This document shows, piece after piece, positions 1 to 64,000 of a stretch of DNA of 64,000 bases. This stretch comes from Rossellomorea marisflavi (GTDB lineage Bacteria > Bacillota > Bacilli > Bacillales > Bacillaceae_B). The stretch's first letter is position 1. The number at the start of each line of letters is the position of its first letter. A model generated the notes under the pieces. The model saw only the letters and a list, made by a program, of their open reading frames with translations. It ran no database searches and was not told the DNA's origin. Where the stretch lies: positions 2,964,001 through 3,028,000 of the forward strand of contig NZ_CP081870.1 in NCBI RefSeq assembly GCF_022170785.1, read 5' to 3'. Position numbers and translations under genes: made by a program.

Positions 1-205
1 AAATTGATACGATTCTTATCAATCATCTTATTATGTATTGAGGATTTTAGCAAATTATTTACATAGCCGGAAGCGGGAAGATCGAAACGGGATGAAGGAT
101 TTTTTTAACCCCTGCTTCTTAAGGTTTATCCAAAACCGGGGGTTCTTATTCTTCATAGAGATATTTCCCCGAAGAGCCGCTCGTCTAAACTTCCTAAAAG
201 AGGGT

Positions 206-232
206 AGAAAACAAGGCGCACTGAGCGCCTTG
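206..232 (-). terminator. Rho-independent terminator of tig
   Basis: Inverted repeat with arms at 211-218 and 225-232 (caaggcgc / gcgccttg). On the minus strand it is followed by a short T run. It lies about 20 bp past the tig stop. Bases 1-205 beyond it hold no gene I can support. Confidence 0.85.
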
Positions 233-252
233 TCCCTACTATCATATAATGA

Positions 253-1539
253 TTATGCTACTGTTTTGCTGTTGTCTACAAGGAATTCCAATGCTTTGCG
301 CACTTTAAGGTCTGCTTTCAACGTATCAAGTCCGCCAAGGGCCTGCTTGATGTTGTCAGCTGACATGTTGTACTGCTCAGCCATTTTGTTCACTTCTTCT
401 TCAGCTTCTTCGTCTGTCACTTCAAGATTTTCTGCTGCGGCGATCGCTTCAAGCGTAAGGTTTGTGCGAACGCGTTTTCCAGCATCTTCTTTCATTTGAC
501 CGCGAAGATCTTCTTCTGATTGACCAGAGAATTGGAAGTAAAGCTCAAGGGTCATGCCTTGCATTTGAAGACGTTGACCGAATTCTTGCATCATGCGGTC
601 CACTTCAGCGTCAACCATGACGTCCGGGATTTCCACTTCAGCATTTTCAGAGGCTTTTTCTACCAGTGCTTCACGTACTGCTGTTTCCGCTTCAGTCTTT
701 TTAGACTCTTTCAGGCGGTTTTCGATTTTTTCTTTCAGTTCAGCAAGTGATTCCACTTCTTCGTCTGCATCTTTAGCGAACTCATCATCAAGTGCTGGAA
801 GTTCTTTCGCTTTGATTTCGTGGATTTTCACTTTGAATGTAGCTGCTTTACCAGCAAGCTCTGCCGCATGGTATTCTTCAGGGAAGCTTACCTCAACGTC
901 TTTTTCTTCGCCTGCTGCAACGCCTACAAGCTGCTCTTCGAAGCCTGGGATGAACTGACCTGAACCAAGTTCAAGTGAGTAGTTATCCGCTTGGCCGCCT
1001 TCGAATGCTTCACCGTCAACGAATCCTTCGAAATCCATTGTTACTGTGTCGCCTTCTTCAGCTTTGCCTTCTTCTTTCACAACAAGCTCAGCTTGTTTTT
1101 CTTGAAGGGAAGTAAGTTCAGCTTCTACATCTTCAGCTGTTACTTCGTCGTCCACTTTTTCTACTTCAAGACCTTTGTAATCGCCAAGCTTCACTTCAGG
1201 TTTCACTTGAACTTTCGCTGTGAAGACAAGGTCTTTTCCTTTTTCCATTTGCTCTACGTCGATTTCTGGACGGTCGATTGGCTCGATTCCAGTTTCTTCG
1301 ATCGCATTAGCATATGCTTCAGGAAGGATGATATCCAAAGCATCTTGATAAAGAGATTCTACGCCGAAACGTTTTTCGAACATGCCACGTGGCATTTTAC
1401 CTTTACGGAATCCTGGTACGTTTACTTGTTTCACAACTTTTTTGAATGCTGCGTCAAGTCCTTCGTTCACTTTAGCTGCTTCTACTTCAATTGTAAGAAC
1501 ACCTTGGTTCCCTTCTTGCTTTTCCCATTTTGCAGACAT
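253..1539 (-). CDS. tig: Trigger factor (ribosome-bound chaperone and peptidyl-prolyl isomerase)
   Basis: Ribosome-associated chaperone that meets nascent chains at the exit tunnel and catalyses prolyl isomerisation. The 428-residue length is typical of the family. The ribosome-docking signature GFRKGKMP is at residues 43-50. An FKBP-type isomerase domain follows at about 150-250 ([14 protein letters not shown], then the [11 protein letters not shown] stretch). The remainder is the long helical, acidic C-terminal domain. The ATG start has a GGAGGG Shine-Dalgarno sequence 6 bp upstream. It lies downstream of ysoA, as in B. subtilis, but has its own promoter at 1659-1686 and its own terminator, so it is probably also transcribed alone. 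Identification is secure. Confidence 0.97.
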
Positions 1540-1658
1540 ACAGTTCCCTCCAACAATCTATAATTGATTTTTATTTTACGCATAGTAGTAGATAGTCCCG
1601 ATTGAATCTAGCACTATCATCGTAATTATATGAAAGACTTTTACATTACAACCACTAC

Positions 1659-1686
1659 ATTATAACATACAGCTTCTGTCTTTCAA
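1659..1686 (-). promoter_or_regulatory. Sigma-A promoter of tig
   Basis: On the minus strand, -35 TTGAAA (1681-1686), a 16-bp spacer and -10 TATAAT (1659-1664) preceded by an extended TGT. It sits directly after the ysoA stop codon and gives a tig leader of about 110 nt. Confidence 0.75.
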
Positions 1687-1696
1687 GAAGTAGCAC

Positions 1697-2686
1697 TTAA
1701 ATATTCGGTGAAGAAATTTCTTCAAGTTCGTGAATGAAAGCAAGGATCGTTTTGCTCTCTCCTTCATCCATCTTGTCCTGCAGATCCTTCTCCAAGTCTT
1801 CATCCCCGAGGATGCCTGCCGCATAGTGACCATAGGCCAGGGCGATGTCATCGGGATCCCATTCCATGTCGAAGGGATAGAGAAGGAAGGCATGGCGCTT
1901 CAGCACTTCTTCTGCATGCCGGATCAAGGACGGGCTGTCCTGAAGGAGGAGTTCCTCCAGTGAAAGGACGGCTTCACGGAATGCGTCCGAGGTGAAAACC
2001 TCCGGAAGGTTCTCCGGCACCACGACTCCTTCCCTTCCAAGCTTTTTCACGAGGATCTCACTTGCTACCCCATGCTCCCTCAAGACATTCACGATCATGG
2101 TCTGGACGAAGGGATGCATGTCTTCATCCTGCAGGCTGTTTTCGAGTTCCTGCCTGTACGGCCTGATATTCCGCTGGACCAATCCAGCTGTGATAATGAT
2201 TTGTTCTTCAAGGCTTTTTCCTTCGAGAAGGGGCGATCCATGGGCTTCTTCCTCCGCTTCTTCCACCGGTGCATTCAACATCTTCTCGCTGAACTGAAGG
2301 AGCTTTCTGAAATGCTCTTCCTTCTCAAACGGGACTTCCTTTTCATCAAAGAGGGCATGGAGTGTATCCACCACATCCTGATGCTCATGCAGCTGGATGA
2401 GGATCATGAGGTACATGTCGACCGTTTCGAAGTAATCACCGACACCTTCAAGGAGCATCTCCCGGCAGATTCCCTGCGCCTCCTCATACTCCTTGCACTC
2501 ATAGAGGGCTAGGACGAGGGCCGTGCTGATTTCGGGATTCAACGATTCAAGCTCGTAGGCCTGTGAAAGAAGATCGCATGCTGCATGCGCATCCCCCTCC
2601 TCCAAGGCTTCGACCCCTTTTTCGAATAATCGGTCCTTCAGACCGGGAAAGGCAATCACCTTCCCGAACTCATCTTGATTTGTCAT
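1697..2686 (-). CDS. ysoA: TPR-repeat protein YsoA
   Basis: 329-residue soluble protein that matches the place and character of B. subtilis YsoA, which lies next to tig. Residues about 15-130 read as helical repeats of TPR type (for example FEKGVEALEEGDAHAACDLL followed by YELESLNPEISTALVLALYE). The rest is acidic and helix-rich. No signal peptide or membrane segment is visible. The molecular role of this family is not established. Its conserved position beside the trigger factor gene suggests a link to protein folding or assembly, but that is inference. Confidence 0.85.
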   Translation of the reverse strand: MTNQDEFGKVIAFPGLKDRLFEKGVEALEEGDAHAACDLLSQAYELESLNPEISTALVLALYECKEYEEAQGICREMLLEGVGDYFETVDMYLMILIQLHEHQDVVDTLHALFDEKEVPFEKEEHFRKLLQFSEKMLNAPVEEAEEEAHGSPLLEGKSLEEQIIITAGLVQRNIRPYRQELENSLQDEDMHPFVQTMIVNVLREHGVASEILVKKLGREGVVVPENLPEVFTSDAFREAVLSLEELLLQDSPSLIRHAEEVLKRHAFLLYPFDMEWDPDDIALAYGHYAAGILGDEDLEKDLQDKMDEGESKTILAFIHELEEISSPNI

Positions 2687-2780
2687 AATTCGTACCTGCC
2701 TAACACTAGAATTGCTTTAAGTGTAGCATGATTGCTGTTGGAGCACAAAATGGCGGCTGAAACTCCCTTTTTGATAAATA

Positions 2781-2806
2781 AAAAATACCCCGCCGATGGG
2801 CGGGGT
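2781..2806 (-). terminator. Terminator of the tRNA-Arg(CCU) gene
   Basis: GC-rich hairpin taccccgcc / ggcggggta, followed on the minus strand by a run of six T. It lies about 45 bp past the mature 3' end of the tRNA. Confidence 0.85.
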
Positions 2807-2848
2807 ACGTAACGAATGCAGTCATCCGACTGCAGTATGTATGATAGA

Positions 2849-2925
2849 TGGCGTCCCAGGCGAGATTCGAACTCACGACCTACAGCTTAGGAGGCTGTCG
2901 CTCTATCCTGCTGAGCTACTGGGAC
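2849..2925 (-). tRNA. tRNA-Arg, anticodon CCU (reads AGG), CCA encoded
   Basis: Full cloverleaf on the minus strand. The acceptor stem GTCCCAG pairs with CTGGGAC. The anticodon stem ACAGC/GCTGT carries the loop CTCCTAA, giving anticodon CCT. The T-arm stem GTGAG/CTCGC encloses TTCGAAT. After discriminator G the CCA is encoded in the DNA (2849-2851). It is a single-gene unit with its own promoter and terminator. Confidence 0.96.
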
Positions 2926-2953
2926 AGCTTTCGTTTCAAGCAGTGCAAGTAAT

Positions 2954-2982
2954 AGAATACCCCAGAACAGAGTGGAATTCAA
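2954..2982 (-). promoter_or_regulatory. Promoter of tRNA-Arg(CCU)
   Basis: -35 TTGAAT (2977-2982), exactly 17 bp spacer, -10 TATTCT (2954-2959) on the minus strand. The predicted start is about 20 bp upstream of the mature tRNA. Confidence 0.75.
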
Positions 2983-3035
2983 GGATTTTTTCTTCTTTCA
3001 ATCTATTTTTTTGTGATTCAGTCAAAATTGGTCAT

Positions 3036-3060
3036 AAAAAAACCCCATCAGCATGAGGGT
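3036..3060 (-). terminator. Terminator of the coiled-coil membrane protein gene
   Basis: Stem CCTCAT/ATGGGG with a GCTG loop and seven T on the minus strand. It begins at the stop codon of the gene at 3061. Confidence 0.85.
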
Positions 3061-3729
3061 TCACTCGACCGGCGTCAGGATCGTGGGCATGGTGGATTCG
3101 ATGATGTCACCTTCATCGGCAAAGAAGATATGCTCGGAAACCCCGTAGTCCGATCCGAGGATCTGATTGACCTTAAGATCACCAAAGCTACTGTAAACAA
3201 CGAAGTTACCACTTTGCCCGGCTGCACTGGCAGAATACCTCAAAGCCTTTACATCCTTGCCGACGATGAAGGTACCGGAAGGCAGCGTGACGGGAGCGGC
3301 ATCAAGCTTCTTGATTTCGCCTTTCTTTGACTTGATGTCTTTATCCAAACCGGCGATTTTGGTTTTCTTCTCTTTAATCTGGTCATCCAGGGCCTGCGCT
3401 TCCTTCTTAAGAGAATCGATTTCTCCCGCTTTTTTATTCGCTTCATCGATCATGGAAGCTGCCTCCGCTGCCTCTTCCTTCTTTTCACTCAGAGACGACA
3501 TCACACGTTCAAGCTCATCTGTTTGAGTGGACAGCTCTCCCTCTACCCTTTCCAATTCCCCTGATTTCCCTTCAAGGGAAGAAAGGATTTCATCATACGA
3601 TTTCTTCACGCCGTCCACTTCCGTTTGTGCACTACTGTATCCTATCCATGCACAAAGCGACATAAGAACAAGGACGCTCACGACTCCCACCCAGACCTGC
3701 CACTTCTTGATCCACCCGAAACCCTTCAC
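3061..3729 (-). CDS. Membrane-anchored coiled-coil protein, function unknown
   Basis: I do not recognise the family. With the start preferred here (GTG at 3727-3729, preceded by a GGAGGGGG Shine-Dalgarno sequence) the product has 222 residues. A longer frame runs up to a GTG at 3777 but has no ribosome site. The short basic N-terminus leads into one membrane segment at about 8-28 (WVGVVSVLVLMSLCAWIG), giving an N-in, C-out anchor. Residues about 35-145 are a charged heptad-rich coiled coil (repeated E/K/L blocks, including SSLSEKKEEAAEAAS and LKKEAQALDDQIKEKKTK). About 75 residues of a more globular C-terminus follow, with beta-like segments (SGTFIVGKDVKALRYSAS). It sits alone between two tRNA-Arg genes and has its own terminator. 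The C-terminal part would face outside and could bind a wall or membrane component, but this is inference. Confidence 0.7.
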   Translation of the reverse strand: MKGFGWIKKWQVWVGVVSVLVLMSLCAWIGYSSAQTEVDGVKKSYDEILSSLEGKSGELERVEGELSTQTDELERVMSSLSEKKEEAAEAASMIDEANKKAGEIDSLKKEAQALDDQIKEKKTKIAGLDKDIKSKKGEIKKLDAAPVTLPSGTFIVGKDVKALRYSASAAGQSGNFVVYSSFGDLKVNQILGSDYGVSEHIFFADEGDIIESTMPTILTPVE

Positions 3730-3913
3730 CCTCGCTTCCCCCTCCACTCCGGCCATACGAAACGGTACGAATGGCACGGCTGATGGAACTAGTATATTGG
3801 GAGGACCCTGACCGTATTCACATATTCTTCTAGGGGGACGGCAGATCGATAAGCAAACCAGCTCTTCCTGTTAAAGATATCTTTGTTGCATCCACAGAAA
3901 ACCAGATAGACAA

Positions 3914-3952
3914 CAAAAAAACATCCTGTGTTGAAGATTCAACACAGGATGT
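3914..3952 (-). terminator. Terminator of tRNA-Arg(UCU)
   Basis: Long stem acatcctgtgttgaa / ttcaacacaggatgt around a short loop. Seven T follow on the minus strand. It lies 9 bp beyond the tRNA 3' end. Confidence 0.9.
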
Positions 3953-3960
3953 TTGTCGTA

Positions 3961-4034
<74 letters not shown>

Positions 4035-4077
4035 ATGTGCATTATGTAAGCGTCCGTGTTTCTTAAGGACATTTATT

Positions 4078-4106
4078 ATTATATTCGTATATCAAAGGAA
4101 AGTCAA
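4078..4106 (-). promoter_or_regulatory. Promoter of tRNA-Arg(UCU)
   Basis: Near-consensus sigma-A promoter on the minus strand: TTGACT (4101-4106), 17-bp spacer, TATAAT (4078-4083). Confidence 0.85.
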
Positions 4107-4143
4107 CGGTTTTTCAAAAAAACTTCGGGTATTCATTTGGAGT

Positions 4144-4172
4144 AAAAAGGAGCCTGCATGGCAGGCCCTCCC
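4144..4172 (-). terminator. Terminator of the rph-ysnA-ysnB operon
   Basis: Hairpin gcctgc/gcaggc extended by flanking G/C pairs. Five T follow on the minus strand just past the ysnB stop. Confidence 0.85.
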
Positions 4173-4173
4173 T

Positions 4174-4677
4174 TTACATGTCGAATTCGATTTCTTCGAC
4201 GAGTTCGTGTTTTTCCGACAGGAATTTCACGTGGATCTTGTGCTTCGTTGTTTCGATGAGGGCGTACGTTTTCTCGTGCCTTCCCCTTGGCAGGAGGATG
4301 CTGCCTGGATTCAGGAAAAGGATCCCGTCCATCAGCTCCGCCCCCAGTTCATGGGAATGACCGAAGAAGACCATATCGGCTCCCAGTTCTTCCGCTTTGT
4401 ACTTCAGCTTCATCAATGACATCTTAATTCCGTATAAATGCCCGTGGGTCACGAGGATCCGCTTGCCGTCCCCTTCCTCAAGATGAGTCTCGGGATATCG
4501 TTGATCCATGTCGCAGTTGCCGCGGACCACTTTGAAGTGGTCCAGGACTTCATCATCCGCCCGCAGTTCGGAATCCCCGCAGTGGATCATGACGTCCATC
4601 TTTCCCGCATACATTCTGGACAGGTCGGTCAGTTCTTCCTTGGACCCGTGGCTATCGCTTACAACTAAAATGTTCAT
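4174..4677 (-). CDS. ysnB: Metallophosphoesterase of the YfcE/MJ0936 family (YsnB)
   Basis: 167-residue calcineurin-like phosphodiesterase. The metal-binding blocks are in order: DSHG near residue 8, HCGD near 33, RGNCD near 53, THGHLYG near 78 and GHSHE near 104. These ligate the two metal ions that attack the phosphodiester. It is the last gene of rph-ysnA-ysnB, with 11 bp between it and ysnA. The true substrate is not known for the Bacillus protein. Related enzymes hydrolyse bis-p-nitrophenyl phosphate and other diesters in vitro. Confidence 0.93.
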   Translation of the reverse strand: MNILVVSDSHGSKEELTDLSRMYAGKMDVMIHCGDSELRADDEVLDHFKVVRGNCDMDQRYPETHLEEGDGKRILVTHGHLYGIKMSLMKLKYKAEELGADMVFFGHSHELGAELMDGILFLNPGSILLPRGRHEKTYALIETTKHKIHVKFLSEKHELVEEIEFDM

Positions 4678-4688
4678 CTACTCACCCT

Positions 4689-5285
4689 TTACACGAAGTC
4701 GGATAGTCTCTCTCTCAATTGATCCAGTGCGTGTCCGCGATGGCTGATGCTCCGCTTCTCATCTGGCGTGAGCTCTGCCATGGCCTTGCCGAGTGACGGG
4801 ACGAAGAAGATCGGATCATAACCGAATCCATTGCTTCCCCGCTTCTCTTCGAGGATGACGCCTTCACACGTTCCGTTTACGGTCTCCGTCTTCCGCCCAG
4901 GTCCGGCGATGGCCAGTACACAATGGAAGCGGGCCGTGCGATTTGCATCGTCCACTCCTTGGAGTTCGGAAAGGACCTTTTCCATATTCGCTTCATCGCT
5001 TTTCGATTCCCCGGCGTAGCGTGCGGAATATACGCCCGGACGGCCGTCCAGTGCGTCGATGCTCAGTCCCGAATCATCAGATATGACAAGACAGTCGAGT
5101 TCTTTTGCCACTGTTTCGGCTTTCAGGATCGCATTCTCTTCAAATGTGACACCAGTCTCTTCCACGTCTTCAATATGTGGTAAATCTAGTAATGTCTGTA
5201 CCTCATAACCATATGGCTTAAACATGAGTTCGAATTCTTTCGCTTTTCCCCTGTTCTTGGTTGCGATGATGACGTTCTTTGCCAT
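4689..5285 (-). CDS. ysnA: dITP/XTP pyrophosphatase (RdgB/HAM1 family, YsnA)
   Basis: House-cleaning enzyme that hydrolyses non-canonical purine triphosphates (ITP, dITP, XTP) to the monophosphate and pyrophosphate, keeping deaminated bases out of nucleic acid. The substrate loop ATKNRGKAKEF is at the N-terminus. The metal-binding segment TFEENAILKAE is followed by the signature DDSGLSIDALDGRPGVYSARYAG, and GSNGFGYDPIF and SHRGHAL close the C-terminal half. I chose the ATG at 5283-5285 (198 residues, the usual length, GGAG 6 bp upstream). The ATG four codons earlier has its only purine run directly against it. It lies 15 bp behind rph. Confidence 0.95.
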   Translation of the reverse strand: MAKNVIIATKNRGKAKEFELMFKPYGYEVQTLLDLPHIEDVEETGVTFEENAILKAETVAKELDCLVISDDSGLSIDALDGRPGVYSARYAGESKSDEANMEKVLSELQGVDDANRTARFHCVLAIAGPGRKTETVNGTCEGVILEEKRGSNGFGYDPIFFVPSLGKAMAELTPDEKRSISHRGHALDQLRERLSDFV

Positions 5286-5300
5286 AGTTTTCTCCATCCC

Positions 5301-6038
5301 TTACTGTATTCTGTCTGCGAGTTCACCCAGTACGTCTTTTTGAATGTCGAATAGTTCACGGATCCCGGTCTGACCGAGTTCAAGGAGTTCCTGAAGCTGA
5401 TTCATCGTGAATGTTGCTTCCTCCCCTGTCCCTTGAAGCTCGACGAATTCCCCTTCGCCCGTCATGATGATATTCATATCCACCATGGCCTGGCTGTCTT
5501 CTACATAGTTCAGATCGAGCACTGCCCCGTGGTCCTCCACGATTCCGACGCTGGTCGCAGCGAGGAAGCTTTTAAGCGGGAAGCTGCTGATTTTGTTCTG
5601 ATCCTGAAGTTTTCCGAGGGCAAGGGCCATGGCGACGAACGCTCCCGTGATGGAAGCGGTCCTTGTCCCGCCGTCCGCCTGGATGACATCACAGTCGATC
5701 CAGATCGTACGTTCACCCAGCGCTTCCAGATCCACGACGGCACGCAGGGCCCGTCCGATCAGACGCTGAATTTCCATCGTTCGCCCGGAAATCTTTCCTT
5801 TGGACGATTCCCTGATGTTCCGAGTGTCGGTCGCTCGCGGCAGCATGGAGTATTCGGCAGTGATCCAGCCCTTTCCACTGTTTCGCATGAACGGCGGTAC
5901 GCGGTCCTCGATGCTTGCGTTGCAAATCACCTTCGTCTCTCCTACCGTGATCAGCACCGAACCTTCCGGATGCTTGATATAACCCGTCTCGATTTCAACC
6001 GGTCTAAGCTCCATCTTCTGTCTTCCATCGTATCTCAT
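5301..6038 (-). CDS. rph: Ribonuclease PH
   Basis: Phosphorolytic 3'-5' exoribonuclease that trims tRNA precursors, using inorganic phosphate. 245 residues is the normal length. Landmarks are [14 protein letters not shown] at the N-terminus, [11 protein letters not shown] (phosphate-binding region, about residues 123-133) and [18 protein letters not shown] toward the end. The ATG at 6036-6038 has an AGGAGGGA ribosome site. The frame extends further upstream only without one. It is the first gene of rph-ysnA-ysnB, just after the gerM terminator. Confidence 0.97.
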
Positions 6039-6100
6039 TGAAGTCCCTCCTGTTTCGTGCTTCCTCCCATTGGGAGTATATGTACTGCTGTTTTTCAAAT

Positions 6101-6133
6101 AAAAAAGAGAAGAGGCGGCTAATGCCCACCTCT
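6101..6133 (-). terminator. Terminator of gerM
   Basis: Arms at 6111-6118 and 6126-6133 (agaggcgg / ccacctct, one G-T pair). Followed on the minus strand by a T-rich run. It separates gerM from rph. Confidence 0.8.
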
Positions 6134-6172
6134 ACATGTTAGCTTCTTCTATAGTATATCAAAAATGCACGG

Positions 6173-7252
6173 TCAGAAACCAATCGCATTGACATTTTCC
6201 GGTCGGGTCACCGGTTCTGTCACAGCTTCTCCATCCTTGGCGACAGAGGCCGCTTCCCCGTTCACTTCAACGGATACGCCCTTGATGTCCTTTTGCTCCG
6301 TCAATGAGAGGACGAGGGCGTTCAGCATATGCTCGGATACGAGTTTTTCCTCCACGCTCCCGTAGACGCTTTCATTGAAGTTCAACGTTACATTCCCATC
6401 TTTGATCTTCGGATCATCGAGAAGTTCCGCCCCTGTGAAATCACTGACGAGGGAGGATGCATACCCTGGTCCTTCGATGAGCTCATTCACCACCGCTTTC
6501 ACATTATCGGTTTCACTCGAACTCACCCGCTTCGTGACCGGAACATAATACGTTTCCTTATCGGTCTGGGACACATAGTATACGGTCAATGGCTTGGTGC
6601 TTGTCGGGTCGGCAACCCCGCTCGTATCGACGTTGATACCGGTCTTCCGAGTCAAGCCATCCTCACTGATCGGCGTTCCGGCAACCGGCATTTCCGTCAG
6701 CGGATAGCCGTTTACGCGAAGCTCCACTTTCTCAACGGAATCAAACTGAGTCAGTGTCCAGGTGATGGACTCGAGGATCCGCTGCTCGTCTTCAGGCTGA
6801 TACTCCTTGAATTCAGAAGAGAAATCGGCTACCGCCACCCCGTCCTTGATGTCCACCGATACCTGCGTATCAGCCGGAATCACCGCCCTGAATCCGTTCG
6901 GTAGCACTTCCTGCACCGGACCGTTCACGACGAGATGCTCAAGCGCCTGTTTGGCGACACTTTCTTTCCCCGGCAGCGGGATGGACTGGGAGACGACGTA
7001 CCCGTTTTTATCGATGAGATAAAGCTCCGTCATGACGCTGTTTTCAGTTGCTTCTTCTTTTTTGGCAGAGGTTTCCTTGCCTTCTTCTTTTTTGGCTGTA
7101 TCTACTTTCTCACCTTCTTTTAAGTACGAGGTATCCTGAGGGGGGTCGATCTTTTCCTTCTTATCCCCAAAACTGAACAACCCACACCCCGACAGATACA
7201 CAGAAGATGCTAATACCGTTACTGCAATGGACACTTTCGCTTTTTTCGCCAT
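6173..7252 (-). CDS. gerM: Germination lipoprotein GerM (two GerMN domains)
   Basis: Sporulation and germination protein made in the mother cell. In B. subtilis it helps stabilise the SpoIIIA-SpoIIQ channel and is needed for normal germination. The product has 359 residues from the ATG at 7250-7252 (AGGAGG 7 bp upstream). The N-terminal segment KVSIAVTVLASSVYLSGCG is a lipoprotein signal with lipobox LSGC. A charged linker follows, then two repeated GerMN domains at about 95-210 and 240-350, each containing an NELIEGP or HLVVNGP type block and an LNFNESV or VADFSSEF type strand. It is monocistronic between terminators. A weak sigma-E-like element may lie at about 7275-7300, but I could not define it. 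Confidence 0.93.
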   Translation of the reverse strand: MAKKAKVSIAVTVLASSVYLSGCGLFSFGDKKEKIDPPQDTSYLKEGEKVDTAKKEEGKETSAKKEEATENSVMTELYLIDKNGYVVSQSIPLPGKESVAKQALEHLVVNGPVQEVLPNGFRAVIPADTQVSVDIKDGVAVADFSSEFKEYQPEDEQRILESITWTLTQFDSVEKVELRVNGYPLTEMPVAGTPISEDGLTRKTGINVDTSGVADPTSTKPLTVYYVSQTDKETYYVPVTKRVSSSETDNVKAVVNELIEGPGYASSLVSDFTGAELLDDPKIKDGNVTLNFNESVYGSVEEKLVSEHMLNALVLSLTEQKDIKGVSVEVNGEAASVAKDGEAVTEPVTRPENVNAIGF

Positions 7253-7356
7253 CGGTAAACCTCCTAGAAAGACAGTTTGTACTACTATGTATACGAGCCC
7301 TTCGGGAAAATAGACCGAAACTTTCTTAAAAACTTCCTTTCTTTGAAAATGGCCAT

Positions 7357-7384
7357 AAAAAAACACCCGCATTAGTCAATGCGG
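7357..7384 (-). terminator. Terminator of ysmB-racE
   Basis: Perfect 7-bp stem ccgcatt (7367-7373) / aatgcgg (7378-7384), then a run of seven T on the minus strand. The racE stop codon is inside the hairpin. Confidence 0.9.
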
Positions 7385-8166
7385 ATGGTTTCGGCTTTGA
7401 TTTCCCCGTCGAGCCAGTCGGAGGCGATCCCGGAGAAGATCGTAGAGGAGCCCGTTGTAAAGAAACGGTGCTCAGGGGGATGGACCCCTCTATATAGTAG
7501 ATTGTAGTAGTCCAAGATCGTGCTCACTTCACTCGCCGTCTCATCACCCGAGCTGATGACACTCACAGAAGGACCCATGAATGCCTGGATCTTCGGCTGC
7601 AGAAGCGGGTAATGGGTGCAGCCCAGGATCAAGGTATCAAGATCGAGCCCCTTGAGTTCTTCAAGGGTTTCACTGATGATGCGATCGGCCACGTCGCTTC
7701 CGTATTCCCCGCTCTCCACGAGAGGTACGAACTTCGGACAGGCGAGGGATGATACCTCGAGCCCCCCATGAAGGGAGTGCAAGGCATCGGGATAGGCCTT
7801 GCTGTTTACGGTCCCGATCGTACCGAGTACGCCTACCCGTTTGTTGCGCGTCCGTTTGATCGCTGCCCTTGCTCCCGGATGGATGACCCCGATCACGGGA
7901 ATATCCAGATGCGTCTGGATTTCATCCAGGGCCGCGGCCGTTGCCGTATTGCAGGCAATGATGAGCATTTTCATATCATACTGCAGCAGGTACCGGGTCA
8001 TGTCCCAGGTGAACTGCCTGACTTCTTCCACGGTCCTTGGACCATACGGGCATCTCGCTGTATCCCCTAGATAATAGATGGTTTCTTTCGGCAGCTGGCG
8101 CATGATTTCCTTGGCCACCGTCAGGCCACCTACGCCAGAGTCGATCACGCCTATAGGTTGAATCAC
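7372..8166 (-). CDS. racE: Glutamate racemase
   Basis: Interconverts L- and D-glutamate in the cytoplasm for peptidoglycan and possibly poly-gamma-glutamate. 264 residues. The two catalytic cysteines are in the standard contexts [12 protein letters not shown] (about residue 73) and LGCTHYPLL (about 184). The N-terminal [13 protein letters not shown] is the substrate and dimer motif. The start is GTG at 8164-8166 with GAGGG upstream. It follows ysmB by 9 bp, so the two are co-transcribed, as in B. subtilis. Confidence 0.97.
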
Positions 8167-8175
8167 GTTATTCCC

Positions 8176-8628
8176 TCATTCTGGTTTGATTTCTAGATGT
8201 AATTTCGAGAGGTTTTGCTGAAGCTGAAGCACTTCATCGTATGAGAAATCCGACAGCACGCTCTCCAAATAATTCTGCCTTTTATTGATCACTTCTTCAA
8301 TGATCCTTTCGCCCTCTTTCAGCATATGTATCCTGACGACACGCCGGTCTTTCTCATCCCTGACGCGTTCGACGAGCTGATTCTTTTCCATCCTGTCCAC
8401 GAGGTCGGTCGTCGTACTGCAGGCAAGATACATCCGGTTCGATAAGTCACCGATCGTCATATCGCCGAATTCAAACAGCCACTGAAGGGCGATGAACTGA
8501 GGAGGTGTGATCGTATACTGACTGAGGATTTCACGCCCTTTTTGTTTGATGATGGACGAGATGTACCTAAGATCTTTTTCAATATCCGCTACCACTCCGG
8601 CTACGGCGGCATCCTTCACATTTTCCAT
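8176..8628 (-). CDS. ysmB: MarR-family transcriptional regulator YsmB
   Basis: 150-residue winged-helix repressor. The helix-turn-helix and wing span about residues 45-105 (FGDMTIGDLSNRMYLACSTTTDLVDRMEKNQLVERVRDEKDRRVVRIHML), with the family's D-R-R wing signature. Helical dimerisation arms are at both ends. The cysteine within the recognition helix (YLACSTTT) could be redox-sensitive, but nothing here proves it. It is the first gene of ysmB-racE. Its ligand and targets are unknown. Confidence 0.9.
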   Translation of the reverse strand: MENVKDAAVAGVVADIEKDLRYISSIIKQKGREILSQYTITPPQFIALQWLFEFGDMTIGDLSNRMYLACSTTTDLVDRMEKNQLVERVRDEKDRRVVRIHMLKEGERIIEEVINKRQNYLESVLSDFSYDEVLQLQQNLSKLHLEIKPE

Positions 8629-8766
8629 TCCAATTCCCCTTTATCGTTAACGTCTCGTATGTACATCCGATTTCAGCGTACACATCCTTATAAGCATTTT
8701 CACCTTTTTTTGCGAAAATTTCAAGGAGTAGCTTTTAAGAAGCCGGATGTCTTACCTGTCACCATA

Positions 8767-8830
8767 TGAAAAGAGACTGACTCCCCTCCAAACAATCCCA
8801 CGAATCGTTTGCCGTCCGAATCAGTCTCTT
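8767..8830 (-). terminator. Long hairpin downstream of gerE
   Basis: Perfect 10-bp arms at 8771-8780 and 8821-8830 (aagagactga / tcagtctctt), separated by 40 nt. On the minus strand the second arm runs into TTTTCA. It is probably the gerE terminator, although the loop is unusually large. Confidence 0.55.
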
Positions 8831-8834
8831 ATGG

Positions 8835-9059
8835 TTAAAGCTTTAGTTCCCCCATGCGAAGAAGCTCTACAACAGCTTGAGATCGCCCCTTCACTCCAAG
8901 CTTTTGCATGGCGTTGGAAATATGATTCCGAACTGTTTTTTCACTGATGAATAAATCACCGGCAATTTCCTTGGTGGTTTTGTCCTGTACCAACAGTTCG
9001 AATACTTCTTTCTCTCTTTTGGTGAGCAACGGTTTGTGTGTAAAATCATTGTCCTTCAA
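8835..9059 (-). CDS. gerE: Spore coat transcription factor GerE (LuxR-type)
   Basis: Small DNA-binding regulator that activates and represses late sigma-K-dependent coat and germination genes in the mother cell. It consists of one LuxR-type helix-turn-helix domain of 74 residues and is nearly identical to B. subtilis GerE (LLTKREKEVFELLVQDKTTKEIA, then ISEKTVRNHISNAMQKLGVKGRSQAVVELL). The start is TTG at 9057-9059, supported by AGGAGGG 9 bp upstream. A sigma-K-like promoter lies at 9126-9153. Confidence 0.97.
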   Translation of the reverse strand: MKDNDFTHKPLLTKREKEVFELLVQDKTTKEIAGDLFISEKTVRNHISNAMQKLGVKGRSQAVVELLRMGELKL

Positions 9060-9125
9060 TTATGGTAACCCTCCTTGCCTTCGCCAGCTTTAAACCGCGG
9101 GGATGGGTATTGTCGGTCGTCAAAA

Positions 9126-9153
9126 TATCATATGTGAAGAGCTGGGTCAGAGT
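9126..9153 (-). promoter_or_regulatory. Sigma-K-type promoter of gerE
   Basis: On the minus strand an AC dinucleotide (9152-9153), 17-bp spacer and CATATGATA (9126-9134) match the sigma-K consensus AC-N16/17-CATANNNTA. The B. subtilis gerE gene is known to use sigma-K. Confidence 0.7.
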
Positions 9154-9191
9154 GACATGGAGGAACGACTCTCAGAAAAAATAGGCAGCCG

Positions 9192-9659
9192 TTATGAAAT
9201 CGATCCTGAAGGGCTCTCATTGAACCTGTTCTTCATTTCATCCGTCCATGGAGCACCTTTCCCGGTCCTTTTTGATATTTGGACCATGGTTCCTCTTCCG
9301 ACGAAGCAGATGTCATCCTTGGCGTTCAGACCCATATAATGGAGGTCGACAGAGGAATTCCCGATCTCCCCAGCCTTCACAAAGAGCCTGATATGCTCAT
9401 CGAAATAAACCTGCCTCGCAAAATCACACTGAAGATCCGCCACGACGATCATCGTTTCATGATCGGGCTTCACCCAGTCCTGCATGAATCCAAGGCTCTT
9501 GAAATAATCGATCCTTGCCTGTTCAAAGTAAACAAATGGAACGGTATTGTTCATATGGCCGAACATATCCACCTCTGAAAACCGTACCTTGACATCGATG
9601 AAAAATGAAAACCCTTCCTTCCACGTATTTACATCCTCAATATATGTAACGTTCTTCAT
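9192..9659 (-). CDS. ysmA: Acyl-CoA thioesterase of the hot-dog fold (YsmA)
   Basis: 155-residue member of the 4-hydroxybenzoyl-CoA/YbgC-type thioesterases. The signature VRFSEVDMFGHMNNTVPFVYFEQARIDYF is at about residues 24-52, with the catalytic aspartate in EVDMFGHMNN. The ATG at 9657-9659 has GGAGGAGCC upstream. The frame continues upstream but that part overlaps the sdh terminator and is not translated. It lies between sdhCAB and gerE, as in B. subtilis. The acyl substrate is unknown. Confidence 0.9.
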   Translation of the reverse strand: MKNVTYIEDVNTWKEGFSFFIDVKVRFSEVDMFGHMNNTVPFVYFEQARIDYFKSLGFMQDWVKPDHETMIVVADLQCDFARQVYFDEHIRLFVKAGEIGNSSVDLHYMGLNAKDDICFVGRGTMVQISKRTGKGAPWTDEMKNRFNESPSGSIS

Positions 9660-9731
9660 TTTGGCTCCTCCATTCACGTATTTATGTGGCGCATATCCCC
9701 CAACAAGGATGCTTTCTTCGATTTGAACGGT

Positions 9732-9765
9732 TAAAAAAAGCACTTTCCATCGGGAAAGTGCTTTT
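9732..9765. terminator. Terminator of sdhCAB
   Basis: Near-perfect stem aaaagcactttcc / gaaagtgctttt immediately after the sdhB stop. It has T runs on both strands and so could work in both directions. On the minus strand it ends sdhCAB. Confidence 0.9.
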
Positions 9766-9774
9766 CAATGTTGT

Positions 9775-10542
9775 TTATGAATCCACCATGTGGTCGCTTC
9801 CGAAGAAGTTCTTGAACATCTGGAAAGTGGTCTCCCTGTTCAACGCTGCGATGGAGGTTGTCAAAGGGATTCCCTTCGGACAAGACTGCACGCAGTTTTG
9901 AGAGTTCCCACAGTTCGCCAGTCCGCCGTCGCCCATGATGGCTTCAAGACGCTCATCCTTATTCATGGCACCCGTCGGATGCGCATTGAAGAGGCGTACT
10001 TGAGATAGGGGAGCAGGACCGATGAAGTCCGACTTGCTGTTAACATTCGGGCAAGCTTCGAGGCAAACACCGCATGTCATGCATTTTGAAAGTTCATATG
10101 CCCACTGGCGCTTTTTCTCTGGCATACGCGGTCCAGGTCCAAGATCGTACGTACCGTCGATCGGGATCCAAGCTTTCACTTTCTTCAGGCTGTCGAACAT
10201 CCTGCTGCGGTCCACCTGCAGGTCGCGGACGACCGGGAAGGTGCGCATAGGCTCAAGACGGATCGGCTGCTCGAGCTGATCGATCAAGGCCGTACAGGAT
10301 TGTCTCGGTTTCCCGTTGATGACCATGGAGCAGGCTCCACATACTTCCTCAAGGCAGTTCATATCCCAGTTGATCGGTGTCGTGCCTTCCCCTTTCGCAT
10401 TGACCGGGTTACGACGGATCTCCATCAAAGCGGAGATCACGTTCATATTCGGGCGATAATCAAGGGAGAATTCTTCTTGATAAGGGGCGGCATCCGGGCC
10501 TTCCTGACGGGTGATGACAAAACGGATCTTTTTCTCAGCCAT
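9775..10542 (-). CDS. sdhB: Succinate dehydrogenase iron-sulfur subunit
   Basis: 255-residue electron-transfer subunit of complex II. The 2Fe-2S cluster is bound by cysteines in CLEEVCGAC plus a downstream cysteine (QSC) at about residues 60-90. The 4Fe-4S and 3Fe-4S clusters are bound by CMTCGVCLEACPN (about 157-169) and the CGNSQNCVQSCPKG region near 215-228. It passes electrons from SdhA flavin to the haem subunit SdhC and menaquinone. The last gene of sdhCAB, it overlaps the sdhA stop by one base and is followed by a strong terminator. Confidence 0.98.
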   Translation of the reverse strand: MAEKKIRFVITRQEGPDAAPYQEEFSLDYRPNMNVISALMEIRRNPVNAKGEGTTPINWDMNCLEEVCGACSMVINGKPRQSCTALIDQLEQPIRLEPMRTFPVVRDLQVDRSRMFDSLKKVKAWIPIDGTYDLGPGPRMPEKKRQWAYELSKCMTCGVCLEACPNVNSKSDFIGPAPLSQVRLFNAHPTGAMNKDERLEAIMGDGGLANCGNSQNCVQSCPKGIPLTTSIAALNRETTFQMFKNFFGSDHMVDS

Positions 10543-12305
10543 TAGTTAGAACCCCCTTTTTTCTTAGAATAGTCACGTTTACGCGGTTGGATCAACGATG
10601 TATCCACTTCTTCGTAATGGAATTCCGGCGCATTGGCGGAAGCATTGAACTTCGCCATGGTCGTCTTGAGGAAATCCTCATCATTACGGTCAGGGAATTC
10701 CGGCTTGTAGTGGGCACCGCGGCTTTCATTCCGGTTCAGTGCACCGATGGTGATGACGCGTGCAAGCTGTAGCATGTTCCAAAGCTGACGCGTGAACATG
10801 GCACCCTGATTGCTCCACTTCGCCGTGTCATTGATATTGATTTTTTTATAGCGCTCCATGAGCTCTACGATTTTCTTATCAGTTTCCACAAGCTTGTCAT
10901 TGTGACGGACCACGGTCACGTTATCTGTCATCCACTCGCCAAGCTCTTTGTGGATCACGTACGCGTTTTCGGTTCCGTCCATGCTCATGATCTCGTTCCA
11001 TTTCTCTTGCTCCTGTTTCACATGGCGCTCGAATACGGATGCAGGTACGGTTTCGACTGAGCTTTCAAGCCCCTCGATGTACTTGATTGCATTCGGTCCG
11101 GCCACCATACCGCCATAGATCGCGGAAAGGAGGGAGTTGGCTCCAAGTCGGTTCCCACCATGCTGGGAGTAATCACACTCACCGGCAGCGAACAGTCCAG
11201 GGATATTCGTCATCTGATCGTAATCGACCCACAGGCCGCCCATTGAATAGTGGACCGCAGGGAAGATCTTCATCGGCACTTTGCGTGGATCATCACCCAT
11301 GAACTTCTCATAGATTTCGATGATGCCGCCGAGCTTGATGTCGAGTTCCTTGGAATCCTTATGGGAAAGATCAAGATACACCATGTTCTCCCCGTTGATG
11401 CCGAGCTTCTGGTTCACGCACACGTCGAAGATTTCACGCGTTGCGATATCACGTGGTACGAGGTTTCCGTAAGCCGGGTATTTCTCTTCGAGGAAGTACC
11501 AAGGCTTTCCGTCTTTGTACGTCCAGACGCGTCCGCCTTCCCCACGTGCCGATTCACTCATGAGGCGCAGCTTATCGTCCCCTGGAATCGCTGTCGGATG
11601 GATCTGGATGAACTCACCGTTCGCATAATACGCACCCTGCTGATAGACGATGGAAGCAGCGGATCCTGTATTGATGACGGAGTTCGTTGATTTTCCGAAG
11701 ATGATGCCGGGTCCTCCCGTTGCCATGATGACGGCATCGGCCGGGAATGACTGGATCTCCATCGTTTGAAGGTTCTGGGCGACGATTCCGCGTGCCTTCC
11801 CTTCGTCATCGATGATGACACCGAGGAATTCCCATCCTTCATATTTATTCACGAGCCCTGCCACTTCATGGCGGCGAACCTGCTCGTCCAATGCGTACAA
11901 TAACTGTTGACCGGTTGTTGCACCGGCAAACGCAGTACGGTGATGCTGTGTTCCACCAAAGCGACGGAAGTCAAGCAAGCCTTCCGGTGTCCGGTTGAAC
12001 ATGACGCCCATACGGTCCAAAAGGTGGATGATGCCTGGTGCTGCTTCGGTCATGGCCTTGACTGGCGGCTGATTTGCCAGGAAGTCGCCTCCATAGACCG
12101 TATCATCGAAATGTTCCCAAGGAGAATCCCCTTCTCCTTTTGTATTGACCGCTCCGTTTATGCCACCCTGTGCGCAAACGGAGTGGGAGCGTTTAACTGG
12201 CACCAATGAAAATAGATCGACCGGTGCGCCTTTTTCTGCTGCTTTGATGGTGGCCATCAGACCGGCTAAGCCACCACCGACTACGATGATTTTCCCTTTA
12301 CTCAT
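10542..12305 (-). CDS. sdhA: Succinate dehydrogenase flavoprotein subunit
   Basis: 587-residue catalytic subunit that oxidises succinate to fumarate in the TCA cycle. The FAD-binding GGGLAGLMATIKAAEKG is at residues 10-26. SHSVCAQGGINGAVN at about 40-54 contains the histidine expected to carry covalent FAD. HRTAFAGATTGQQ and the capping-domain block HGGNRLGANSLLSAIYGG follow. It is the middle gene of sdhCAB. The ATG at 12303-12305 has GGAGTGAAGG upstream. Confidence 0.98.
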   Translation of the reverse strand: MSKGKIIVVGGGLAGLMATIKAAEKGAPVDLFSLVPVKRSHSVCAQGGINGAVNTKGEGDSPWEHFDDTVYGGDFLANQPPVKAMTEAAPGIIHLLDRMGVMFNRTPEGLLDFRRFGGTQHHRTAFAGATTGQQLLYALDEQVRRHEVAGLVNKYEGWEFLGVIIDDEGKARGIVAQNLQTMEIQSFPADAVIMATGGPGIIFGKSTNSVINTGSAASIVYQQGAYYANGEFIQIHPTAIPGDDKLRLMSESARGEGGRVWTYKDGKPWYFLEEKYPAYGNLVPRDIATREIFDVCVNQKLGINGENMVYLDLSHKDSKELDIKLGGIIEIYEKFMGDDPRKVPMKIFPAVHYSMGGLWVDYDQMTNIPGLFAAGECDYSQHGGNRLGANSLLSAIYGGMVAGPNAIKYIEGLESSVETVPASVFERHVKQEQEKWNEIMSMDGTENAYVIHKELGEWMTDNVTVVRHNDKLVETDKKIVELMERYKKININDTAKWSNQGAMFTRQLWNMLQLARVITIGALNRNESRGAHYKPEFPDRNDEDFLKTTMAKFNASANAPEFHYEEVDTSLIQPRKRDYSKKKGGSN

Positions 12306-12367
12306 CGTCCTTCACTCCTTTTCCTACCAAACTTCAGAGCACTTGCATGATCTATTGAATGTGTTCC

Positions 12368-12979
12368 TTATACGATAAAAGCAAAGATGGCGCGCATGCC
12401 CACGATGGAAAGCGCAAGGAAGATCCCGATTGTCACGTATGTAGCGATGCGCTGCGAACGCGGTGTGACCGTGATTCCCCAGCTGACGCAGAATGACCAT
12501 AGGCCATTGGCGAAGTGGAAGATCGTAGACAGGACACCCAGCACGTAGAATGCGACCATGAACGGGTTGGAGAATATCTCCTCCATCATTTGGAAGTTCA
12601 CTTCCGCGCCGAAGAATGCAGCGACACGTGTCTGCCAGATATGCCATGTGACGAAGATGAACGTGATGACGCCGGATACACGTTGAAGAAGGAACATCCA
12701 GTTACGGAAGAATCCGAATCTGCTGGCGTTATTCTTGGACGTGAACGCAATGTAGATTCCATAGATCGCATGGAAATACAATGGAAGGAAAATGATGAAG
12801 ATCTCCAGGAAATAGCGGAAAGGTAGACTTTCCATGAAATGTGCTGCCTGATTGAACGATTCTTCCCCGCCAGTGGCAAAATGGTTCACCACTAAATGTT
12901 GCGTTAAGAATAATCCAACCGGAATCACACCTAGTAATGAATGAAGCCTGCGAAAATTAAACTCTCGATTTCCAGCCAT
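12368..12979 (-). CDS. sdhC: Succinate dehydrogenase cytochrome b558 subunit
   Basis: 203-residue integral membrane anchor with five predicted membrane helices (starting at about residues 13, 58, 93, 137 and 178). It holds two b haems and the menaquinone site. Histidines in RLHSLLG, TQHLVVNH, YFHAIYG, TWHIWQ and TIFHFANG are the candidate haem ligands, as in the B. subtilis protein. TAAGGGGGG precedes the ATG. It is the first gene of the operon. Confidence 0.97.
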   Translation of the reverse strand: MAGNREFNFRRLHSLLGVIPVGLFLTQHLVVNHFATGGEESFNQAAHFMESLPFRYFLEIFIIFLPLYFHAIYGIYIAFTSKNNASRFGFFRNWMFLLQRVSGVITFIFVTWHIWQTRVAAFFGAEVNFQMMEEIFSNPFMVAFYVLGVLSTIFHFANGLWSFCVSWGITVTPRSQRIATYVTIGIFLALSIVGMRAIFAFIV

Positions 12980-12997
12980 GATTTACCCCCCTTAATC

Positions 12998-13058
12998 ATA
13001 AAATATGAATCTTCCAACTAATCTCCGCATAAAAATTAGATTTTTATTCATATTTTAT
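12998..13058 (-). promoter_or_regulatory. Nested inverted repeats in the sdhCAB leader
   Basis: Perfect 13-nt inverted repeat, arms 12998-13010 and 13046-13058 (ataaaatatgaat / attcatattttat). It encloses a second perfect 8-bp hairpin at 13029-13047 (ataaaaat / atttttat). Both lie in the transcribed leader, between the promoter at 13084-13112 and the sdhC ribosome site. The sequence shows the repeats. A role in mRNA stability or translational control is inference. Confidence 0.6.
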
Positions 13059-13083
13059 ATTGTAACAATTATGTGACACATCC

Positions 13084-13112
13084 ATTTTACTCCCATGGAG
13101 TGACAGCGTCAA
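13084..13112 (-). promoter_or_regulatory. Promoter of sdhCAB
   Basis: TTGACG (13107-13112), 17-bp spacer, TAAAAT (13084-13089) on the minus strand. It predicts a leader of about 100 nt before sdhC. Confidence 0.7.
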
Positions 13113-13278
13113 GAAAACGTATACATAAATTCGACAATATCGGAAAAATAATTTAGTCCCGCATTTGTCACAAAATCGTAAGAAAATTCAATCAAAACAA
13201 ACAGGATTTGTTATAGCGCCAAAATATCCCATGCCCACTTTTTTTCGAGTATGGGATGATTAATTTCCCTCTCATGTA

Positions 13279-13284
13279 TATAAT
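13279..13284 (+). promoter_or_regulatory. Candidate -10 element of yslB
   Basis: TATAAT about 25 bp upstream of the yslB start. The expected -35 region has no good match. The rest of the 13113-13309 intergenic region shows nothing else I can identify. Confidence 0.4.
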
Positions 13285-13309
13285 AGTTTTATAGAAAGAG
13301 GGGATATAT

Positions 13310-13750
13310 TTGGAACAGAAAAAAGAAGAAGTCGTAGAGTCCCAGTCCGTTCCCGTCTTCGGATATGAACTGATACGCGATCTGCTGCTACCCGATATCC
13401 TCGGGAAACACACACCCGATATTCTGTACTGGGGCGGTAAACAGCTTGCAAGGAAATTCCCCCTTCCATCCAATGATGAACTGATTTCATTCTTCCGTGA
13501 AGCCGGATGGGGAGATCTCGCCATCGTTGAGCAGAAGAAGAACGAAATCACGTTCGAACTCAGCGGGGAATTCGTCAAGCGCCGCAATTCATTGAAATCG
13601 GATGCCTCCTTCAAATTGGAAACGGGCTTTCTTGCCGAATTTGTCCAAATGCAGTACAAATTCGTCACCGAAGCGACTGATGAACTACATAAGCGAAACC
13701 AGACCGTCAAGATCACGGCCGTCTGGGATGACAAAGACAGGGTCGAATGA
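13310..13750 (+). CDS. yslB: DUF2507 protein YslB
   Basis: 146-residue cytosolic protein matching B. subtilis YslB in sequence character and position between sdhC and lysC. It is read on the opposite strand from its neighbours. The fold family (DUF2507) resembles the V4R/XylR-N ligand-binding domain (for example PDILYWGGKQLARKFPLPS followed by WGDLAIVEQKKNEITFEL). No catalytic residues are obvious. The start is TTG at 13310-13312 with GAGGGG 7 bp upstream. The biochemical role is unknown. A strong terminator follows. Confidence 0.9.
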   Translation: MEQKKEEVVESQSVPVFGYELIRDLLLPDILGKHTPDILYWGGKQLARKFPLPSNDELISFFREAGWGDLAIVEQKKNEITFELSGEFVKRRNSLKSDASFKLETGFLAEFVQMQYKFVTEATDELHKRNQTVKITAVWDDKDRVE

Positions 13751-13759
13751 CCACAGAAG

Positions 13760-13795
13760 GCAGGCCCGCTCCCATGAGGAGCGGGCCTGCTTTTT
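13760..13795 (+). terminator. Terminator of yslB
   Basis: Perfect 13-bp GC-rich stem (arms 13760-13772 and 13778-13790) followed by TTTTT on the plus strand. It lies between the convergent yslB and lysC. The minus-strand side lacks a good T run, so its use by lysC is less certain. Confidence 0.9.
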
Positions 13796-13800
13796 GATGA

Positions 13801-14304
13801 TCACAGGGTGATTTCTTCCACTTTCACTTCATCAAGATGGAAAGAGGAATGCAGCACCTGTGCCGCTTTATTCATAAGATCTTCATCCACGACGACGGAG
13901 ACTTTGATTTCAGATGTACTCACCATCTTGATGGTGATCCCGTTATCTGCCAGTACTTCGAACATCTCTGCTGCGACACCCGGATTCGAGATCATGCCTG
14001 AGCCGACGATGGATACCTTCGACAGTCCCCCTTCATATTCCACATGGGTGAAGCCAAGGGATTCTTTATGCTGTTCGAGGACCTCGAGGGTCTCTTCAAG
14101 ATCATGTCCTTTGATGGAGAACGACAGATTGGTCGTATTCTGTTCTGTTTGACTTTGAATGATGATATCAACATTCAGGTGATGCTCCGCTAGCGTGGTG
14201 AAGATCGAAGATAGCCCCTTCAACGCATTATTCAGACCGAAGACCGTCACCCTTGTGATTTCATTCTCGAACGCTACGCCGCGTACAACTAGATTTTGTT
14301 CCAT
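13801..14304 (-). other. Internal translation start giving the aspartokinase beta subunit
   Basis: An in-frame ATG at codon 246 of lysC (14302-14304) has a strong GAGGAGG ribosome site 8-9 bp upstream. The resulting 167-residue protein begins MEQNLVVRG and consists of the two ACT domains. The B. subtilis aspartokinase II is known to be an alpha2-beta2 enzyme made this way. The site and reading frame are visible here. Production of the subunit is inferred. Confidence 0.75.
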
Positions 14305-15039
14305 GCTTGCTTCCTCCTCAATATAAGTACCTTCGATCCTCTCGATGCTTGAACGGACTTCCAATGGAATCTGATAGTTTTTGGCAAATTCCACGGCCCT
14401 CGGATGGAGGACGCCCGCCCCAAGATTGGCAAGCTCCAGCATTTCGTCATAGGAGATGCTGGAAAGCTTCCTTGCTGCTTTTATATAACGGGGATCGGAT
14501 GTGTAGACCCCGTCTACGTCTGTGTAAATGTCACAGCGTTCCGCCTTCAGGGCTGCTGCGATGGCGACGGCCGTCGTATCGGATCCGCCGCGGCCAAGGG
14601 TGGTGATCTCACCTGATGCAGTCATTCCCTGGAATCCGGCCACGATGACGACCTTCCCTTCATTCAGATGGGATGCCAATTTTTCCGTGTGGATATTGGT
14701 GATCCTGGCATTGCTGTGGATGGATTCCGTCTCGATCCCGGCCTGCCAGCCCGTAAACGAAATCGCGTCCTGGCCGACCTGGATGAGGGCCATCGTCAAG
14801 AGTGAGATGGTCACCTGCTCTCCTGTAGACAGAAGCATATCCATTTCACGTTTGCTCGGCTGCGAGCAGATTTCCTTTGCCATGCCTACAAGGGCATCCG
14901 TCGTTTTTCCCATTGCGGAAACGACGACGACGACGTCATTCCCCTTTTCCTTCTCTTCCACCACACGTGAAGCCACATGCTGAATCCGTTCCACTGATCC
15001 CACCGAAGTTCCGCCAAATTTCTGAACGATTATACCCAA
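13801..15039 (-). CDS. lysC: Aspartokinase II (lysine-sensitive)
   Basis: Phosphorylates L-aspartate, the first step toward lysine, diaminopimelate, threonine and methionine. 412 residues. The kinase domain (1 to about 230) starts with VQKFGGTSVGS and contains GFQGMTASGEITTLGRGGSDTTAVAIAAAL. Two ACT regulatory domains occupy about 260-412. A lysine riboswitch precedes it, so expression should fall when lysine is plentiful. As in B. subtilis, an in-frame second start (see 13801-14304) should yield a separate beta subunit. The ATG at 15037-15039 is preceded by AGAAAGAGGGAG. Confidence 0.97.
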   Translation of the reverse strand: MGIIVQKFGGTSVGSVERIQHVASRVVEEKEKGNDVVVVVSAMGKTTDALVGMAKEICSQPSKREMDMLLSTGEQVTISLLTMALIQVGQDAISFTGWQAGIETESIHSNARITNIHTEKLASHLNEGKVVIVAGFQGMTASGEITTLGRGGSDTTAVAIAAALKAERCDIYTDVDGVYTSDPRYIKAARKLSSISYDEMLELANLGAGVLHPRAVEFAKNYQIPLEVRSSIERIEGTYIEEEASMEQNLVVRGVAFENEITRVTVFGLNNALKGLSSIFTTLAEHHLNVDIIIQSQTEQNTTNLSFSIKGHDLEETLEVLEQHKESLGFTHVEYEGGLSKVSIVGSGMISNPGVAAEMFEVLADNGITIKMVSTSEIKVSVVVDEDLMNKAAQVLHSSFHLDEVKVEEITL

Positions 15040-15152
15040 TGCTTCTCCCTCTTTCTTCTTGATTGGATGCGGAGCACCCTGATGGATTAGAGCTACTATC
15101 TGATTCCGGCTTTTGGCATCCCCATGCCGGGGACACCGTCATGCAGCAGGTA

Positions 15153-15187
15153 TAAAAAAAAGCAATGAGACGAAGCATCTCATTGCT
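15153..15187 (-). terminator. Riboswitch-controlled terminator of lysC
   Basis: Perfect 10-bp stem agcaatgaga (15161-15170) / tctcattgct (15178-15187) followed by eight T on the minus strand. It lies between the lysine aptamer and lysC and is the expression platform. Confidence 0.9.
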
Positions 15188-15230
15188 TTTTGAACACTGC
15201 ATACGAACAAAAAAGGTTCAGTCGGCATTG

Positions 15231-15403
15231 TGAGATAGCTCTCCAAGATGAATCATCTTGACAATCCTGCATCTATTAAATGCAGAACCAGCGCAGCCGA
15301 TATGAGTGCGGCTTCACTTCGGCGGTCCTCCCCTTTCCAGTCACATCTCCAGGGCTCATACCCTTCCGTGAACTGTACTATTGAAGTCCGCACCTCTATC
15401 ACC
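15231..15403 (-). promoter_or_regulatory. Lysine riboswitch (L-box) of lysC
   Basis: On the minus strand the leader carries the L-box consensus in order: GATAGAGGTGCGGACTTCAA, GGAAAGGGGA-GG-CCGCCGAAG, a variable arm, TTCTGCATTTAA...ATGCAGG, TTGTCAAGATGATTCATCTTGG and GAGCTATCTCAC. The last pairs back to the 5' end to close P1. Binding of lysine should stabilise the aptamer and allow the downstream terminator to form, cutting lysC transcription. Confidence 0.95.
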
Positions 15404-15437
15404 ACTTAAAAAGTGATAATGTTTTTAATTTTTGTTC

Positions 15438-15466
15438 ATTATAGCACAATCATTTTTGGGTATCAA
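15438..15466 (-). promoter_or_regulatory. Promoter of the lysC leader
   Basis: TTGATA (15461-15466), 17-bp spacer and TATAAT (15438-15443) on the minus strand. The -35 box lies inside the last codons of uvrC, and the spacer spans its stop codon. The predicted start is about 28 nt upstream of the aptamer. Confidence 0.85.
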
Positions 15467-17252
15467 CATCCTTTTCCCCATTATCATGAAGTTTTTCATG
15501 AAGTTCCATAGCGACTCGCTCCGGGATCCCAAGTTCCCTGAACTCTTCCAAGGTTGCTTCTTTCATCCGTTTCATCGATCCAAAATGCTTCAACAGCTGT
15601 TTTTTACGCTTCGGACCGATTCCGTCGATATCATCCAGCATGGATTGGAACGCACTTTTCCCCCTGAGCTGGCGATGGAAGGTGATGGCGAACCGGTGGA
15701 CTTCATCCTGTATGCGCTGAAGCAAATAAAATTCCTGACTCCGTTTCTCTAATGGGATGATCTGGAGGGGATTCCCGTACAGCAGTTCCGAGGTCTGATG
15801 CTTATCGTCCTTTGCCAAACCGCCCAGAGGCACATCGAGACCCAATTCGTTCTCCAACACTTCCCGGGCCGCTTCGATCTGCCCCTTTCCTCCATCGATG
15901 ACAATCAGGTCGGGGAGGGGCAGTCCTTCCTTCAGCACCCTTGCATACCTTCTCCGGATCACTTCCCTCATGGATTCATAATCATCCGGTCCGGTGACGG
16001 TCTTGATTTTGTACTTTCGGTATTCCTTTTTTGCGGGCTTCCCGTCTAGGAACACGATCATGGCCGAAACGGGATCCGATCCCTGGATATTGGAGTTATC
16101 GAATGCCTCGATACGGAACGGAGTATAAATGCCCATCTGTTCCCCGAGTCTTTCCACCGCTTTGATCGTACGGTCTTCATCCCGTTCGATCAGGGCGAAC
16201 TTCTCGTTCAATGCCTGCTTGGCATTTTTCTCAGCAAGGCGCACCAGTTCCTTCTTCTTTCCGCGCTTCGGTTGGACGGTCCTCACGTCAAGGAGTTTCT
16301 CCACGAGTTCCACATCGATTCCTTCCGGGAGGAAAATCTCCTTCGGTTTGAAGTGATTGGACTTGGAATAAAACTGTCCAATGAAGGTCAGGAACTCATC
16401 CTCCGGTTCATTATAGATCGGGAACAGGGAAACATCCCGTTCGATGAGCTTCCCTTGCCGTACGAAGAATACCTGGACGCACATCCATCCTTTGTCGATG
16501 CCGTAGCCGAACACATCGCGATCGGTGAAGTCCGTCATGGTCATCTTTTGTTTTTCCATCGTTGCCTCGATATGCTGGATCTGATCACGGAATTCCATGG
16601 CACGCTCGAATTCCATCTTTTCAGATGCTTCCTGCATCTTTACGGAGAGCTGCTCCTTGATTTCCTTATACCCGCCATTCAGGAAACGGGCGATTTCATC
16701 CGTCATCTCGCGGTAGGTTTCATTATTCACTTCCTTGATGCACGGTGCCAGGCATTGTCCCATATGGTAGTACAGGCATGCACGGTCCGGCAGCGTGGTA
16801 CATTTCCGAAGTGGATACAGACGGTCGAGCAGTTTTTTCGTTTCGTTCGCGGCTCCAGCGTTCGGATACGGACCGAAGTACCGTCCCTTGCCGCGCTGTA
16901 CCTTGCGGGTGGTAATGAGCCTAGGGTGACGCTCGTTGGTCAGCTTGATGAACGGATAGCTTTTATCATCTTTGAGCATGACGTTGTATTTCGGGTCATA
17001 CTTCTTGATCAGGTTCATTTCGAGCACGAGTGCTTCAAGGTCTGATGAAGTCATGATGTATTCAAAGTCCTCGATTTCACCGACGAGGCGCTGGGTTTTC
17101 GCATCATGGGACCCGGTGAAGTAGGACCGAACCCGATTCTTCAGCACTTTGGCTTTTCCTACGTAGATGATCGTCCCTTGACGATCTTTCATGAGGTAGC
17201 AGCCGGGCTGATCGGGCAAGAGGGCCAATTTATTTGAAATCATTGTATTCAC
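15450..17252 (-). CDS. uvrC: Excinuclease ABC subunit C
   Basis: Nuclease subunit of UvrABC repair, which makes the two incisions around a bulky lesion. 600 residues from the GTG at 17250-17252, chosen because AAAGGGAG lies 7 bp upstream. A longer in-frame start at 17282 has no ribosome site. The GIY-YIG domain is at residues about 10-95 ([30 protein letters not shown]). A UVR domain lies near 195-230. The RNase H-like domain begins with [23 protein letters not shown]-terminal helix-hairpin-helix ([19 protein letters not shown]) completes it. Confidence 0.97.
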
Positions 17253-17561
17253 GGTCGCTCTCCCTTTCTTACGATCGTTCATGGTTGTCGATCAGTTGTT
17301 TCCTTTTACTTGAAGTATACACGAATTGGCGGAGCACTTCTATGATTGGGGCTTTGGGGAGGGGTTCAGTTCACTTTTCATAAAGAGTGTACTTTCTTAT
17401 TGGATCCCAAGTCCTGTTTAGGATGAGGAGCGCGGTTGGGAAGTGGACCGTTTCATTGCGCTACGGGCACTTGCTTTCCATGGGGAGGAAGTCGAGCCTC
17501 CTCGGCAGGTGTGCTGCCCCCTTATTACTAGACACCCCAATCCTAAAAGGAGGGGTTTTAA

Positions 17562-18077
17562 ATGAACAAGCACACCCGTACGTTTAAACTTCAACTGGCC
17601 AAGCGCTACTTGGAGGATGAAACGGTTAGTTTTCGAGATTTAGCTTCTCAAGAAGGCGTGGACGCTGCTGCGTTGGGTTATTGGGTCAAGTTGGTTCGCC
17701 ATCATGGCGATCAAGCCTTTTCTTTTCCCTATACATCCTATTCTCCTGCCTTTAAACTAAAGGTACTTCACTATATTACGGACAAGAATTACTCCATTCG
17801 AGAGGCATCTGCCTATTTCCACCTTCCTGATCCCTGTATTGTGCGCAGGTGGTTGAGAAAGTGGGAGAAAAGGGGACGAGATGCCTTCGAATCAAACGAA
17901 ATGAGGGCCTTGATGATGACTCCCAAACCACCCAATCAACATAAGAAATTAGAAGATATGACTCCCGAAGAGCTACGAGCACACGCCGCCTATTTAGAGA
18001 TGGAGAATGCTTATTTAAAAAAGCTGAGAGCCTTAGTTCAGGAGGAATCATCACCAAACAGATCAAAGCGAAAGTAG
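17562..18077 (+). CDS. IS3-family transposase OrfA (helix-turn-helix protein)
   Basis: 171-residue DNA-binding half of the transposase. Two helix-turn-helix segments are visible at about residues 10-45 (LAKRYLEDETVSFRDLASQEGVD) and 65-110 (YITDKNYSIREASAYFHLP). A leucine-rich coiled coil follows near 130-160 (PEELRAHAAYLEMENAYLKKL). It has a good ribosome site (AAAGGAGGGG). Near its end, AAAAAAG at 18017-18023 is in the A_AAA_AAG register that drives -1 frameshifting, which makes the OrfAB fusion that carries out transposition. Confidence 0.92.
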   Translation: MNKHTRTFKLQLAKRYLEDETVSFRDLASQEGVDAAALGYWVKLVRHHGDQAFSFPYTSYSPAFKLKVLHYITDKNYSIREASAYFHLPDPCIVRRWLRKWEKRGRDAFESNEMRALMMTPKPPNQHKKLEDMTPEELRAHAAYLEMENAYLKKLRALVQEESSPNRSKRK

Positions 18078-18103
18078 TATTTGAACTAAGGAATGCGTTC
18101 CCG

Positions 18104-18934
18104 GTGATTCAGCTCATTAAAGTAGCGAACCTCCCTAGAAGCACCTATTACTTCATCAAAAAACAGTGGGACCAACCGGATCCTGATCGAAAATGGAAAA
18201 GAAGAATTGGATTGATCTTTCGCCGGCATTCAGGCCGTTATGGCTACCGTCGGATTACGGATGCACTCCAGGCAAAAGGGTATGACATCAATAAAAAGAA
18301 AGTCATTCGCATTATGAAAGCCTTAGGGCTCCAGTGCCTGGTAAGAAAAAAGAAATACCGGTCTTATGAAGGGGAAGTTGGAAAAGCGGCGCCCAACACC
18401 CTTGACCGAAAGTTCATGGCATCGAAACCGAACCAAAAATGGGTAACGGATGTGACAGAATTCAAGATTGCCGGACAGAAACTGTACTTGTCCGCGATGT
18501 TAGACCTGTTTAATCGAGAGATCATTACGTACACGCTTCACACGAAACCTAGCTTTGATTTAGTGGAAACGATGTTACTTCAAGGGGTCGAACGTCTACG
18601 TGAAGGTGATGACCTTCTCCTTCACTCTGATCAGGGCTGGCACTATCGCATGCCTAAGTACCGAAGGATACTCAAGGACCATCACATCACTCAGAGTATG
18701 TCTCGCAAGGGAAACTGTTATGACAACGCCGTGATGGAGAATTTCTTTGGCATCATGAAATCGGAGTTTCTCTACAGAGAAACCTTTCGGAACCTCAAGG
18801 AGTTCCACATTAAATTAGAAGAATACATGAATTACTACAACCACTTGCGAATCAAGTCTACGCTCGGTAAAAAGAGCCCGGTAGAATACCGACTGTACAC
18901 ACAACGAATCAATCAAAAAGTGGGTGTCCAATAA
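18104..18934 (+). CDS. IS3-family transposase OrfB (DDE integrase domain)
   Basis: Catalytic half of the transposase, in the -1 frame relative to OrfA. The frame is open back to the slippery site at 18023, so the working protein is probably the OrfAB fusion spanning 17562-18934. An ATG-like separate start at 18104 gives 276 residues. The region about 25-75 is the HTH_21 type domain (RRHSGRYGYRRITDALQAKG). The integrase core has its DDE triad in WVTDVTEF, LHSDQGWHY and NAVMENFFGIMKSE. No disruption is seen. Confidence 0.93.
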   Translation: MIQLIKVANLPRSTYYFIKKQWDQPDPDRKWKRRIGLIFRRHSGRYGYRRITDALQAKGYDINKKKVIRIMKALGLQCLVRKKKYRSYEGEVGKAAPNTLDRKFMASKPNQKWVTDVTEFKIAGQKLYLSAMLDLFNREIITYTLHTKPSFDLVETMLLQGVERLREGDDLLLHSDQGWHYRMPKYRRILKDHHITQSMSRKGNCYDNAVMENFFGIMKSEFLYRETFRNLKEFHIKLEEYMNYYNHLRIKSTLGKKSPVEYRLYTQRINQKVGVQ

Positions 18935-19111
18935 TTTGGGTCCAGTGCACAGGCCTGCGGGGTCTCGATCATCCCTCTTTTCCCATAGGAGTCAAGCGCC
19001 CTTCGCTTCATTCCACTCTTTGGTAGTTGATCATTGTGTACTCTTTCTACAATGGGGTGTGCGGGTATTCCCCTACTATGGGACAGGATATCAGGTAAAT
19101 CATTTTCGGTT

Positions 19112-19369
19112 CCTTTCAAGGATTGGGGTATCAGGAGAAAGTAGACCGTTCCATTACGCTTCGGGCACTTGCTTTCCACGGGGAGGAAGTCGAGCTTCCT
19201 CGGCTGCGCCTGCGGGATCTCGGTCTTTCCTCTATTCCCGTTGGAGTCAAGTGCCCTTCGCTCCATTCCACTCTTTGGTGGTTCAATATTGTGCGCTCTT
19301 TCTTCATTGGGGTGTGCGGTATTTATCTTACTGTGGGACTATCTAATGAATCGCTTTAGGTTTCTTTAA
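19112..19369. repeat. Structured intergenic repeat, copy B (tandem to copy A)
   Basis: Second tandem unit of about 260 bp, closely similar to copy A over its whole length, including flanks (ccactctttggtggtt, ggggtgtgcgg). The outer stem gggcacttg (19163-19171) / caagtgccc (19248-19256) is a perfect 9-bp match. The inner stem is cacggg / cccgtt. No gene. The stretch 19370-19514 that follows, up to the trxA terminator, shows nothing I can identify. Confidence 0.75.
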
Positions 19370-19514
19370 TTCTTTTTTGATTTTCAGAAGGAATGTGGAC
19401 CGCTTTTTCACTCTGAATATTTCTCGTATTTAAAGGATAAAACGCCTGTCTAAATCAAACGGATTTGCATCATCCTTCACATAATGTTCCCCATACCAAT
19501 TGGTTTAAATAAAT

Positions 19515-19550
19515 CAAAAAAGCATCCGGCTTTGGGCCGGATGCTTTTTT
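19515..19550. terminator. Terminator of trxA
   Basis: Perfect 9-bp stem gcatccggc / gccggatgc flanked by A and T runs, so it can act in both directions. On the minus strand it lies 9 bp past the trxA stop. Confidence 0.92.
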
Positions 19551-19559
19551 GTGGCGTGC

Positions 19560-19874
19560 TTACGCGTGTTTGTTGACTAGTTCAGCAAGTGCTTCTTTCG
19601 GTTGGAAACCGATGACTTTATCTACGACTTCGCCGTCTTTTAGGATAACGAGAGTCGGGATGCTCATTACGCCGTATTTTCCTGCTGTTTCTTGGTTTTC
19701 GTCTACGTCTACTTTGACGATTTTAACTTTTTCGCCCATTTCGCTGTCCAATTCTTCAAGTACAGGAGCGATCATTTTACAAGGTCCACACCATGGAGCC
19801 CAGAAGTCCGCAAGTACGAGACCAGAGTTTGTTTCAGCTGTGAAGCTTTGATCAGTTGCATGTGTAATAGCCAT
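19560..19874 (-). CDS. trxA: Thioredoxin
   Basis: 104-residue cytoplasmic dithiol reductant. It donates electrons to ribonucleotide reductase, peroxidases and methionine sulfoxide reductases. The active site WCGPC is at residues 28-32. The cis-proline segment SIPTLVI is near 70-76. GGGAGG lies upstream of the ATG. It is monocistronic, between uvrC and etfA as in B. subtilis. Confidence 0.98.
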   Translation of the reverse strand: MAITHATDQSFTAETNSGLVLADFWAPWCGPCKMIAPVLEELDSEMGEKVKIVKVDVDENQETAGKYGVMSIPTLVILKDGEVVDKVIGFQPKEALAELVNKHA

Positions 19875-19994
19875 TTAAATGTGCCTCCCAAATCTTAAAA
19901 TGTATCGTAAGTATATCACCGTAACCGGTAGGATGCTATAAATCTGCTCGTAGCTACTTTCCCCCTGCCGGTAGAGGTTTATACCCCATTCCAT

Positions 19995-20028
19995 GAAAAT
20001 AAGGAGCAAGCATCCGCCACTCCTTATT
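19995..20028 (-). terminator. Probable terminator of the fad-etf operon
   Basis: Perfect 9-bp stem aataaggag (19998-20006) / ctccttatt (20020-20028). It is followed on the minus strand by only a short T stretch. It lies about 70 bp past the etfA stop. Confidence 0.6.
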
Positions 20029-20100
20029 CTTCTTTTCTTATCCTATGTGTTCATGCGGTGAAATTCCACCCTGACACCCAGTCCTTTTTACAGGGAGTGA

Positions 20101-21081
20101 TCAGGAAGAAGAAACTTTCAGCTTTTTGAACTCTTCCGTGAGGAGTGGTACCACTTCAAAGAGGTCCCCTACGATCCCGTAGTCGGCTACATTGAAGATG
20201 TTCGCTTCCGGGTCTTTGTTGATGGCGACAATGACCTTGGAATTGGACATTCCGGCTAGATGCTGAATCGCTCCGGAAATTCCGCAGGCGATGTAAAGGT
20301 CCGGTGTGACGACTTTACCGGTTTGACCGATCTGGAGGGAATAATCACAGTAGTCGGCATCACATGCACCCCTTGAGGCCCCGACTGCACCGCCCAGTAC
20401 GTCGGCGAGTTCTTTGAGGGGGTTGAACCCATCCTCACTCTTCACGCCACGTCCTCCTGCGATGATGACTTTCGCTTCTGACAAGTCGACCCCTTCGCTT
20501 GCTTTGCGGACGACATCCTTGATGATCGTTCGCAGATTCTTGATTTCAACGGATAAGGAGGCCACATCACCTGTGCGGGACTCATCCTTGGCCAATGGTT
20601 CGATATTATTCGGGCGTATCGTCGCAAAGATGACTCCGTCCGTTACAATCTTTTTCTCGAAGGCTTTTCCAGAATAGATCGGTCTGGTGAAAACAAGATT
20701 CCCTCCTGCGAGGTCCAAGTCCGTTGCATCGGATACAAGACCGGTCTTCAGCTTGCCTGCGAGCTTCGGTGAAAGATCCTTCCCGAGTGCCGTATGGCCG
20801 AAGATGATCCCCTCTGGGGATTCCTGTCCGATCACTGCCATCAACGCCTGTGAATAGCCATCCGGTGTATATTGAGCCAATTTTTCATCCTCAACAGTGA
20901 TGACACGGTCAGCTCCGTATTGAATCAACTCTTCCCCGAGGCTGCTCACCGATTGGCCGACGAGCACGCCTACGACTTCTCCGCCTTCCGCTACCGTCTT
21001 CGCTGCCGCAATGGCCTCGAAAGATACATTACGCAATGATCCGTCCCGAACTTCACCAAGTACTACTACTTTTCTTGCCAT
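20101..21081 (-). CDS. etfA: Electron transfer flavoprotein alpha subunit
   Basis: 326 residues. With EtfB it accepts electrons from acyl-CoA dehydrogenases and passes them toward the menaquinone pool. The C-terminal FAD-binding domain is clear: GGRGVKSEDGFNPLKELADVLGGAVGASRGACD at about 205-240 and the family signature ISGAIQHLAGMSNSKVIVAINKDPEANIFNVADYGIVGD at about 265-303. It is the last gene of fadR-fadB-etfB-etfA. A GGGGG run lies upstream of the ATG, 37 bp after etfB. Confidence 0.97.
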   Translation of the reverse strand: MARKVVVLGEVRDGSLRNVSFEAIAAAKTVAEGGEVVGVLVGQSVSSLGEELIQYGADRVITVEDEKLAQYTPDGYSQALMAVIGQESPEGIIFGHTALGKDLSPKLAGKLKTGLVSDATDLDLAGGNLVFTRPIYSGKAFEKKIVTDGVIFATIRPNNIEPLAKDESRTGDVASLSVEIKNLRTIIKDVVRKASEGVDLSEAKVIIAGGRGVKSEDGFNPLKELADVLGGAVGASRGACDADYCDYSLQIGQTGKVVTPDLYIACGISGAIQHLAGMSNSKVIVAINKDPEANIFNVADYGIVGDLFEVVPLLTEEFKKLKVSSS

Positions 21082-21118
21082 GCTTATAACCCCCTGATTG
21101 TATTGGTATGCTGGTCGA

Positions 21119-21892
21119 TTAGATGACTTTCGCTTCCGTGCGGAGAAGCTGTACCAGTTCGCTCACCTGTACGGCTACATCTCCTTCGAGCACCCTGCCG
21201 GCCTCTTTTTTCGGCGGAAGATACATTTCGATTGTTTTCGTTTTCGCTTCCACGTCCTCTTCTTCCAAATCAAGATCGTCCAATTCAAGCTCTTCGAGAG
21301 GCTTTTTCTTGGCTTTCATGATTCCTGGAAGTGAAGGGTAGCGCGGCTCATTCAACCCTTGCTGCGCTGTTACAAGTAGGGGAAGGGACGTTTCGATCAC
21401 TTCCGAATCCCCTTCAACGTCACGCGTCACGGTTACGGTTTCACCAGCGATTTCAAGCTTTGTGATGGTGGTGACAAACGGGATATCCAGTTGCTCTGCC
21501 ACCCTTGGCCCAACCTGTCCGGATCCGCCGTCGATGGCCACATTGCCCGCAAGGATCAGATCGACTTCCTGATCTTTCAGGTATTGCGCCAGGATCGTCG
21601 CAGTCGTGAACTGGTCACCATGGTCGAGATCATCTTCTGTATTGATGAGGACGGCTTTATCGGCCCCCATGGCCAAAGCGGTCCTGAGCTGCTTCTCGCT
21701 CTCTTCCCCTCCAACTGTGATAACGGTTACATCTCCGCCGTGATTGTCACGGACCTGGATGGCTTCTTCCACGGCATATTCATCATAAGGATTGATGATG
21801 AATTCGGCGCCGTCTTCCGCTATGCGCCCATTCTGGATCGAGATCTTCTCTTCCGTGTCAAACGTTCTTTTCAACAATACATAGATGTTCAT
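21119..21892 (-). CDS. etfB: Electron transfer flavoprotein beta subunit
   Basis: 257 residues. The AMP-binding partner of EtfA. The family signature at about residues 160-190 is recognisable (VTRDVEGDSEVIETSLPLLVTAQQGLNEPRYPSLPGIMKAKKKPL). The N-terminal MNIYVLLKRTFDTEEKI and NPYDEYAVEEAIQ are also typical. It has GGAGGGA upstream of the ATG. It is separated from fadB by 128 bp containing a strong hairpin at 21989-22014, which may set different expression of the two parts of the operon. Confidence 0.97.
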   Translation of the reverse strand: MNIYVLLKRTFDTEEKISIQNGRIAEDGAEFIINPYDEYAVEEAIQVRDNHGGDVTVITVGGEESEKQLRTALAMGADKAVLINTEDDLDHGDQFTTATILAQYLKDQEVDLILAGNVAIDGGSGQVGPRVAEQLDIPFVTTITKLEIAGETVTVTRDVEGDSEVIETSLPLLVTAQQGLNEPRYPSLPGIMKAKKKPLEELELDDLDLEEEDVEAKTKTIEMYLPPKKEAGRVLEGDVAVQVSELVQLLRTEAKVI

Positions 21893-21988
21893 TCTGCAGT
21901 CCCTCCTGGTATTTGACTATGATAATCGAAACAATGTTTTAAATACAGCATCTCTTAGGAAGATTCGGACAATTACGTTCCGAAGAAT

Positions 21989-22014
21989 GGATAGCGGATG
22001 TACACCCGCTATCC
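21989..22014 (-). other. Hairpin between fadB and etfB
   Basis: Perfect 9-bp stem ggatagcgg / ccgctatcc with an 8-nt loop and no T run, just past the fadB stop. It is more likely an mRNA processing or stability element, or an attenuator, than a simple terminator. The role is inferred. Confidence 0.5.
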
Positions 22015-22020
22015 TGGAAC

Positions 22021-22791
22021 CTACCCTTTGAAATGGGGTTCGCGTTTTTCAATGAAGGCTGATATCCCTTCCTTGGCATCCTCTGAGACGAAGATTTCAC
22101 CGAACATATCGGCTTCACGTTTCACGCCTGCATAGAATCGGTCATCTTTTGTGTAGCTGAGCAATTCGATAGCAGCCTTCATGGCCACGGGACTCTTCTT
22201 GGCGATTTTTGCCGCAAGCTCCGAAGCCTTTTCAAAAAGCTCCTCTTCAGGATACGCTTTATTGGCAAGGCCCCATTGTACCGCTTCGACACCAGAGATC
22301 GGCTCACTTGTCAGGAGCATCTCCGCTGCCTTGGCGCGTCCTACGAATTTAGGCAGACGCTGTGAACCGGCGAAACCTGGCACAAGGCCGAGCTGTAGTT
22401 CAGGAAGGCCGAGCTTTGCGTTTTCACTCACAAGACGGATGTGACATCCCATGGCGAGCTCGAGTCCGCCTCCCAGTGCAGCGCCGTGAATGGCGGCAAT
22501 GATCGGTTTCGGGAAGTTTTCCATGCGCTCGAACACTTCCTGCCCCCGTCCGGCAAGCTTCGAGAACTCCTCTCCGGTCTCGATGGTGGTGAATTCCTTG
22601 ATATCGGCTCCCGCAGAGAAGAATCGACCTTCTCCCTTCAAGAGGATGACCCGGACGTCCCGGTTCCCCTCAAGCTCATTCAATAGAGCATCTATTTCAG
22701 AAATGAGCCCGCTTGCCAACGCATTGGCAGGGGGTCTCTGAATGAGCACGGATGCTACATTCCCTTCCAGTGTCCACGAAAGATTCTCCAT
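22021..22791 (-). CDS. fadB: Enoyl-CoA hydratase (beta-oxidation)
   Basis: 256-residue crotonase-fold enzyme that hydrates trans-2-enoyl-CoA. The oxyanion-hole segments are GRFFSAGADIKEF (about residues 54-66) and AIHGAALGGGLELAMGCHIRLV (about 99-120), with catalytic glutamates in LELAMGC and GLPELQLGLVPG. I chose the ATG at 22789-22791. AGGGGG sits 6 bp upstream, and the fadR stop codon (TGA) lies just before it, so the two genes are probably translationally coupled. The ATG two codons earlier abuts the ribosome site. Confidence 0.94.
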   Translation of the reverse strand: MENLSWTLEGNVASVLIQRPPANALASGLISEIDALLNELEGNRDVRVILLKGEGRFFSAGADIKEFTTIETGEEFSKLAGRGQEVFERMENFPKPIIAAIHGAALGGGLELAMGCHIRLVSENAKLGLPELQLGLVPGFAGSQRLPKFVGRAKAAEMLLTSEPISGVEAVQWGLANKAYPEEELFEKASELAAKIAKKSPVAMKAAIELLSYTKDDRFYAGVKREADMFGEIFVSEDAKEGISAFIEKREPHFKG

Positions 22792-22793
22792 TT

Positions 22794-23399
22794 TCATCCC
22801 CCTAAACTGATTGTGTTCCTGCCGCCGCATCCTTGAAGCAGCAGCTTGTGGATGGTGGGTACCTGGGCCGTCAGATCATATTTCTGTTCATTCATCACCC
22901 AGGTGGTGACCATTTCATCCAGCGTTCCGAAGATCATCTGCCGTGCAAGCCTTACATCGAGATCTGCTGAAAATTCACCTGACTCCACTCCGCTGACCAG
23001 GATGGTATCGATCAGCTTCAGGTATCCTTTCAGGACATCATTGATCTTGAGGCGAATCTCCTTATTGGATTGTCGAAGCTCCAGCTGCGTCACGATGGCG
23101 AGGTGATGATCATCCGACAGGATCTTACAATGATTTTCAATCATTACTAATAATTTCTCTGAAACTGTCTGTTTTCCTGCAATAACTTCCTCGATTTTAT
23201 CCACGAACAGGCTCATCTTTTCTTTGAAGAGGGAAATCAGGATGTCTTCTTTGTTTTTGAAATAAAGATAGATCGTCCCGTCTGCCACTCCTGCCTGCTT
23301 GGCAATCTTGGAAACCTGCGCCTGATGGTAGCCGTTTTCTGCAATCACAATGACCGCGGCATCGATGATCTGTTTATATTTTGGTTTATTTCGCTTCAT
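22794..23399 (-). CDS. fadR: TetR-family fatty-acid degradation repressor FadR
   Basis: 201 residues from the ATG at 23397-23399 (AAGGCAGG upstream). The N-terminal helix-turn-helix (KQIIDAAVIVIAENGYHQAQVSKIAKQAGVADGTIYLYFKNKEDIL, about 8-53) is the TetR signature. The rest is an all-helical ligand domain expected to bind long-chain acyl-CoA, which releases it from DNA. It is the first gene of fadR-fadB-etfB-etfA. A FadR box overlaps its own start region of transcription, so it should autoregulate. Confidence 0.93.
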   Translation of the reverse strand: MKRNKPKYKQIIDAAVIVIAENGYHQAQVSKIAKQAGVADGTIYLYFKNKEDILISLFKEKMSLFVDKIEEVIAGKQTVSEKLLVMIENHCKILSDDHHLAIVTQLELRQSNKEIRLKINDVLKGYLKLIDTILVSGVESGEFSADLDVRLARQMIFGTLDEMVTTWVMNEQKYDLTAQVPTIHKLLLQGCGGRNTISLGG

Positions 23400-23426
23400 A
23401 GGTTTTTGACCTGCCTTATAGAATAA

Positions 23427-23444
23427 TGAATGACCATTCATTCA
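23427..23444. promoter_or_regulatory. FadR operator
   Basis: The 18-bp sequence TGAATGACCATTCATTCA matches the B. subtilis FadR consensus TGAATGAMTANTCATTCA at all but one position. It lies just downstream of the -10 box of the fadR promoter, where bound repressor would block initiation. Confidence 0.88.
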
Positions 23445-23451
23445 TGTTTCT

Positions 23452-23480
23452 ATATTATAAGGTTCTCCTGTGATTGTCAA
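23452..23480 (-). promoter_or_regulatory. Promoter of fadR-fadB-etfBA
   Basis: Consensus -35 TTGACA (23475-23480) with a -10 region TATAATAT. The best spacing (17 bp) uses TAATAT at 23452-23457. The FadR box follows immediately. Confidence 0.8.
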
Positions 23481-23501
23481 CAGCCTGTACCATCCGCCAA
23501 C

Positions 23502-23526
23502 AAAAAAGAAGGAAGGATTCTCCTTC
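23502..23526 (-). terminator. Terminator of lcfA
   Basis: Stem gaagga (23512-23517) / tccttc (23521-23526), then a T-rich tract on the minus strand. It separates lcfA from the fadR operon. Confidence 0.75.
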
Positions 23527-23532
23527 AATAGT

Positions 23533-25230
23533 TTAACTTAATTTCTCCTCTTCTTCCAGCTTGACGCGTTCTTCTTCCACCAGCGCCCTGCGGAGGATCT
23601 TTCCGACAGCTGTTTTCGGCAGCTCTTTCCTGAATTCATAAATCCTCGGGACCTTATATGCGGCAAGATATTTCCTCGCATACACGTTGAGCTCTTCTTC
23701 TGTCAGGGACGCACCTTCCTTGAGGACCACATATGCTTTTACGGTTTCGCCCCGATAGGCATCAGGCACTCCGGCTGCGACGACCTCCTGGATGGCAGGG
23801 TGTTCGTACAGGACTTCTTCGATTTCCCGCGGGTAAATATTGAAGCCTCCGGCAATGATCATATCCTTCTTGCGATCCACTACGAAAAAGTATCCGCGTT
23901 CATCCATGTAGCCGACGTCTCCCGTAAGGAGCCAACCATCCTTCAGCGTCTGCTCAGTTTCTTCAGGTCGATTCCAGTATCCTTTCATCACCTGCGGACC
24001 CTTCACTGCAATCTCACCGATTTCATTCGGCGGCAACGTTTCCCCTGTTTCCATGGACAGGATGACACTGTCGGTATTCGGCCAAGGGACGCCAATGCTC
24101 CCCTTCACCCTCTCTTTATCCCACAGGAAGTTGGAGTGCGTGACCGGTGATGACTCCGTCAAGCCATATCCTTCGACCAGCTTTCCTCCTGTTATCGCTT
24201 CGAACTGCTGCTGCACCTCGACGGGGAGCGATGCACTTCCGCTGATGCATGAATCGATGGAGGAGAGATCGTACTTCTTGAGATCCGGATGATTCAACAA
24301 TCCGATATAGATTGTCGGAGCTCCGGGAAACAGGGTCGGCTTCTGCTTTTGGATCGTCTTGAGGGTCGTGGTGGCATCGAATTTCGGGAGGAGGATGAGG
24401 GTATACCCCTGCATGATGGATAGCACCATGACGGCTGTCATCCCATAGACATGGAAGAATGGGAGGATGCCCAGGACCCGTTCTTCACCCTTCCGGCACT
24501 TATAAAGCCAGATATCGCACATGGACGCATTGGCCACCAGATTTTGATGGGTGAGCATGACCCCTTTCGGGAACCCCGTCGTCCCTCCCGTATACTGAAG
24601 GAGAGCAAGGTCTTCTGCAAAATCAAACCCCTCCGGTTCCGCAAGTCCTCCTGCGCTTCTCTTCATGATATCCGTATAGAGATGGATGGTTTCCGACGGC
24701 TCCACTTTCACGACGATGCCGTACTGCTTCTTTTGGATGAATGGATAAATCAGGTTTTTGGGGAAGGGGAGACAATCCTTGATAGCGGTTACAATTATAT
24801 GTTCAAGCTCGGTTTCCTTCATCACCTTCGTGACCCGCGGATAAAGGATATCCAGGGTGAGCATCACCTTGGCACCCGAATCCTTCATTTGATACTCGAT
24901 CTCCCGTTCCATATAAAGTGGATTCGTCTGCACGACGACTCCTCCAGCATAGAGGATGCCGTAGTAGGCAACGACCGACTGCGGCGTGTTGGGAAGCATG
25001 ATGGCCACACGATCTCCTTTTTCGATCCCGAGCCCCTGGAGATAAGAGCCGAATTTGAGTGCCGCTTCGTGCACCTCACTATAGCTCAATTCCTTGCCCA
25101 TGAAATGGATTGCCGTTTTCCCACCATATTTCTCCGCCGCATCAGTCAGATAGCTCTGAAGCGGTTTCTCCACCAGCGAAAACTCCCTTGGAATCTGCTC
25201 GGGGTATTCAGTGAGCCAGGGTTTGTTCAT
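23533..25230 (-). CDS. lcfA: Long-chain fatty-acid--CoA ligase
   Basis: 565-residue acyl-activating enzyme that makes acyl-CoA from fatty acid, ATP and CoA, feeding the beta-oxidation genes beside it. AMP-binding motifs in order: YTGGTTGFPKGVMLTHQN at about 215-232, EGYGLTESSPVTH at about 355-367, GWLLTGDVGYMDERGYFFVVDRKKDMI at about 440-466, and the C-terminal lysine in KTAVGKILRR. GGGAGGGA lies upstream of the ATG. It has its own promoter and terminator, so here it is not in one transcript with fadR. Confidence 0.95.
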   Translation of the reverse strand: MNKPWLTEYPEQIPREFSLVEKPLQSYLTDAAEKYGGKTAIHFMGKELSYSEVHEAALKFGSYLQGLGIEKGDRVAIMLPNTPQSVVAYYGILYAGGVVVQTNPLYMEREIEYQMKDSGAKVMLTLDILYPRVTKVMKETELEHIIVTAIKDCLPFPKNLIYPFIQKKQYGIVVKVEPSETIHLYTDIMKRSAGGLAEPEGFDFAEDLALLQYTGGTTGFPKGVMLTHQNLVANASMCDIWLYKCRKGEERVLGILPFFHVYGMTAVMVLSIMQGYTLILLPKFDATTTLKTIQKQKPTLFPGAPTIYIGLLNHPDLKKYDLSSIDSCISGSASLPVEVQQQFEAITGGKLVEGYGLTESSPVTHSNFLWDKERVKGSIGVPWPNTDSVILSMETGETLPPNEIGEIAVKGPQVMKGYWNRPEETEQTLKDGWLLTGDVGYMDERGYFFVVDRKKDMIIAGGFNIYPREIEEVLYEHPAIQEVVAAGVPDAYRGETVKAYVVLKEGASLTEEELNVYARKYLAAYKVPRIYEFRKELPKTAVGKILRRALVEEERVKLEEEEKLS

Positions 25231-25274
25231 ACTGATCCCTCCCGTCTAATTGTTTGAAAATTTATTCTATTCCC

Positions 25275-25303
25275 ATTATAAAACATCAGGACTTCAGATA
25301 CAA
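25275..25303 (-). promoter_or_regulatory. Promoter of lcfA
   Basis: TTGTAT (25298-25303), 17-bp spacer, TATAAT (25275-25280) on the minus strand. I see no FadR box next to it. Confidence 0.75.
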
Positions 25304-25371
25304 TTTGTATTCGATTCCCAGTCCTTCTTTTAGCCTATGGTCATCCTCCCTTGTTAGGAGTCATCCCATAT

Positions 25372-25406
25372 AAAAAAGACTGTCACCACTACTGTATGAC
25401 AGTCTT
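25372..25406 (-). terminator. Terminator after yshE and the small membrane ORF
   Basis: Perfect 10-bp stem aagactgtca (25377-25386) / tgacagtctt (25397-25406) followed by a T run on the minus strand. Confidence 0.92.
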
Positions 25407-25425
25407 CCTTTCAATATTAAGGCGG

Positions 25426-25509
25426 TCAAGCAAAGAAAACCATATAAATGATACCCACCACGATGAATCCTCCGCAAAGGACCAATAATACTTTCGCCAG
25501 TTTCTCCAT
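25426..25509 (-). CDS. 27-residue single-span membrane peptide
   Basis: A short ORF with an ATG at 25507-25509 and a strong ribosome site (AAGGAGAGGG) just upstream, 11 bp after the yshE stop. The product is MEKLAKVLLVLCGGFIVVGI followed by IYMVFFA. It has a short charged N-terminus (E2, K3, K6) and one hydrophobic span covering the rest, ending right at the membrane. A terminator follows 20 bp later, so it would be the last gene of mutS2-yshE. I do not recognise a family. The ribosome site and tight placement argue that it is real. Confidence 0.65.
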   Translation of the reverse strand: MEKLAKVLLVLCGGFIVVGIIYMVFFA

Positions 25510-25520
25510 ATTCCCTCTCC

Positions 25521-25928
25521 TTATGAAATTCCTGCGCCGATGACATAGGATAGTCCGACGGAAATGACGAGGGAAATGAATCCTACAGCGCGGTTATCAT
25601 TGGCTATTTCTTCATCGATCTTGAATCTAGGTGTCAGGAACTCAAAGATGAAGTACCCGATCAGCAGGAGGGAAAAGCCGTAGACACCCCATCCGATCGT
25701 CGTGATGATCGTATCATTATGATCGATGGAATGACTGAAGATATTGGCAATCCCGAAGATCTTCCCTCCGGTAGCCATACCCACAGCAAGATTCCCCTTC
25801 TTGATTTCTTCCCAGTTCTTATACTTCGTGACAAGTTCAAAGACCGCCAGGAAAAGAACAAGGCAGAGGATGACGACGCTGTAGTTCGCAGCGGTCTTCA
25901 CCAACACATTCTCCCAGATTTTCTCCAC
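25521..25928 (-). CDS. yshE: DUF350 membrane protein YshE
   Basis: 135 residues with four predicted membrane helices (starting at about 15, 50, 78 and 112). It matches the DUF350 family (GNLAVGMATGGKIFGIANI in the first repeat, DNRAVGFISLVISVGLSYVIG in the second), which looks like an internal duplication. The function is unknown. It lies directly downstream of mutS2 in the same transcript, as in B. subtilis. Confidence 0.9.
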   Translation of the reverse strand: MEKIWENVLVKTAANYSVVILCLVLFLAVFELVTKYKNWEEIKKGNLAVGMATGGKIFGIANIFSHSIDHNDTIITTIGWGVYGFSLLLIGYFIFEFLTPRFKIDEEIANDNRAVGFISLVISVGLSYVIGAGIS

Positions 25929-25952
25929 TAGGAATCCCCCTTCTCTCCTCTA

Positions 25953-28307
25953 CTACTTGAATTCGATGACCGTTACCCCGGTGCCGCCTTCACTGGCATC
26001 ACCGAATCGTGCCTTTTTGACGGCACGATGATTCTTCAGGTATTCCTGGACGCCCTGCCGAAGGGCACCGGTGCCCTTCCCATGGATGATGGAAACCCTC
26101 GGATAGCCTGCTAGGAGAGCATCATCGATGTATTTATCGACACGGGCCAAAGCATTTTCATAGCGTTCGCCCCTGAGATCGAGTTCAAGATTCACATGGA
26201 AGTCCTTTCCCTTCACCGTAGAAAGAGGCTTGGTTTCCACCTTCTGCTGGGATTGGATGAATTCAAGATCGGATTCCTTCACTTTCATCTTCATGATCCC
26301 CATCTGGACCTGCCATTCTTTATTGGATACCTTCTCAACGAGATGGCCTTTTTGATCGAAGCTTAGGACTTTCACTTCATCTCCCGGTTGCAATGTGCGT
26401 TCCGTCGATTGTTTTTTCGGTTTCGACGACTGAGGCAGGTTCGGCGCTGCTTCCTCGAGATGTTTTTTCGCCTGGATGAGCTGGTGCTCCTTGATCCCGG
26501 ATGAGCTTTCTTTCTGCATCCTTCTCAGGTCGCGGATCACTTCTTCCGCCTCCGCTTTCGCTTTGTCGACGACTTCGGATGCTTTTTTCTGTGCTTTTTC
26601 ATAAAGGGAGTCCTTCTTCTCGTAGTACTCCATCATCTGTTTCTGCATGTCTTTGTGCATTTTCTCCGCTTGCCTCAAGAGCTCATGCGCTTCTTCAAGC
26701 TCGCGCTCACCCTGCCTGCGATTGTCTTCGAGGGAAGCAATCATGTTCTCGACTTCCTTGCTGTCGGTCCCGATATGGGATTTGGCACGCGTGATGACGC
26801 GTTCGGATAGTCCCAGGCGCTCGGAGATCTCGAATGCATTACTCCGTCCCGGTACCCCGATCAAGAGTCGGTAGGTCGGGCTCAGTGTTTCGACGTCGAA
26901 CTCGACGCTTGCATTCACGACGCCTTCACGGTTATAGCCATATGCCTTCAGTTCTGGATAATGCGTCGTTGCGACCACTCTCGCTCCGGTTGCGTGGACT
27001 TCATCAAGGATGGAGATGGCAAGTGCCGCCCCTTCCTGGGGATCGGTCCCCGCCCCGAGCTCATCAAAGAGGACAAGGCTGTCGAAATCGACTTTATCGA
27101 GGATCCCGACGATGTTCACCATATGGGAGGAGAATGTACTCAAGCTCTGTTCGATGGACTGCTCATCCCCGATATCGGCATACACGGTCTTGAAGACCCC
27201 TACCTCGGAACCATCCAGCGCCGGGATCGGAAGGCCTGCCTGTGCCATGAGGGTCGTCAAACCGAGTGTTTTCAAGGTGACGGTTTTCCCCCCAGTATTC
27301 GGTCCGGTGATGACAATCGCAGAGAAATCATCCCCGAGCTCTATATCGTTGGCCACGGCGTCATCCATTGGCAAAAGTGGGTGGCGGGCTTTGTTCAGTT
27401 TGACACGCTTATCCTGATTGACAACCGGTTTCGTCCCCTTGATGGAACGACCGAACTTCGCCTTGGTGAACATGAAGTCCACATCGGTCAGGACCGATAC
27501 GATGTAGAAAAGTTCACTTGAGAATTCATGCACCTTTTCCGTCATGGCCAGCAGGATCTTTTCAATCTCGGTCTGCTCTTTCAATTTCAACTCCCTGAGT
27601 TGGTTATTGAGCTGCACGATGGCCTCAGGCTCAATGAAGAGGGTCTGACCGGAGGAACTCTGATCATGGATGATGCCGCCATAATGGCCGCGATACTCCT
27701 GCTTCACTGGGATGACGTAGCGATCGTTCCGGATGGTGATGATGGCATCCGACAGCATCTTCTGGGCATTAGAGGAACGGATCATCCGCTCAAGCTTCTC
27801 CCTGATCCTTCCTTCATTTGCTCTGAGCTGGGTGCGGATGTTACGTAGGGAATCACTGGCAGAATCGAGTATGCCTCCGTTTTCGTCCACCACCTGACGG
27901 ATTTCCTGCTCAAGGTGTGGGAGCGGTGTGACGGATTCCATCTTCTCCTGCAGGAGTGGGATTTCCACTTCCTCTTCCTTCAGTTCTTCAACGAAGCGCG
28001 TCAGCTTACGGCTTGCACGGATTGTGCTCGCCACCTGCACAAGTTCGGCGGGAGAGAGCATGCCACCGATCTGGGCACGCTTCACATGGGGCCTGATATC
28101 GAAGATCCCTCCGAGTGGGGCGTGCCCCTTGAGGCGGAGGATCGTCATGGCTTCATCCGTTTCTTCATGGAGGGCCAGGATTTCGTCATAGTCCACGGAT
28201 GGTGTCAGGGCGGTCACCTTGGCAAGGCCCAGTGCAGATGCCGCATATTCTTTCAGTAGTTCTTTGATCTTATCAAACTCTAATGTTTTCAGTACTTTGG
28301 AATTCAC
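25953..28307 (-). CDS. mutS2: MutS2 ATPase/endonuclease (MutSB)
   Basis: 784 residues. A MutS-like clamp without the mismatch-recognition domain. Work on homologues links it to suppression of recombination and to rescue of collided ribosomes. The Walker A motif GPNTGGKT is at about 334-341, the Walker B region [20 protein letters not shown] at about 410-430, and a long coiled coil with charged linker lies at 510-640. A C-terminal Smr nuclease domain ends it ([19 protein letters not shown], then [21 protein letters not shown]). It follows polX by 15 bp. Confidence 0.96.
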
Positions 28308-28322
28308 GATACTCCACCTTTA

Positions 28323-30035
28323 TCATTTGTTTCGTTTCAGGAACTTCATGAGTTCGTCTGTATCTTTCGTATTGAGGACCGAATCGGTTTTGATCCATCC
28401 TTTTCGCGCAGTCGAGACGCCGATCCCCATGGACTCAAGGTGGTCATGGCTGTGTGCGTCCGTATTGATGACCAGGGGAACACCGCGTTCCTGAGCTTTT
28501 CGCACATGTTCTGCCGACAGATCGAGCCTATTCGGGTTTGCATTGAGCTCCAGTGCGGTTCCGGTTTCTGCCGCAAGGTCGATCAGGGCATCCATGTCGA
28601 CGGCATATCCTTCCCTTCGGCCGATGATCCTGCCCGTAGGATGGGCGATGAAGTCCACATGGGGGTTCTCCAGTGCCGTTTTCAACCGGTCCATGATTTT
28701 GTCTTGTGACTGTGAGAAGCTCGAATGGATCGATGCGATGACCACGTCAAGCTGACTCAGGACGTCGTCGTCATAATCGAGCGTCCCGTCAGGCAGGATG
28801 TCCATCTCGATTCCCGCAAGCACCTCGATATCATCATAGCGCTTATTGATTTCTTTAATTTCTTGAATCTGTTTCAGCAATCGTTCTTTACTGAGGCCAT
28901 TGGCTACCCGCAAGTATTGGGAATGGTCCGTGATGGCCATATAGGCATACCCTTTTGCCCGGCAGGCTTCCACCATCTCTTCAATGGAGTAAGCGCCGTC
29001 GGACCAGGTGGTATGCATATGAAGGTCTCCTTTGATGGCTTCAAGGGAAATCAATGGGTAGTCTTTCGTGAACCCTTCAACCTCGCGGCCGTCTTCCCTG
29101 AGTTCAGGCGGGATGAAAGGGAGACCGAAGTGATCGTAGAACTCTTCTTCCGTTTCAAACGTCGTCACTTCACCCGTTTCAGCGTTCTCCACCCCGTATT
29201 CGCTGATCTTCTCTCCACGCTCTTTCGCAAGCTGTCGCATCCGGACGTTGTGATCTTTCGAACCCGTGAAATGATGGAGGGCCGTGGCGAATTCCTGCGG
29301 TTCGACAATCCTGAAATCGACGCTCACATCCCAGCTGTAACGGAGCGTCAATGATACTTTTGTGTCTCCCGCTGCAATGGTCTCCACGATACCGGGGAAC
29401 TTCAGAAGGGCTTCCTTCACCTGTGACGGCTCATCAGTGGAGAGGATGAAATCAAGATCCTTGATGGTTTCGCGTCCCCTCCGCAGGCTGCCGGCACGGG
29501 AGTAGGTTCTGATGCTGTCCATATTGCCTAGGAAGGATTCGATCTCGACTGCCACTCCTTCCATGAAGCCGATGGGAAGGCGGTCCGGCCGCTTGCCAAC
29601 CTGCTCGATGGCGGCGAGGATCTTCTCTTCCGTCTTTTTCCCGAAACCGGCCAGGGCCTGGACTTTTTCGTTCCGGCACGCTTCTTCCAGATCTTTGATT
29701 CCTTTCACGCCAAGCTCGCTGTACAGCTTCGCAATCTTCTTCCCACCTAGTCCGGGAAGTTGAAGAAGGGGAACGAGTCCGGGAGGAACCTGTTCCTCCA
29801 ACTCTTCCAATACCGATGAAGAGCCCTCTTCCACGTATTCTTGGATGACCCCTGCCGTCCCTTTTCCTATTCCACTGATTTTTGTAAAATCATCTATTTC
29901 ACTTAAGCTGCGATCATCATTTTCAAGAGCTGCAGCTGCTTTGCGATAAGCCGAGATTTTGAATGAGTTCTCGCCTTTGAGCTCCATATAGATAGCAATC
30001 TCTTCTAATAGTTTAATGATATCTTTTTTATTCAC
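28323..30035 (-). CDS. polX: Family X DNA polymerase/3'-5' exonuclease PolX
   Basis: 570 residues, exactly the B. subtilis length, using the GTG at 30033-30035 (GGAGAAGGTG upstream). Base-excision gap-filling polymerase with an extra nuclease. The 8-kDa and helix-hairpin-helix region covers 1 to about 130 (FTKISGIGKGTAGVIQEY, LPGLGGKKIAKLY). The nucleotidyltransferase domain includes AGSLRRGRETIKDLDFILST. The C-terminal PHP exonuclease starts with GDLHMHTTWSDGAYSIEEMV and ends with HPTGRIIGRREGYAVD and NTDAHSHDHLES. It is within zapA-cvpA-polX-mutS2. Confidence 0.95.
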   Translation of the reverse strand: MNKKDIIKLLEEIAIYMELKGENSFKISAYRKAAAALENDDRSLSEIDDFTKISGIGKGTAGVIQEYVEEGSSSVLEELEEQVPPGLVPLLQLPGLGGKKIAKLYSELGVKGIKDLEEACRNEKVQALAGFGKKTEEKILAAIEQVGKRPDRLPIGFMEGVAVEIESFLGNMDSIRTYSRAGSLRRGRETIKDLDFILSTDEPSQVKEALLKFPGIVETIAAGDTKVSLTLRYSWDVSVDFRIVEPQEFATALHHFTGSKDHNVRMRQLAKERGEKISEYGVENAETGEVTTFETEEEFYDHFGLPFIPPELREDGREVEGFTKDYPLISLEAIKGDLHMHTTWSDGAYSIEEMVEACRAKGYAYMAITDHSQYLRVANGLSKERLLKQIQEIKEINKRYDDIEVLAGIEMDILPDGTLDYDDDVLSQLDVVIASIHSSFSQSQDKIMDRLKTALENPHVDFIAHPTGRIIGRREGYAVDMDALIDLAAETGTALELNANPNRLDLSAEHVRKAQERGVPLVINTDAHSHDHLESMGIGVSTARKGWIKTDSVLNTKDTDELMKFLKRNK

Positions 30036-30161
30036 GTCAATCACCTTCTCCATCATGAAAATGGTTTCTCCACTCTCTATAGTAGCAAACTCCGCATCAA
30101 AAGAAAAAGACTGAATCCGGAACGGCATCGAATGCTTCGGTTCCTGGACCCAGTCCTGTTA

Positions 30162-30701
30162 TCAAGCTGATTTCCCCATCCACCATGATTGAATCATATC
30201 GGAGAAGATCGGGGTGTTTTTGACCATGCCCTGTCCAAGGAAGGATCCTTGAATGGCTGACTGCACGGAATCCATTGGCAGGAGGGCCCCGATGAACAGC
30301 AGGATGAGCAGGATCAAATACGTTTCCGCAAATCCCAGCACTCCCCCGCCCAGTTTGTTCACCTGCTTCAAGATTGGAAGGTGGGCGACAAAATCAAGCA
30401 TGGAGCCGATGATCTGAAGGATGATCCTCACTGCGATGAAAATGATGGTGAATGCGATCACCCGGTAGTAGGCGTCTTCCATATTCCCCGCCTGGAAGAT
30501 CATCTTCAATGCCATCTGGTCGTCAAGATTCGGGTAAGGAATCCACAAAGTCAGCTTGGGAGCAAGCTGATCATAATACAAATATGCTACAATGAATGAA
30601 GCGATGAAACCGAATATATGTATCACCTGCAGGATGAATCCCCGTTTCAATCCGATGAGGAATCCAAAAAGCAGGAGTACGAGCAGTATGATATCCAACA
30701 T
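30162..30701 (-). CDS. cvpA: CvpA family membrane protein
   Basis: 179 residues with four hydrophobic segments (starting near residues 2, 25, 82 and 122), matching the CvpA (colicin V production) family. Typical features are the N-terminal LDIILLVLLLFGFLIGLKRGF and a later KLGGGVLGFAETYLILLILL segment. The cellular role is not well defined. In Bacillus it is always found between zapA and polX, as here, with 7 bp to zapA. Confidence 0.9.
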   Translation of the reverse strand: MLDIILLVLLLFGFLIGLKRGFILQVIHIFGFIASFIVAYLYYDQLAPKLTLWIPYPNLDDQMALKMIFQAGNMEDAYYRVIAFTIIFIAVRIILQIIGSMLDFVAHLPILKQVNKLGGGVLGFAETYLILLILLFIGALLPMDSVQSAIQGSFLGQGMVKNTPIFSDMIQSWWMGKSA

Positions 30702-30708
30702 AGTTACT

Positions 30709-30969
30709 TCAATCCTTTAATTGTTTGATTTGCCGTTCGAGGTCTTCGTACTTCTCTTGAAGTTTGATATAATCGTTCACGGCGTTCACGGCTGTCAGGA
30801 CAGCAAGTCTTCCCGTGTCGAGATACGGGTTCGCAGAGTTGATTTCTCTCATTTTGTCATCCACTTTGGAGCAGACGAAGCGGATCGTATCAGGCGCCTC
30901 TGTCCCGACGATCGTATAATGCTGACCATATATATCCACGGTAATGCGATTTTTTTCTGCTTCAGACAA
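30709..30969 (-). CDS. zapA: Cell division protein ZapA
   Basis: 86-residue FtsZ-associated protein that promotes bundling of FtsZ filaments. An N-terminal beta domain (RITVDIYGQHYTIVGTEAP) is followed by the helix with the family pattern (VDDKMREINSANPYLDTGRLAVLTAVNAVNDYIKLQEKYEDLERQIKQLK), which forms the coiled-coil dimer. The start is TTG at 30967-30969, with GGGGGTC upstream. It is the first gene of zapA-cvpA-polX-mutS2-yshE and is divergent from rnhC. Confidence 0.93.
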   Translation of the reverse strand: MSEAEKNRITVDIYGQHYTIVGTEAPDTIRFVCSKVDDKMREINSANPYLDTGRLAVLTAVNAVNDYIKLQEKYEDLERQIKQLKD

Positions 30970-31024
30970 TCCGAAAGACCCCCGTTCACTTAAAAATTCT
31001 ACACACTATCATACCATGTACCTG

Positions 31025-31053
31025 TTGAGAATGGTAGAACATTGTCATATGAA
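31025..31053 (+). promoter_or_regulatory. Candidate promoter of rnhC
   Basis: TTGAGA (31025-31030), 17-bp spacer and TATGAA (31048-31053), 45 bp upstream of the rnhC start. The fit is moderate. Confidence 0.45.
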
Positions 31054-31097
31054 CTCATTTCCATCGTACCATACTTGTAAAGAAGGAGAGATCCGTT

Positions 31098-32021
31098 TTG
31101 GCCAATACCGTCATTCAAACGACATCTGATCAGATACATAAAATGAAAGAACACTATTCTTCCGTCCTCACAGGCAAGGTGCCACCCGGTGCAGTATTCT
31201 CTGCCAAGCCTGCAGGATGCACCGTCACGGCCTATAAATCGGGAAAAGTCCTCTTCCAAGGGTCCCGGGGCGAAGAGGAAGCATCACGCTGGGGATCGAA
31301 GGTTGCTCCTAAAGTAAAGAAGATCGACAAAAAGACCACCACCCTTCCCGAAGACTTTGCTTCGTGGTCGGTGATCGGATCGGATGAAGTCGGGACCGGG
31401 GATTTCTTCGGACCGATCACGGTTGTCAGCGCCTATGTAAAACGGGAGCATCTCGAACTCGTGAAGGAACTTGGTGTCCAGGACTCCAAAAACCTGACGG
31501 ACGAGACGATCAAGCGCATCGCCAAGGACCTGATCCAGACGATTCCTTACAGTCTCCTCATCCTTCATAACCCGAAATACAATGAGCTGCAGGAAAGCGG
31601 GATGACCCAAGGGAAGATCAAAGCCCTGCTTCACAATAAAGCGATCCTGAATCTGATGGACAAAATCTCCCCCGAACAGCCGGAAGGGATCCTGATCGAT
31701 CAGTTTGTGGAAAAAAATACGTACTACAAACATATTGCTTCACAGAAAAAGATCCAGCGGGACCGGGTTTACTTCAGTACGAAGGGTGAAGGCATGCATC
31801 TGTCCGTCGCGGCAGCATCGATCATAGCCCGCTATGCGTTCCTGAAGGAGATGGACAAGCTGAGTGAGAAGGCCGGCGTGACGATCCCGAAGGGTGCCGG
31901 AAGCGCCGTTGATATCGCTGCGGCCAAGATCATCAAGCGCAGGGGTGTTGACTCCCTGAAGAATATGACTAAGTGGCATTTTGCCAATAGTGATAAGGCA
32001 ATCAAGATTTCGAGGAAGTAG
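31098..32021 (+). CDS. rnhC: Ribonuclease HIII
   Basis: 307 residues. Cleaves the RNA strand of RNA-DNA hybrids. The N-terminal TBP-like substrate-binding domain (about 1-90, with PPGAVFSAKPAGCTVTAYKSGKVLFQG) distinguishes RNase HIII from HII. The catalytic domain has IGSDEVGTGDFFGP, DSKNLTD and KGEGMHLSVAAASIIARY with the acidic active-site residues. The start is TTG at 31098-31100, with AAGGAG 9-10 bp upstream. It is the only plus-strand gene of this section. Its own terminator follows. Confidence 0.95.
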   Translation: MANTVIQTTSDQIHKMKEHYSSVLTGKVPPGAVFSAKPAGCTVTAYKSGKVLFQGSRGEEEASRWGSKVAPKVKKIDKKTTTLPEDFASWSVIGSDEVGTGDFFGPITVVSAYVKREHLELVKELGVQDSKNLTDETIKRIAKDLIQTIPYSLLILHNPKYNELQESGMTQGKIKALLHNKAILNLMDKISPEQPEGILIDQFVEKNTYYKHIASQKKIQRDRVYFSTKGEGMHLSVAAASIIARYAFLKEMDKLSEKAGVTIPKGAGSAVDIAAAKIIKRRGVDSLKNMTKWHFANSDKAIKISRK

Positions 32022-32025
32022 AGGG

Positions 32026-32058
32026 AGGTGTCATCCTTTTGGGATGGCATCTTTTTTT
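32026..32058 (+). terminator. Terminator of rnhC
   Basis: Stem ggtgtcatcc / ggatggcatc (with G-T pairs) and then seven T on the plus strand, a few bases past the stop. Confidence 0.85.
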
Positions 32059-32071
32059 GTTGATTGTTTCT

Positions 32072-32271
32072 ATATAACAGATCACTCAATATACGAAGAA
32101 AGATCCACTTTAAAAAGGGTCCGTGCCTCTCCGCTCCAGGCAGCCGCTTTCCACGGGGCGTGCAGTGAGCCGCTTTGGCAGGCCTGCAGGGTCTCACCCT
32201 GCCCGCTTTTCCCGTTGGAGTCGGCTGCCTTCCGCTCCGGGGGATTTTCGGATAGAAGTAGTCCGTTATAT
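32072..32271. repeat. Structured intergenic repeat, copy C
   Basis: About 200 bp between the convergent rnhC and pheT. The ends are imperfect inverted repeats (atataacagatcact at the left, its near-complement ending gttatat at the right; 12 of 15 match). The outer stem ggcagccg (32139-32146) / cggctgcc (32222-32229) is perfect. The inner stem cacggg/cccgtt and the shared blocks CTTTCC, GTGAGCC, GGTCTCAC and TTTTCCC..GGAGTC are as in the other copies. The outer-arm sequence is unrelated to that of copies A/B and D/E. Confidence 0.75.
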
Positions 32272-32697
32272 GCAATTTAAAATGCCTGTATCATGATGTA
32301 TTTTCACCAGATGCTCTTCGGAAGGAAAGTGGCCCATATAATATGACTTACATTCGTAATGATCTCTTGAGCTCTTTTACTTACTCGATCTTCAGGAAAA
32401 AAGCACAGGAGAGGTAAAGTGCTTCATTTCTTTCTTGGTTGTCAGTTTGGGTAGATAGATATCATTATCGCCATTTATGTCTTTATCCACTTCCTGCATA
32501 CTGACATGAGACAGCCTTCCCATGTATTGAGATGTTTTGCAGATGAAAGATTTGATGGAGGACAAAGGGCAGGAGGATTTCTTTCATCATCCTGAGTTCT
32601 CTCGACTGTTCCTGTAAGAAAAACGAGAGGATTAATAGTGAATCGCTCCGCAATGGGATCATGCATGATCATGTAAGAGATAAGTCTAGTGGAAAAG
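32272..32697. other. Gene-free stretch between rnhC and pheT
   Basis: No coding region I can support. The longest frame (minus strand, 32475-32729) has no ribosome site, unlike composition and no familiar motif, and it runs into the pheT terminator. It may be a decayed relic. No second repeat copy is evident. Confidence 0.5.
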
Positions 32698-32733
32698 CCA
32701 AAAAAAGATGCCGGAACCACTCCCGGCATCTTT
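32698..32733. terminator. Terminator of pheST
   Basis: Stem gatgccgg (32707-32714) / ccggcatc (32723-32730). A T run follows on the minus strand just past the pheT stop. T-rich sequence on the other side could also stop plus-strand transcripts. Confidence 0.9.
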
Positions 32734-32739
32734 CTTTAT

Positions 32740-35151
32740 TTATCCCCTAAGTTCCGCTCCGGCTTTCGCTTTGACGGCTTCTAAGACTTTGTTATGGACT
32801 TTCACGACTTCTTCATCGGTCAGGGTTTTGGCCGGGTCGAAGTATTTGAGGGAGAAGGCCAGGGATTTCTTGCCTGGTTCCATATGCTCTCCTTCATAAA
32901 GGTCGAAGACGGAGACTTCTTTGAGAAGTTTTCCTCCTGCTTCTTTGATGATGGCTTGAACGTCTCCTGCTTTCACATCCTGTGTGACGACGAGGGCGAT
33001 ATCCCTCGTGATCGATGGATGACGCGGGATCGGTGAGTAGCCGAGTGGTGCTTTATCATATCCGAATACCGGTGCGGCCTTCAGTTCGAATACGTAGGTT
33101 GCGTCGAGATCAAGGTCTTTTTCCACTTCCGGATGGGTGGCACCGACGAAACCGATGACTTCATCGTTCAAGAGGATTTCCGCTGTCCGTCCTGGGTGTA
33201 ATCCATCGATGACGGCTTGACGGTAGCTGATGGCATCAGATACGCCAAGGTTCTCGAACATTCCTTCGAGGATCCCTTTTGCCACGTAGAAGTCAACAGG
33301 CTTCTTCTCACCCTGCCAAAGATGCGAATGCCACAGACCGGCAAGGGCCCCTGCAATGTGCTCCTCTTCCCGTGGAAGTTCTTCCCCTTCGTTCAGGAAC
33401 ACGGCTCCGACTTCATAGAACGCGAGGCTGTCGTTTTGACGGGCCTTATTGTACGAAATGACTTCAAGAAGCTGCGGGACGATGCTCAGGCGCAGGTTGC
33501 TCCGTTCTTCACTCATCGGCATGAGGAGGCGGACCGGCTCTTTCACATCAAGTGCGTATTGAGTCGCTTTCTTGTCGTTCGTCAGGGAGTAAGTGATCGC
33601 CTGAAGGAGACCTGCTCCTTCCAGGTAGCGGCGGACAGCGCGACGTTTCGCCTGATATGGGCTTAAACCTCCTGCTGTGGATGCCCCTTGAGGAAGGGTC
33701 ATCGGGATGTGGTCATAGCCGTAGAGGCGTGCCACTTCTTCCAATAGATCTTCCTGAATCGTGATGTCGCCTCTTCTTGTCGGAGCCGTCACGTGGAAGG
33801 TATCACCGCTTACTTCAACAGGGAATCCGAGACGTCGGAAGATGCTTTCCACTTCCTCAGCGGTGATGGCTGTTCCGAGTGAAGCGTTGATCTTCTCAAG
33901 GGTGATGGATACGCGGGCCGGGTGGACGGTCATTTCATCAAAGAGGACCGTGCCTTCGAGGACTTCTCCTCCGGCATACTCAGCCATGAGCTCGGCGGCA
34001 CGTTCTCCCGCTTTCAGGACGCGCTCGGGATCGACGCCTTTTTCATAACGTGTGCTCGCTTCACTGCGGAGCCCGTGATGCTTGGAAGCCCCCCTCACAA
34101 TGGCGCCTGTGAAATACGCTGCTTCCAATAGGACGGTGGTGGTGTCCTGCTGGACTTCAGAGTCTGCTCCGCCCATGACGCCGGCGAGGGCGACTGGTGC
34201 CTTGCCATTCGTGATGACAAGTTGATCATCAGACAGTGTGCGCTCCGTATCATCGAGTGTCACGATCTTCTCGCCATTATGCGCACGGCGGACGACGACT
34301 TCTTTTGATCCGAATCGGTCATAGTCGAAGGCATGAAGTGGCTGACCGTACTCAAGGAGTACGTAGTTCGTGATGTCGACGACATTATTATGCGGTCGGA
34401 TGCCCGCTGCCATGAGGGCGTGCTGCATCCATGCTGGTGATGGGCCGATCTTCACGTTCTTGATGATCATTGCTCCGTACAGTGGATTGTCATCTTTCGC
34501 TTCCACGCGGACAGACACGTAGTCTGACGCTTTCTCGCCGGACCCGCTTACGGAGGGTTCCGGAAGCTTCACATCACGGTCAAGGATGGCTGCCACTTCG
34601 TAGGCAACACCAAGCATGCTCAAGCAATCCGAGCGGTTCGGGGTGAGTCCGAGTTCAAGGATGGAATCATCCAAGCTCAAGCGCTCCACTGCATCGGCTC
34701 CGACTTCTTCACTTTCAGGGAATACATAGATCCCGTCAGCATGCTCCTTCGGGACAAGCTTGCTTTCCACGCCGAGCTCTTGAAGGGAACAAATCATCCC
34801 TTGGGAAACCTCTCCGCGGAGCTTCGCTTTCTTGATCTTGAAATTGCCGGGAAGGACAGCGCCTACCTTGGCAACGGCCACTTTTTGGCCTTTGGCGACA
34901 TTCGGTGCCCCGCAAATGATCTGAACGGGTTCTTCTTCTCCGACATCCACGGTGCAGATATTCAGTTTATCCGCATCGGGATGCTGTTCGCATGTGAGGA
35001 CATGGCCGACGACGACACCCTTGATGCCGTCCCCGATCCGCTCCACTCCTTCTACCTCGATCCCGCTGCGGGTGATCTTTTCGGCAAGTTCTTCAGGTGT
35101 GACACCTGACAGGTCCACGTAGTTTTCCAGCCATTTATATGAAACGTACAT
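32740..35151 (-). CDS. pheT: Phenylalanyl-tRNA synthetase beta subunit
   Basis: 803 residues, the normal bacterial length. The N-terminal EMAP-type tRNA-binding domain is at about 40-150 ([26 protein letters not shown]). The B3/B4 editing region, B5 and the inactive synthetase-like core follow. The C-terminal anticodon-binding FDX-ACB domain is at about 710-803 ([25 protein letters not shown]). It forms the alpha2-beta2 enzyme with PheS. It lies 45 bp downstream of pheS under the same T-box. Confidence 0.98.
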
Positions 35152-35196
35152 TCTTGTACCTCCTATCGATTTGTCCGGTGCGTCATGCGCCCCCGT

Positions 35197-36234
35197 TTAT
35201 TCCTTCTCGCTGAACTGTTTGAGGAAACGCGTATCGTTCGTGTAATAGTGACGGATATCATCGATTCCGTACTTCAGCATGGCAATCCGTTCAGGTCCCA
35301 TCCCGAAGGCGAACCCTGAGTACTTGCTTGAATCGAATCCGGCCATTTCCAGTACATTCGGATGGACCATTCCAGCACCGAGGATCTCGATCCAGCCGGT
35401 CCCTTTACATACGCGACATCCTTCACCGCCACAGATCTTACAGCTGATATCCATTTCGACGGAAGGCTCCGTGAATGGGAAGAAGCTTGGACGTAGTCGG
35501 ATTTCCCGGTCTTCCCCGAACATCTTCTTGGCAAATACATTCAACGTTCCTTTAAGGTCACTCATGCGGATGTGTTCATCGACGACAAGCCCTTCGATCT
35601 GTGTGAACTGATGGGAATGGGTCGCATCATCGGTGTCGCGGCGATACACTTTCCCAGGGCAGATGATCTTGATCGGTCCTTTTCCATCTGCCATCTCCAT
35701 CGTCCTTGCCTGTACAGGGGACGTATGGGTGCGGAGGAGCGTTTCTTCCGAGATATAGAATGAATCCTGCATATCCCGGGCCGGGTGTCCTTTCGGCAGG
35801 TTAAGCGCTTCGAAGTTGTAGTAGTCCTTCTCCACTTCGGGACCTTCGGCAATCGTATAGCCCATACCGATGAACAGATCTTCGATTTCCTCGACGATCA
35901 TGGTAAGGGGATGGTGATTCCCGCTTTTCACAGGGCGTCCTGGGAGGGTCACGTCGATTGTTTCCGATTGGAGCTTCTTCTCCACTGCTTCCTTCTCAAG
36001 GATGGCCTGCTTCGCTTCGATGGTCTCGGTGATGGCTCCGCGGACCTCATTGGCGAGGGCACCCATTTTCGGACGCTCTTCTGCAGAGAGTTTCCCCATG
36101 CCTTTCAGCGCTTCTGTCACGGGGCCTTTTTTGCCGAGATAGGCAACGCGCACATCATTCAGCGCTTTTAAATCCTGTGCTTCATTTACTTTTTCGATTG
36201 CTTCCTGTTGAAGGGATCGTAATGTTTCCTCCAT
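35197..36234 (-). CDS. pheS: Phenylalanyl-tRNA synthetase alpha subunit
   Basis: 345 residues. The catalytic class II subunit that charges tRNA-Phe. An N-terminal coiled coil (1 to about 90) contacts tRNA. Class II motifs are visible: motif 1 near [21 protein letters not shown], motif 2 near [22 protein letters not shown], and motif 3 near [22 protein letters not shown]. Cysteines in [17 protein letters not shown] suggest a zinc-type element seen in many PheS proteins. AGGAGGATG precedes the start. Regulated by the Phe T-box upstream. Confidence 0.98.
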
Positions 36235-36291
36235 GGAACATCCTCCTTTTTATCTTGCGGTCTCAGTGGACCGGTCCTTTTTTGACCAAAT

Positions 36292-36547
36292 AAAAAAACC
36301 CCATCCCGGAAAGGGACGAGGTTTGATCGCGGTACCACCCTTATAAGCAGGCAGCGTTCGCCCACTCACTTCATTCGGATAACGGCATACGCCGGTACAT
36401 CATTACATTGCTTGGGCAATGGTCCCGATGCCAACTCGAGAGGTGAAATTTCACAGCTGTCCTTCATAAGAGTGCTTTCAGTCGAGGCACTCTCTCCCTG
36501 GAGGAATTCCAGATGCTACTTTCCTCTTTCAACGTTTTTCGTATATG
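36292..36547 (-). promoter_or_regulatory. T-box riboswitch of pheST (phenylalanine)
   Basis: The minus strand carries the T-box sequence GGGTGGTACCGCG (near 36328-36340) followed by a terminator with arms 36299-36307 and 36313-36321 and seven T. Stem I upstream has a candidate specifier codon TTC (rc of 36445-36447) in the expected bulge context. Uncharged tRNA-Phe should bind and favour the antiterminator, raising pheST transcription. Confidence 0.95.
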
Positions 36548-36553
36548 AGAACT

Positions 36554-36582
36554 ATTATAGTGAATTATCGGGGAGAATTCAA
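36554..36582 (-). promoter_or_regulatory. Promoter of pheST
   Basis: TTGAAT (36577-36582), 17-bp spacer, TATAAT (36554-36559) on the minus strand. The -35 box includes the stop codon of ysgA. Confidence 0.85.
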
Positions 36583-37346
36583 ACCCTTTTCGGTGTCTTC
36601 TGATTAAAATGATACATGAGGATGCCTGCAGCAATAGCCACATTCAATGATTCACTCTGCCCGAAAATCGGGATGTAGAGATTTTGATCCGTCATCTTCA
36701 ATGTATGGGGGGACATTCCGTTTCCTTCGTTCCCCATGATAAGGGCGTATGATGCAGCAGGCTCGACGCCTGTGTATTCCACCCCGTTCTCAAGGGCCGT
36801 GCCATAAACCGGGATCCCACGCTCCTGCAGCTCCGGGATCAGCTCGTCAAGATCCATCCGCACGATCGGCAGGTGGAAATGACTGCCCTGGGCAGAGCGA
36901 AGGACTTTTTGGTTATAAGGATCCACCGTCCCCTTCCCGAGGACGACCATGTCGATCCCTGCCGCATCAGCCGTCCGGATGATGGTCCCGATATTACCGG
37001 GATCCTGGAGCCCGTCCAGGAGAAGGAAGGTACTCGCTTCGACTATGTCTTCCTCCCGTTCCTGCTGCCGGCAGATGGCAAAGATCCCTTGGGTGGTCTC
37101 CGTATCGGCGAGAAGGCTTCCGACCTCAGCTGATACGGTGGTGATGGATTCGGCCTCAAAGATCCTAGGCACCTCCACTCCTTCCACGACGACCAGTTCC
37201 TGCACGACACCATCCTGCTTCAACGCTTCCTCTACAAGATGGAATCCTTCGATGATATAGGTACGGGTGAGATCCCGTTCTTTTTTGGTCAACAGCTTCT
37301 TCCATTGTTTCACGATGGGGTTTTTTGAGGATTGAATATACTTCAA
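36579..37346 (-). CDS. ysgA: SpoU/TrmH-type RNA 2'-O-methyltransferase YsgA
   Basis: 255 residues from the TTG at 37344-37346, supported by AAGGAG 9 bp upstream. The frame continues further but without a ribosome site. The N-terminal substrate-binding domain (KNPIVKQWKKLLTKKERDLTRTYIIEGFHLVEEAL) leads to a SPOUT knot with all three motifs: LDGLQDPGNIGTIIRTADAAGI, ALIMGNEGNGMS and IPIFGQSESLNVAIAAGILMYH. It probably methylates 23S rRNA ribose. The exact nucleotide is not evident from sequence. Confidence 0.92.
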   Translation of the reverse strand: MKYIQSSKNPIVKQWKKLLTKKERDLTRTYIIEGFHLVEEALKQDGVVQELVVVEGVEVPRIFEAESITTVSAEVGSLLADTETTQGIFAICRQQEREEDIVEASTFLLLDGLQDPGNIGTIIRTADAAGIDMVVLGKGTVDPYNQKVLRSAQGSHFHLPIVRMDLDELIPELQERGIPVYGTALENGVEYTGVEPAASYALIMGNEGNGMSPHTLKMTDQNLYIPIFGQSESLNVAIAAGILMYHFNQKTPKRV

Positions 37347-37469
37347 TCGTATCCGCTCCTTCAACGTTCTATTCAAATGTCCATTATACCTCAACTTCCA
37401 TACATAATATACGGGATTTGAGAGACGATAACAATGAATTCCTCATCAACCATAAAGGAGCTGGGCATA

Positions 37470-37685
37470 ATGAGCTTGAACTTACGCAAAGCGATCATAC
37501 ACAATGTGCAGGGCAATTCACAGGATGAACTGAGAGATACCATCGTAGACGCCATTCAGGGAGGCGAAGAGAAGACGCTCCCAGGACTGGGTGTACTCCT
37601 CGAGGTTTTCTGGCAGAACGCTGATCCGAACGAACAGAAGATGGTCCTTGAAAAGCTTGAGAATTCCCTTCAACAGCCTCATTAA
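37470..37685 (+). CDS. sspI: Small acid-soluble spore protein I
   Basis: 71-residue minor SASP made in the forespore, matching B. subtilis SspI ([42 protein letters not shown]). The ATG at 37470 has AAAGGAG upstream. It is divergent from ysgA, as in B. subtilis, so a sigma-G promoter is expected in 37380-37450. A CATAATA at 37403-37409 resembles a sigma-G -10, but no convincing -35 is seen. Confidence 0.95.
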
Positions 37686-37694
37686 AACGAATGG

Positions 37695-37722
37695 CGCGCC
37701 TTCATGCAGAAGGCGCGTTTTT
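37695..37722 (+). terminator. Terminator of sspI
   Basis: Perfect stem cgcgccttc (37695-37703) / gaaggcgcg (37709-37717) then TTTTT on the plus strand. Confidence 0.92.
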
Positions 37723-37753
37723 CATTTCACTCCAAAAGCCCCATCCCGTGGAC

Positions 37754-37778
37754 GTTTGAGTGAAATCGTGAGTGGTAA
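37754..37778 (+). promoter_or_regulatory. Candidate sigma-B promoter of the isochorismatase-like gene
   Basis: GTTTGA (37754-37759), 13-bp spacer and TGGTAA (37773-37778) are each one base from the sigma-B consensus GTTTAA / GGGTAA. They lie about 37 bp upstream of the start. This is a weak match that needs testing. Confidence 0.4.
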
Positions 37779-37814
37779 AGAAAGGCTAAAAGCTTCGAAA
37801 GGGGAAGGAACCAA

Positions 37815-38363
37815 ATGGGTAAAGATAACAGAGCACTCCTCGTGATCGATATGATCAATACGTTCGACTTCGACGGAGGGGAAAACCTGCTTGACCATAC
37901 CCTTGACGTCGTCGATCCGATCCGGGATCTGAAGAAAAAGGCGAAAGATGCGGGTATCCCCATCATCTATGTCAACGATAATTATGGTCTATGGCAGGAC
38001 AATATGAACGATATCATCGAGCACTGCAAAAAAGGGAAGGGTAGAGAAGTCATCGAGCGGCTTCACCCCGACACAGATGATTACTTCATCATCAAGCCGA
38101 AGCATTCCTGTTTCTTCGGGACACAGCTTGAAATCCTCCTTCACCAGCTGGATATCCAGCACTTGATCCTGACGGGGATCGCGGGGGATATCTGCGTCCT
38201 GTATACGGCGAATGATGCATATATGAGAGAATATGAGCTTTCCATCCCGACCGACTGTGTCGCTTCAGAGACGACTGAAGATAATGATAATGCCTTCCGG
38301 ATCATCACCAAGACGATCGGGGCAGATCTGACCGACTCCCACAAGGTCGATTTCAATCACTGA
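37815..38363 (+). CDS. Isochorismatase-family cysteine hydrolase
   Basis: 182 residues. The cysteine-hydrolase triad is recognisable: aspartate in LLVIDMINTF (D12), lysine in IIKPKHSCFFGT (about 94-96), and the nucleophile in GIAGDICVLYTANDAYMR (C about 126), preceded by the usual cis-peptide. Members hydrolyse nicotinamide, N-carbamoyl amino acids or isochorismate. The substrate cannot be told from this sequence. GGGGAAGGA precedes the ATG. It is a single gene with its own terminator and a possible stress promoter. Confidence 0.9.
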   Translation: MGKDNRALLVIDMINTFDFDGGENLLDHTLDVVDPIRDLKKKAKDAGIPIIYVNDNYGLWQDNMNDIIEHCKKGKGREVIERLHPDTDDYFIIKPKHSCFFGTQLEILLHQLDIQHLILTGIAGDICVLYTANDAYMREYELSIPTDCVASETTEDNDNAFRIITKTIGADLTDSHKVDFNH

Positions 38364-38375
38364 TCATTAGCATGC

Positions 38376-38405
38376 AAAAAGAGGCGCCCGCGGGCGCCTC
38401 TTTTT
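38376..38405. terminator. Bidirectional terminator between the isochorismatase-like gene and ysdC
   Basis: Perfect 20-bp palindrome at 38381-38400, flanked by five A and five T, between convergent genes. Confidence 0.95.
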
Positions 38406-38407
38406 GA

Positions 38408-39493
38408 TCAATCATACGTAATTTTATCGACGGTTTCACGGTCGAGCTTCTTGATGACCTCCGTGATGAGTTTCACCGCATTTTCGTAGTCATCACGATG
38501 AAGCATGGCAGCATGACTGTGGATGTAGCGGGTGGCGATGGTGATGGACAGGGCCGGTACCCCGTTCGCCGTCAGATGGATCGAACCTGAATCGGTCCCT
38601 CCCCCGGCGATGCTATCGTATTGATACGGGATGCCCAGTTCGTCTGCCGTTCTGGTGACGGCATCACGCAGGCCTTTATGGGAAACCATGGACGCATCAT
38701 ATAGGATGATCTGTGGGCCATCTCCCATTTTACTTGATGCTTCCTTATCGGAGATTCCCGGTGTATCACCGGCGATCCCGACATCCACACCAAAGGCGAT
38801 GTCCGGCTGGATTTTCGCAGCAGATGTGCGGGCACCGCGGAGTCCGACTTCCTCTTGGACCGTTCCGACACCGTACACGATATTCGGATGATCGGCATCC
38901 TTAAGGTTTTTCAGTACATCGATGGCAATCGCACAGCCGATGCGGTTATCCCATGCTTTTGCAAGGAGCATCTTTTCATTGTTCATCACCGTGAACTCGA
39001 AGTATGGAACCACCATATCTCCCGGTTTGACTCCCCATTCCGCTGCTTCTTCGCGGCTGGAAGCACCGATATCGATGAACATATCCTTGATGTCAACCGG
39101 CTTCTTACGCGCTTCAGGAGGAAGGATATGAGGTGGCTTTGAACCGATCACACCCGTGATTTCCCCGCTATCGGTCACGATGGTCACCCGCTGGGCAAGC
39201 ATTACCTGGGACCACCAGCCTCCGACGGTTTGAAAACGCAGGAAGCCCCTGCCGTCGATCTGGGTCACCATGAAGCCTACTTCGTCCAGATGACCGGCCA
39301 CCATGATCTTCGGACCGTTCTCCAAACCGGTCTTCTTCGCAATCAGGCTTCCCAGGTTATCCGTAGTGATTTCATCGGCAAATGGCTCTATGTATGTTTT
39401 CATCACGTTCCGCACTTCGCGTTCATTTCCCGGTACTCCCTTGGCATCGGTCAAATCCTTGAGCATCGTCAACGTTTCGTCAAGTTTCGTCAT
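38408..39493 (-). CDS. ysdC: M42-family metallo-aminopeptidase YsdC
   Basis: 361-residue cytosolic aminopeptidase/endoglucanase-type peptidase that forms tetrahedral assemblies in homologues. Co-catalytic metal ligands are in AGHLDEVGF (H about 68), AKAWDNRIG (D about 180), VQEEVGLRG (Glu pair about 213), FGVDVG (D about 235) and [12 protein letters not shown] (H about 323). The catalytic Glu is in the EE pair. It is transcribed singly and ends in a palindromic terminator. Confidence 0.94.
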
Positions 39494-39561
39494 TGTTTCG
39501 CCCCCCTAAATAATAGTCACCTTTATTATACTTGAAAGCTTCAGATTCATCAAAATATTCA

Positions 39562-40047
39562 TTAATACCCTTCTTGCTGACGCTGATAATTCACTTCATT
39601 CTTCTTCAGGTAGGATTTAAAGATGTCTTCCGACTTGAACCCGAGGACCCGTCCAAGCTGAAGAAACTGTTGGAAGAGTGCGAGAAGGTTCTCAATGGAG
39701 CGCTCCTCCGAGAATCGGTTCACTTCACTGTACACCTTGAGGAATTCCTCTGTCGGATCCCCCTCTTCCAGTACCTCGGGCTCATCGATGGAACGGATGC
39801 CGATGTCGATTCCAAGGGAGAGGATGAAGTGGATTCCGTCTACATACTCTTCCAAGATGACCTCTTGCTCGGAAGGGGCCTTCTTGCTCCAAAACTTGAA
39901 GCACCTCGTTTCATTCGCCAATTCCCCGAGTTCGACGAGGAGGGCCAGGATTTTTTTATCGACCAGGTCGGCGTCTTGAAGTCCGTGCTCACTTTCGATG
40001 TGCCGATCCAGTTCATTCTGCATATTCAATAGCTGATTCCAATCCAT
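39562..40047 (-). CDS. Dimeric (MazG-like) dUTP diphosphatase
   Basis: 161 residues of the all-alpha dUTPase_2 type, not the trimeric type. It hydrolyses dUTP to dUMP, keeping uracil out of DNA and supplying dTMP synthesis. Metal-binding helices contain ALLVELGELANETRCFKFW (about 38-56) and LEEYVDGIHFILSLGIDIG (about 68-86). I chose the ATG at 40045-40047 (AAAGG 8 bp upstream). A GTG three codons earlier lies too close to the ribosome site. It is near ysdB/ysdC, and no terminator is visible between it and ysdC. Confidence 0.87.
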   Translation of the reverse strand: MDWNQLLNMQNELDRHIESEHGLQDADLVDKKILALLVELGELANETRCFKFWSKKAPSEQEVILEEYVDGIHFILSLGIDIGIRSIDEPEVLEEGDPTEEFLKVYSEVNRFSEERSIENLLALFQQFLQLGRVLGFKSEDIFKSYLKKNEVNYQRQQEGY

Positions 40048-40112
40048 TGTGCTCACCTTTCCTTTCTACACTATCTAGTATGACAAATTTTCAGAGGAAT
40101 TTTAAATAAAAC

Positions 40113-40137
40113 GAAACCTTTTTTTTATCCATCCGTA
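40113..40137 (+). promoter_or_regulatory. Sigma-W promoter of ysdB
   Basis: GAAAC (40113-40117), 16-bp T-rich spacer and CGTA (40134-40137) match the ECF sigma-W consensus TGAAAC-N16-CGTA. The B. subtilis ysdB is in the sigma-W regulon, which responds to envelope stress. Confidence 0.85.
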
Positions 40138-40176
40138 TGTACATGAAGAATCCATATGCCTACGGAGGTAATCTTC

Positions 40177-40566
40177 ATGTTTTTACTGATCCGACTGGTC
40201 CTTTTATTGCTCATTATCTATCTTCTGTACCGCTGTGTGAAATATATCCTCAATCCGAAAAGAAAGCTTGAACTGGCAAAGGAACAGCGCAGGTTTTATT
40301 TCCTGGATGATCAGGAAAATGTGCACAAGAACTTTCATGTCACCTACAAAGGGGTCCTGTTCGAAGGGGAAAAGTATATGGGGTCCACCGACCATTCCTT
40401 CGAGGTGGTCTCGATCTTCGTATGGGCGGAGAACATCGCGACCCTGAAAGGGCTGAACACGGAAGACTTCCACTACGTCCAGAATGAAATCAAGGAGCGG
40501 TATCCTGCCGCCAAGATCGACTGGAAGAGTCCCATACATGAACTCCTGAAGAAAAAAGAACGGTAG
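40177..40566 (+). CDS. ysdB: Sigma-W-controlled membrane protein YsdB
   Basis: 129 residues from the ATG at 40177 (ACGGAGGTAA upstream). One N-terminal membrane helix (FLLIRLVLLLLIIYLLYRCV, residues 2-21) is followed by a soluble cytoplasmic domain (EQRRFYFLDDQENVHKNFHVTYKGVLFEGEKYMGSTDHSFEV). It is homologous in place and character to B. subtilis YsdB, whose function is unknown. A sigma-W promoter precedes it, pointing to envelope stress or antimicrobial defence. Confidence 0.9.
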   Translation: MFLLIRLVLLLLIIYLLYRCVKYILNPKRKLELAKEQRRFYFLDDQENVHKNFHVTYKGVLFEGEKYMGSTDHSFEVVSIFVWAENIATLKGLNTEDFHYVQNEIKERYPAAKIDWKSPIHELLKKKER

Positions 40567-40572
40567 CACAGC

Positions 40573-40604
40573 AAAGGGGGCGTCCACCAGGACGGCCCCC
40601 TTTC
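40573..40604. terminator. Terminator between ysdB and the TVP38-type gene
   Basis: Stem aaagggggcgtcc / ggacggcccccttt around ACCA, with T on both sides, between convergent genes. Confidence 0.88.
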
Positions 40605-41174
40605 TTATTTGCTCGGAAAGAATTCATTCCATGAAATGACCCGCACCTTTTCCCTGAGAAGATAAAACAGGACAGCCAGGGACAGGATGATCATGACGAT
40701 GATCGGCGGGGAGAACGTGGTGATGTATTGACCGAATACCGTATAAAAGAATGCCAGGGGAATGTTCGAGAGGAAAGCCGCCCTGAGGAAAGGTTTGAAT
40801 TCCCTGTGACGCTCAAGGAGACACAGATTGAGGAGCTGATAGTGGACGAACGGGATCAGCTTCAACACCGCGATCTGACCGGTCGTCAATACGGCATTCC
40901 GGCCGAACCACTTTTCCTTCAGCTTCAGGAGCCTTTCGGCAAACGTCGGAACCCCTTTGATGACAAAGAAGAAAAGAACAGATAAGAGCGTCAACCCGAT
41001 CAGGGAATAAATCGTCCCGAACACACTTCCGAACAATAGACCTCCCGCCATGCAGACCAGTGCGACAGGGATGAAGAGGAACTGCCTTAAGATGTGGAAC
41101 AGAATGAACAGGAAAGGGGCGATAAAACCACTCGCTTCCATGACGGCAAATGCAGCGACTAAACGATCATCCAT
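40605..41174 (-). CDS. TVP38/TMEM64 (VTT-domain) membrane protein
   Basis: 189 residues with about five membrane segments (FIAPFLFILFHILRQFLFIP, LVCMAGGLLFGSVFGTIYSLIGLTLLSVLFFFVI and others). The VTT/DedA-type motif is visible (ALVCMAGGLLFGSVFGTIYS, about 39-58, and the HYQLLNLCLLERHREFKPFLRAAFLSNIP region). Family members are lipid scramblase or transporter-like, but the function of this one is unknown. B. subtilis has related proteins elsewhere, including YtxB near dnaI. Confidence 0.88.
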   Translation of the reverse strand: MDDRLVAAFAVMEASGFIAPFLFILFHILRQFLFIPVALVCMAGGLLFGSVFGTIYSLIGLTLLSVLFFFVIKGVPTFAERLLKLKEKWFGRNAVLTTGQIAVLKLIPFVHYQLLNLCLLERHREFKPFLRAAFLSNIPLAFFYTVFGQYITTFSPPIIVMIILSLAVLFYLLREKVRVISWNEFFPSK

Positions 41175-41252
41175 GATGCAAAACCCCCTACTATGCCTCT
41201 GATGATGTTCACGAGCTATTCTATCCTATGAGACGCCCCCTCCTGTCAGAAC

Positions 41253-41525
41253 TCACAAGACAAACCAGATATAAAGTCCCCCATGCAGGATGACCAGCAA
41301 TGGGAAGCCTAGCCTGAACGCAACATGCTTCGTCTTATGGCGATGGATGCGCATGCCGAAGTAACTGCCGACGCTCCCCCCTAGGATCGCCACCTGCCAC
41401 AGCGTCCGTTCGCTGATCCGGTACTCCCCCCGCCTTGCCTTTTCTTTGTCGCGACCCATCAGGACGAAACCGGCGATATTGATCACGATGAGATACAGAT
41501 TCAATGCGATGACCCATGTTTCCAT
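41253..41525 (-). CDS. ysdA: DUF1294 membrane protein YsdA
   Basis: 90 residues from the ATG at 41523-41525 (AAGGGAG upstream). It starts with a membrane helix (WVIALNLYLIVINIAGFVLMG), then a basic loop with the DUF1294 signature (DKEKARRGEYRISERTLWQVAILGGSVGSYFGMRIHRHKTKH), then a second helix at the C-terminus. It matches B. subtilis YsdA, next to rplT. The function is unknown. Confidence 0.92.
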   Translation of the reverse strand: METWVIALNLYLIVINIAGFVLMGRDKEKARRGEYRISERTLWQVAILGGSVGSYFGMRIHRHKTKHVAFRLGFPLLVILHGGLYIWFVL

Positions 41526-41548
41526 GCAATCTCCCTTTCTCTCTATGC

Positions 41549-41577
41549 AAAAAGGACCGGCCACCGTGGGCCGATCC
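41549..41577 (-). terminator. Terminator of infC-rpmI-rplT
   Basis: Stem ggaccggcc (41554-41562) / ggccgatcc (41569-41577) followed by TTTTT on the minus strand, 11 bp beyond the rplT stop. Confidence 0.9.
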
Positions 41578-41587
41578 CTCAACAAGA

Positions 41588-41959
<372 letters not shown>

Positions 41960-41977
41960 CTATTTCTTACTTGCTTT

Positions 41978-42178
41978 TTATTTAAGGTTGTCAAGCATAT
42001 GACGAATGCGTTTGAAATCTCCTTTAGAGACAACAGCAGCTTTACGTAGCTTACGTTTTGCTTTAGTAGATTTATTAGCGAATAAATGGCTTGTGTAAGC
42101 GTGAGAACGTTTAAGTTTACCAGAACCTGTTTTCTTGAAACGCTTAGCTGAGCCGCGGTGAGTTTTCATTTTTGGCAT
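41978..42178 (-). CDS. rpmI: 50S ribosomal protein L35
   Basis: 66 residues starting at [20 protein letters not shown]. The ATG at 42176-42178 has AGGAGG upstream. A longer in-frame reading is only an extension into infC. It is the middle gene of infC-rpmI-rplT. Confidence 0.98.
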
Positions 42179-42200
42179 GTGCTTTTCCTCCTCGGGTCGA

Positions 42201-42716
42201 TTATTTTTCGTTGACTGGTGCGAGCACCAAGAACATGCTGCGACCATCCATTTTAGGCTTTGATTCAACGGTTGCAACGTCTTTGCACTCATCGGAGAAA
42301 CGATCGAGTACACGTTGGCCGATCTCTTTGTGCGTGATCGCACGGCCTTTAAATCGGATAGACGCTTTAACTTTGTCTCCTTTTTCAAGGAACTTACGAG
42401 CATTGCGAAGTTTCGTATTGAAATCATGGTCATCGATCGTCGGGCTCAGGCGAACCTCTTTCAGATTGATGATCTTTTGATTTTTACGGGCTTCTTTTTC
42501 TTTCTTCTGTTGTTCGAACTTAAACTTTCCGTAGTCCATGATACGGGCAACGGGTGGTTTTGCAGTTGGAGCAACGAGAACAAGATCAAGATTGACGCGT
42601 TCTGCGATTTCAAGGGCTTCGTTCTTGGTTTTGATTCCAAGCTGTTCACCATTCTGATCGATCAGACGCACTTCACGGGCACGAATCGTTTCGTTTAAGA
42701 TCATGTCTTTGCTAAT
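42201..42716 (-). CDS. infC: Translation initiation factor IF-3 (AUU start)
   Basis: 171 residues. Prevents premature subunit joining and checks the start codon. The N-domain includes [22 protein letters not shown] lysine-rich linker follows ([28 protein letters not shown]), then the C-domain ([34 protein letters not shown]). I placed the start at ATT (42714-42716), 9 bp after GGAGG, because the B. subtilis protein starts at this residue with AUU. The first ATG is four codons further in and has no ribosome site. AUU starts let IF-3 limit its own translation. Confidence 0.95.
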
Positions 42717-42729
42717 AACTAGCCACCTC

Positions 42730-42936
42730 CAAGGTAATTTAAAAGAATACGCGGTATCGGTTTGCAGCACCCGACCTTCATTTCAGAAACAAAAAAGATG
42801 CGAGTGTCGAAACACCCGCATCTGATTATAAAGCACATCGCTTAATTATCATGAAAGTTACCTGGTAACTGCAAAACGCGTCATTCAGGTGAGAAGCGGG
42901 ATGCCTCTACTTGTACCAAACTGTATTCAATTCACC
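42730..42936 (-). promoter_or_regulatory. L20-type leader of infC-rpmI-rplT
   Basis: About 200-nt leader ending in a terminator with arms 42796-42807 and 42812-42823 (agatgcgagtgt / acacccgcatct) and six T on the minus strand. Position and layout match the B. subtilis L20 leader, in which L20 binding favours termination. Details of the L20-binding fold are not resolved by eye. Confidence 0.8.
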
Positions 42937-42942
42937 TTAGAT

Positions 42943-42971
42943 ACTATACCATAAGACAATACCAAAGTCAA
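42943..42971 (-). promoter_or_regulatory. Promoter of infC-rpmI-rplT
   Basis: TTGACT (42966-42971), 17-bp spacer, TATAGT (42943-42948) on the minus strand. The stretch between it and thrS (42972-43077) holds nothing else I can identify. Confidence 0.8.
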
Positions 42972-43077
42972 ACCGGTTTGTCACAACGTATTTCATGATA
43001 GCATTCATCTCGGTAGAGTGCAACCTTTTTTTGAGGTTTTCCCGAAAGATGCATGCTAACCGGCAAAAAGAAAGACG

Positions 43078-45012
43078 TTATCCGCGTTTCGCTTCGGATT
43101 TCACCATATCAGCAAAGGCATCGAAGGAAAGCGTTTCTGACTTCTGTTCACCATACTTGCGGACATTGACGGCTTTTTCTTTGATTTCGTTATCCCCGAC
43201 AACGAGCATGTATGGCACCTTGCTCATCTGGGCTTCACGGATCTTGTAGCCGATTTTTTCATTCCGGTCATCAATATCGACACGGAGGCCTTCAGCCTGC
43301 AATTTTTCCTGTACTTCTTTGGCATAGTCGAAATGCACATCCGGCGATACCGGGATGACCTGTACCTGAGTCGGTGCGAGCCATGTCGGGAATGCTCCTT
43401 TGTACTCTTCGATGAGGAATGCCACGAAGCGTTCCATTGTCGATACGACACCGCGGTGGATAACGACCGGACGATGTTGCTTCCCGTCTTCCCCTACATA
43501 AGTGAGATCGAAACGTTCCGGAAGAAGGAAGTCCAGCTGGACAGTGGAAAGGGTCTCTTCTTTGCCGAGGGCAGTCTTCACTTGAACGTCAAGCTTCGGT
43601 CCGTAGAAAGCCGCTTCCCCTTCTGCTTCGAAATAGTCGATTTCCAGCTCATCCATGGCTTCTTTCAGCATGCCTTGAGCCTTGTTCCACATCTCGTCGT
43701 CATCGAAGTATTTCTCTTTGTCTTCCGGATCGCGGTAAGACAGGCGGAAGGAATACTCGTTGATATCGAAGTCTTTATATACTTCCTGTACAAGATGGAC
43801 CACACGCTTGAATTCATCCTTGATCTGATCCGGGCGGACGAAGATATGGGCATCATTCAACGTCATTCCACGTACACGCTGGAGGCCAGAGAGGGCACCG
43901 GACATTTCATAGCGGTGCATGAGACCCAATTCCGCGATACGGATCGGCAGCTCCCGGTAGCTGTGGATGCTGTTTTTATAAATCATCATATGATGTGGGC
44001 AGTTCATCGGACGGAGAACAAGATCTTCGTTGTCCATCTCCATGATCGGGAACATATCTTCCTGGTAGTGATCCCAGTGACCGCTTGTTTTGTAAAGCTC
44101 GACGCTTGCGAGTGCCGGAGTATACACGTGGTTGTAGCCCAGGCGCTCCTCTTTATCCACGATATAACGTTCGACGATGCGGCGGACGGTTGCCCCTTTC
44201 GGAAGCCACATCGGCAGACCCTGACCGACCTTTTGGGACGTCATGAACAGATCCAGTTCCTTCCCGATTTTACGGTGATCGCGTTCCTTCGCTTCTTCAA
44301 GCAGGCGGAGATGCTCTTCCAGGTCTTCTTTCTTGAAGAAAGCTGTACCATAGATCCGCTGCAGCATTTTGTTGTCGCTGTTTCCGCGCCAGTAGGCACC
44401 TGCGATGCTGAGGAGTTTGAACTCCTTGATCTTGTTGGTCGACGGGATGTGGATCCCACGGCAAAGGTCGAAGAATTCGCCTTGTTCGTAGATGGATACC
44501 TGCTCCCCTTCAGGGATGGCTTCAAGAAGCTCGAGCTTATATTCATCGCCGACTTCCTCATAAATGCGCTGGGCTTCATCACGGCTTACCTCTTTACGGA
44601 TGACCTCGAGGTTTTCACCGGTGATCTTTTTCATTTCCTTTTCGATCAAAGGAAGATCTTCAGGTGTGAAGGTATGCTCGGAATCGACATCATAGTAGAA
44701 TCCACCTTCGATGACCGGTCCGATGCCGAGTTTCGTTTCGGGATACAGGCGTTTGATCGCCTGAGCCATCAAGTGGGCTGTACTGTGGCGCAAGATTTCC
44801 AGGGCGTCTTCACCTGGTGGAGTGATGATTTCGATGCTTCCATCGCTTTCAATTCCTGTCCGGAGATCAATCAGATTCCCATTCACTTTCCCTGCCAATG
44901 CCTTTTTCTTCAGACCTGGTGAGATCGAGGCTGCGATTTCCTCTGTTGTTGTCCCTTTTGGGAACTCCTTCACATTCCCATCAGGGAACTGCATTTTCAC
45001 TACTTCTGACAT
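43078..45012 (-). CDS. thrS: Threonyl-tRNA synthetase
   Basis: 644 residues. N-terminal TGS domain ([27 protein letters not shown], about 7-33). The editing domain has [24 protein letters not shown] near 76-100. The class II core contains the zinc-binding cysteine and histidines ([26 protein letters not shown]). The C-terminal anticodon domain is at about 530-644. AAAGGAGTG lies upstream of the ATG. It is a single gene under a Thr T-box. A long plus-strand frame over it is an artefact. Confidence 0.98.
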
Positions 45013-45063
45013 AGCATATCACTCCTTTTATGATTCATCATTGGCCAAGAATCGGCCGAATAA

Positions 45064-45343
45064 AAAACAAAAAACCCCGTCTCTCCGTAAATATACGAAG
45101 GGACGAGGTTGTACTCGCGGTTCCACCCAACTTTTCATCCCCATCACGGGAATGACTTCATTGTCTTGATAACGACGTTTCGCCGTCGATGACTACTGGG
45201 GATAGCCCCGTTCGCAATCGAAGTTCAGAGGTGGTCAATTCATCCTTGCTGATAGGAAGCTTGCAGCCATTCGGCTTCCCTCTCTGTAATCCCGTCCGGA
45301 AGATTGTTGTCCTCATCATAACCTGTTTGTATGCACTTAGTAT
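45064..45343 (-). promoter_or_regulatory. T-box riboswitch of thrS (threonine)
   Basis: On the minus strand, GGGTGGAACCGCG (near 45114-45126) is followed by a terminator hairpin (ccccgtct with aggacgggg-type complement, 45075-45109) and T runs. Stem I contains GAATTGACCACC with an ACC codon at 45230-45235, the expected threonine specifier. Uncharged tRNA-Thr should relieve termination. Confidence 0.94.
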
Positions 45344-45349
45344 GTAGGT

Positions 45350-45378
45350 ATTATAATCGGTTATGTCCGGAAAAGCAA
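45350..45378 (-). promoter_or_regulatory. Promoter of thrS
   Basis: -10 TATAAT (45350-45355), 17-bp spacer and -35 TTGCTT (45373-45378) on the minus strand, 18 bp past the ytxC stop. Confidence 0.7.
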
Positions 45379-45395
45379 GAGGGCGCCATCCTATC

Positions 45396-46244
45396 TTATT
45401 CGTTGGCAAGATCCAGGGGGATGCACGGATCGGGGAAGTAGCTGACCGGAAGGATATCCAGTCTGTCTTCAAATATATTTCTCAGGGTGGTGACGATTTT
45501 CTCCTCTTCCGTTCCATATACAAAAATGCTTTTCGGTGCAAGCGACAGTAACGGAGCGATGGTGGAGGAATCTACATACAGGGGGTGCTGAAAGAACAAT
45601 CGTTTATCGATGGCGTTCATCAGCTCTTCCTTCGTCACTTCCGTATAGTGACCATCGAAAAAACGGAAGCCTGTCCTCGAAGGATACAAGTGGATGGTAT
45701 CGGTCCTCTCTCCCCTGATGGCGAGATACTCCCTCAGCATCTGGATGAACACTTGATATTCCTGCTCCATCTTGTACTCATCAATGGCAAGTCCGAGCAT
45801 CTCCCTCCATTTATCATGGAGGTTCTTCAACCTGAATGTCGCAAAGGAATCGAACGTGACAGGTGCCGGATGGCAGAGGAGGTTCTGAACTTCTCCCAAC
45901 ACGAGCCCACTCTCATCCCAGTCGGTCAAGAATTCCGTCAGTTCCGGTCGTTCCCCGCTCCTCATTTCTGAAATGATGGCGCAGATCTGGTCCACTTCCT
46001 CCGGATCATTGTAATAATAATCCGCTTTAAGGGTCTCTTCCGTCCACCCCTTCCACATCTCGTTGATGATGAAGGTCGTCAGGCTTGTTCCAAGACTGAT
46101 TCTATCACGGTCGGTCTTCACTTCTATCGAAATTGCATAGTGGCTGCATCTTTGAATCTGCGTTTCCTTTATCCAGGATGGTGCGCACAGATGCTTCTGA
46201 CATCGCAGTGCATCAGCCTTTCGTCTGAAAATCAATTCTACCAA
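45396..46244 (-). CDS. ytxC: Putative sporulation protein YtxC
   Basis: 282 residues from the TTG at 46242-46244 (AAGGAGG 9 bp upstream). The frame runs eight codons further but the ribosome site then falls inside the coding part. It is a soluble, helical protein without a clear catalytic motif. It matches the YtxC family of spore formers in place (next to thrS) and in features such as DRISLGTSLTTFIINEMWKGW and SFATFRLKNLHDKWREMLGLAIDEYKMEQEYQVFI. The function is unknown. The family is named for its spore-former distribution. Confidence 0.85.
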   Translation of the reverse strand: MVELIFRRKADALRCQKHLCAPSWIKETQIQRCSHYAISIEVKTDRDRISLGTSLTTFIINEMWKGWTEETLKADYYYNDPEEVDQICAIISEMRSGERPELTEFLTDWDESGLVLGEVQNLLCHPAPVTFDSFATFRLKNLHDKWREMLGLAIDEYKMEQEYQVFIQMLREYLAIRGERTDTIHLYPSRTGFRFFDGHYTEVTKEELMNAIDKRLFFQHPLYVDSSTIAPLLSLAPKSIFVYGTEEEKIVTTLRNIFEDRLDILPVSYFPDPCIPLDLANE

Positions 46245-46419
46245 TCGATCCCGCCTCCTTAAAGCCATTTCCCTGCTTTATGTATATGGAGGGCCTGGCC
46301 AATTTAGAAGTGGGGGGCGAATAAATTTACAGGACGGGTCCGGGTCGGGCACGTTTTCGGGACTCTGCAAAGGAGGTCTGGACAACACGAAAAGGGATTA
46401 TTTTTTACCAAGACAATCC

Positions 46420-46520
46420 ATGTGGGTCTTCCCATCGTTCCCTTGCGAGACGGGGTATGCGTGATCGTAGTCGGCTGGCATGCTGCTCTTTCCTCTGGAG
46501 TCTTCCGATCAACCGCAGGC
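46420..46520. repeat. Decayed remnant of the structured repeat
   Basis: The stretch ending TGGAGTCTTCCGATCAACCGC (about 46496-46515) matches the right part of copy D with an internal deletion. CATGTGGGTCTTCCC may be the left part. The stems no longer pair well. The region 46245-46549 around it has no gene. Confidence 0.5.
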
Positions 46521-46549
46521 ACTTCTGTAATCATTGGACAATTGAAAAA

Positions 46550-46855
46550 GAGGATGGGACAAAACTAAAAGAGGCCCCTTTAATGCCGAACACGATCAGT
46601 ATAGGATCTTACTACCGCTCATGATCTCCGTGCAAGACTTCGCTTTCCGCGGGTAGCCCGTGAGCCTCCTCGGCACGCCTCCGGGGTCTCACATCAGCTA
46701 CTCTTCCCGCTGGAGTCTTCGTCTTACACTCCGATCAACCGCTGGAAACGATGAAATTTAAATGTTCATTAAACGAATTTAAAACCCGAATCATTTGCTT
46801 TATCGTAGGCACGATTCGGGTTTTACTATGACTAAAACATATTTGTCTTAGCCTC
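46550..46855. repeat. Structured intergenic repeat, copy D (about 306 bp, MITE-like)
   Basis: The ends are imperfect inverted repeats (GAGGATGGGACAAA at the left; the complement of the right end reads GAGGCTAAGACAAA; 11 of 14 match). The core outer stem is gtgcaagac (46630-46638) / gtcttacac (46721-46729) with one mismatch. The inner stem is cgcggg/cccgct. GTGAG/CTCAC forms a second arm. The right third carries AACCCGAATC...GATTCGGGTT with T on both sides, which can act as a terminator 30-100 bp past dnaI. No ORF. Same length and build as copy E. Confidence 0.8.
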
Positions 46856-46881
46856 TTCGCTACACGGTTGCACAAGCCACT

Positions 46882-47817
46882 CTATTCCCGTCTGTTACGT
46901 CCATCGATCAGAACGGGTGCGGCCAGGTATTTGATCCTTTCCATGATCCTCGCGGCTTTTAGTTTTTCCTCTTCCCCGCGCTGTGAATAGGTAAGGTGAT
47001 GGGTCAACTCGCTATGATTGAAGTTGGAGGTGAAGAAGGTCGGCAGGTTTTCAAGCATCCTGTACTGCAGGATCGTACCGAGGATTTCATCCCGCCCCCA
47101 ACTTGACATCGTTTCCGCCCCGATATCATCGAGCATGAGGATCGGCGCCGTTTTGACGGCATCCAGTTTTTCATTGGTTGTATGATCACCGAGGGACTGC
47201 TTGATCTCGCGGAAGAACTCCGGAACATAGACAATCATGGACGAGATCTTCTTCTCGGCGAGCTCGTTGGCGATCGCACCGAGGAGATACGACTTCCCTA
47301 CACCGAACTTTCCGTAGAAATAAAGGCCCTTCATCTTCTTGCCTTCTTCGTAATCGCGTACGAAGGCCATGGCCTGACGGATTGCTTCCACCCTCCCCTT
47401 GGAGTCGGGCTCAAGTTCATCGAAAGAGGCATGAAGGATATCTTTCGGCACGTATAAACTTTTGATCAAACGCTGGGAGCTTGTCCGTTCGTCGTGCACG
47501 ACTTTCCTCGGACAACGATGATACTCGATATCGATGACACGTCCCCTCACAACAAGATGGGGCTCATACCCTTCCATCATATTCTTGCATTCAGCCAGGG
47601 AAGGACATCCGCTGCATTCCTTACTCTGGGAGATGTATTCATATAATTTCATCAGATTCGCATCGATCACATCCCCAGGTACATCCTCCTTCCTGACGAA
47701 ATCCTTCACATCGGGGTTCGCCAGGATCTCTTTTCTCATGGCGTCATACCGCTCTTGAAAAGAACCGGATGCAGCAAGCCTCTTGAGTGTATGGTTGATT
47801 CTTTCCATCTCCTTCAC
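46882..47817 (-). CDS. dnaI: Primosomal protein DnaI (helicase loader)
   Basis: 311 residues, the B. subtilis length. AAA+ ATPase that loads the replicative helicase onto DNA with DnaB and DnaD. The N-terminal helicase-binding domain holds a cysteine zinc site (CSGCPSLAECKNMMEGYEPHLV, about 67-88, and YHRCPRKV). Walker A is GKFGVGKSY near 165-173. Walker B is ILMLDDIGAETMSSW near 225-240. The start is GTG at 47815-47817, adjoining the dnaB stop. An ATG three codons later is also possible. It is the last gene of nrdR-dnaB-dnaI. Confidence 0.96.
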   Translation of the reverse strand: MKEMERINHTLKRLAASGSFQERYDAMRKEILANPDVKDFVRKEDVPGDVIDANLMKLYEYISQSKECSGCPSLAECKNMMEGYEPHLVVRGRVIDIEYHRCPRKVVHDERTSSQRLIKSLYVPKDILHASFDELEPDSKGRVEAIRQAMAFVRDYEEGKKMKGLYFYGKFGVGKSYLLGAIANELAEKKISSMIVYVPEFFREIKQSLGDHTTNEKLDAVKTAPILMLDDIGAETMSSWGRDEILGTILQYRMLENLPTFFTSNFNHSELTHHLTYSQRGEEEKLKAARIMERIKYLAAPVLIDGRNRRE

Positions 47818-49203
47818 CTACTTCCGAAAATTCTTCAATTCTTCTTCTAGTTTTCTTTTTTCGGCTTCCAGGTCATAGGTTTCCCCGTTCTGACTTTTCG
47901 CCTCGACTTTCTCATCTTCCTGGAACCAATCAGGCAGTTTCTCCGTCCTGATCGGCTTCCTACGGGTGGTCCGCTTTTCATTTTTACCGGATGCCCACTC
48001 CATGTATTGCTTATGTTCATTCTTTGCAAGCTCCATCGCTTCTCCGGCCGTGGTCACTTTCTTCCTGGCCCAATGGGAAGCAATCTTCTCCATATACCCT
48101 TTCGTCAGCTTCATATCCGTCTTCAGCAGCACATACTGAATGAGGACATTGATGACGGGAAGGGGCAGTTTCTGCGTCATGACAATCTCTTCAACAACCT
48201 GAAGATCCGACTTCGATGCGGCACTTCCATTGGAGATATCAGCGAGGACATCCTTTGGCGATGTGCTTTCAAGATACTCCAGAAGCTCCTCCTCCCTCGT
48301 CAACGGTTTGGAGGCTTCTTTGTTCACTGGTTTCGCTTTCGGCGTCAGATCGGGCAGTTCATCGCCGGTTTGCAGCTGATACCAATCACGGGCTGATTTC
48401 CGCAATTGCTCTACATCAATCGCTTCATCTGAATCGAGGGAACCCAATAGGATGTTTTTCATCTGAAGGGGACCGATCCCGTATAGATAGCTGAGCTTCA
48501 GGATCGTCTCTTTCACGAGAGGGGTGAAAGCCCTTCTCGGCACCATGGATTCTGAAAGTCCGTTGAGCAACAGGCTGAAATCAAAGTCGATATCATCCAT
48601 GGGAGGGCCATCGTTCTTCCCATAGCCGATATACGCCTTCGCTTCGTTCGTCAATGAGCCGTCATTGGCCTCATGGCGAAGGAAGTCGATGCTGTTCTCC
48701 GAGGAGAATACGTCCTGAAACGATCGGGTGACATCTGTAAAGCTATCCGCTTCCATCCCGCGATCAGTGAACGATTCTTTCAGGCGCAGGTAGTGGGACC
48801 GTCCAATTTTCCTGAACAGATACACATTCAGCATGCCATCTGTGAAAAAATCATTGGGCAGCAGCGGGGGCTGAAGTTCATAAATGAAGCTCCGCTCGCC
48901 CTCCCCTTTCTTCGCGTACGTCTTAAGCAGGCCGATCCCCTCAAGCTTCATGCGCGCTTCGTGGATTTCCTGGAGATTCATGGACAGGATATTCATGAGA
49001 TGATAATGGTTGGAAGGTGCCGACCATAGCCTGCTTTCTTCCACCTCTCCCCACAGGCTCATATACAGGCTGTAAGAAACGGGACCGATCAGGGGCTGAT
49101 ATAAGAATGTGATGATCTTCCTCTCAAATTCCTGCAGGAGCCCGTTGGTGCAGACCGTATAATGATCCACAGGCTGAATTTCATTCCAGTGATTCTTCAT
49201 CAT
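47818..49203 (-). CDS. dnaB: Replication initiation and membrane attachment protein DnaB (Bacillus type)
   Basis: 461 residues. Part of the DnaA-DnaD-DnaB-DnaI helicase loading system of Firmicutes, not the helicase itself. The N-terminal winged-helix domain (DHYTVCTNGLLQEFERKIITFLYQPLIGPVSYSLY) and the later DnaB/DnaD domain (about 320-420, with LPLPVINVLIQYVLLKTDMKLTKGYMEKIASHWARK) are recognisable. The C-terminus is a charged coil. It lies between nrdR and dnaI, with AGAGGTC upstream of the ATG. Confidence 0.95.
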   Translation of the reverse strand: MMKNHWNEIQPVDHYTVCTNGLLQEFERKIITFLYQPLIGPVSYSLYMSLWGEVEESRLWSAPSNHYHLMNILSMNLQEIHEARMKLEGIGLLKTYAKKGEGERSFIYELQPPLLPNDFFTDGMLNVYLFRKIGRSHYLRLKESFTDRGMEADSFTDVTRSFQDVFSSENSIDFLRHEANDGSLTNEAKAYIGYGKNDGPPMDDIDFDFSLLLNGLSESMVPRRAFTPLVKETILKLSYLYGIGPLQMKNILLGSLDSDEAIDVEQLRKSARDWYQLQTGDELPDLTPKAKPVNKEASKPLTREEELLEYLESTSPKDVLADISNGSAASKSDLQVVEEIVMTQKLPLPVINVLIQYVLLKTDMKLTKGYMEKIASHWARKKVTTAGEAMELAKNEHKQYMEWASGKNEKRTTRRKPIRTEKLPDWFQEDEKVEAKSQNGETYDLEAEKRKLEEELKNFRK

Positions 49204-49266
49204 TGACCTCTACCTTTCGACACATAAGAGAAAAAGAGCCAAAGATGGACTCTTCAGCTCGGTCTT

Positions 49267-49722
49267 TCACTCTTTTTTGATCAGTTCTTTTAATTCATCT
49301 ATGAACACATTGATATCCTTGAATTGTCTGTATACCGAAGCAAACCGGACGTAAGCGACTTCGTCGACCTGCGCCAGGCGATCCATGACCATCTCTCCCA
49401 CTTTCACGGACTCGACCTCGGACACCCCCTGATTGCGGAGGTCCTTTTCAATATCCAGGGAAAGCTTCTCGAGCGTCTCCAATGGGACAGGACGTTTCTC
49501 GCATGCCTTAATAAGACCACGGAGGATCTTTTCTCTGCTGAACTCTTCTCGCAGGCCTTCCTTCTTCACCACAATCAAAGGCAGTTCTTCCACCTTTTCG
49601 AACGTGGTGTACCGGAACCCGCACACTTCACATTCTCTTCTTCTCCTGATGGAACGCCCTTCATCAGCCGGACGCGAATCCACCACCCGGGTGCCATTAT
49701 TCTGGCAGGACGGACATTTCAT
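49267..49722 (-). CDS. nrdR: Transcriptional repressor NrdR
   Basis: 151 residues. ATP/dATP-sensing repressor of ribonucleotide reductase operons. Zinc ribbon [43 protein letters not shown] at 3-44 with its four cysteines. The ATP-cone is at about 50-140 ([33 protein letters not shown]). It is the first gene of nrdR-dnaB-dnaI. The link with replication genes is conserved in Bacillus. Confidence 0.97.
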
Positions 49723-49794
49723 ACTATCAGCTCCGTTATGCTAAACTCATTTACACTTATGATATAGAAAAGTGGTGCTCACCACAAGTTCTCG

Positions 49795-50175
49795 CTATCT
49801 TACCCTCGTTAATTTCCCGTCCAGGACTTCATAATAATTCTTGATCTGCGCCTTCAGGACGGAATACGTACCGAGGATCTTCCCCTTATCCGTACTCAGT
49901 TTGAAATCGACCGCCGTCTCGAGGGGCCTTACCCCGATGACCGTGGCCACGATGAACAGCTGCGGGGTCCCGTTCTTCCGGATCGTGATCTCTCCCCTGT
50001 CCTTTGATTCGGACAGGATATCGTACTGGGAAGAGGAGAACAATTCGAGGACGGCATTGAATGTCCCACTTTGCATGGATTTATAATAATGGGTCTGCAG
50101 GACTTCTTCTTCCTGCTTATCCGATGTTTCACATTCCGATTGAAAACGTTTCAGCAAGGTCTTGATTCCGCTCAT
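49795..50175 (-). CDS. Conserved small cytosolic protein, function unknown
   Basis: 126 residues from the ATG at 50173-50175 (AGGGAGG 9 bp upstream; an ATG two codons before lies only 3 bp from it). The frame extends further upstream but into the speD terminator. It has a helical N-terminus (IKTLLKRFQSECETSDKQEEEVLQTHYYKSM) and a beta-rich remainder (DILSESKDRGEITIRKNGTPQLFIVATVIGVRPLETAVDFKLSTDKG). No signal, membrane segment or catalytic motif. I do not recognise the family. It lies between speD and nrdR. Confidence 0.75.
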   Translation of the reverse strand: MSGIKTLLKRFQSECETSDKQEEEVLQTHYYKSMQSGTFNAVLELFSSSQYDILSESKDRGEITIRKNGTPQLFIVATVIGVRPLETAVDFKLSTDKGKILGTYSVLKAQIKNYYEVLDGKLTRVR

Positions 50176-50263
50176 GATCATTTTCCTCCCTTTGTATATC
50201 CCCATTTTACACGAAAAACGGAGGATTGAAAATGGAGACATTGAAAGCGGGAACAACTCCAAA

Positions 50264-50296
50264 TAAAAAAAAGAGATGCATGAGTCATGCACCTCT
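50264..50296 (-). terminator. Terminator of speD
   Basis: Stem agagatgcat / atgcacctct with a short loop. Eight T follow on the minus strand. Confidence 0.9.
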
Positions 50297-50310
50297 TGAA
50301 GATTCAACTA

Positions 50311-50691
50311 TTAGAGCGCCTGAGCCTGTGATTTCTTAACCTGTACAGGTCCCATGCCGCGCGGAAGTTCGATTGTTTCACGGGTATCAGCACCCAATGC
50401 TTCAGCTATATATTCTGCAGCGATGTTCGGATCTAGATCTCCGCATGTATACACATCGATGCTGGCATATCCATGTTCAGGAAAGCTGTGGATGGTCAGG
50501 TGGGATTCAGAGATGATCACCACTCCGCTCACGCCTTGTGGAGCAAATTTGTGAAAGGCCACTTCACGGATTTCAGCACCTGATTTAAGAGCTGCGTCCA
50601 CAAACGTTTTTTCAATTCCTACTACATCATTCAACTTTTCAAAATCGCAACCCCATAGTTCAGAGATTACATGACGACCCATTGTTTCCAT
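50311..50691 (-). CDS. speD: S-adenosylmethionine decarboxylase proenzyme
   Basis: 126 residues. Makes decarboxylated SAM, the aminopropyl donor for spermidine. The proenzyme cleaves itself between E62 and S63 in [29 protein letters not shown]. The new N-terminal serine becomes the pyruvoyl cofactor. His and Cys residues needed for processing and catalysis (H68, C83) are present. GGGGGAAACG precedes the ATG. It is a single gene with its own promoter, a roughly 150-nt leader and a terminator. Confidence 0.96.
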
Positions 50692-50699
50692 TTGATCGT

Positions 50700-50847
50700 T
50701 TCCCCCTTTGACATAATTTTTTTCGTCAAAATGAACAAGTCCCTTGGCAAAATCTTAACCACCACGGGGGAAAGTTAGTCCGAAGAGGTCCTAACCCTTT
50801 AAGTAGTTAACTCAGTAATCATTTGCTGTTAAGAAGTTCACGAAAAA
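50700..50847 (-). promoter_or_regulatory. Structured leader of speD
   Basis: About 150 nt between the promoter and the speD ribosome site. It contains a hairpin-forming segment at 50774-50795 (gttagtcc / ggtcctaac type, GAAGA loop) and a C/G-rich block (accacggggg). There is no T-run terminator. I do not recognise a riboswitch class. Polyamine or SAM control at the RNA level is possible but inferred. Confidence 0.4.
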
Positions 50848-50848
50848 T

Positions 50849-50877
50849 AGTATACTTGGTTTAAACCCCATTTGCAA
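50849..50877 (-). promoter_or_regulatory. Promoter of speD
   Basis: TTGCAA (50872-50877), 17-bp spacer, TATACT (50849-50854) on the minus strand. Confidence 0.75.
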
Positions 50878-51073
50878 TAAATTTTCAAAAGTTTTTTCAT
50901 GGGTCCGATCTCGCATCCAGTGTGCAGGGATATGGATTTTCCCGACGTGAAAGCCTGCATACGGACCAGTACTTCTTGTGTGGAGGGCCCAGACGGTGCC
51001 TATGGGTTTTGATATGGTCAGAAGGCTGGTGGACCCCGGCAGGTTTCCGGTTCCTGGCAGGCCATTTAAGCAC
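50878..51073. other. Gene-free stretch between speD and gapB
   Basis: No ORF with a ribosome site and no copy of the structured repeat that I can align. The overlapping plus-strand frames have no recognisable product. Some GC-rich text (ggaccccggcaggtttcc) may be decayed repeat material. Confidence 0.4.
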
Positions 51074-51101
51074 GAAAAAAGAACGCATCCTCGATGCGTT
51101 C
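51074..51101 (-). terminator. Terminator of gapB
   Basis: Perfect stem gaacgcatc (51081-51089) / gatgcgttc (51093-51101) followed by six T on the minus strand. Confidence 0.9.
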
Positions 51102-51134
51102 CTATGTTCGTTCGTTCTTTTTATATTGGTTCTT

Positions 51135-52163
51135 TCAAACATTCACCCCGGCTGCCGCTTCCATCTTGGATGCCGTGAACCTCACTAGGTCGACGACCCG
51201 GCAGGAGTAGCCCCATTCATTATCGTACCATGCAAGCACCTTGACTTTGCGATCGTCCATCACCATGGTGGAAAGACCATCTATGATGGCAGAGTGGGGA
51301 TTGGTGTTGAAATCGATTGACACGAGTGGCTCCGTCGTGAATTCAACGATTCCGTGCATGGAGCCCATTGAGGCAGCCGTGAATGCATCATTGATTTCAT
51401 CGACCGTTACATCCCTTTTCACATCGACCACAAGGTCCACAAGAGATACATTCGGAGTCGGGACACGAAGTGCCATCCCGTGAAGCTTGCCTTTCAATTC
51501 CGGCATGACGAGAGCCAACGCCTTTGCTGCTCCAGTCGTCGTCGGAATGATGGATTGGCCGCACGCTCTCGCCCTCCGAAGGTCTTTATGGGGGTTATCG
51601 ATATTCTTTTGATCATTCGTATAGGCATGCACCGTGGTCATCAGACCGTTTTCAATCCCGAACTGCTCATGAAGCACTTTTGCCACAGGTGCCAGGCAAT
51701 TGGTGGTGCATGATGCATTGGAAATCACATGATGTTCGTCGATTTTGAGAGCGTCTTCGTTGACCCCCATCACGATGGTAACGTCTTCATTTTTACCCGG
51801 GGCCGTCAAGATCACTTTTCTTGCACCAGCATCCAGATGCAGGGCAGCTTTCTCCCTAGAATTGAACTTGCCTGTGGCTTCGATGACGATATCCACATTC
51901 AATTCATTCCATGGAAGGGCAGCCGGATCGCGGTTGCTCAGTAGCTTTACCGTCTTCCCATTGACAATCAGTGAATCCTCCCCGATTGCCACATCTGCCT
52001 GAAATGTACCGTGGTTGGTATCATACTTGATCAGATGCGCCAGTGTTTCTGCCGGATAGCTGGCATTGATGGCCACGACTTCCAAGTCATCCTCCATAAT
52101 CGCCTTCCGAAATACCATTCTCCCAATTCGACCAAATCCATTGATTGCCACTCTCGCCATCAT
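51135..52163 (-). CDS. gapB: NADP-dependent glyceraldehyde-3-phosphate dehydrogenase (gluconeogenic)
   Basis: 342 residues. Converts 1,3-bisphosphoglycerate to glyceraldehyde 3-phosphate during growth on TCA intermediates. The N-terminal Rossmann motif AINGFGRIGRMVFRKA is intact and the catalytic cysteine is in SNASCTTNC (about 152). It matches the B. subtilis GapB branch (for example INASYPAETLAHLIKYDTNHGTF) and its position next to speD, rather than glycolytic GapA. Two adjacent ATG codons are possible starts. A CcpN-like site overlaps the promoter. Confidence 0.94.
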   Translation of the reverse strand: MMARVAINGFGRIGRMVFRKAIMEDDLEVVAINASYPAETLAHLIKYDTNHGTFQADVAIGEDSLIVNGKTVKLLSNRDPAALPWNELNVDIVIEATGKFNSREKAALHLDAGARKVILTAPGKNEDVTIVMGVNEDALKIDEHHVISNASCTTNCLAPVAKVLHEQFGIENGLMTTVHAYTNDQKNIDNPHKDLRRARACGQSIIPTTTGAAKALALVMPELKGKLHGMALRVPTPNVSLVDLVVDVKRDVTVDEINDAFTAASMGSMHGIVEFTTEPLVSIDFNTNPHSAIIDGLSTMVMDDRKVKVLAWYDNEWGYSCRVVDLVRFTASKMEAAAGVNV

Positions 52164-52185
52164 ATATCCTGCTCCCCTCTATATT

Positions 52186-52229
52186 AATGTTATACTCATA
52201 TGTTTGTTTTCTAAAAATAGTATAACATA
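52186..52229. promoter_or_regulatory. gapB promoter -10 with paired CcpN-like boxes
   Basis: A perfect 10-bp inverted repeat (atgttatact 52187-52196 / agtataacat 52219-52228). On the minus strand TATGTTATACT (52219-52229) fits the CcpN consensus TRTGHYATAYW at all 11 positions and contains the extended -10 TGTTATACT of gapB. The second, opposite copy (52186-52196) has one mismatch and lies downstream of the start. CcpN represses gapB in B. subtilis when glucose is present. Confidence 0.75.
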
Positions 52230-52349
52230 TTGAACGGAATTGACCACCAAGTTTTGCATATAGTCGAAATGTTGTAACATTCTGATAACGATTTCTTTTA
52301 TTCATATTTCTTACAGCTTGGTTAAAGTCCACTAAGCTCCCCGGAAAAA

Positions 52350-52379
52350 TAGAAAAGCCGCCGGACAAATTCCGGCGAC
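52350..52379 (-). terminator. Terminator of the coaE transcript
   Basis: Stem gccgccgga (52357-52365) / tccggcgac (52371-52379), then a T-rich tract on the minus strand just past the coaE stop. Confidence 0.82.
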
Positions 52380-52386
52380 TTTCCAT

Positions 52387-52995
52387 TCACGGCTTCAATC
52401 CCCATGCAGTCAGGAGTTCTTCCACCTGCTTCAAGGTATCTTCCACCGAACCATTATTATCAATGACTGCGTCTGCCTTCTCTACTTTTTCCCTCAAGGG
52501 GAGCTGAGAGGAAATGCGGGACGCTGCCTCTTCTTCGGTCATTTTGTTCCGCTTCATCAATCGGCTGAGCTGAACGTCTTTTTCCACGGTGACGACGATC
52601 GTCCGATCCACCATCCATGTCAGATCACTTTCAAATAGAAGGGGAATATCCATGATGATGGTCTGTTTCCCGTTTTCAACGGCCTCGTCTTTATGGGAGA
52701 GCATCATGCTCCTTACAGCCGGATGCACGATTCCATTGAGAAGATTCCGTTTCGTCTGGTCATTGAAGATGATGGCCCCGAGACCTGCACGGTCGATCTG
52801 GCCGTTTTCCTGTAGGATGCCCTTGCCGAATGCTTCGACGATGGCGAGGTACGCGGGCTGCCCGACTTCCACCACCATGCGTGCTGCAAGATCTGCATCG
52901 ATGATGGTATACCCCTTTTCTTGTAGTAATGCCGATACTGTACTTTTACCGCTTGCAATGCCGCCCGTCAGTCCAATGATGTTTGCCACTTTCAT
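52387..52995 (-). CDS. coaE: Dephospho-CoA kinase
   Basis: 202 residues. Last step of coenzyme A synthesis: phosphorylates the 3'-OH of dephospho-CoA. The P-loop GLTGGIASGKST is at residues 8-19. The DADLAARMVVEVGQPAYLAI and DIPLLFESDLTWMVDRTIVV segments are standard. It is near the end of polA-mutM-ytaF-coaE, as in B. subtilis. Confidence 0.96.
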   Translation of the reverse strand: MKVANIIGLTGGIASGKSTVSALLQEKGYTIIDADLAARMVVEVGQPAYLAIVEAFGKGILQENGQIDRAGLGAIIFNDQTKRNLLNGIVHPAVRSMMLSHKDEAVENGKQTIIMDIPLLFESDLTWMVDRTIVVTVEKDVQLSRLMKRNKMTEEEAASRISSQLPLREKVEKADAVIDNNGSVEDTLKQVEELLTAWGLKP

Positions 52996-53020
52996 CGATC
53001 CTTTCGTTCAGCACCATTCC

Positions 53021-53656
53021 CTAGAACCGCATGATCCCCAGACAAATCAATAGGACGCCAGGCAGGAAGGCGACCCGCTGGATCCATCTGATATGAGAGA
53101 AGTAGACGCCCAACTGCAATCCGCAGGTGAGGAAGATGAAACTCATGGAGAAGATGGCGATGGCAAGTGGAAAAGGAGAATAATTCAAAAGCGCGGCCCC
53201 CAGCCCTGCACCGAACGAATCAAGGGAAAGGGCGATGCCGAGCATGAATGCTTCGACGCCGGTAATGGTTCCGGAGCGGTCGAAATCGGCCGTCAACGGA
53301 CGCCTCATGATCTGGATCACGAGGCCGATCGATTTGATTTCCACATTGATCAAGGTCTTTTCTTTCTCTTCCACGGGTGTGTCCTTCTCCGGTCTGAAAA
53401 ACTGATAAAGCACCGCGAGTCCGATGGCCACCAGGATCAACCCTCCGACCCTTCCTGCCCATTCGGGTGAAAGGATGACAGAGATCGCTTGACCCATGAA
53501 CATGGCGATCAATAAGCATAATGCAGAGCATAAGGAAATGATGGTGATTGATTTTATAGGTATTTTGACTTTTCGTAATCCATATGTCAGTCCCGTACTG
53601 AAATTATCAAGGCTTACAGCAAATGCCAGTAGTAGTAAGGAGAAAAGTGTGTTCAT
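53021..53656 (-). CDS. ytaF: Sporulation membrane protein YtaF (MntP-like)
   Basis: 211 residues from the ATG at 53654-53656 (GGGAGGG upstream). Six predicted membrane helices arranged as two repeats. Each starts with the MntP-type motif of a small residue-rich helix with aspartate (LAFAVSLDNFSTGLTYGLRK at about 8-27; LGIALSLDSFGAGLGAALLN at about 138-157), so it could transport a divalent metal. An EF-hand-like DFDRSGTITG lies in the central loop (about 123-132). The function in sporulation is not known. Confidence 0.9.
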   Translation of the reverse strand: MNTLFSLLLLAFAVSLDNFSTGLTYGLRKVKIPIKSITIISLCSALCLLIAMFMGQAISVILSPEWAGRVGGLILVAIGLAVLYQFFRPEKDTPVEEKEKTLINVEIKSIGLVIQIMRRPLTADFDRSGTITGVEAFMLGIALSLDSFGAGLGAALLNYSPFPLAIAIFSMSFIFLTCGLQLGVYFSHIRWIQRVAFLPGVLLICLGIMRF

Positions 53657-53719
53657 TCTGATAGCCCTCCCAATCATCAATACAATACTATATGGTATGG
53701 GCTTATCAGATGTTAAATG

Positions 53720-54547
53720 TTAAAGGCGCTGGCAGTGGGGGCAATAATGCGTCCCTCTTCCTGCGGATACTTTCTTCTCGATCGGCGTACCGCATTGTCT
53801 GCAAGCTTCGCCATTCCTGCTGTACACATACAGGTTTTGCTGGAACATCCCCATTTGTCCCTGGGAGTTCACGTAGGAGCGGATCGTGCTCCCCCCCATA
53901 TCCACCGCTTCCCTGAGGGTGGCGATGATGCTTTGATGCAGATTCCCGACTTCATCAACTGTCAGGGATGATGCTTTCCGGTCGGGATGGATACCCGAAC
54001 GGAATAGCGCTTCGTCGACATAAATATTCCCGAGTCCCACCATGACGGTTTGGTCGAGGAGAACGGCCTTGACGATCCTTGAGGTTCCGGCAGACCTGCC
54101 GTGAAGGTAGTCAGGCGTGAACGCTTCTTCAAACGGTTCGGGTCCAAGCTGCAGGAGGGGCAGATGAAGAAGTTCTTCCCCTTTTTTGAACAAGTGCATC
54201 GTCCCGAATTTCCGTACATCGCGGTATCTCAATTCCGTCCCATCCGTGAACGTGAATACCACATGGGTATGCTTCTCCACGGGCTCATCCTTTTGATGAA
54301 GGGCATACTTCCCCTCCATCCTCAAATGGGAGACAAGGGAGACATCATTCAGGTAAAAGATCAAAAACTTCCCCCGTCGTCCCATCGCAAGGATTTCCTG
54401 ACCTTTAAGGGAGTCGGTGAATTGAGCCGTCTCGGATGGTTGCTTGATCATCTTCGGCCAGCTCACGGCCACCTCTTTGATCGTCTTTCCTACTACAAGG
54501 ACCTCCAATGTCCTTCTGACTGTTTCTACTTCTGGAAGTTCAGGCAC
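53720..54547 (-). CDS. mutM: Formamidopyrimidine-DNA glycosylase (Fpg)
   Basis: 275 residues. Removes 8-oxoguanine and ring-opened purines and cleaves the abasic site. The catalytic N-terminal PELPEVETVRR is exposed after Met removal. The C-terminal zinc finger is CRQCGTPIEKK...YCPHCQ. GLGNIYVDEALF is the helix-two-turn-helix. The start is GTG at 54545-54547 with GAGGAG upstream. It lies 15 bp behind polA, with which it shares repair functions. Confidence 0.97.
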   Translation of the reverse strand: MPELPEVETVRRTLEVLVVGKTIKEVAVSWPKMIKQPSETAQFTDSLKGQEILAMGRRGKFLIFYLNDVSLVSHLRMEGKYALHQKDEPVEKHTHVVFTFTDGTELRYRDVRKFGTMHLFKKGEELLHLPLLQLGPEPFEEAFTPDYLHGRSAGTSRIVKAVLLDQTVMVGLGNIYVDEALFRSGIHPDRKASSLTVDEVGNLHQSIIATLREAVDMGGSTIRSYVNSQGQMGMFQQNLYVYSRNGEACRQCGTPIEKKVSAGRGTHYCPHCQRL

Positions 54548-54562
54548 CGGTCCTACTCCTCT

Positions 54563-57193
54563 CTATTTGGCATCGTACCATGTGTCGCCATAGGAATAGT
54601 CCACCTTGAGGGGCACTTCAAGCTCCATTGTCTGTTCCATGACTTCAGGTACGATTTTTTCCAGGATCTCGATTTCATCCTTCGGCGCTTCGAAGATCAG
54701 TTCATCATGCACCTGAAGGAGAAGGCGAGATTTCAGATTTTCCTTTTCAAGGCGGGCTGCCATATCGATCATCGCTTTTTTGATGATATCGGCTGCACTT
54801 CCTTGAATCGGGGTGTTCATGGCTGTACGCTCCGCAAAGCTTCGCAGGTTGAAGTTCCTGCTCGTGATTTCAGGTAGGTATCTCCTGCGCTTGAGCAGGG
54901 TCGTGACATAGCCTTTCTGCTTGGCATCCTGGACGATGTCTTCCATATAATCCTTTACCCCAGGGAAGCTTTCAAGGTATTTGTTGATGAACTCACCGGC
55001 TTCTTTCCGAGAGATATCCAGGCTCTGTGAAAGACCATAGTCACTGATCCCATAAACAATCCCGAAGTTGACGGCTTTCGCATGACGCCTCATATTCGAT
55101 GTAACGTCTTCTTTTGCCACTCCGAAGACGTCCATCGCCGTCTTTGTATGGATATCCATATCGTTCCGGAAGGCTTCGATCAGCTTTTCATCTTTAGCGA
55201 TATGGGCAAGGACGCGAAGCTCGATCTGTGAGTAGTCGGCCGCGAACATCACCCAGCCCTCTTCTGATGGAATGAATGCCTGTCTGATTTTACGACCTTC
55301 TTCCAGCCTGATCGGGATGTTCTGAAGGTTCGGATCCGTCGAGCTGAGGCGCCCGGTCTGAGTGAGAGCCTGATTGAAGCGCGTATGGATCTTCCCGGTT
55401 TCCTCATGAACCACCTTCAGCAACCCTTCAAGGTACGTGGACTGCAGCTTGCCAAGCTGACGATAGTGGAGGATGTAGTCGATGATCTCATGCTTCGACT
55501 GCAGCTTCTCCAATACATCGGCAGACGTGGAGTAGCCGGTCTTCGTCTTCTTGATGACAGGCAGACCGAGCTTATCGAACAGGACTACGCCGAGCTGCTT
55601 GGGAGAATTGATATTGAAGCTTTCCCCTGCGAGCTCGTGGATTTTCTTCTCCAGTTCAACAAGACGTTCGGCGAGTTCATCCTTCATTTCATTCAGACGA
55701 TCACAGTCCACCTTCACACCGGTGTGTTCCATCTCGGCCAGGATCAGGGCGAGAGGAAGCTCAAGATCGGTAAACAATTCTTGTTGATTGTTCTCCTCGA
55801 GCTCGTCCATGCATGTCCCTTTCAAGGTCCAGAGAACGAACGCCTTCCTTGCGATGTGTTCAGACAGCACCTCAAGATCCGGTACCTTCTGTTTCGCCCC
55901 TTTGCCGAAGACGGCTTCATCGGATTTCATGCCGGCCTGTCCGTGTCCTTTGGCAATCGTGGCAAAATCCTCACTCGATTCAGAAGGATTGATGATATAA
56001 GAGGCGAGCAAGAGGTCGAAGTCGATCCCCTCGATTTCGATGCCCTCCCGTAAGAAGGATACGATCGTTTCTTTAGCGTTGTAGACATGCTTGACGGATT
56101 CACCGTCCTCCGCCCATTCTTTGAACGCAGGGGAGGCAACAGCTGTTTCCATGGAAAAGAAATAGGTTCCCTTTTCATTGTGAAGACCGATCCCGATGAC
56201 CTTGCCTGTATGATAATTATCCTCGAGCATTTCGATATAGAGGGAGCTCTCCCGTGCAAGATGATCCTCGTTGATCTCGTCCAGTACGTCGAATGAAATC
56301 TCCTCTTGTTCCACCGTTTCTTCCTCGACGGTTTCCCCCATTTTTTCGAGAAGGGAATTGAAGCCGAGATCCTTGAAAACGGCTTTCAGTTCCTGGGTTT
56401 CCTCCCCATCATAGTGGAGGTCGTCAAGGCCCACATCCACCGGCGCTTCACGGAGGATTGTCGCCAGTTCCTTGCTCATGATGGCCTGTTCCTTGTTTTC
56501 TTCAAGCTTTTCCTTCAGCTTCTTTCCGCTCACCTGATCGATGGAAGCGAGAAGCTCTTCAAGCGTTCCGAACTGCTTCAACAGTTTGATCGCCGTCTTC
56601 TCACCGACACCCGGCACACCAGGGATATTATCCGAGCTGTCACCCATGAGGCCCTTCATATCGATGACACGGTCAGGCGTGATCTCCCACTTTTCCTTCA
56701 CGTGTTCAGGGGTATAGATTTCAAGATCCGTGATCCCTTTACGGGTGATGCACACCGTCGTTTTATCCGAGCTGAGCTGCGTGAGATCCTTGTCTCCCGA
56801 AAACACTTTCACGTCAAAGCCTTCCGCTTCGGCCCTCAGTGACAGGGTCCCGATGATGTCATCGGCCTCGTAGTTCTCCTTCTCGTATCGTTTGATCCCA
56901 TATGCATCCAAAAGCTCCCGGATGTAGGGGAACTGTTCCGATAGCTCGGGCGGGGTCTTTTGTCTGCCCCCTTTATATTCCTTGAATGTTTCATGCCTGA
57001 AAGTGGTCTTTCCGGCATCGAATGCAACCAGGATATGCGAGGGTTTCTCATCCTCGAGGATCCTTTGAAGCATCGTAGTGAAGCCATAGACGGCATTCGT
57101 ATGTACACCTTTATCGTTGTTCAACAGCGGCAGGGCAAAAAATGCGCGATATGCGATACTGTTTCCATCGATCAAGACTAGTTTTTTTGACAT
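54563..57193 (-). CDS. polA: DNA polymerase I
   Basis: 876 residues. Fills gaps and removes RNA primers. The 5'-3' exonuclease domain is at 1 to about 290 (LVLIDGNSIAYRAFFALP, and ADDIIGTLS). The central 3'-5' exonuclease-like domain (about 300-460) lacks the usual DxE residues, as in other Bacillus Pol I, so it is probably inactive. Polymerase motifs A (VMFAADYSQIELRVLAHIA), B (RRHAKAVNFGIVYGIS) and C (LLLQVHDELIFEAP) are intact. AGGAGGTACC precedes the ATG. It is the first gene of polA-mutM-ytaF-coaE. Confidence 0.98.
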   Translation of the reverse strand: MSKKLVLIDGNSIAYRAFFALPLLNNDKGVHTNAVYGFTTMLQRILEDEKPSHILVAFDAGKTTFRHETFKEYKGGRQKTPPELSEQFPYIRELLDAYGIKRYEKENYEADDIIGTLSLRAEAEGFDVKVFSGDKDLTQLSSDKTTVCITRKGITDLEIYTPEHVKEKWEITPDRVIDMKGLMGDSSDNIPGVPGVGEKTAIKLLKQFGTLEELLASIDQVSGKKLKEKLEENKEQAIMSKELATILREAPVDVGLDDLHYDGEETQELKAVFKDLGFNSLLEKMGETVEEETVEQEEISFDVLDEINEDHLARESSLYIEMLEDNYHTGKVIGIGLHNEKGTYFFSMETAVASPAFKEWAEDGESVKHVYNAKETIVSFLREGIEIEGIDFDLLLASYIINPSESSEDFATIAKGHGQAGMKSDEAVFGKGAKQKVPDLEVLSEHIARKAFVLWTLKGTCMDELEENNQQELFTDLELPLALILAEMEHTGVKVDCDRLNEMKDELAERLVELEKKIHELAGESFNINSPKQLGVVLFDKLGLPVIKKTKTGYSTSADVLEKLQSKHEIIDYILHYRQLGKLQSTYLEGLLKVVHEETGKIHTRFNQALTQTGRLSSTDPNLQNIPIRLEEGRKIRQAFIPSEEGWVMFAADYSQIELRVLAHIAKDEKLIEAFRNDMDIHTKTAMDVFGVAKEDVTSNMRRHAKAVNFGIVYGISDYGLSQSLDISRKEAGEFINKYLESFPGVKDYMEDIVQDAKQKGYVTTLLKRRRYLPEITSRNFNLRSFAERTAMNTPIQGSAADIIKKAMIDMAARLEKENLKSRLLLQVHDELIFEAPKDEIEILEKIVPEVMEQTMELEVPLKVDYSYGDTWYDAK

Positions 57194-57391
57194 GGCGGTA
57201 CCTCCTGTACGTTCATCACATAAGGATGAACCTTCTCTATACCCATTCTACCATGACCGGGATTGAAAGGAAAAATCCCCACCCCTGACCGCCATGAGGG
57301 ACACGGTGTCCGGCCCTGCCCATCGTGCTGAAAACGGGTGAGGACCCTCCCTTCCATACTGGCTAACGGCTGGAGTCTCCCATCGCACAAC

Positions 57392-57416
57392 AAAAGCCTC
57401 CGGACAGGAGGCTTTT
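57392..57416 (-). terminator. Terminator of hflK-hflC
   Basis: Perfect 10-bp stem aaaagcctcc (57392-57401) / ggaggctttt (57407-57416). On the minus strand it ends in TTTTG. The rest of 57194-57391 shows nothing I can identify. Confidence 0.85.
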
Positions 57417-57419
57417 CGA

Positions 57420-58355
57420 TCATTCAGTATAGCCCATCAGCAGGCGGGCATAAGGTGAATCGGATGGAAGGACGATCACAGTTTCATCGTCGATCGTCTT
57501 TTTGTAGGTTTCAAGCGTACGGTAAAGATCATAGAACTCAGGGTCTTTAGAGAATGATTTATTATAAATCACCGCCGCTTCGGATTCCCCCTCAGCCCTG
57601 ATCACATTGGCCTCCGTTTCTGCTTTTGCGATGAGCTCCTTCACTTCACGGTCCGTTTCGGCCGTGATGCTCTGTTTCTCCGCATCCCCCTGGGAAAGGT
57701 ACTCCTGCGCCTTGGATTCCCGCTCCGAAATCATCCTGGTATAGACGGACTTCTCATTGGCCTCAGGCAGGTCGGTGCGTTTGATCCGCACATCTTTGAC
57801 CACCACCCCATACTGCTGGTTTTCAAGAAGTTCATTGACCTTATCGGTGATCTGGTCGTTCAGGCTCCCTCTCGATGACTTCTCATCATTGATGACCTCT
57901 TCATATTCCAGTTTACCAAGCTCTGCCCTGACCACGGAATAGATGAAATCCTCCATCTTCGCCTCTGCGTTGATGACATTCCGTGCATTGGAGATCATCT
58001 TCAAAGGATCGGTGATCTGCCATACGGCATAGTTATCGATGAGCATCCGCTTTTTATCCTTTGTATTGATCTCAGCTTCTGTCACATCCGATGTCATCTG
58101 CCGCTTCGTCAACGTCGTCACTGATTGTATGAAGGGAACCTTCACCTTCAGGCCCGGCTCTTCGTCGATCCGCACCACTTCACCGAACTGGCGGACAACC
58201 TTGTATTCTCCTTCTTTCACAATATATACGGAGGTGAAGGCAACCAGGAGAAGTGCAAGGAGTACCACCAGGAATATCCCTGTCCTGACGTAAGGCTTCC
58301 AGTCTGTCGGAGGCCGCTCTTTCTTCTCGAATTGATAGACGTTAGGATTACTCAT
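57420..58355 (-). CDS. hflC: SPFH-domain protein HflC
   Basis: 311 residues. Membrane-anchored band-7 protein that, with HflK, forms a large cage around the FtsH protease in other bacteria. One N-terminal membrane helix (TGIFLVVLLALLLVAFTSVYIV, about 26-47), then the SPFH domain (KEGEYKVVRQFGEVVRIDEEPGLKVKVPFIQSV) and a long alpha-helical C-terminus (EYLSQGDAEKQSITAETDREVKELIAKAETEANVIRAEGESEAAVIYNKSF). Its start overlaps the hflK stop (ATGAGTAA), so the pair is translationally coupled. It is not present at this place in B. subtilis. Confidence 0.92.
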   Translation of the reverse strand: MSNPNVYQFEKKERPPTDWKPYVRTGIFLVVLLALLLVAFTSVYIVKEGEYKVVRQFGEVVRIDEEPGLKVKVPFIQSVTTLTKRQMTSDVTEAEINTKDKKRMLIDNYAVWQITDPLKMISNARNVINAEAKMEDFIYSVVRAELGKLEYEEVINDEKSSRGSLNDQITDKVNELLENQQYGVVVKDVRIKRTDLPEANEKSVYTRMISERESKAQEYLSQGDAEKQSITAETDREVKELIAKAETEANVIRAEGESEAAVIYNKSFSKDPEFYDLYRTLETYKKTIDDETVIVLPSDSPYARLLMGYTE

Positions 58356-59313
58356 CGGCCTTCGCCTCCTTTTCTTCCGCCTCCGCCTTCGCTTTCCCTT
58401 CCATCGGTCGGATCGGGAAGTGCTTCAGGGTTTCCCCGTCATCTTTCATAATGTAGATCTCGGCATTTGGCAGGACGGTTTCAAGGCTTTCAAGAACCAG
58501 ACGTTTCCGTGTGATATCCGGGTTGGTTTTGTATTGATCATAGAGTTTATCGAAAACGGCCACATCCCCACGTGCCTGTTCGATCCTTGCAATCTTGTCG
58601 CCCTTTGCCTTGGACATGATCGCCTTCTTCTCTCCCTGTGCTTCATTCATGCGCTGATTCTGATACTTTTTGGCTTCATTGGTTTTTGTATTTTTCATTT
58701 CACGCGCATCGGTTACGGCCGTGAAGGAGGAGCGCACATCTTCATTCGGCAGTTCCACGTCCTGCAGCTTTACACCGATGATGGAAATCCCTATATCATA
58801 GTCTTCTATCAGATTGGTCAGAAGGTCTCTGACATCGCCTTCGATCTTGGCCTTTCCCGAGGTCAATGCATCATCGATCAGCGAACTGCCGATGATGCTC
58901 CTGATGGATGAGGATGTGGCATCATAGAGAATTTCCTTCGGGTTTTCGGCATTGAAGAGATAGCCTTCGGGATCGGTGATTTTCCACTGCACAACTAAAT
59001 CGGCCAGGACGATGTATTCATCACCCGTGATCATTTTGGTTTCTTTCGGGAAATTTTTGATTTCCCCTTCGCTTTCTTCATACCCGAATTGAAGTGTGAA
59101 CGTTTCTTTTGATAGCGTTTCTACCTGTTGGATCGGCCAAGGCATCTTAAAGTGCAGGCCCGGTTCCACTACGGGATCCCCTGCCTTCCCGAATGTAAGG
59201 ACAAGCGCCTGTTCCGACTCATCCACCGTGTACCACGACGTCACCAGTACCGCGATGAGGATCAGTGCTCCCAACACCATCCCCGTCACCTTATACGTTT
59301 GCTTCAAGCTCAT
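58348..59313 (-). CDS. hflK: SPFH-domain protein HflK
   Basis: 321 residues from the ATG at 59311-59313 (GGGGGG upstream). One membrane helix near the N-terminus (VTGMVLGALILIAVLVTSWYTV), then the SPFH domain (TFGKAGDPVVEPGLHFKMPWPIQQVETLSKETFTLQFG) and a helical C-terminus ending in a charged tail. It is the first gene of hflK-hflC. It lies between phoR and polA, an insertion relative to B. subtilis, where phoR and polA are adjacent. Confidence 0.92.
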   Translation of the reverse strand: MSLKQTYKVTGMVLGALILIAVLVTSWYTVDESEQALVLTFGKAGDPVVEPGLHFKMPWPIQQVETLSKETFTLQFGYEESEGEIKNFPKETKMITGDEYIVLADLVVQWKITDPEGYLFNAENPKEILYDATSSSIRSIIGSSLIDDALTSGKAKIEGDVRDLLTNLIEDYDIGISIIGVKLQDVELPNEDVRSSFTAVTDAREMKNTKTNEAKKYQNQRMNEAQGEKKAIMSKAKGDKIARIEQARGDVAVFDKLYDQYKTNPDITRKRLVLESLETVLPNAEIYIMKDDGETLKHFPIRPMEGKAKAEAEEKEAKADE

Positions 59314-59410
59314 GAAATCCCCCCATTTTGTCTGACCCATTCTACTAATCTATACGGTCCTTCCCCTGAAAAGTTTCAGGAATATTACAATGGTGGGAAA
59401 AATTCCATGC

Positions 59411-59444
59411 AAAAAGACGAGAACGGGGTCGGTTCTCGTCTTTT
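59411..59444. terminator. Terminator of phoPR
   Basis: Perfect 13-bp stem aaaagacgagaac (59412-59424) / gttctcgtctttt (59432-59444) with T runs on both strands. It lies between phoR and hflK. Confidence 0.9.
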
Positions 59445-59539
59445 CATCAACACCTTGGATGAAGGGGTTTCACTTAGTATCGTATCACCGGTATGTTAAC
59501 CGGAATTTAACACTTTGTAAATGGTTTGTAAAAAAACCA

Positions 59540-61327
59540 TCATTCCCCTTCATGGATGCCCTCATGAAATTGTTTGTTCAATAGGACCTTGAATGTCGTC
59601 CCCTGATTCAGTTCACTCTCGACTTCGATCTTCGCCTCATGGGCCTCCAGGATGTGCTTGACGATGGCAAGGCCCAGACCGGTTCCTCCAGAGTTCCGGC
59701 TCCTTGCTTTATCAACCCGATAGAAGCGTTCGAATATACGCGGAATCTCCTCTTGGGCGATTCCGATCCCGTTATCCTTTATGGAGACAAGCACTTGCTT
59801 GCCTGCATCCTCCACTCCGACTTCCACGATCCCGCCTTGGGGAGTGTAGGATATCGCATTGCTGATCAGGTTGATGAACACCTGCTTCAACCGGTAGCTG
59901 TCCACCTCTGCGAGGACCGGGGATTCATTGTGCACATCCAGGGTGATGCCCTTTTCCCTGGCACGCTCGTTCAGTATTGGTAAGATCTCTTCGATGAGAC
60001 CGGATATGGACTCCTTTTGAAGGGAGAGCTCGAACCCGCTCTTTTCCACTTTTGATAGCTCAAGGAGATCCTGGATCAGTGATTGAAGACGGTCGCTTTC
60101 CTTCAGGATGATGTCGAGGAAATTCCTCAAGGTGTCTTCATCCTTCATCGCCCCATCGAGGAGGGTTTCAGAGAAGCCTTTGATCGATGTGATCGGCGTC
60201 TTCAATTCATGCGACACATTGGCGACAAAATCTTTTCTCATCTGCTCGAGCTTTTTTAGTTCCGTGATATCATGGAAGACCACGACGATCCCTTTCCACA
60301 CATTGTTATGCCCGATGATCGGAGCCCCGTATACCTCGTAGTGCCTCCGCTCGATCTGGTAAGGAAGAAGGATCTGCTTCCGGACCCGCTTCTCTGTCAT
60401 GAAGATCTCCTCCACCAATCGATTCACCTCTTGAAAATGGATCACTTCATGATAGCGGACCTTCCGCAGGTCCTTTTCCTCCAAATCGAAAAATTCCCGG
60501 AAGGTGCGGTTGGTCAATACGATGAACCCGCGATGATCGATGAGGAGAAGGGCACTTCCCATATTTTCGATCAGGGTGGTGAGTCTGTCCTGCTGCATTT
60601 CCTGGGCATTGACCATTTCCTGAAGGTTACGGGCCAGGATATTGATCGATGAACTCAGCATGCTGGTCTCATCGAGTCGATCCTCGAAGGTCCTGGCACG
60701 ATAATTCCCTTTCGCAAGCTCCATGGCTACATTGGTGGCCGATTCAATCGGTTTTGTATATCGTACGGTGATCCTTGATCCCAGGATGATGATCAGAACA
60801 AGGGCGAGTACGAGGGAAATCGTCAGGACCAGCCAAATCTGCTGATTCCCTTCTTCGAATTCATCCACCTCGGTACTCATGATGAGGAGTCCGTCGGATT
60901 GATTCCCTTTCTGATTGAGGGGATACCAATAGTAACGGAACTCCCTGCCTTCATCGACCACCTTCTTGTGACGATCCTTCACATCCCAGTCATCCTTGAT
61001 GGATGCGATGATCTCCTTCTGCTTCTGATTCCCGAGGGAATTCGGTCTTTTCGTATCGTCAATGACCTTCCCGTCCTCATCCAGCAGGGTGATTCGAACA
61101 TCGAGAATATCGCTGAGCTCATTGATGATGGAAGGATTCGTTCCCTGGAGCGGTCCGTTTTCTTCTATTGAATTGGCAAGAAGTCTTGCTTCTTTCTGGA
61201 TCCTGGAGTTCAGCGTCTCCAGATAAAAATTCTTGAAGATTTGTCCAAGCAGAAGGCCCAGCCCGATCAACACGCCGATGATGAGGGTGATGAGCGCCAG
61301 AAGAAGCTTCGTCCTATACTTGGTCAT
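59540..61327 (-). CDS. phoR: Phosphate-responsive sensor histidine kinase PhoR
   Basis: 595 residues. Membrane sensor kinase for phosphate starvation. TM1 (LLLALITLIIGVLIGLGLLLG, about 8-28), an extracytoplasmic domain (about 30-170), TM2 (IWLVLTISLVLALVLIIILG, about 168-190), then HAMP, PAS (about 250-350, LTTLIENMGSALLLIDHRGFIVL), the dimerisation His in VSHELKTPITSIKGFSETLLDG, and the ATPase motifs NLISNAISYTP, DNGIGIAQEEIPRIFERFYR and GGTGLGLAIVKHI. It overlaps phoP by 4 bp (ATGA), indicating coupling. Confidence 0.96.
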   Translation of the reverse strand: MTKYRTKLLLALITLIIGVLIGLGLLLGQIFKNFYLETLNSRIQKEARLLANSIEENGPLQGTNPSIINELSDILDVRITLLDEDGKVIDDTKRPNSLGNQKQKEIIASIKDDWDVKDRHKKVVDEGREFRYYWYPLNQKGNQSDGLLIMSTEVDEFEEGNQQIWLVLTISLVLALVLIIILGSRITVRYTKPIESATNVAMELAKGNYRARTFEDRLDETSMLSSSINILARNLQEMVNAQEMQQDRLTTLIENMGSALLLIDHRGFIVLTNRTFREFFDLEEKDLRKVRYHEVIHFQEVNRLVEEIFMTEKRVRKQILLPYQIERRHYEVYGAPIIGHNNVWKGIVVVFHDITELKKLEQMRKDFVANVSHELKTPITSIKGFSETLLDGAMKDEDTLRNFLDIILKESDRLQSLIQDLLELSKVEKSGFELSLQKESISGLIEEILPILNERAREKGITLDVHNESPVLAEVDSYRLKQVFINLISNAISYTPQGGIVEVGVEDAGKQVLVSIKDNGIGIAQEEIPRIFERFYRVDKARSRNSGGTGLGLAIVKHILEAHEAKIEVESELNQGTTFKVLLNKQFHEGIHEGE

Positions 61328-62043
61328 GAGGATTTGGGACCCTCTAATTTATAGCCAAGACCCCTGATGGTCTTGATGTAAATCGGTTTCTTCGTATTGG
61401 TCTCGATTTTCTCACGGAGATGGCTGATATGCACATCCACGATCCTCGTGTCGCCTGCAAAATCATAATTCCACACGGCGCTCAAGAGCTGGTCTCTCGT
61501 CAACACTCTTCCCCGGTTGTCTGTCAGGTAGAGAAGAAGTTCAAATTCCTTCGGCGTCAGTTCAAGTAGTTCACCTTGGAAATACGCTTCATATTGTTCG
61601 GGGTACACTTTCAATTCTCCGACTTCCTTGTAGTCCACGTCTTGGCCTTCGGATTGTTCTTTCACGGCAGCGGATGCCTGGCTCCTTCTCAGGATCGCTT
61701 TCACCCTTGCCACTACTTCACGGGGACTGAAAGGTTTCGTCATATAGTCATCGGCACCGAGCTCAAGCCCCAGAACCTTATCGAACTCATCATCCTTAGC
61801 CGTCAGCATGAGGATCGGCGTACTGATCTTGCGCTGGCGCAGTTCTTTGCATACTTCGATCCCATCCATGGATGGAAGCATCAGATCAAGGATGATCAAA
61901 TCGGGTGATTCAGAGACGGCCTTATTCAAGCCTTCCTCCCCGTCATGTGCCGTCATGACAGCATAACCCGATTGTTCCAGGTTGTATTTTAACAATGTTG
62001 CGATCGATTGTTCATCATCCACTACCAGAATGTTTTTGCTCAT
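61324..62043 (-). CDS. phoP: Phosphate response regulator PhoP
   Basis: 239 residues. OmpR-type activator and repressor of the phosphate regulon. Receiver domain with acidic pair at 9-10 (VVDDEQSI), phosphoacceptor aspartate in DLIILDLMLPSMDG (D53), and lysine in LTAKDD. The winged-helix DNA-binding domain is about 140-235 (TPKEFELLLYLTDNRGRVLTRDQLLSAVWNYDFAGDTRIVDVHISHLREKIE). TTGGAGG precedes the ATG. An A/T-rich promoter region with TATAAT-like boxes lies near 62110-62140 but I could not settle one promoter. Confidence 0.97.
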   Translation of the reverse strand: MSKNILVVDDEQSIATLLKYNLEQSGYAVMTAHDGEEGLNKAVSESPDLIILDLMLPSMDGIEVCKELRQRKISTPILMLTAKDDEFDKVLGLELGADDYMTKPFSPREVVARVKAILRRSQASAAVKEQSEGQDVDYKEVGELKVYPEQYEAYFQGELLELTPKEFELLLYLTDNRGRVLTRDQLLSAVWNYDFAGDTRIVDVHISHLREKIETNTKKPIYIKTIRGLGYKLEGPKSS

Positions 62044-62261
62044 TGATTATAGGCCTCCAAGAGAATGAATTTACCCCTTCATCCATTAGCATTATGTAAT
62101 TGTACTTTTATTATAATATAATTTTGTCTTGTTACCACTACTATTCGGCGTTTAGAGAATAGTCGGGCTAAATGTCCCCTCTTCCATCCGGCATTTCAGA
62201 AAGGATGCGTAGGAATGGGACCGCGCCCATTTTGAGTGTCGGGAGGGTTCGCGACTCAGAA

Positions 62262-62286
62262 TAAAAAAACTCCCTCTAAAGGGAGC
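62262..62286 (-). terminator. Terminator of the MaoC-like gene
   Basis: Stem ctccct (62270-62275) / agggag (62280-62285) and then seven T on the minus strand, directly past the stop. Confidence 0.85.
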
Positions 62287-62289
62287 GGC

Positions 62290-62766
62290 TCAAAAATTTT
62301 CCAACGCGTGACTATTCATCTTTTCCAACCGATGTGGCGGGCATACGCTGATTCTTCCCGTCACGACCCTTTCATCGTCTTCGTTGTCTGCAGTGACTTC
62401 GATGATGACGGAATGGGCCTTCAGATCGATCTCCTTCACTTCGAACAGGAAGCGGACGGTGGCATAGTGATAGACTGGCTTATGGAATTGGATCGATTGT
62501 TCGGTGATATGGGAGCCGGGTCCTGGCAGGTATTTTGAGACAGCTGATGTGATGATTCCCGTCAGCATGATGGATGGGACGATCGGCTTCTTGAAAGGCG
62601 TTTGCGATGCATAGTCGTGCTGAATATATAAAGGATTGGCATCATTCGTCAAACCAAGATAGAGAAGGAGTTCATTGTCCTCGATCTTCTCTGTAAGCGT
62701 CAGCTTCTCACCAATGGTCATATCTTCGATTTTTCTTCCCGGTTTTCTTTTTTTACCCAGTAACAT
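62290..62766 (-). CDS. MaoC-like hot-dog-fold dehydratase
   Basis: 158 residues of the (R)-specific enoyl-CoA hydratase/MaoC family. The hydratase motif is recognisable at about residues 34-55 (LYLGLTNDANPLYIQHDYASQ) with the aspartate-asparagine-histidine positions expected for catalysis, and SIMLTGIITSAVSKYLPGPGSHI follows. It probably acts on an acyl-CoA or acyl-ACP double bond. The substrate is unknown. AGGAGGTG lies upstream of the ATG. It is a single gene between phoP and mdh, with palindromic sites in its promoter region. Confidence 0.88.
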   Translation of the reverse strand: MLLGKKRKPGRKIEDMTIGEKLTLTEKIEDNELLLYLGLTNDANPLYIQHDYASQTPFKKPIVPSIMLTGIITSAVSKYLPGPGSHITEQSIQFHKPVYHYATVRFLFEVKEIDLKAHSVIIEVTADNEDDERVVTGRISVCPPHRLEKMNSHALENF

Positions 62767-62781
62767 GGACGCACCTCCTGA

Positions 62782-62817
62782 ATGTAAACACTTACATTTT
62801 TAAATAGTCTGTCTATT
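62782..62817. promoter_or_regulatory. Palindromes upstream of the MaoC-like gene
   Basis: Two inverted repeats: ATGTAA-N4-TTACAT (62782-62797) and AATAG-N5-CTATT (62803-62817). They lie in the leader or promoter region just before the ribosome site. They look like binding sites for a dimeric regulator. The regulator is unknown. Confidence 0.4.
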
Positions 62818-62894
62818 AATATAGTATCATTTCTATTGTGCCCAAACAAAGGACTTTTTAGTAGAATTTCAAAAGCGATTCAGTGCATGAAAAA

Positions 62895-63197
62895 AGGTCG
62901 TACAAAACGAAAAAGATGCCATGAAATGACGAACACAATCGTATAGTTTCTTTATACCGCTTATGATTTCCGTGCAAGACTTCGCTTTTCGCGGGTAGCC
63001 CGTGAGCCTCCTCGGCAGGCCTGAGGGGTCTCACATCAGCTACACTTCCCGCTGGAGTCTTCGTCTTGCACTCCAATCAACCGCTAGAAACGATAGAAAA
63101 ATGTTTGTGAAATAAATGAAAAAACCGAATTCATTTGCCTTATTTCAGACAAATAAATTCGGGTTTCACTATGACTGAACCATGTTTGTTCCAGCCT
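62895..63197. repeat. Structured intergenic repeat, copy E (about 303 bp, MITE-like)
   Basis: Closely parallels copy D from end to end. The outer stem gtgcaagac (62972-62980) / gtcttgcac (63063-63071) is perfect. The GTGAG/CTCAC arm and the inner stem cgcggg/cccgct are kept. Imperfect terminal inverted repeats (AGG..G.ACAAA). The right third has AAACCCGAATT...AATTCGG followed by TTTTTTC on the minus strand, a terminator-like hairpin just past mdh. No ORF. It fills the region between the MaoC-like gene and mdh, 12 bp from the mdh stop. Confidence 0.8.
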
Positions 63198-63209
63198 AAG
63201 GGGCTAGGT

Positions 63210-64000
63210 TTAAACCAATGCTTCCATGACGTTTTTGACGGCACTTGCCGATTGGCCGAGTGCTGTTTTCTCTTCTTCCGTCAGTTCAAGCTCGATGATT
63301 TTCTCAAGACCGTTTCCACCAAGGATCGTTGGTACACCGAGGTAGATGCCGTCATATCCGTATTCGCCTTCAAGATAGGCGATGGCAGGGATGACGCGGC
63401 GTTGATCTTTGAGGATCGCTTCAACCATTTGAACGAGTGAGGCTGCAGGTGCATAGTAGGCACTTCCGTTTCCAAGAAGACCGACGATTTCCCCACCGCC
63501 TTTACGCGTGCGCTCCACGATGGCATCGAGGCGATCTTTCGGGATCAATGTTTCAAGCGGGATTCCGCCTGCATAGGAATAGCGGATGAGTGGTACCATA
63601 TCGTCTCCATGTCCACCAAGAACGAAACCAGTAACATCTTTCACTGATAGATTTAGCTCTTGGGCAACGAATGTACGGAAGCGGGCAGTATCAAGCACAC
63701 CCGATTGACCGATCACACGCTCTTTAGGGAATCCGGACTCTTTGAACACCGTATAGGTCATGGCATCCACAGGGTTCGTCAATACGATGATGTAACAGTT
63801 TGGTGAGTACTTCACGATTTCCTGCGTCACGGACTTCATGACTTTTTGATTCGTCTGAACAAGATCATCACGGCTCATTCCAGGCTTACGCGCGATACCA
63901 GCTGTGATGACGACGATGTCAGAGTCCTTCGTATCTTCATAGTTCGACGTACCGATGATGTTCGAATCGAATCCTTGTACCGGACTTGCTTCAAGCATAT
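63210..64000 (-). CDS. mdh: Malate dehydrogenase (partial, start outside window)
   Basis: The C-terminal 263 or so residues of an NAD-dependent malate dehydrogenase of the LDH-like type. The start (about 50 residues, including the Rossmann glycine motif) lies beyond position 64000. Visible landmarks are [22 protein letters not shown], the substrate loop and [11 protein letters not shown], and the catalytic histidine in [18 protein letters not shown]. It oxidises malate to oxaloacetate in the TCA cycle. The structured repeat copy E starts 12 bp past its stop and seems to supply the terminator. Confidence 0.96.

What the first reader, a model, noticed from the sequence alone, without database searches (positions are those of the whole stretch)
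17413..63197. A family of intergenic repeats whose stem arms covary between copies
Five copies (A 17413-19111 minus the IS, B 19112-19369, C 32072-32271, D 46550-46855, E 62895-63197) share short blocks: CTTTCC, GAGCC, GGTCTC and TTTTCCC..GGAGTC. The outer stems are unrelated in sequence but paired in each copy: gggcacttg/caag[c/t]gccc (A/B), ggcagccg/cggctgcc (C), gtgcaagac/gtctt[a/g]cac (D/E). The inner stem changes together as catggg/cccat, cacggg/cccgt and cgcggg/cccgc. This compensatory pattern is seen directly and means the folded form matters, either as an RNA or as a DNA hairpin used in mobility. Similar hairpin repeats may occur in other Bacillaceae, but I cannot name a described family.
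Basis: seen in the sequence. Interest (0 to 1): 0.8.

Follow-up and report, generated by a model that had tools for sequence, protein, structure and literature searches.

The report
Hairpin repeats that replace gene terminators
The five hairpin repeats belong to a large family of bacterial DNA repeats whose stems change in matched pairs; one branch takes the place of gene-ending hairpins between genes, and a particular group of jumping genes lands in the repeats' loops.

Summary
The copies share a ~93-bp core: variable outer stem, CTTTCC, inner stem, GAGCC...GGTCTC, GGAGTC. A covariance model finds at least 170 copies in this Rossellomorea genome and matches 55 of 61 relatives. No Rfam family covers them. 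Without structure-fitting, 102 distinct arm pairs average 6.01 of 8 Watson-Crick pairs against 3.31 shuffled. G·T and A·C mismatches are about equally rare, so the arms show no RNA strand.

I name two kinds. Type I (A, B, C) forms arrays that are never divergent (19 convergent, 0 divergent neighbours). Type II (D, E) is ~300 bp, has inverted ends and its own terminator, and usually abuts a stop codon. Of ten loci where G027 is much shorter, six carry a clear stem-loop instead; both borders coincide at two.

The IS in copy A follows a rule: 21 of 21 homologues found at >=67% identity sit in a repeat's apical loop.

Best reading: mobile hairpin-forming DNA repeats, REP/EFAR-like, that settle on terminator hairpins and serve as landing pads for an IS3 clade. 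The enzyme that moves them is unknown.

The parts
17465..17509 (+). Copy A (type I), left half of core: GGGCACTTG arm, CTTTCC, CATGGG, GAGCC, up to the apical loop
   Evidence: pairs with 18954-19001
17510..18949 (+). IS3-family insertion sequence (1440 bp) in the apical loop of copy A; OrfA 17562-18077 (HTH_Tnp_1, HTH_28), OrfB 18104-18934 (rve); target duplication CAGG 17506-17509/18950-18953
18954..19001 (+). Copy A, right half of core: GGGGTCTC, TTTTCCCAT, GGAGT, CAAGCGCCC arm
19163..19256 (+). Copy B (type I) core; tandem partner of A
   Evidence: 100.7 bits
32139..32229 (+). Copy C (type I) core; element shared with G034 and G027; G027 keeps a further outer stem (GTTCCTC/GAGGAAC)
46547..46857 (+). 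Copy D, whole type II element: inverted ends AAAGAGGATGGGACAAAAC...TTTGTCTTAGCCTCTT, core 46630-46729, own bidirectional terminator AAAACCCGAATC...GATTCGGGTTTT; lies 3' of a dnaI-like gene (46882-47817, -)
46440..46535 (+). Decayed older type II copy immediately left of D (approximate limits, read by eye); in G027 a diverged element with its own terminator stands at this locus
62892..63197 (+). Copy E, whole type II element, core 62972-63071; its terminator lies 3' of the malate dehydrogenase gene (63210-63998, -)

Best explanation
A family of non-coding, hairpin-forming mobile DNA repeats. SHOWN: a long interrupted hairpin with invariant short blocks and freely varying but mostly complementary outer arms; at least 170 copies in this genome; local tandem arrays; a type II sub-kind that stands where relatives have an intrinsic terminator and brings its own; and an IS3 clade whose copies found here lie in the hairpin apex. 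INFERRED: (1) the element is recognised as a DNA hairpin or cruciform (arms only have to pair; CTTTCC, GAGCC/GGTCTC and GGAGTC are the sequence-read parts); (2) an enzyme acting in trans moves it to hairpin targets, chiefly intrinsic terminators, and in type II the inner part of the target hairpin is lost in the process while A/T-rich outer ends stay, so the element's own terminator takes over and the insertion does no harm; (3) arrays grow by local duplication; (4) IS elements that once used terminator loops specialised on this abundant, harmless landing pad.
For: Covariation, fitted and unfitted: 64 distinct left arms in the own genome; all four Watson-Crick types at several outer-stem positions. 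Extra outer stem across a symmetric TCCGCTNC/TCCGCTNC loop (4.71/7 against 3.96 shuffled, maximum 4.13 of 500).
Mobility of type II: sharp ends in 36 copies at unrelated sites. Of 18 type II or type II-like loci whose two flanks were matched in G027, 10 are more than 120 bp shorter there. At six of the ten G027 has a clear stem-loop instead (score 10-18): both borders coincide at 4065426 and 3159645, one border at 3061179, 3265221, 4153866 and 4227263. At 4065426, 22 of 29 other Rossellomorea loci, G034 and G027 among them, have a stem (score >=8) and no element word near the stop codon; at 3159645, 25 of 29. Two nested cases: a new type II element sits where an older one's terminator should be (D and 2954893).
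Type II lies against genes' 3' ends: right-hand gene convergent in 33 of 36; 24 of those 33 stop codons lie 129-145 bp from the core; 34 of 36 have a downstream stem of >=9 bp whose sequence varies.
IS: 21 of 21 homologues found at >=67% nt identity lie in repeat apices (19 with both flanks read, 2 with one; at most 6 candidates per genome were scored). In the OrfB tree 9 of the 11 repeat-targeting rows are one side of a supported branch (95/92), while four sister copies split terminator-like dyads.
DNA rather than RNA: G·T against A·C in unfitted arms with >=6 pairs 12:15.
Against: No transposase is linked to the repeats. The only Y1 transposase found in this genome has no repeat within ~1.5 kb, nor do 29 other RAYT-like loci. 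Six genomes have repeats without it (G041, G048, G049, G056, G057, G059), and G037, G051 and (a partial match) G036 have it without repeats. Exact two-sided replacement rests on two loci. At 3351706 no clear hairpin was found in G027; at 3567150 G027 has a core-less version. At 4065426 six of 29 loci show no stem at that threshold and G004 shows element-like sequence; at 3159645 G034 has a rearranged element-like sequence. No target duplication was seen for type II, and no empty site was obtained for type I, so type I mobility is inferred. Fixed T·G positions inside the core and lower predicted RNA energy on + for type I but on - for type II leave an RNA role open.
Confidence: 0.6

Rival explanations
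1. A structured RNA element (3'-UTR, attenuator or sRNA) selected for its RNA fold; spread is secondary.
For: Strong covariation and invariant internal-loop blocks across genera; fixed T·G positions would be G·U on +; type I folds at least as well as + RNA in 110 of 134 copies.
Against: Outer-stem G·T is not commoner than A·C (11:22 and 20:33 fitted; 12:15 unfitted); type II folds better on - (32 of 36); in 12 of 36 type II copies the left gene points away and the right gene's transcript should stop at the element's terminator before the core.
Confidence: 0.2
2. An ordinary MITE: type II is moved by a DDE transposase through its inverted ends; terminators are lost afterwards because they are redundant.
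For: Inverted ends and sharp borders in 36 copies; presence/absence between near relatives.
Against: No target duplication at the two clean sites, where the terminator is gone up to its A- and T-rich ends; the type I flank profile shows no such ends. No parent IS with these ends was looked for genome-wide.
Confidence: 0.25
3. REP/RAYT-type system: the Y1 transposase mobilises the hairpins as single strands.
For: RAYT-like matches, one to five per genome, in all 36 genus members and 52 of 61 genomes; hairpin shape and arrays as in BIMEs.
Against: None of 30 RAYT-like loci has a repeat within ~1.5 kb; presence does not track the repeats; no conserved GTAG or CGTC tag in the flank profile.
Confidence: 0.15
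4. The repeats do not move now: they are old residents changed by tandem duplication, gene conversion and palindrome correction, which would itself keep the arms complementary.
For: Elements with different arms stand near the mdh 3' end in several species; arrays share array-specific spacers (three arrays read).
Against: Type II stands in place of a terminator in G000 while G034 and G027 keep it at 4065426, so gain is recent at that site.
Confidence: 0.2

Closest known systems
REP/PU and BIMEs of enterobacteria and pseudomonads, with IS1397, ISKpn1, ISPsy8 (IS3) and IS621 (IS110) that target them (Tobes & Pareja 2006, PMC1525189; passages read)
   Same: Abundant intergenic palindromes, arrays with both orientations, IS3-family elements inserting specifically inside the palindrome.
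   Different: Core ~93 bp of several stems with covarying arms, against 20-40 bp; no RAYT found beside it; one side faces gene 3' ends. The word Bacillus occurs 0 times in that paper's main text.
EFAR of Enterococcus faecalis (recalled; the paper is not held; EFAR is only named in PMC3733652)
   Same: As recalled: palindromic miniature elements whose empty sites are unrelated stem-loops, most of the stem-loop being lost on insertion while parts of the stem stay at the ends.
   Different: Sequence relation not tested; size and block structure as recalled differ.
Bhal-1, B. halodurans stem-loop family (Cozzuto 2008, PMC2267715; one section and passages read)
   Same: 74 bp, 36 copies, type I (intergenic), conserved stem-loop, in a Bacillus host.
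   Different: Its sequence was not in the text seen; identity untested.
bcr1 of the B. cereus group (named in PMC2267715 and PMC3733652)
   Same: Structured repeat with mobile-element traits in Bacillus.
   Different: The title cited there calls it specific to the B. cereus group; sequence not compared.

Membership tests
REP (GTAG/CGTC-tagged) | 20-40 bp hairpin tagged by GTAG or CGTC | tested here: not met
   Core is ~93 bp with several stems; at the foot the other strand reads GCAG more often than GTAG (G at that place in 74% of 76 type I clusters)
REP (GTAG/CGTC-tagged) | RAYT gene flanked by the repeats | tested here: not met
   0 model hits in 30 RAYT-like loci and in L060
MITE | terminal inverted repeats | tested here: met
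   type II only
MITE | target-site duplication | tested here: not met
   none at the two clean empty/filled pairs
MITE | parent IS with the same ends | not tested
EFAR-like | insertion into and loss of a stem-loop target (recalled feature) | tested here: met
   type II in place of stem-loops: clear at six loci, both borders at two
EFAR-like | sequence homology to EFAR | not tested
   paper and sequence not held
IS1397-like palindrome-targeting IS | IS3 family | tested here: met
   OrfA HTH_Tnp_1, OrfB rve domains
IS1397-like palindrome-targeting IS | insertion inside the palindrome as the rule | tested here: met
   21 of 21 homologues found at >=67% nt identity over most of the IS; the two shorter, more distant hits (G042, G059) are not
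Any Rfam 15 family | covariance-model match | tested here: not met
   none on the repeats at gathering; with the lax threshold only a weak tsr24 hit (26.3 bits, gathering 50) over E and a mir-83 hit in E's terminator
Structured RNA | one-strand wobble signature | tested here: inconclusive
   G·T not commoner than A·C in arms; fixed T·G in core

The most novel reading that the evidence does not exclude
Mobile terminators: a class of mobile DNA whose target is a DNA secondary structure rather than a sequence. It swaps itself hairpin-for-hairpin for native intrinsic terminators, carries its own terminator so that the host loses nothing, can be replaced in turn by a newer copy, and has its own guild of IS3 elements that use the hairpin apex.
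Probability: 0.35. Interest if true: 0.85.

Novelty: new variant of a known kind. Interest (0 to 1): 0.64.

Why it matters
The family is abundant in Bacillaceae and reaches other Bacilli (96 of 398 genomes sampled in the class, 34 of 146 genera), yet it has no Rfam entry and I found no description of it by name in the library searched. Hairpin-for-hairpin replacement makes a testable case that mobile DNA can read structure instead of sequence and can turn over the terminators of ordinary genes, which shapes 3' ends genome-wide. The IS clade gives a natural series (terminator loops to repeat loops) for studying how a DDE transposase learns a structured target.

Tried and rejected
Rfam at both thresholds: no match to the repeats at gathering; the weak tsr24 and mir-83 hits over E were left as chance. 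RAYT as an adjacent driver: no repeat near 30 RAYT-like loci. RNA strand choice by folding energy: opposite answers for the two types. A literature hunt with repeat words as strings gave only papers on unrelated subjects (listings seen). Some families hit outside the order were first guessed to be Enterococcus (EFAR); the sequences do not show that, and their names are unknown. The dyad-run script failed to find IS ends in 16 of 49 loci, and its run length is a poor measure for insertions in the repeats, so it is used only for four terminator examples (L422, L427, L432, L434; runs >=9, which 8 of 2000 random places reach).

Limits: 170 is a lower bound (150 of 585 candidates scored; only 90 stretches searched). 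Neighbouring genes are ORFs of 90 aa or more, not annotation. A2 and A3 are fitted to the model; A2 holds the best 150 of 170 copies. For A3, 68 of the 120 pattern loci were searched, 28 hand-picked for spread and 40 taken as they came; several are Rossellomorea and some organisms recur. The pattern that fetched them fixes parts of the core, not the arms. At most 70 candidates per genome were scored, 10, 6 and 8. In one search, L428 and L442 (contig ends) were dropped before the tree. The type I/II filter leaves a few type II-like copies (e.g. L146, L147, L180) in type I.
Full report
What was claimed and what is there. The five copies exist at the stated places with the stated pairings. RNAalifold on the five gives one long hairpin. 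Cmsearch with a model of the five (R1) finds B, C, D and E in the window (A is split by an IS), 150 matches in the whole genome (150 of 585 candidates scored) and 170 in the 90 stretches fetched around them. No Rfam family reaches its gathering score on them.

Host and spread. Equal contig lengths identify relatives G001 as [Bacillus] enclensis SGD-1123, G010 as Rossellomorea aquimaris CH422a and G034 as R. marisflavi JCM 11544. Three window proteins are 98-100% identical in G034, so the window is a Rossellomorea close to R. marisflavi. R1 matches 55 of 61 relatives at E<=1e-4: all 36 of the genus and 19 of 25 from other genera. In the class it matches 96 of 398 genomes and 34 of 146 genera, some outside the order. 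Named hosts in the pattern scan include Neobacillus, Sutcliffiella, Niallia, Peribacillus, Mesobacillus, Heyndrickxia and Metabacillus.

Covariation. Fitted alignments: A2 (146 distinct rows, own genome) has 22 of 35 pairs with changes on both sides, score 0.351 against 0.143 shuffled (0 of 500 as high) and at most 0.101 when slid; its count of further pair types is weak (69 against 65.2, 32 of 500 as high). A3 (82 rows) has 21 of 35 pairs, score 0.230 against 0.076, slid at most 0.049. Because fitting leans towards the structure, arms were also taken 8 nt before GCTTTCC (or GATTTCC) and 8 nt after GGAGTC, without any structure. 102 distinct own pairs average 6.01 of 8 against 3.31 shuffled (maximum 3.71 of 200); 95 pairs from L181-L300 average 4.20 against 2.59 (maximum 2.92). 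Not every pair is good: 60 of the 102 and 15 of the 95 reach 7 of 8. A further outer stem lies beyond an 8-nt loop that has the same word, TCCGCTNC, on both sides (77 pairs, 4.71 of 7 against 3.96, maximum 4.13 of 500). It is perfect in some copies, e.g. GTTGATT/AATCAAC near mdh in G029.

RNA or DNA. If a transcript were the selected form, G·U should exceed A·C on that strand. In the outer stem G·T:A·C is 11:22 (A2), 20:33 (A3) and 12:15 in the unfitted arms with six or more pairs. Predicted RNA energy is lower on - in only 24 of 134 type I copies but in 32 of 36 type II copies. Against a pure DNA reading, some positions inside the core are fixed T·G. I lean to DNA but do not count the matter settled.

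Two kinds. Type I (134 of 170 by a sequence filter, which leaves a few type II-like copies in this class) has variable arms and conserved flanks (about ACCGTTCCKTTCCGCTGC before and TCCGCTYCAATCCACTCT after). It forms arrays: of 77 neighbouring pairs, 32 are ++, 26 are --, 19 convergent and 0 divergent, and 46 of the 58 same-direction spacings are 190-241 bp. In the three arrays read, the spacer is array-specific and duplicated with the hairpin. Type II (36) is ~300 bp and nearly uniform, with inverted ends AAAGAGGYTGGGACAAAAC...TTTTGTCCCAGCCTCTTT and a terminator whose stem itself varies between copies. In element orientation the right-hand gene is convergent in 33 of 36, and 24 of those 33 stop codons are 129-145 bp from the core, that is, against the element's end.

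Empty sites. Flanks of 31 clusters could be matched in the G027 sequence fetched. Of 18 type II or type II-like loci among them, 10 are more than 120 bp shorter in G027. At 4065426, G034 and G027 read AATTGAAA, a 22-nt stem-loop, TTTCAATT, where G000 reads AATTGAAA, the element, TTTCAATT. Since AATTGAAA and TTTCAATT pair with each other, the element took the inner part of the hairpin and left its A/T-rich foot. Among the 29 other loci there, 22 (with G034 and G027) have a stem of score >=8 near the stop codon and no element word, six have no such stem, and G004 has element-like sequence. At 3159645 G027 and others (25 of 29) have such a stem, G000 has the element, G005 has one of its own, G034 a rearranged element-like sequence, and two show neither. 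At 3061179, 3265221, 4153866 and 4227263 G027 has a clear stem-loop; one border coincides and the other is degenerate, truncated or diverged. At 3351706 no clear hairpin was found in G027, and at 3567150 G027 has a core-less version. At D and at 2954893 the newer element stands where an older one's terminator should be (read from alignments). 3' of mdh (named by NCBIfam) the trio relies on the element's stem, while 16 of the 27 other loci show another stem of score >=8 near the stop codon (contig-end loci included among the misses). Other type II loci are shared with G027, and E is decayed there, so the family is both old and recently active.

The IS. The IS in copy A gives 23 DNA matches, itself included, in 10 of 61 genomes (at most 6 candidates per genome scored). 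Of these, 21 at >=67% identity over most of their length (G000 1, G034 1, G027 4, G007 1, G029 1, G026 5, G016 2, G053 6) are all in the apical loop of a repeat, type I or II, in either orientation, with both flanks read in 19 and one in 2. The two shorter, more distant ones (G042, G059) are not. A protein search of 299 genomes of the order matched 38 and gave 30 loci, of which 11 are in repeats. In a tree of 28 OrfB, 9 of those 11 lie on one side of a supported branch, and the label needs 3 changes against 8.9 shuffled. Four of the others split a terminator-like dyad (L422, L427, L432, L434); the rest were not classified. This parallels IS1397, ISKpn1 and ISPsy8 in REP (PMC1525189, passages read).

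Driver. One Y1 transposase was found, between fliS-side flagellar genes and an hpf gene. Relatives occur in 52 of 61 genomes, but no repeat lies within ~1.5 kb of 30 of them, and presence of the two does not agree well. I therefore leave the mover open.

What is known. EFAR, as I recall it, also removes most of a stem-loop at its target; the paper is not held and PMC3733652 only names it. The statement that I found no earlier description rests on the listings of eight searches of an open-access library only.

Noticed in passing
L060/L061 (G000 C1:3594172-3594726): The only Y1 (IS200-like, RAYT-like) transposase found in this genome, 185 aa, between flagellar genes (fliS, fliD-like) and an hpf gene; one to five related matches in each of the 36 genus members.
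   Followed up: partly
window 46440-46535: Remains of an older type II repeat beside D, suggesting repeated replacement at one terminator site.
   Followed up: partly
G053 loci L398, L404, L407, L410, L412, L413: Six copies of a related IS in another genus, all in repeats with the same core blocks but different arms.
   Followed up: yes
window 36309-36541 and 45096-45328 (-): Two T-box leaders ~8.8 kb apart; also a lysine riboswitch at 15228-15406 and an L20 leader at 42786-42918, all ordinary Rfam matches.
   Followed up: no
L160, L172: The stretch holding the array differs in length between G000 and G027 (819 against 1666 bp, 1381 against 662 bp), suggesting changing copy number.
   Followed up: no
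window 62944-63205 (-): Weak Rfam match to S. aureus tsr24 sRNA (26.3 bits, gathering 50) over copy E; taken as chance but not examined.
   Followed up: no
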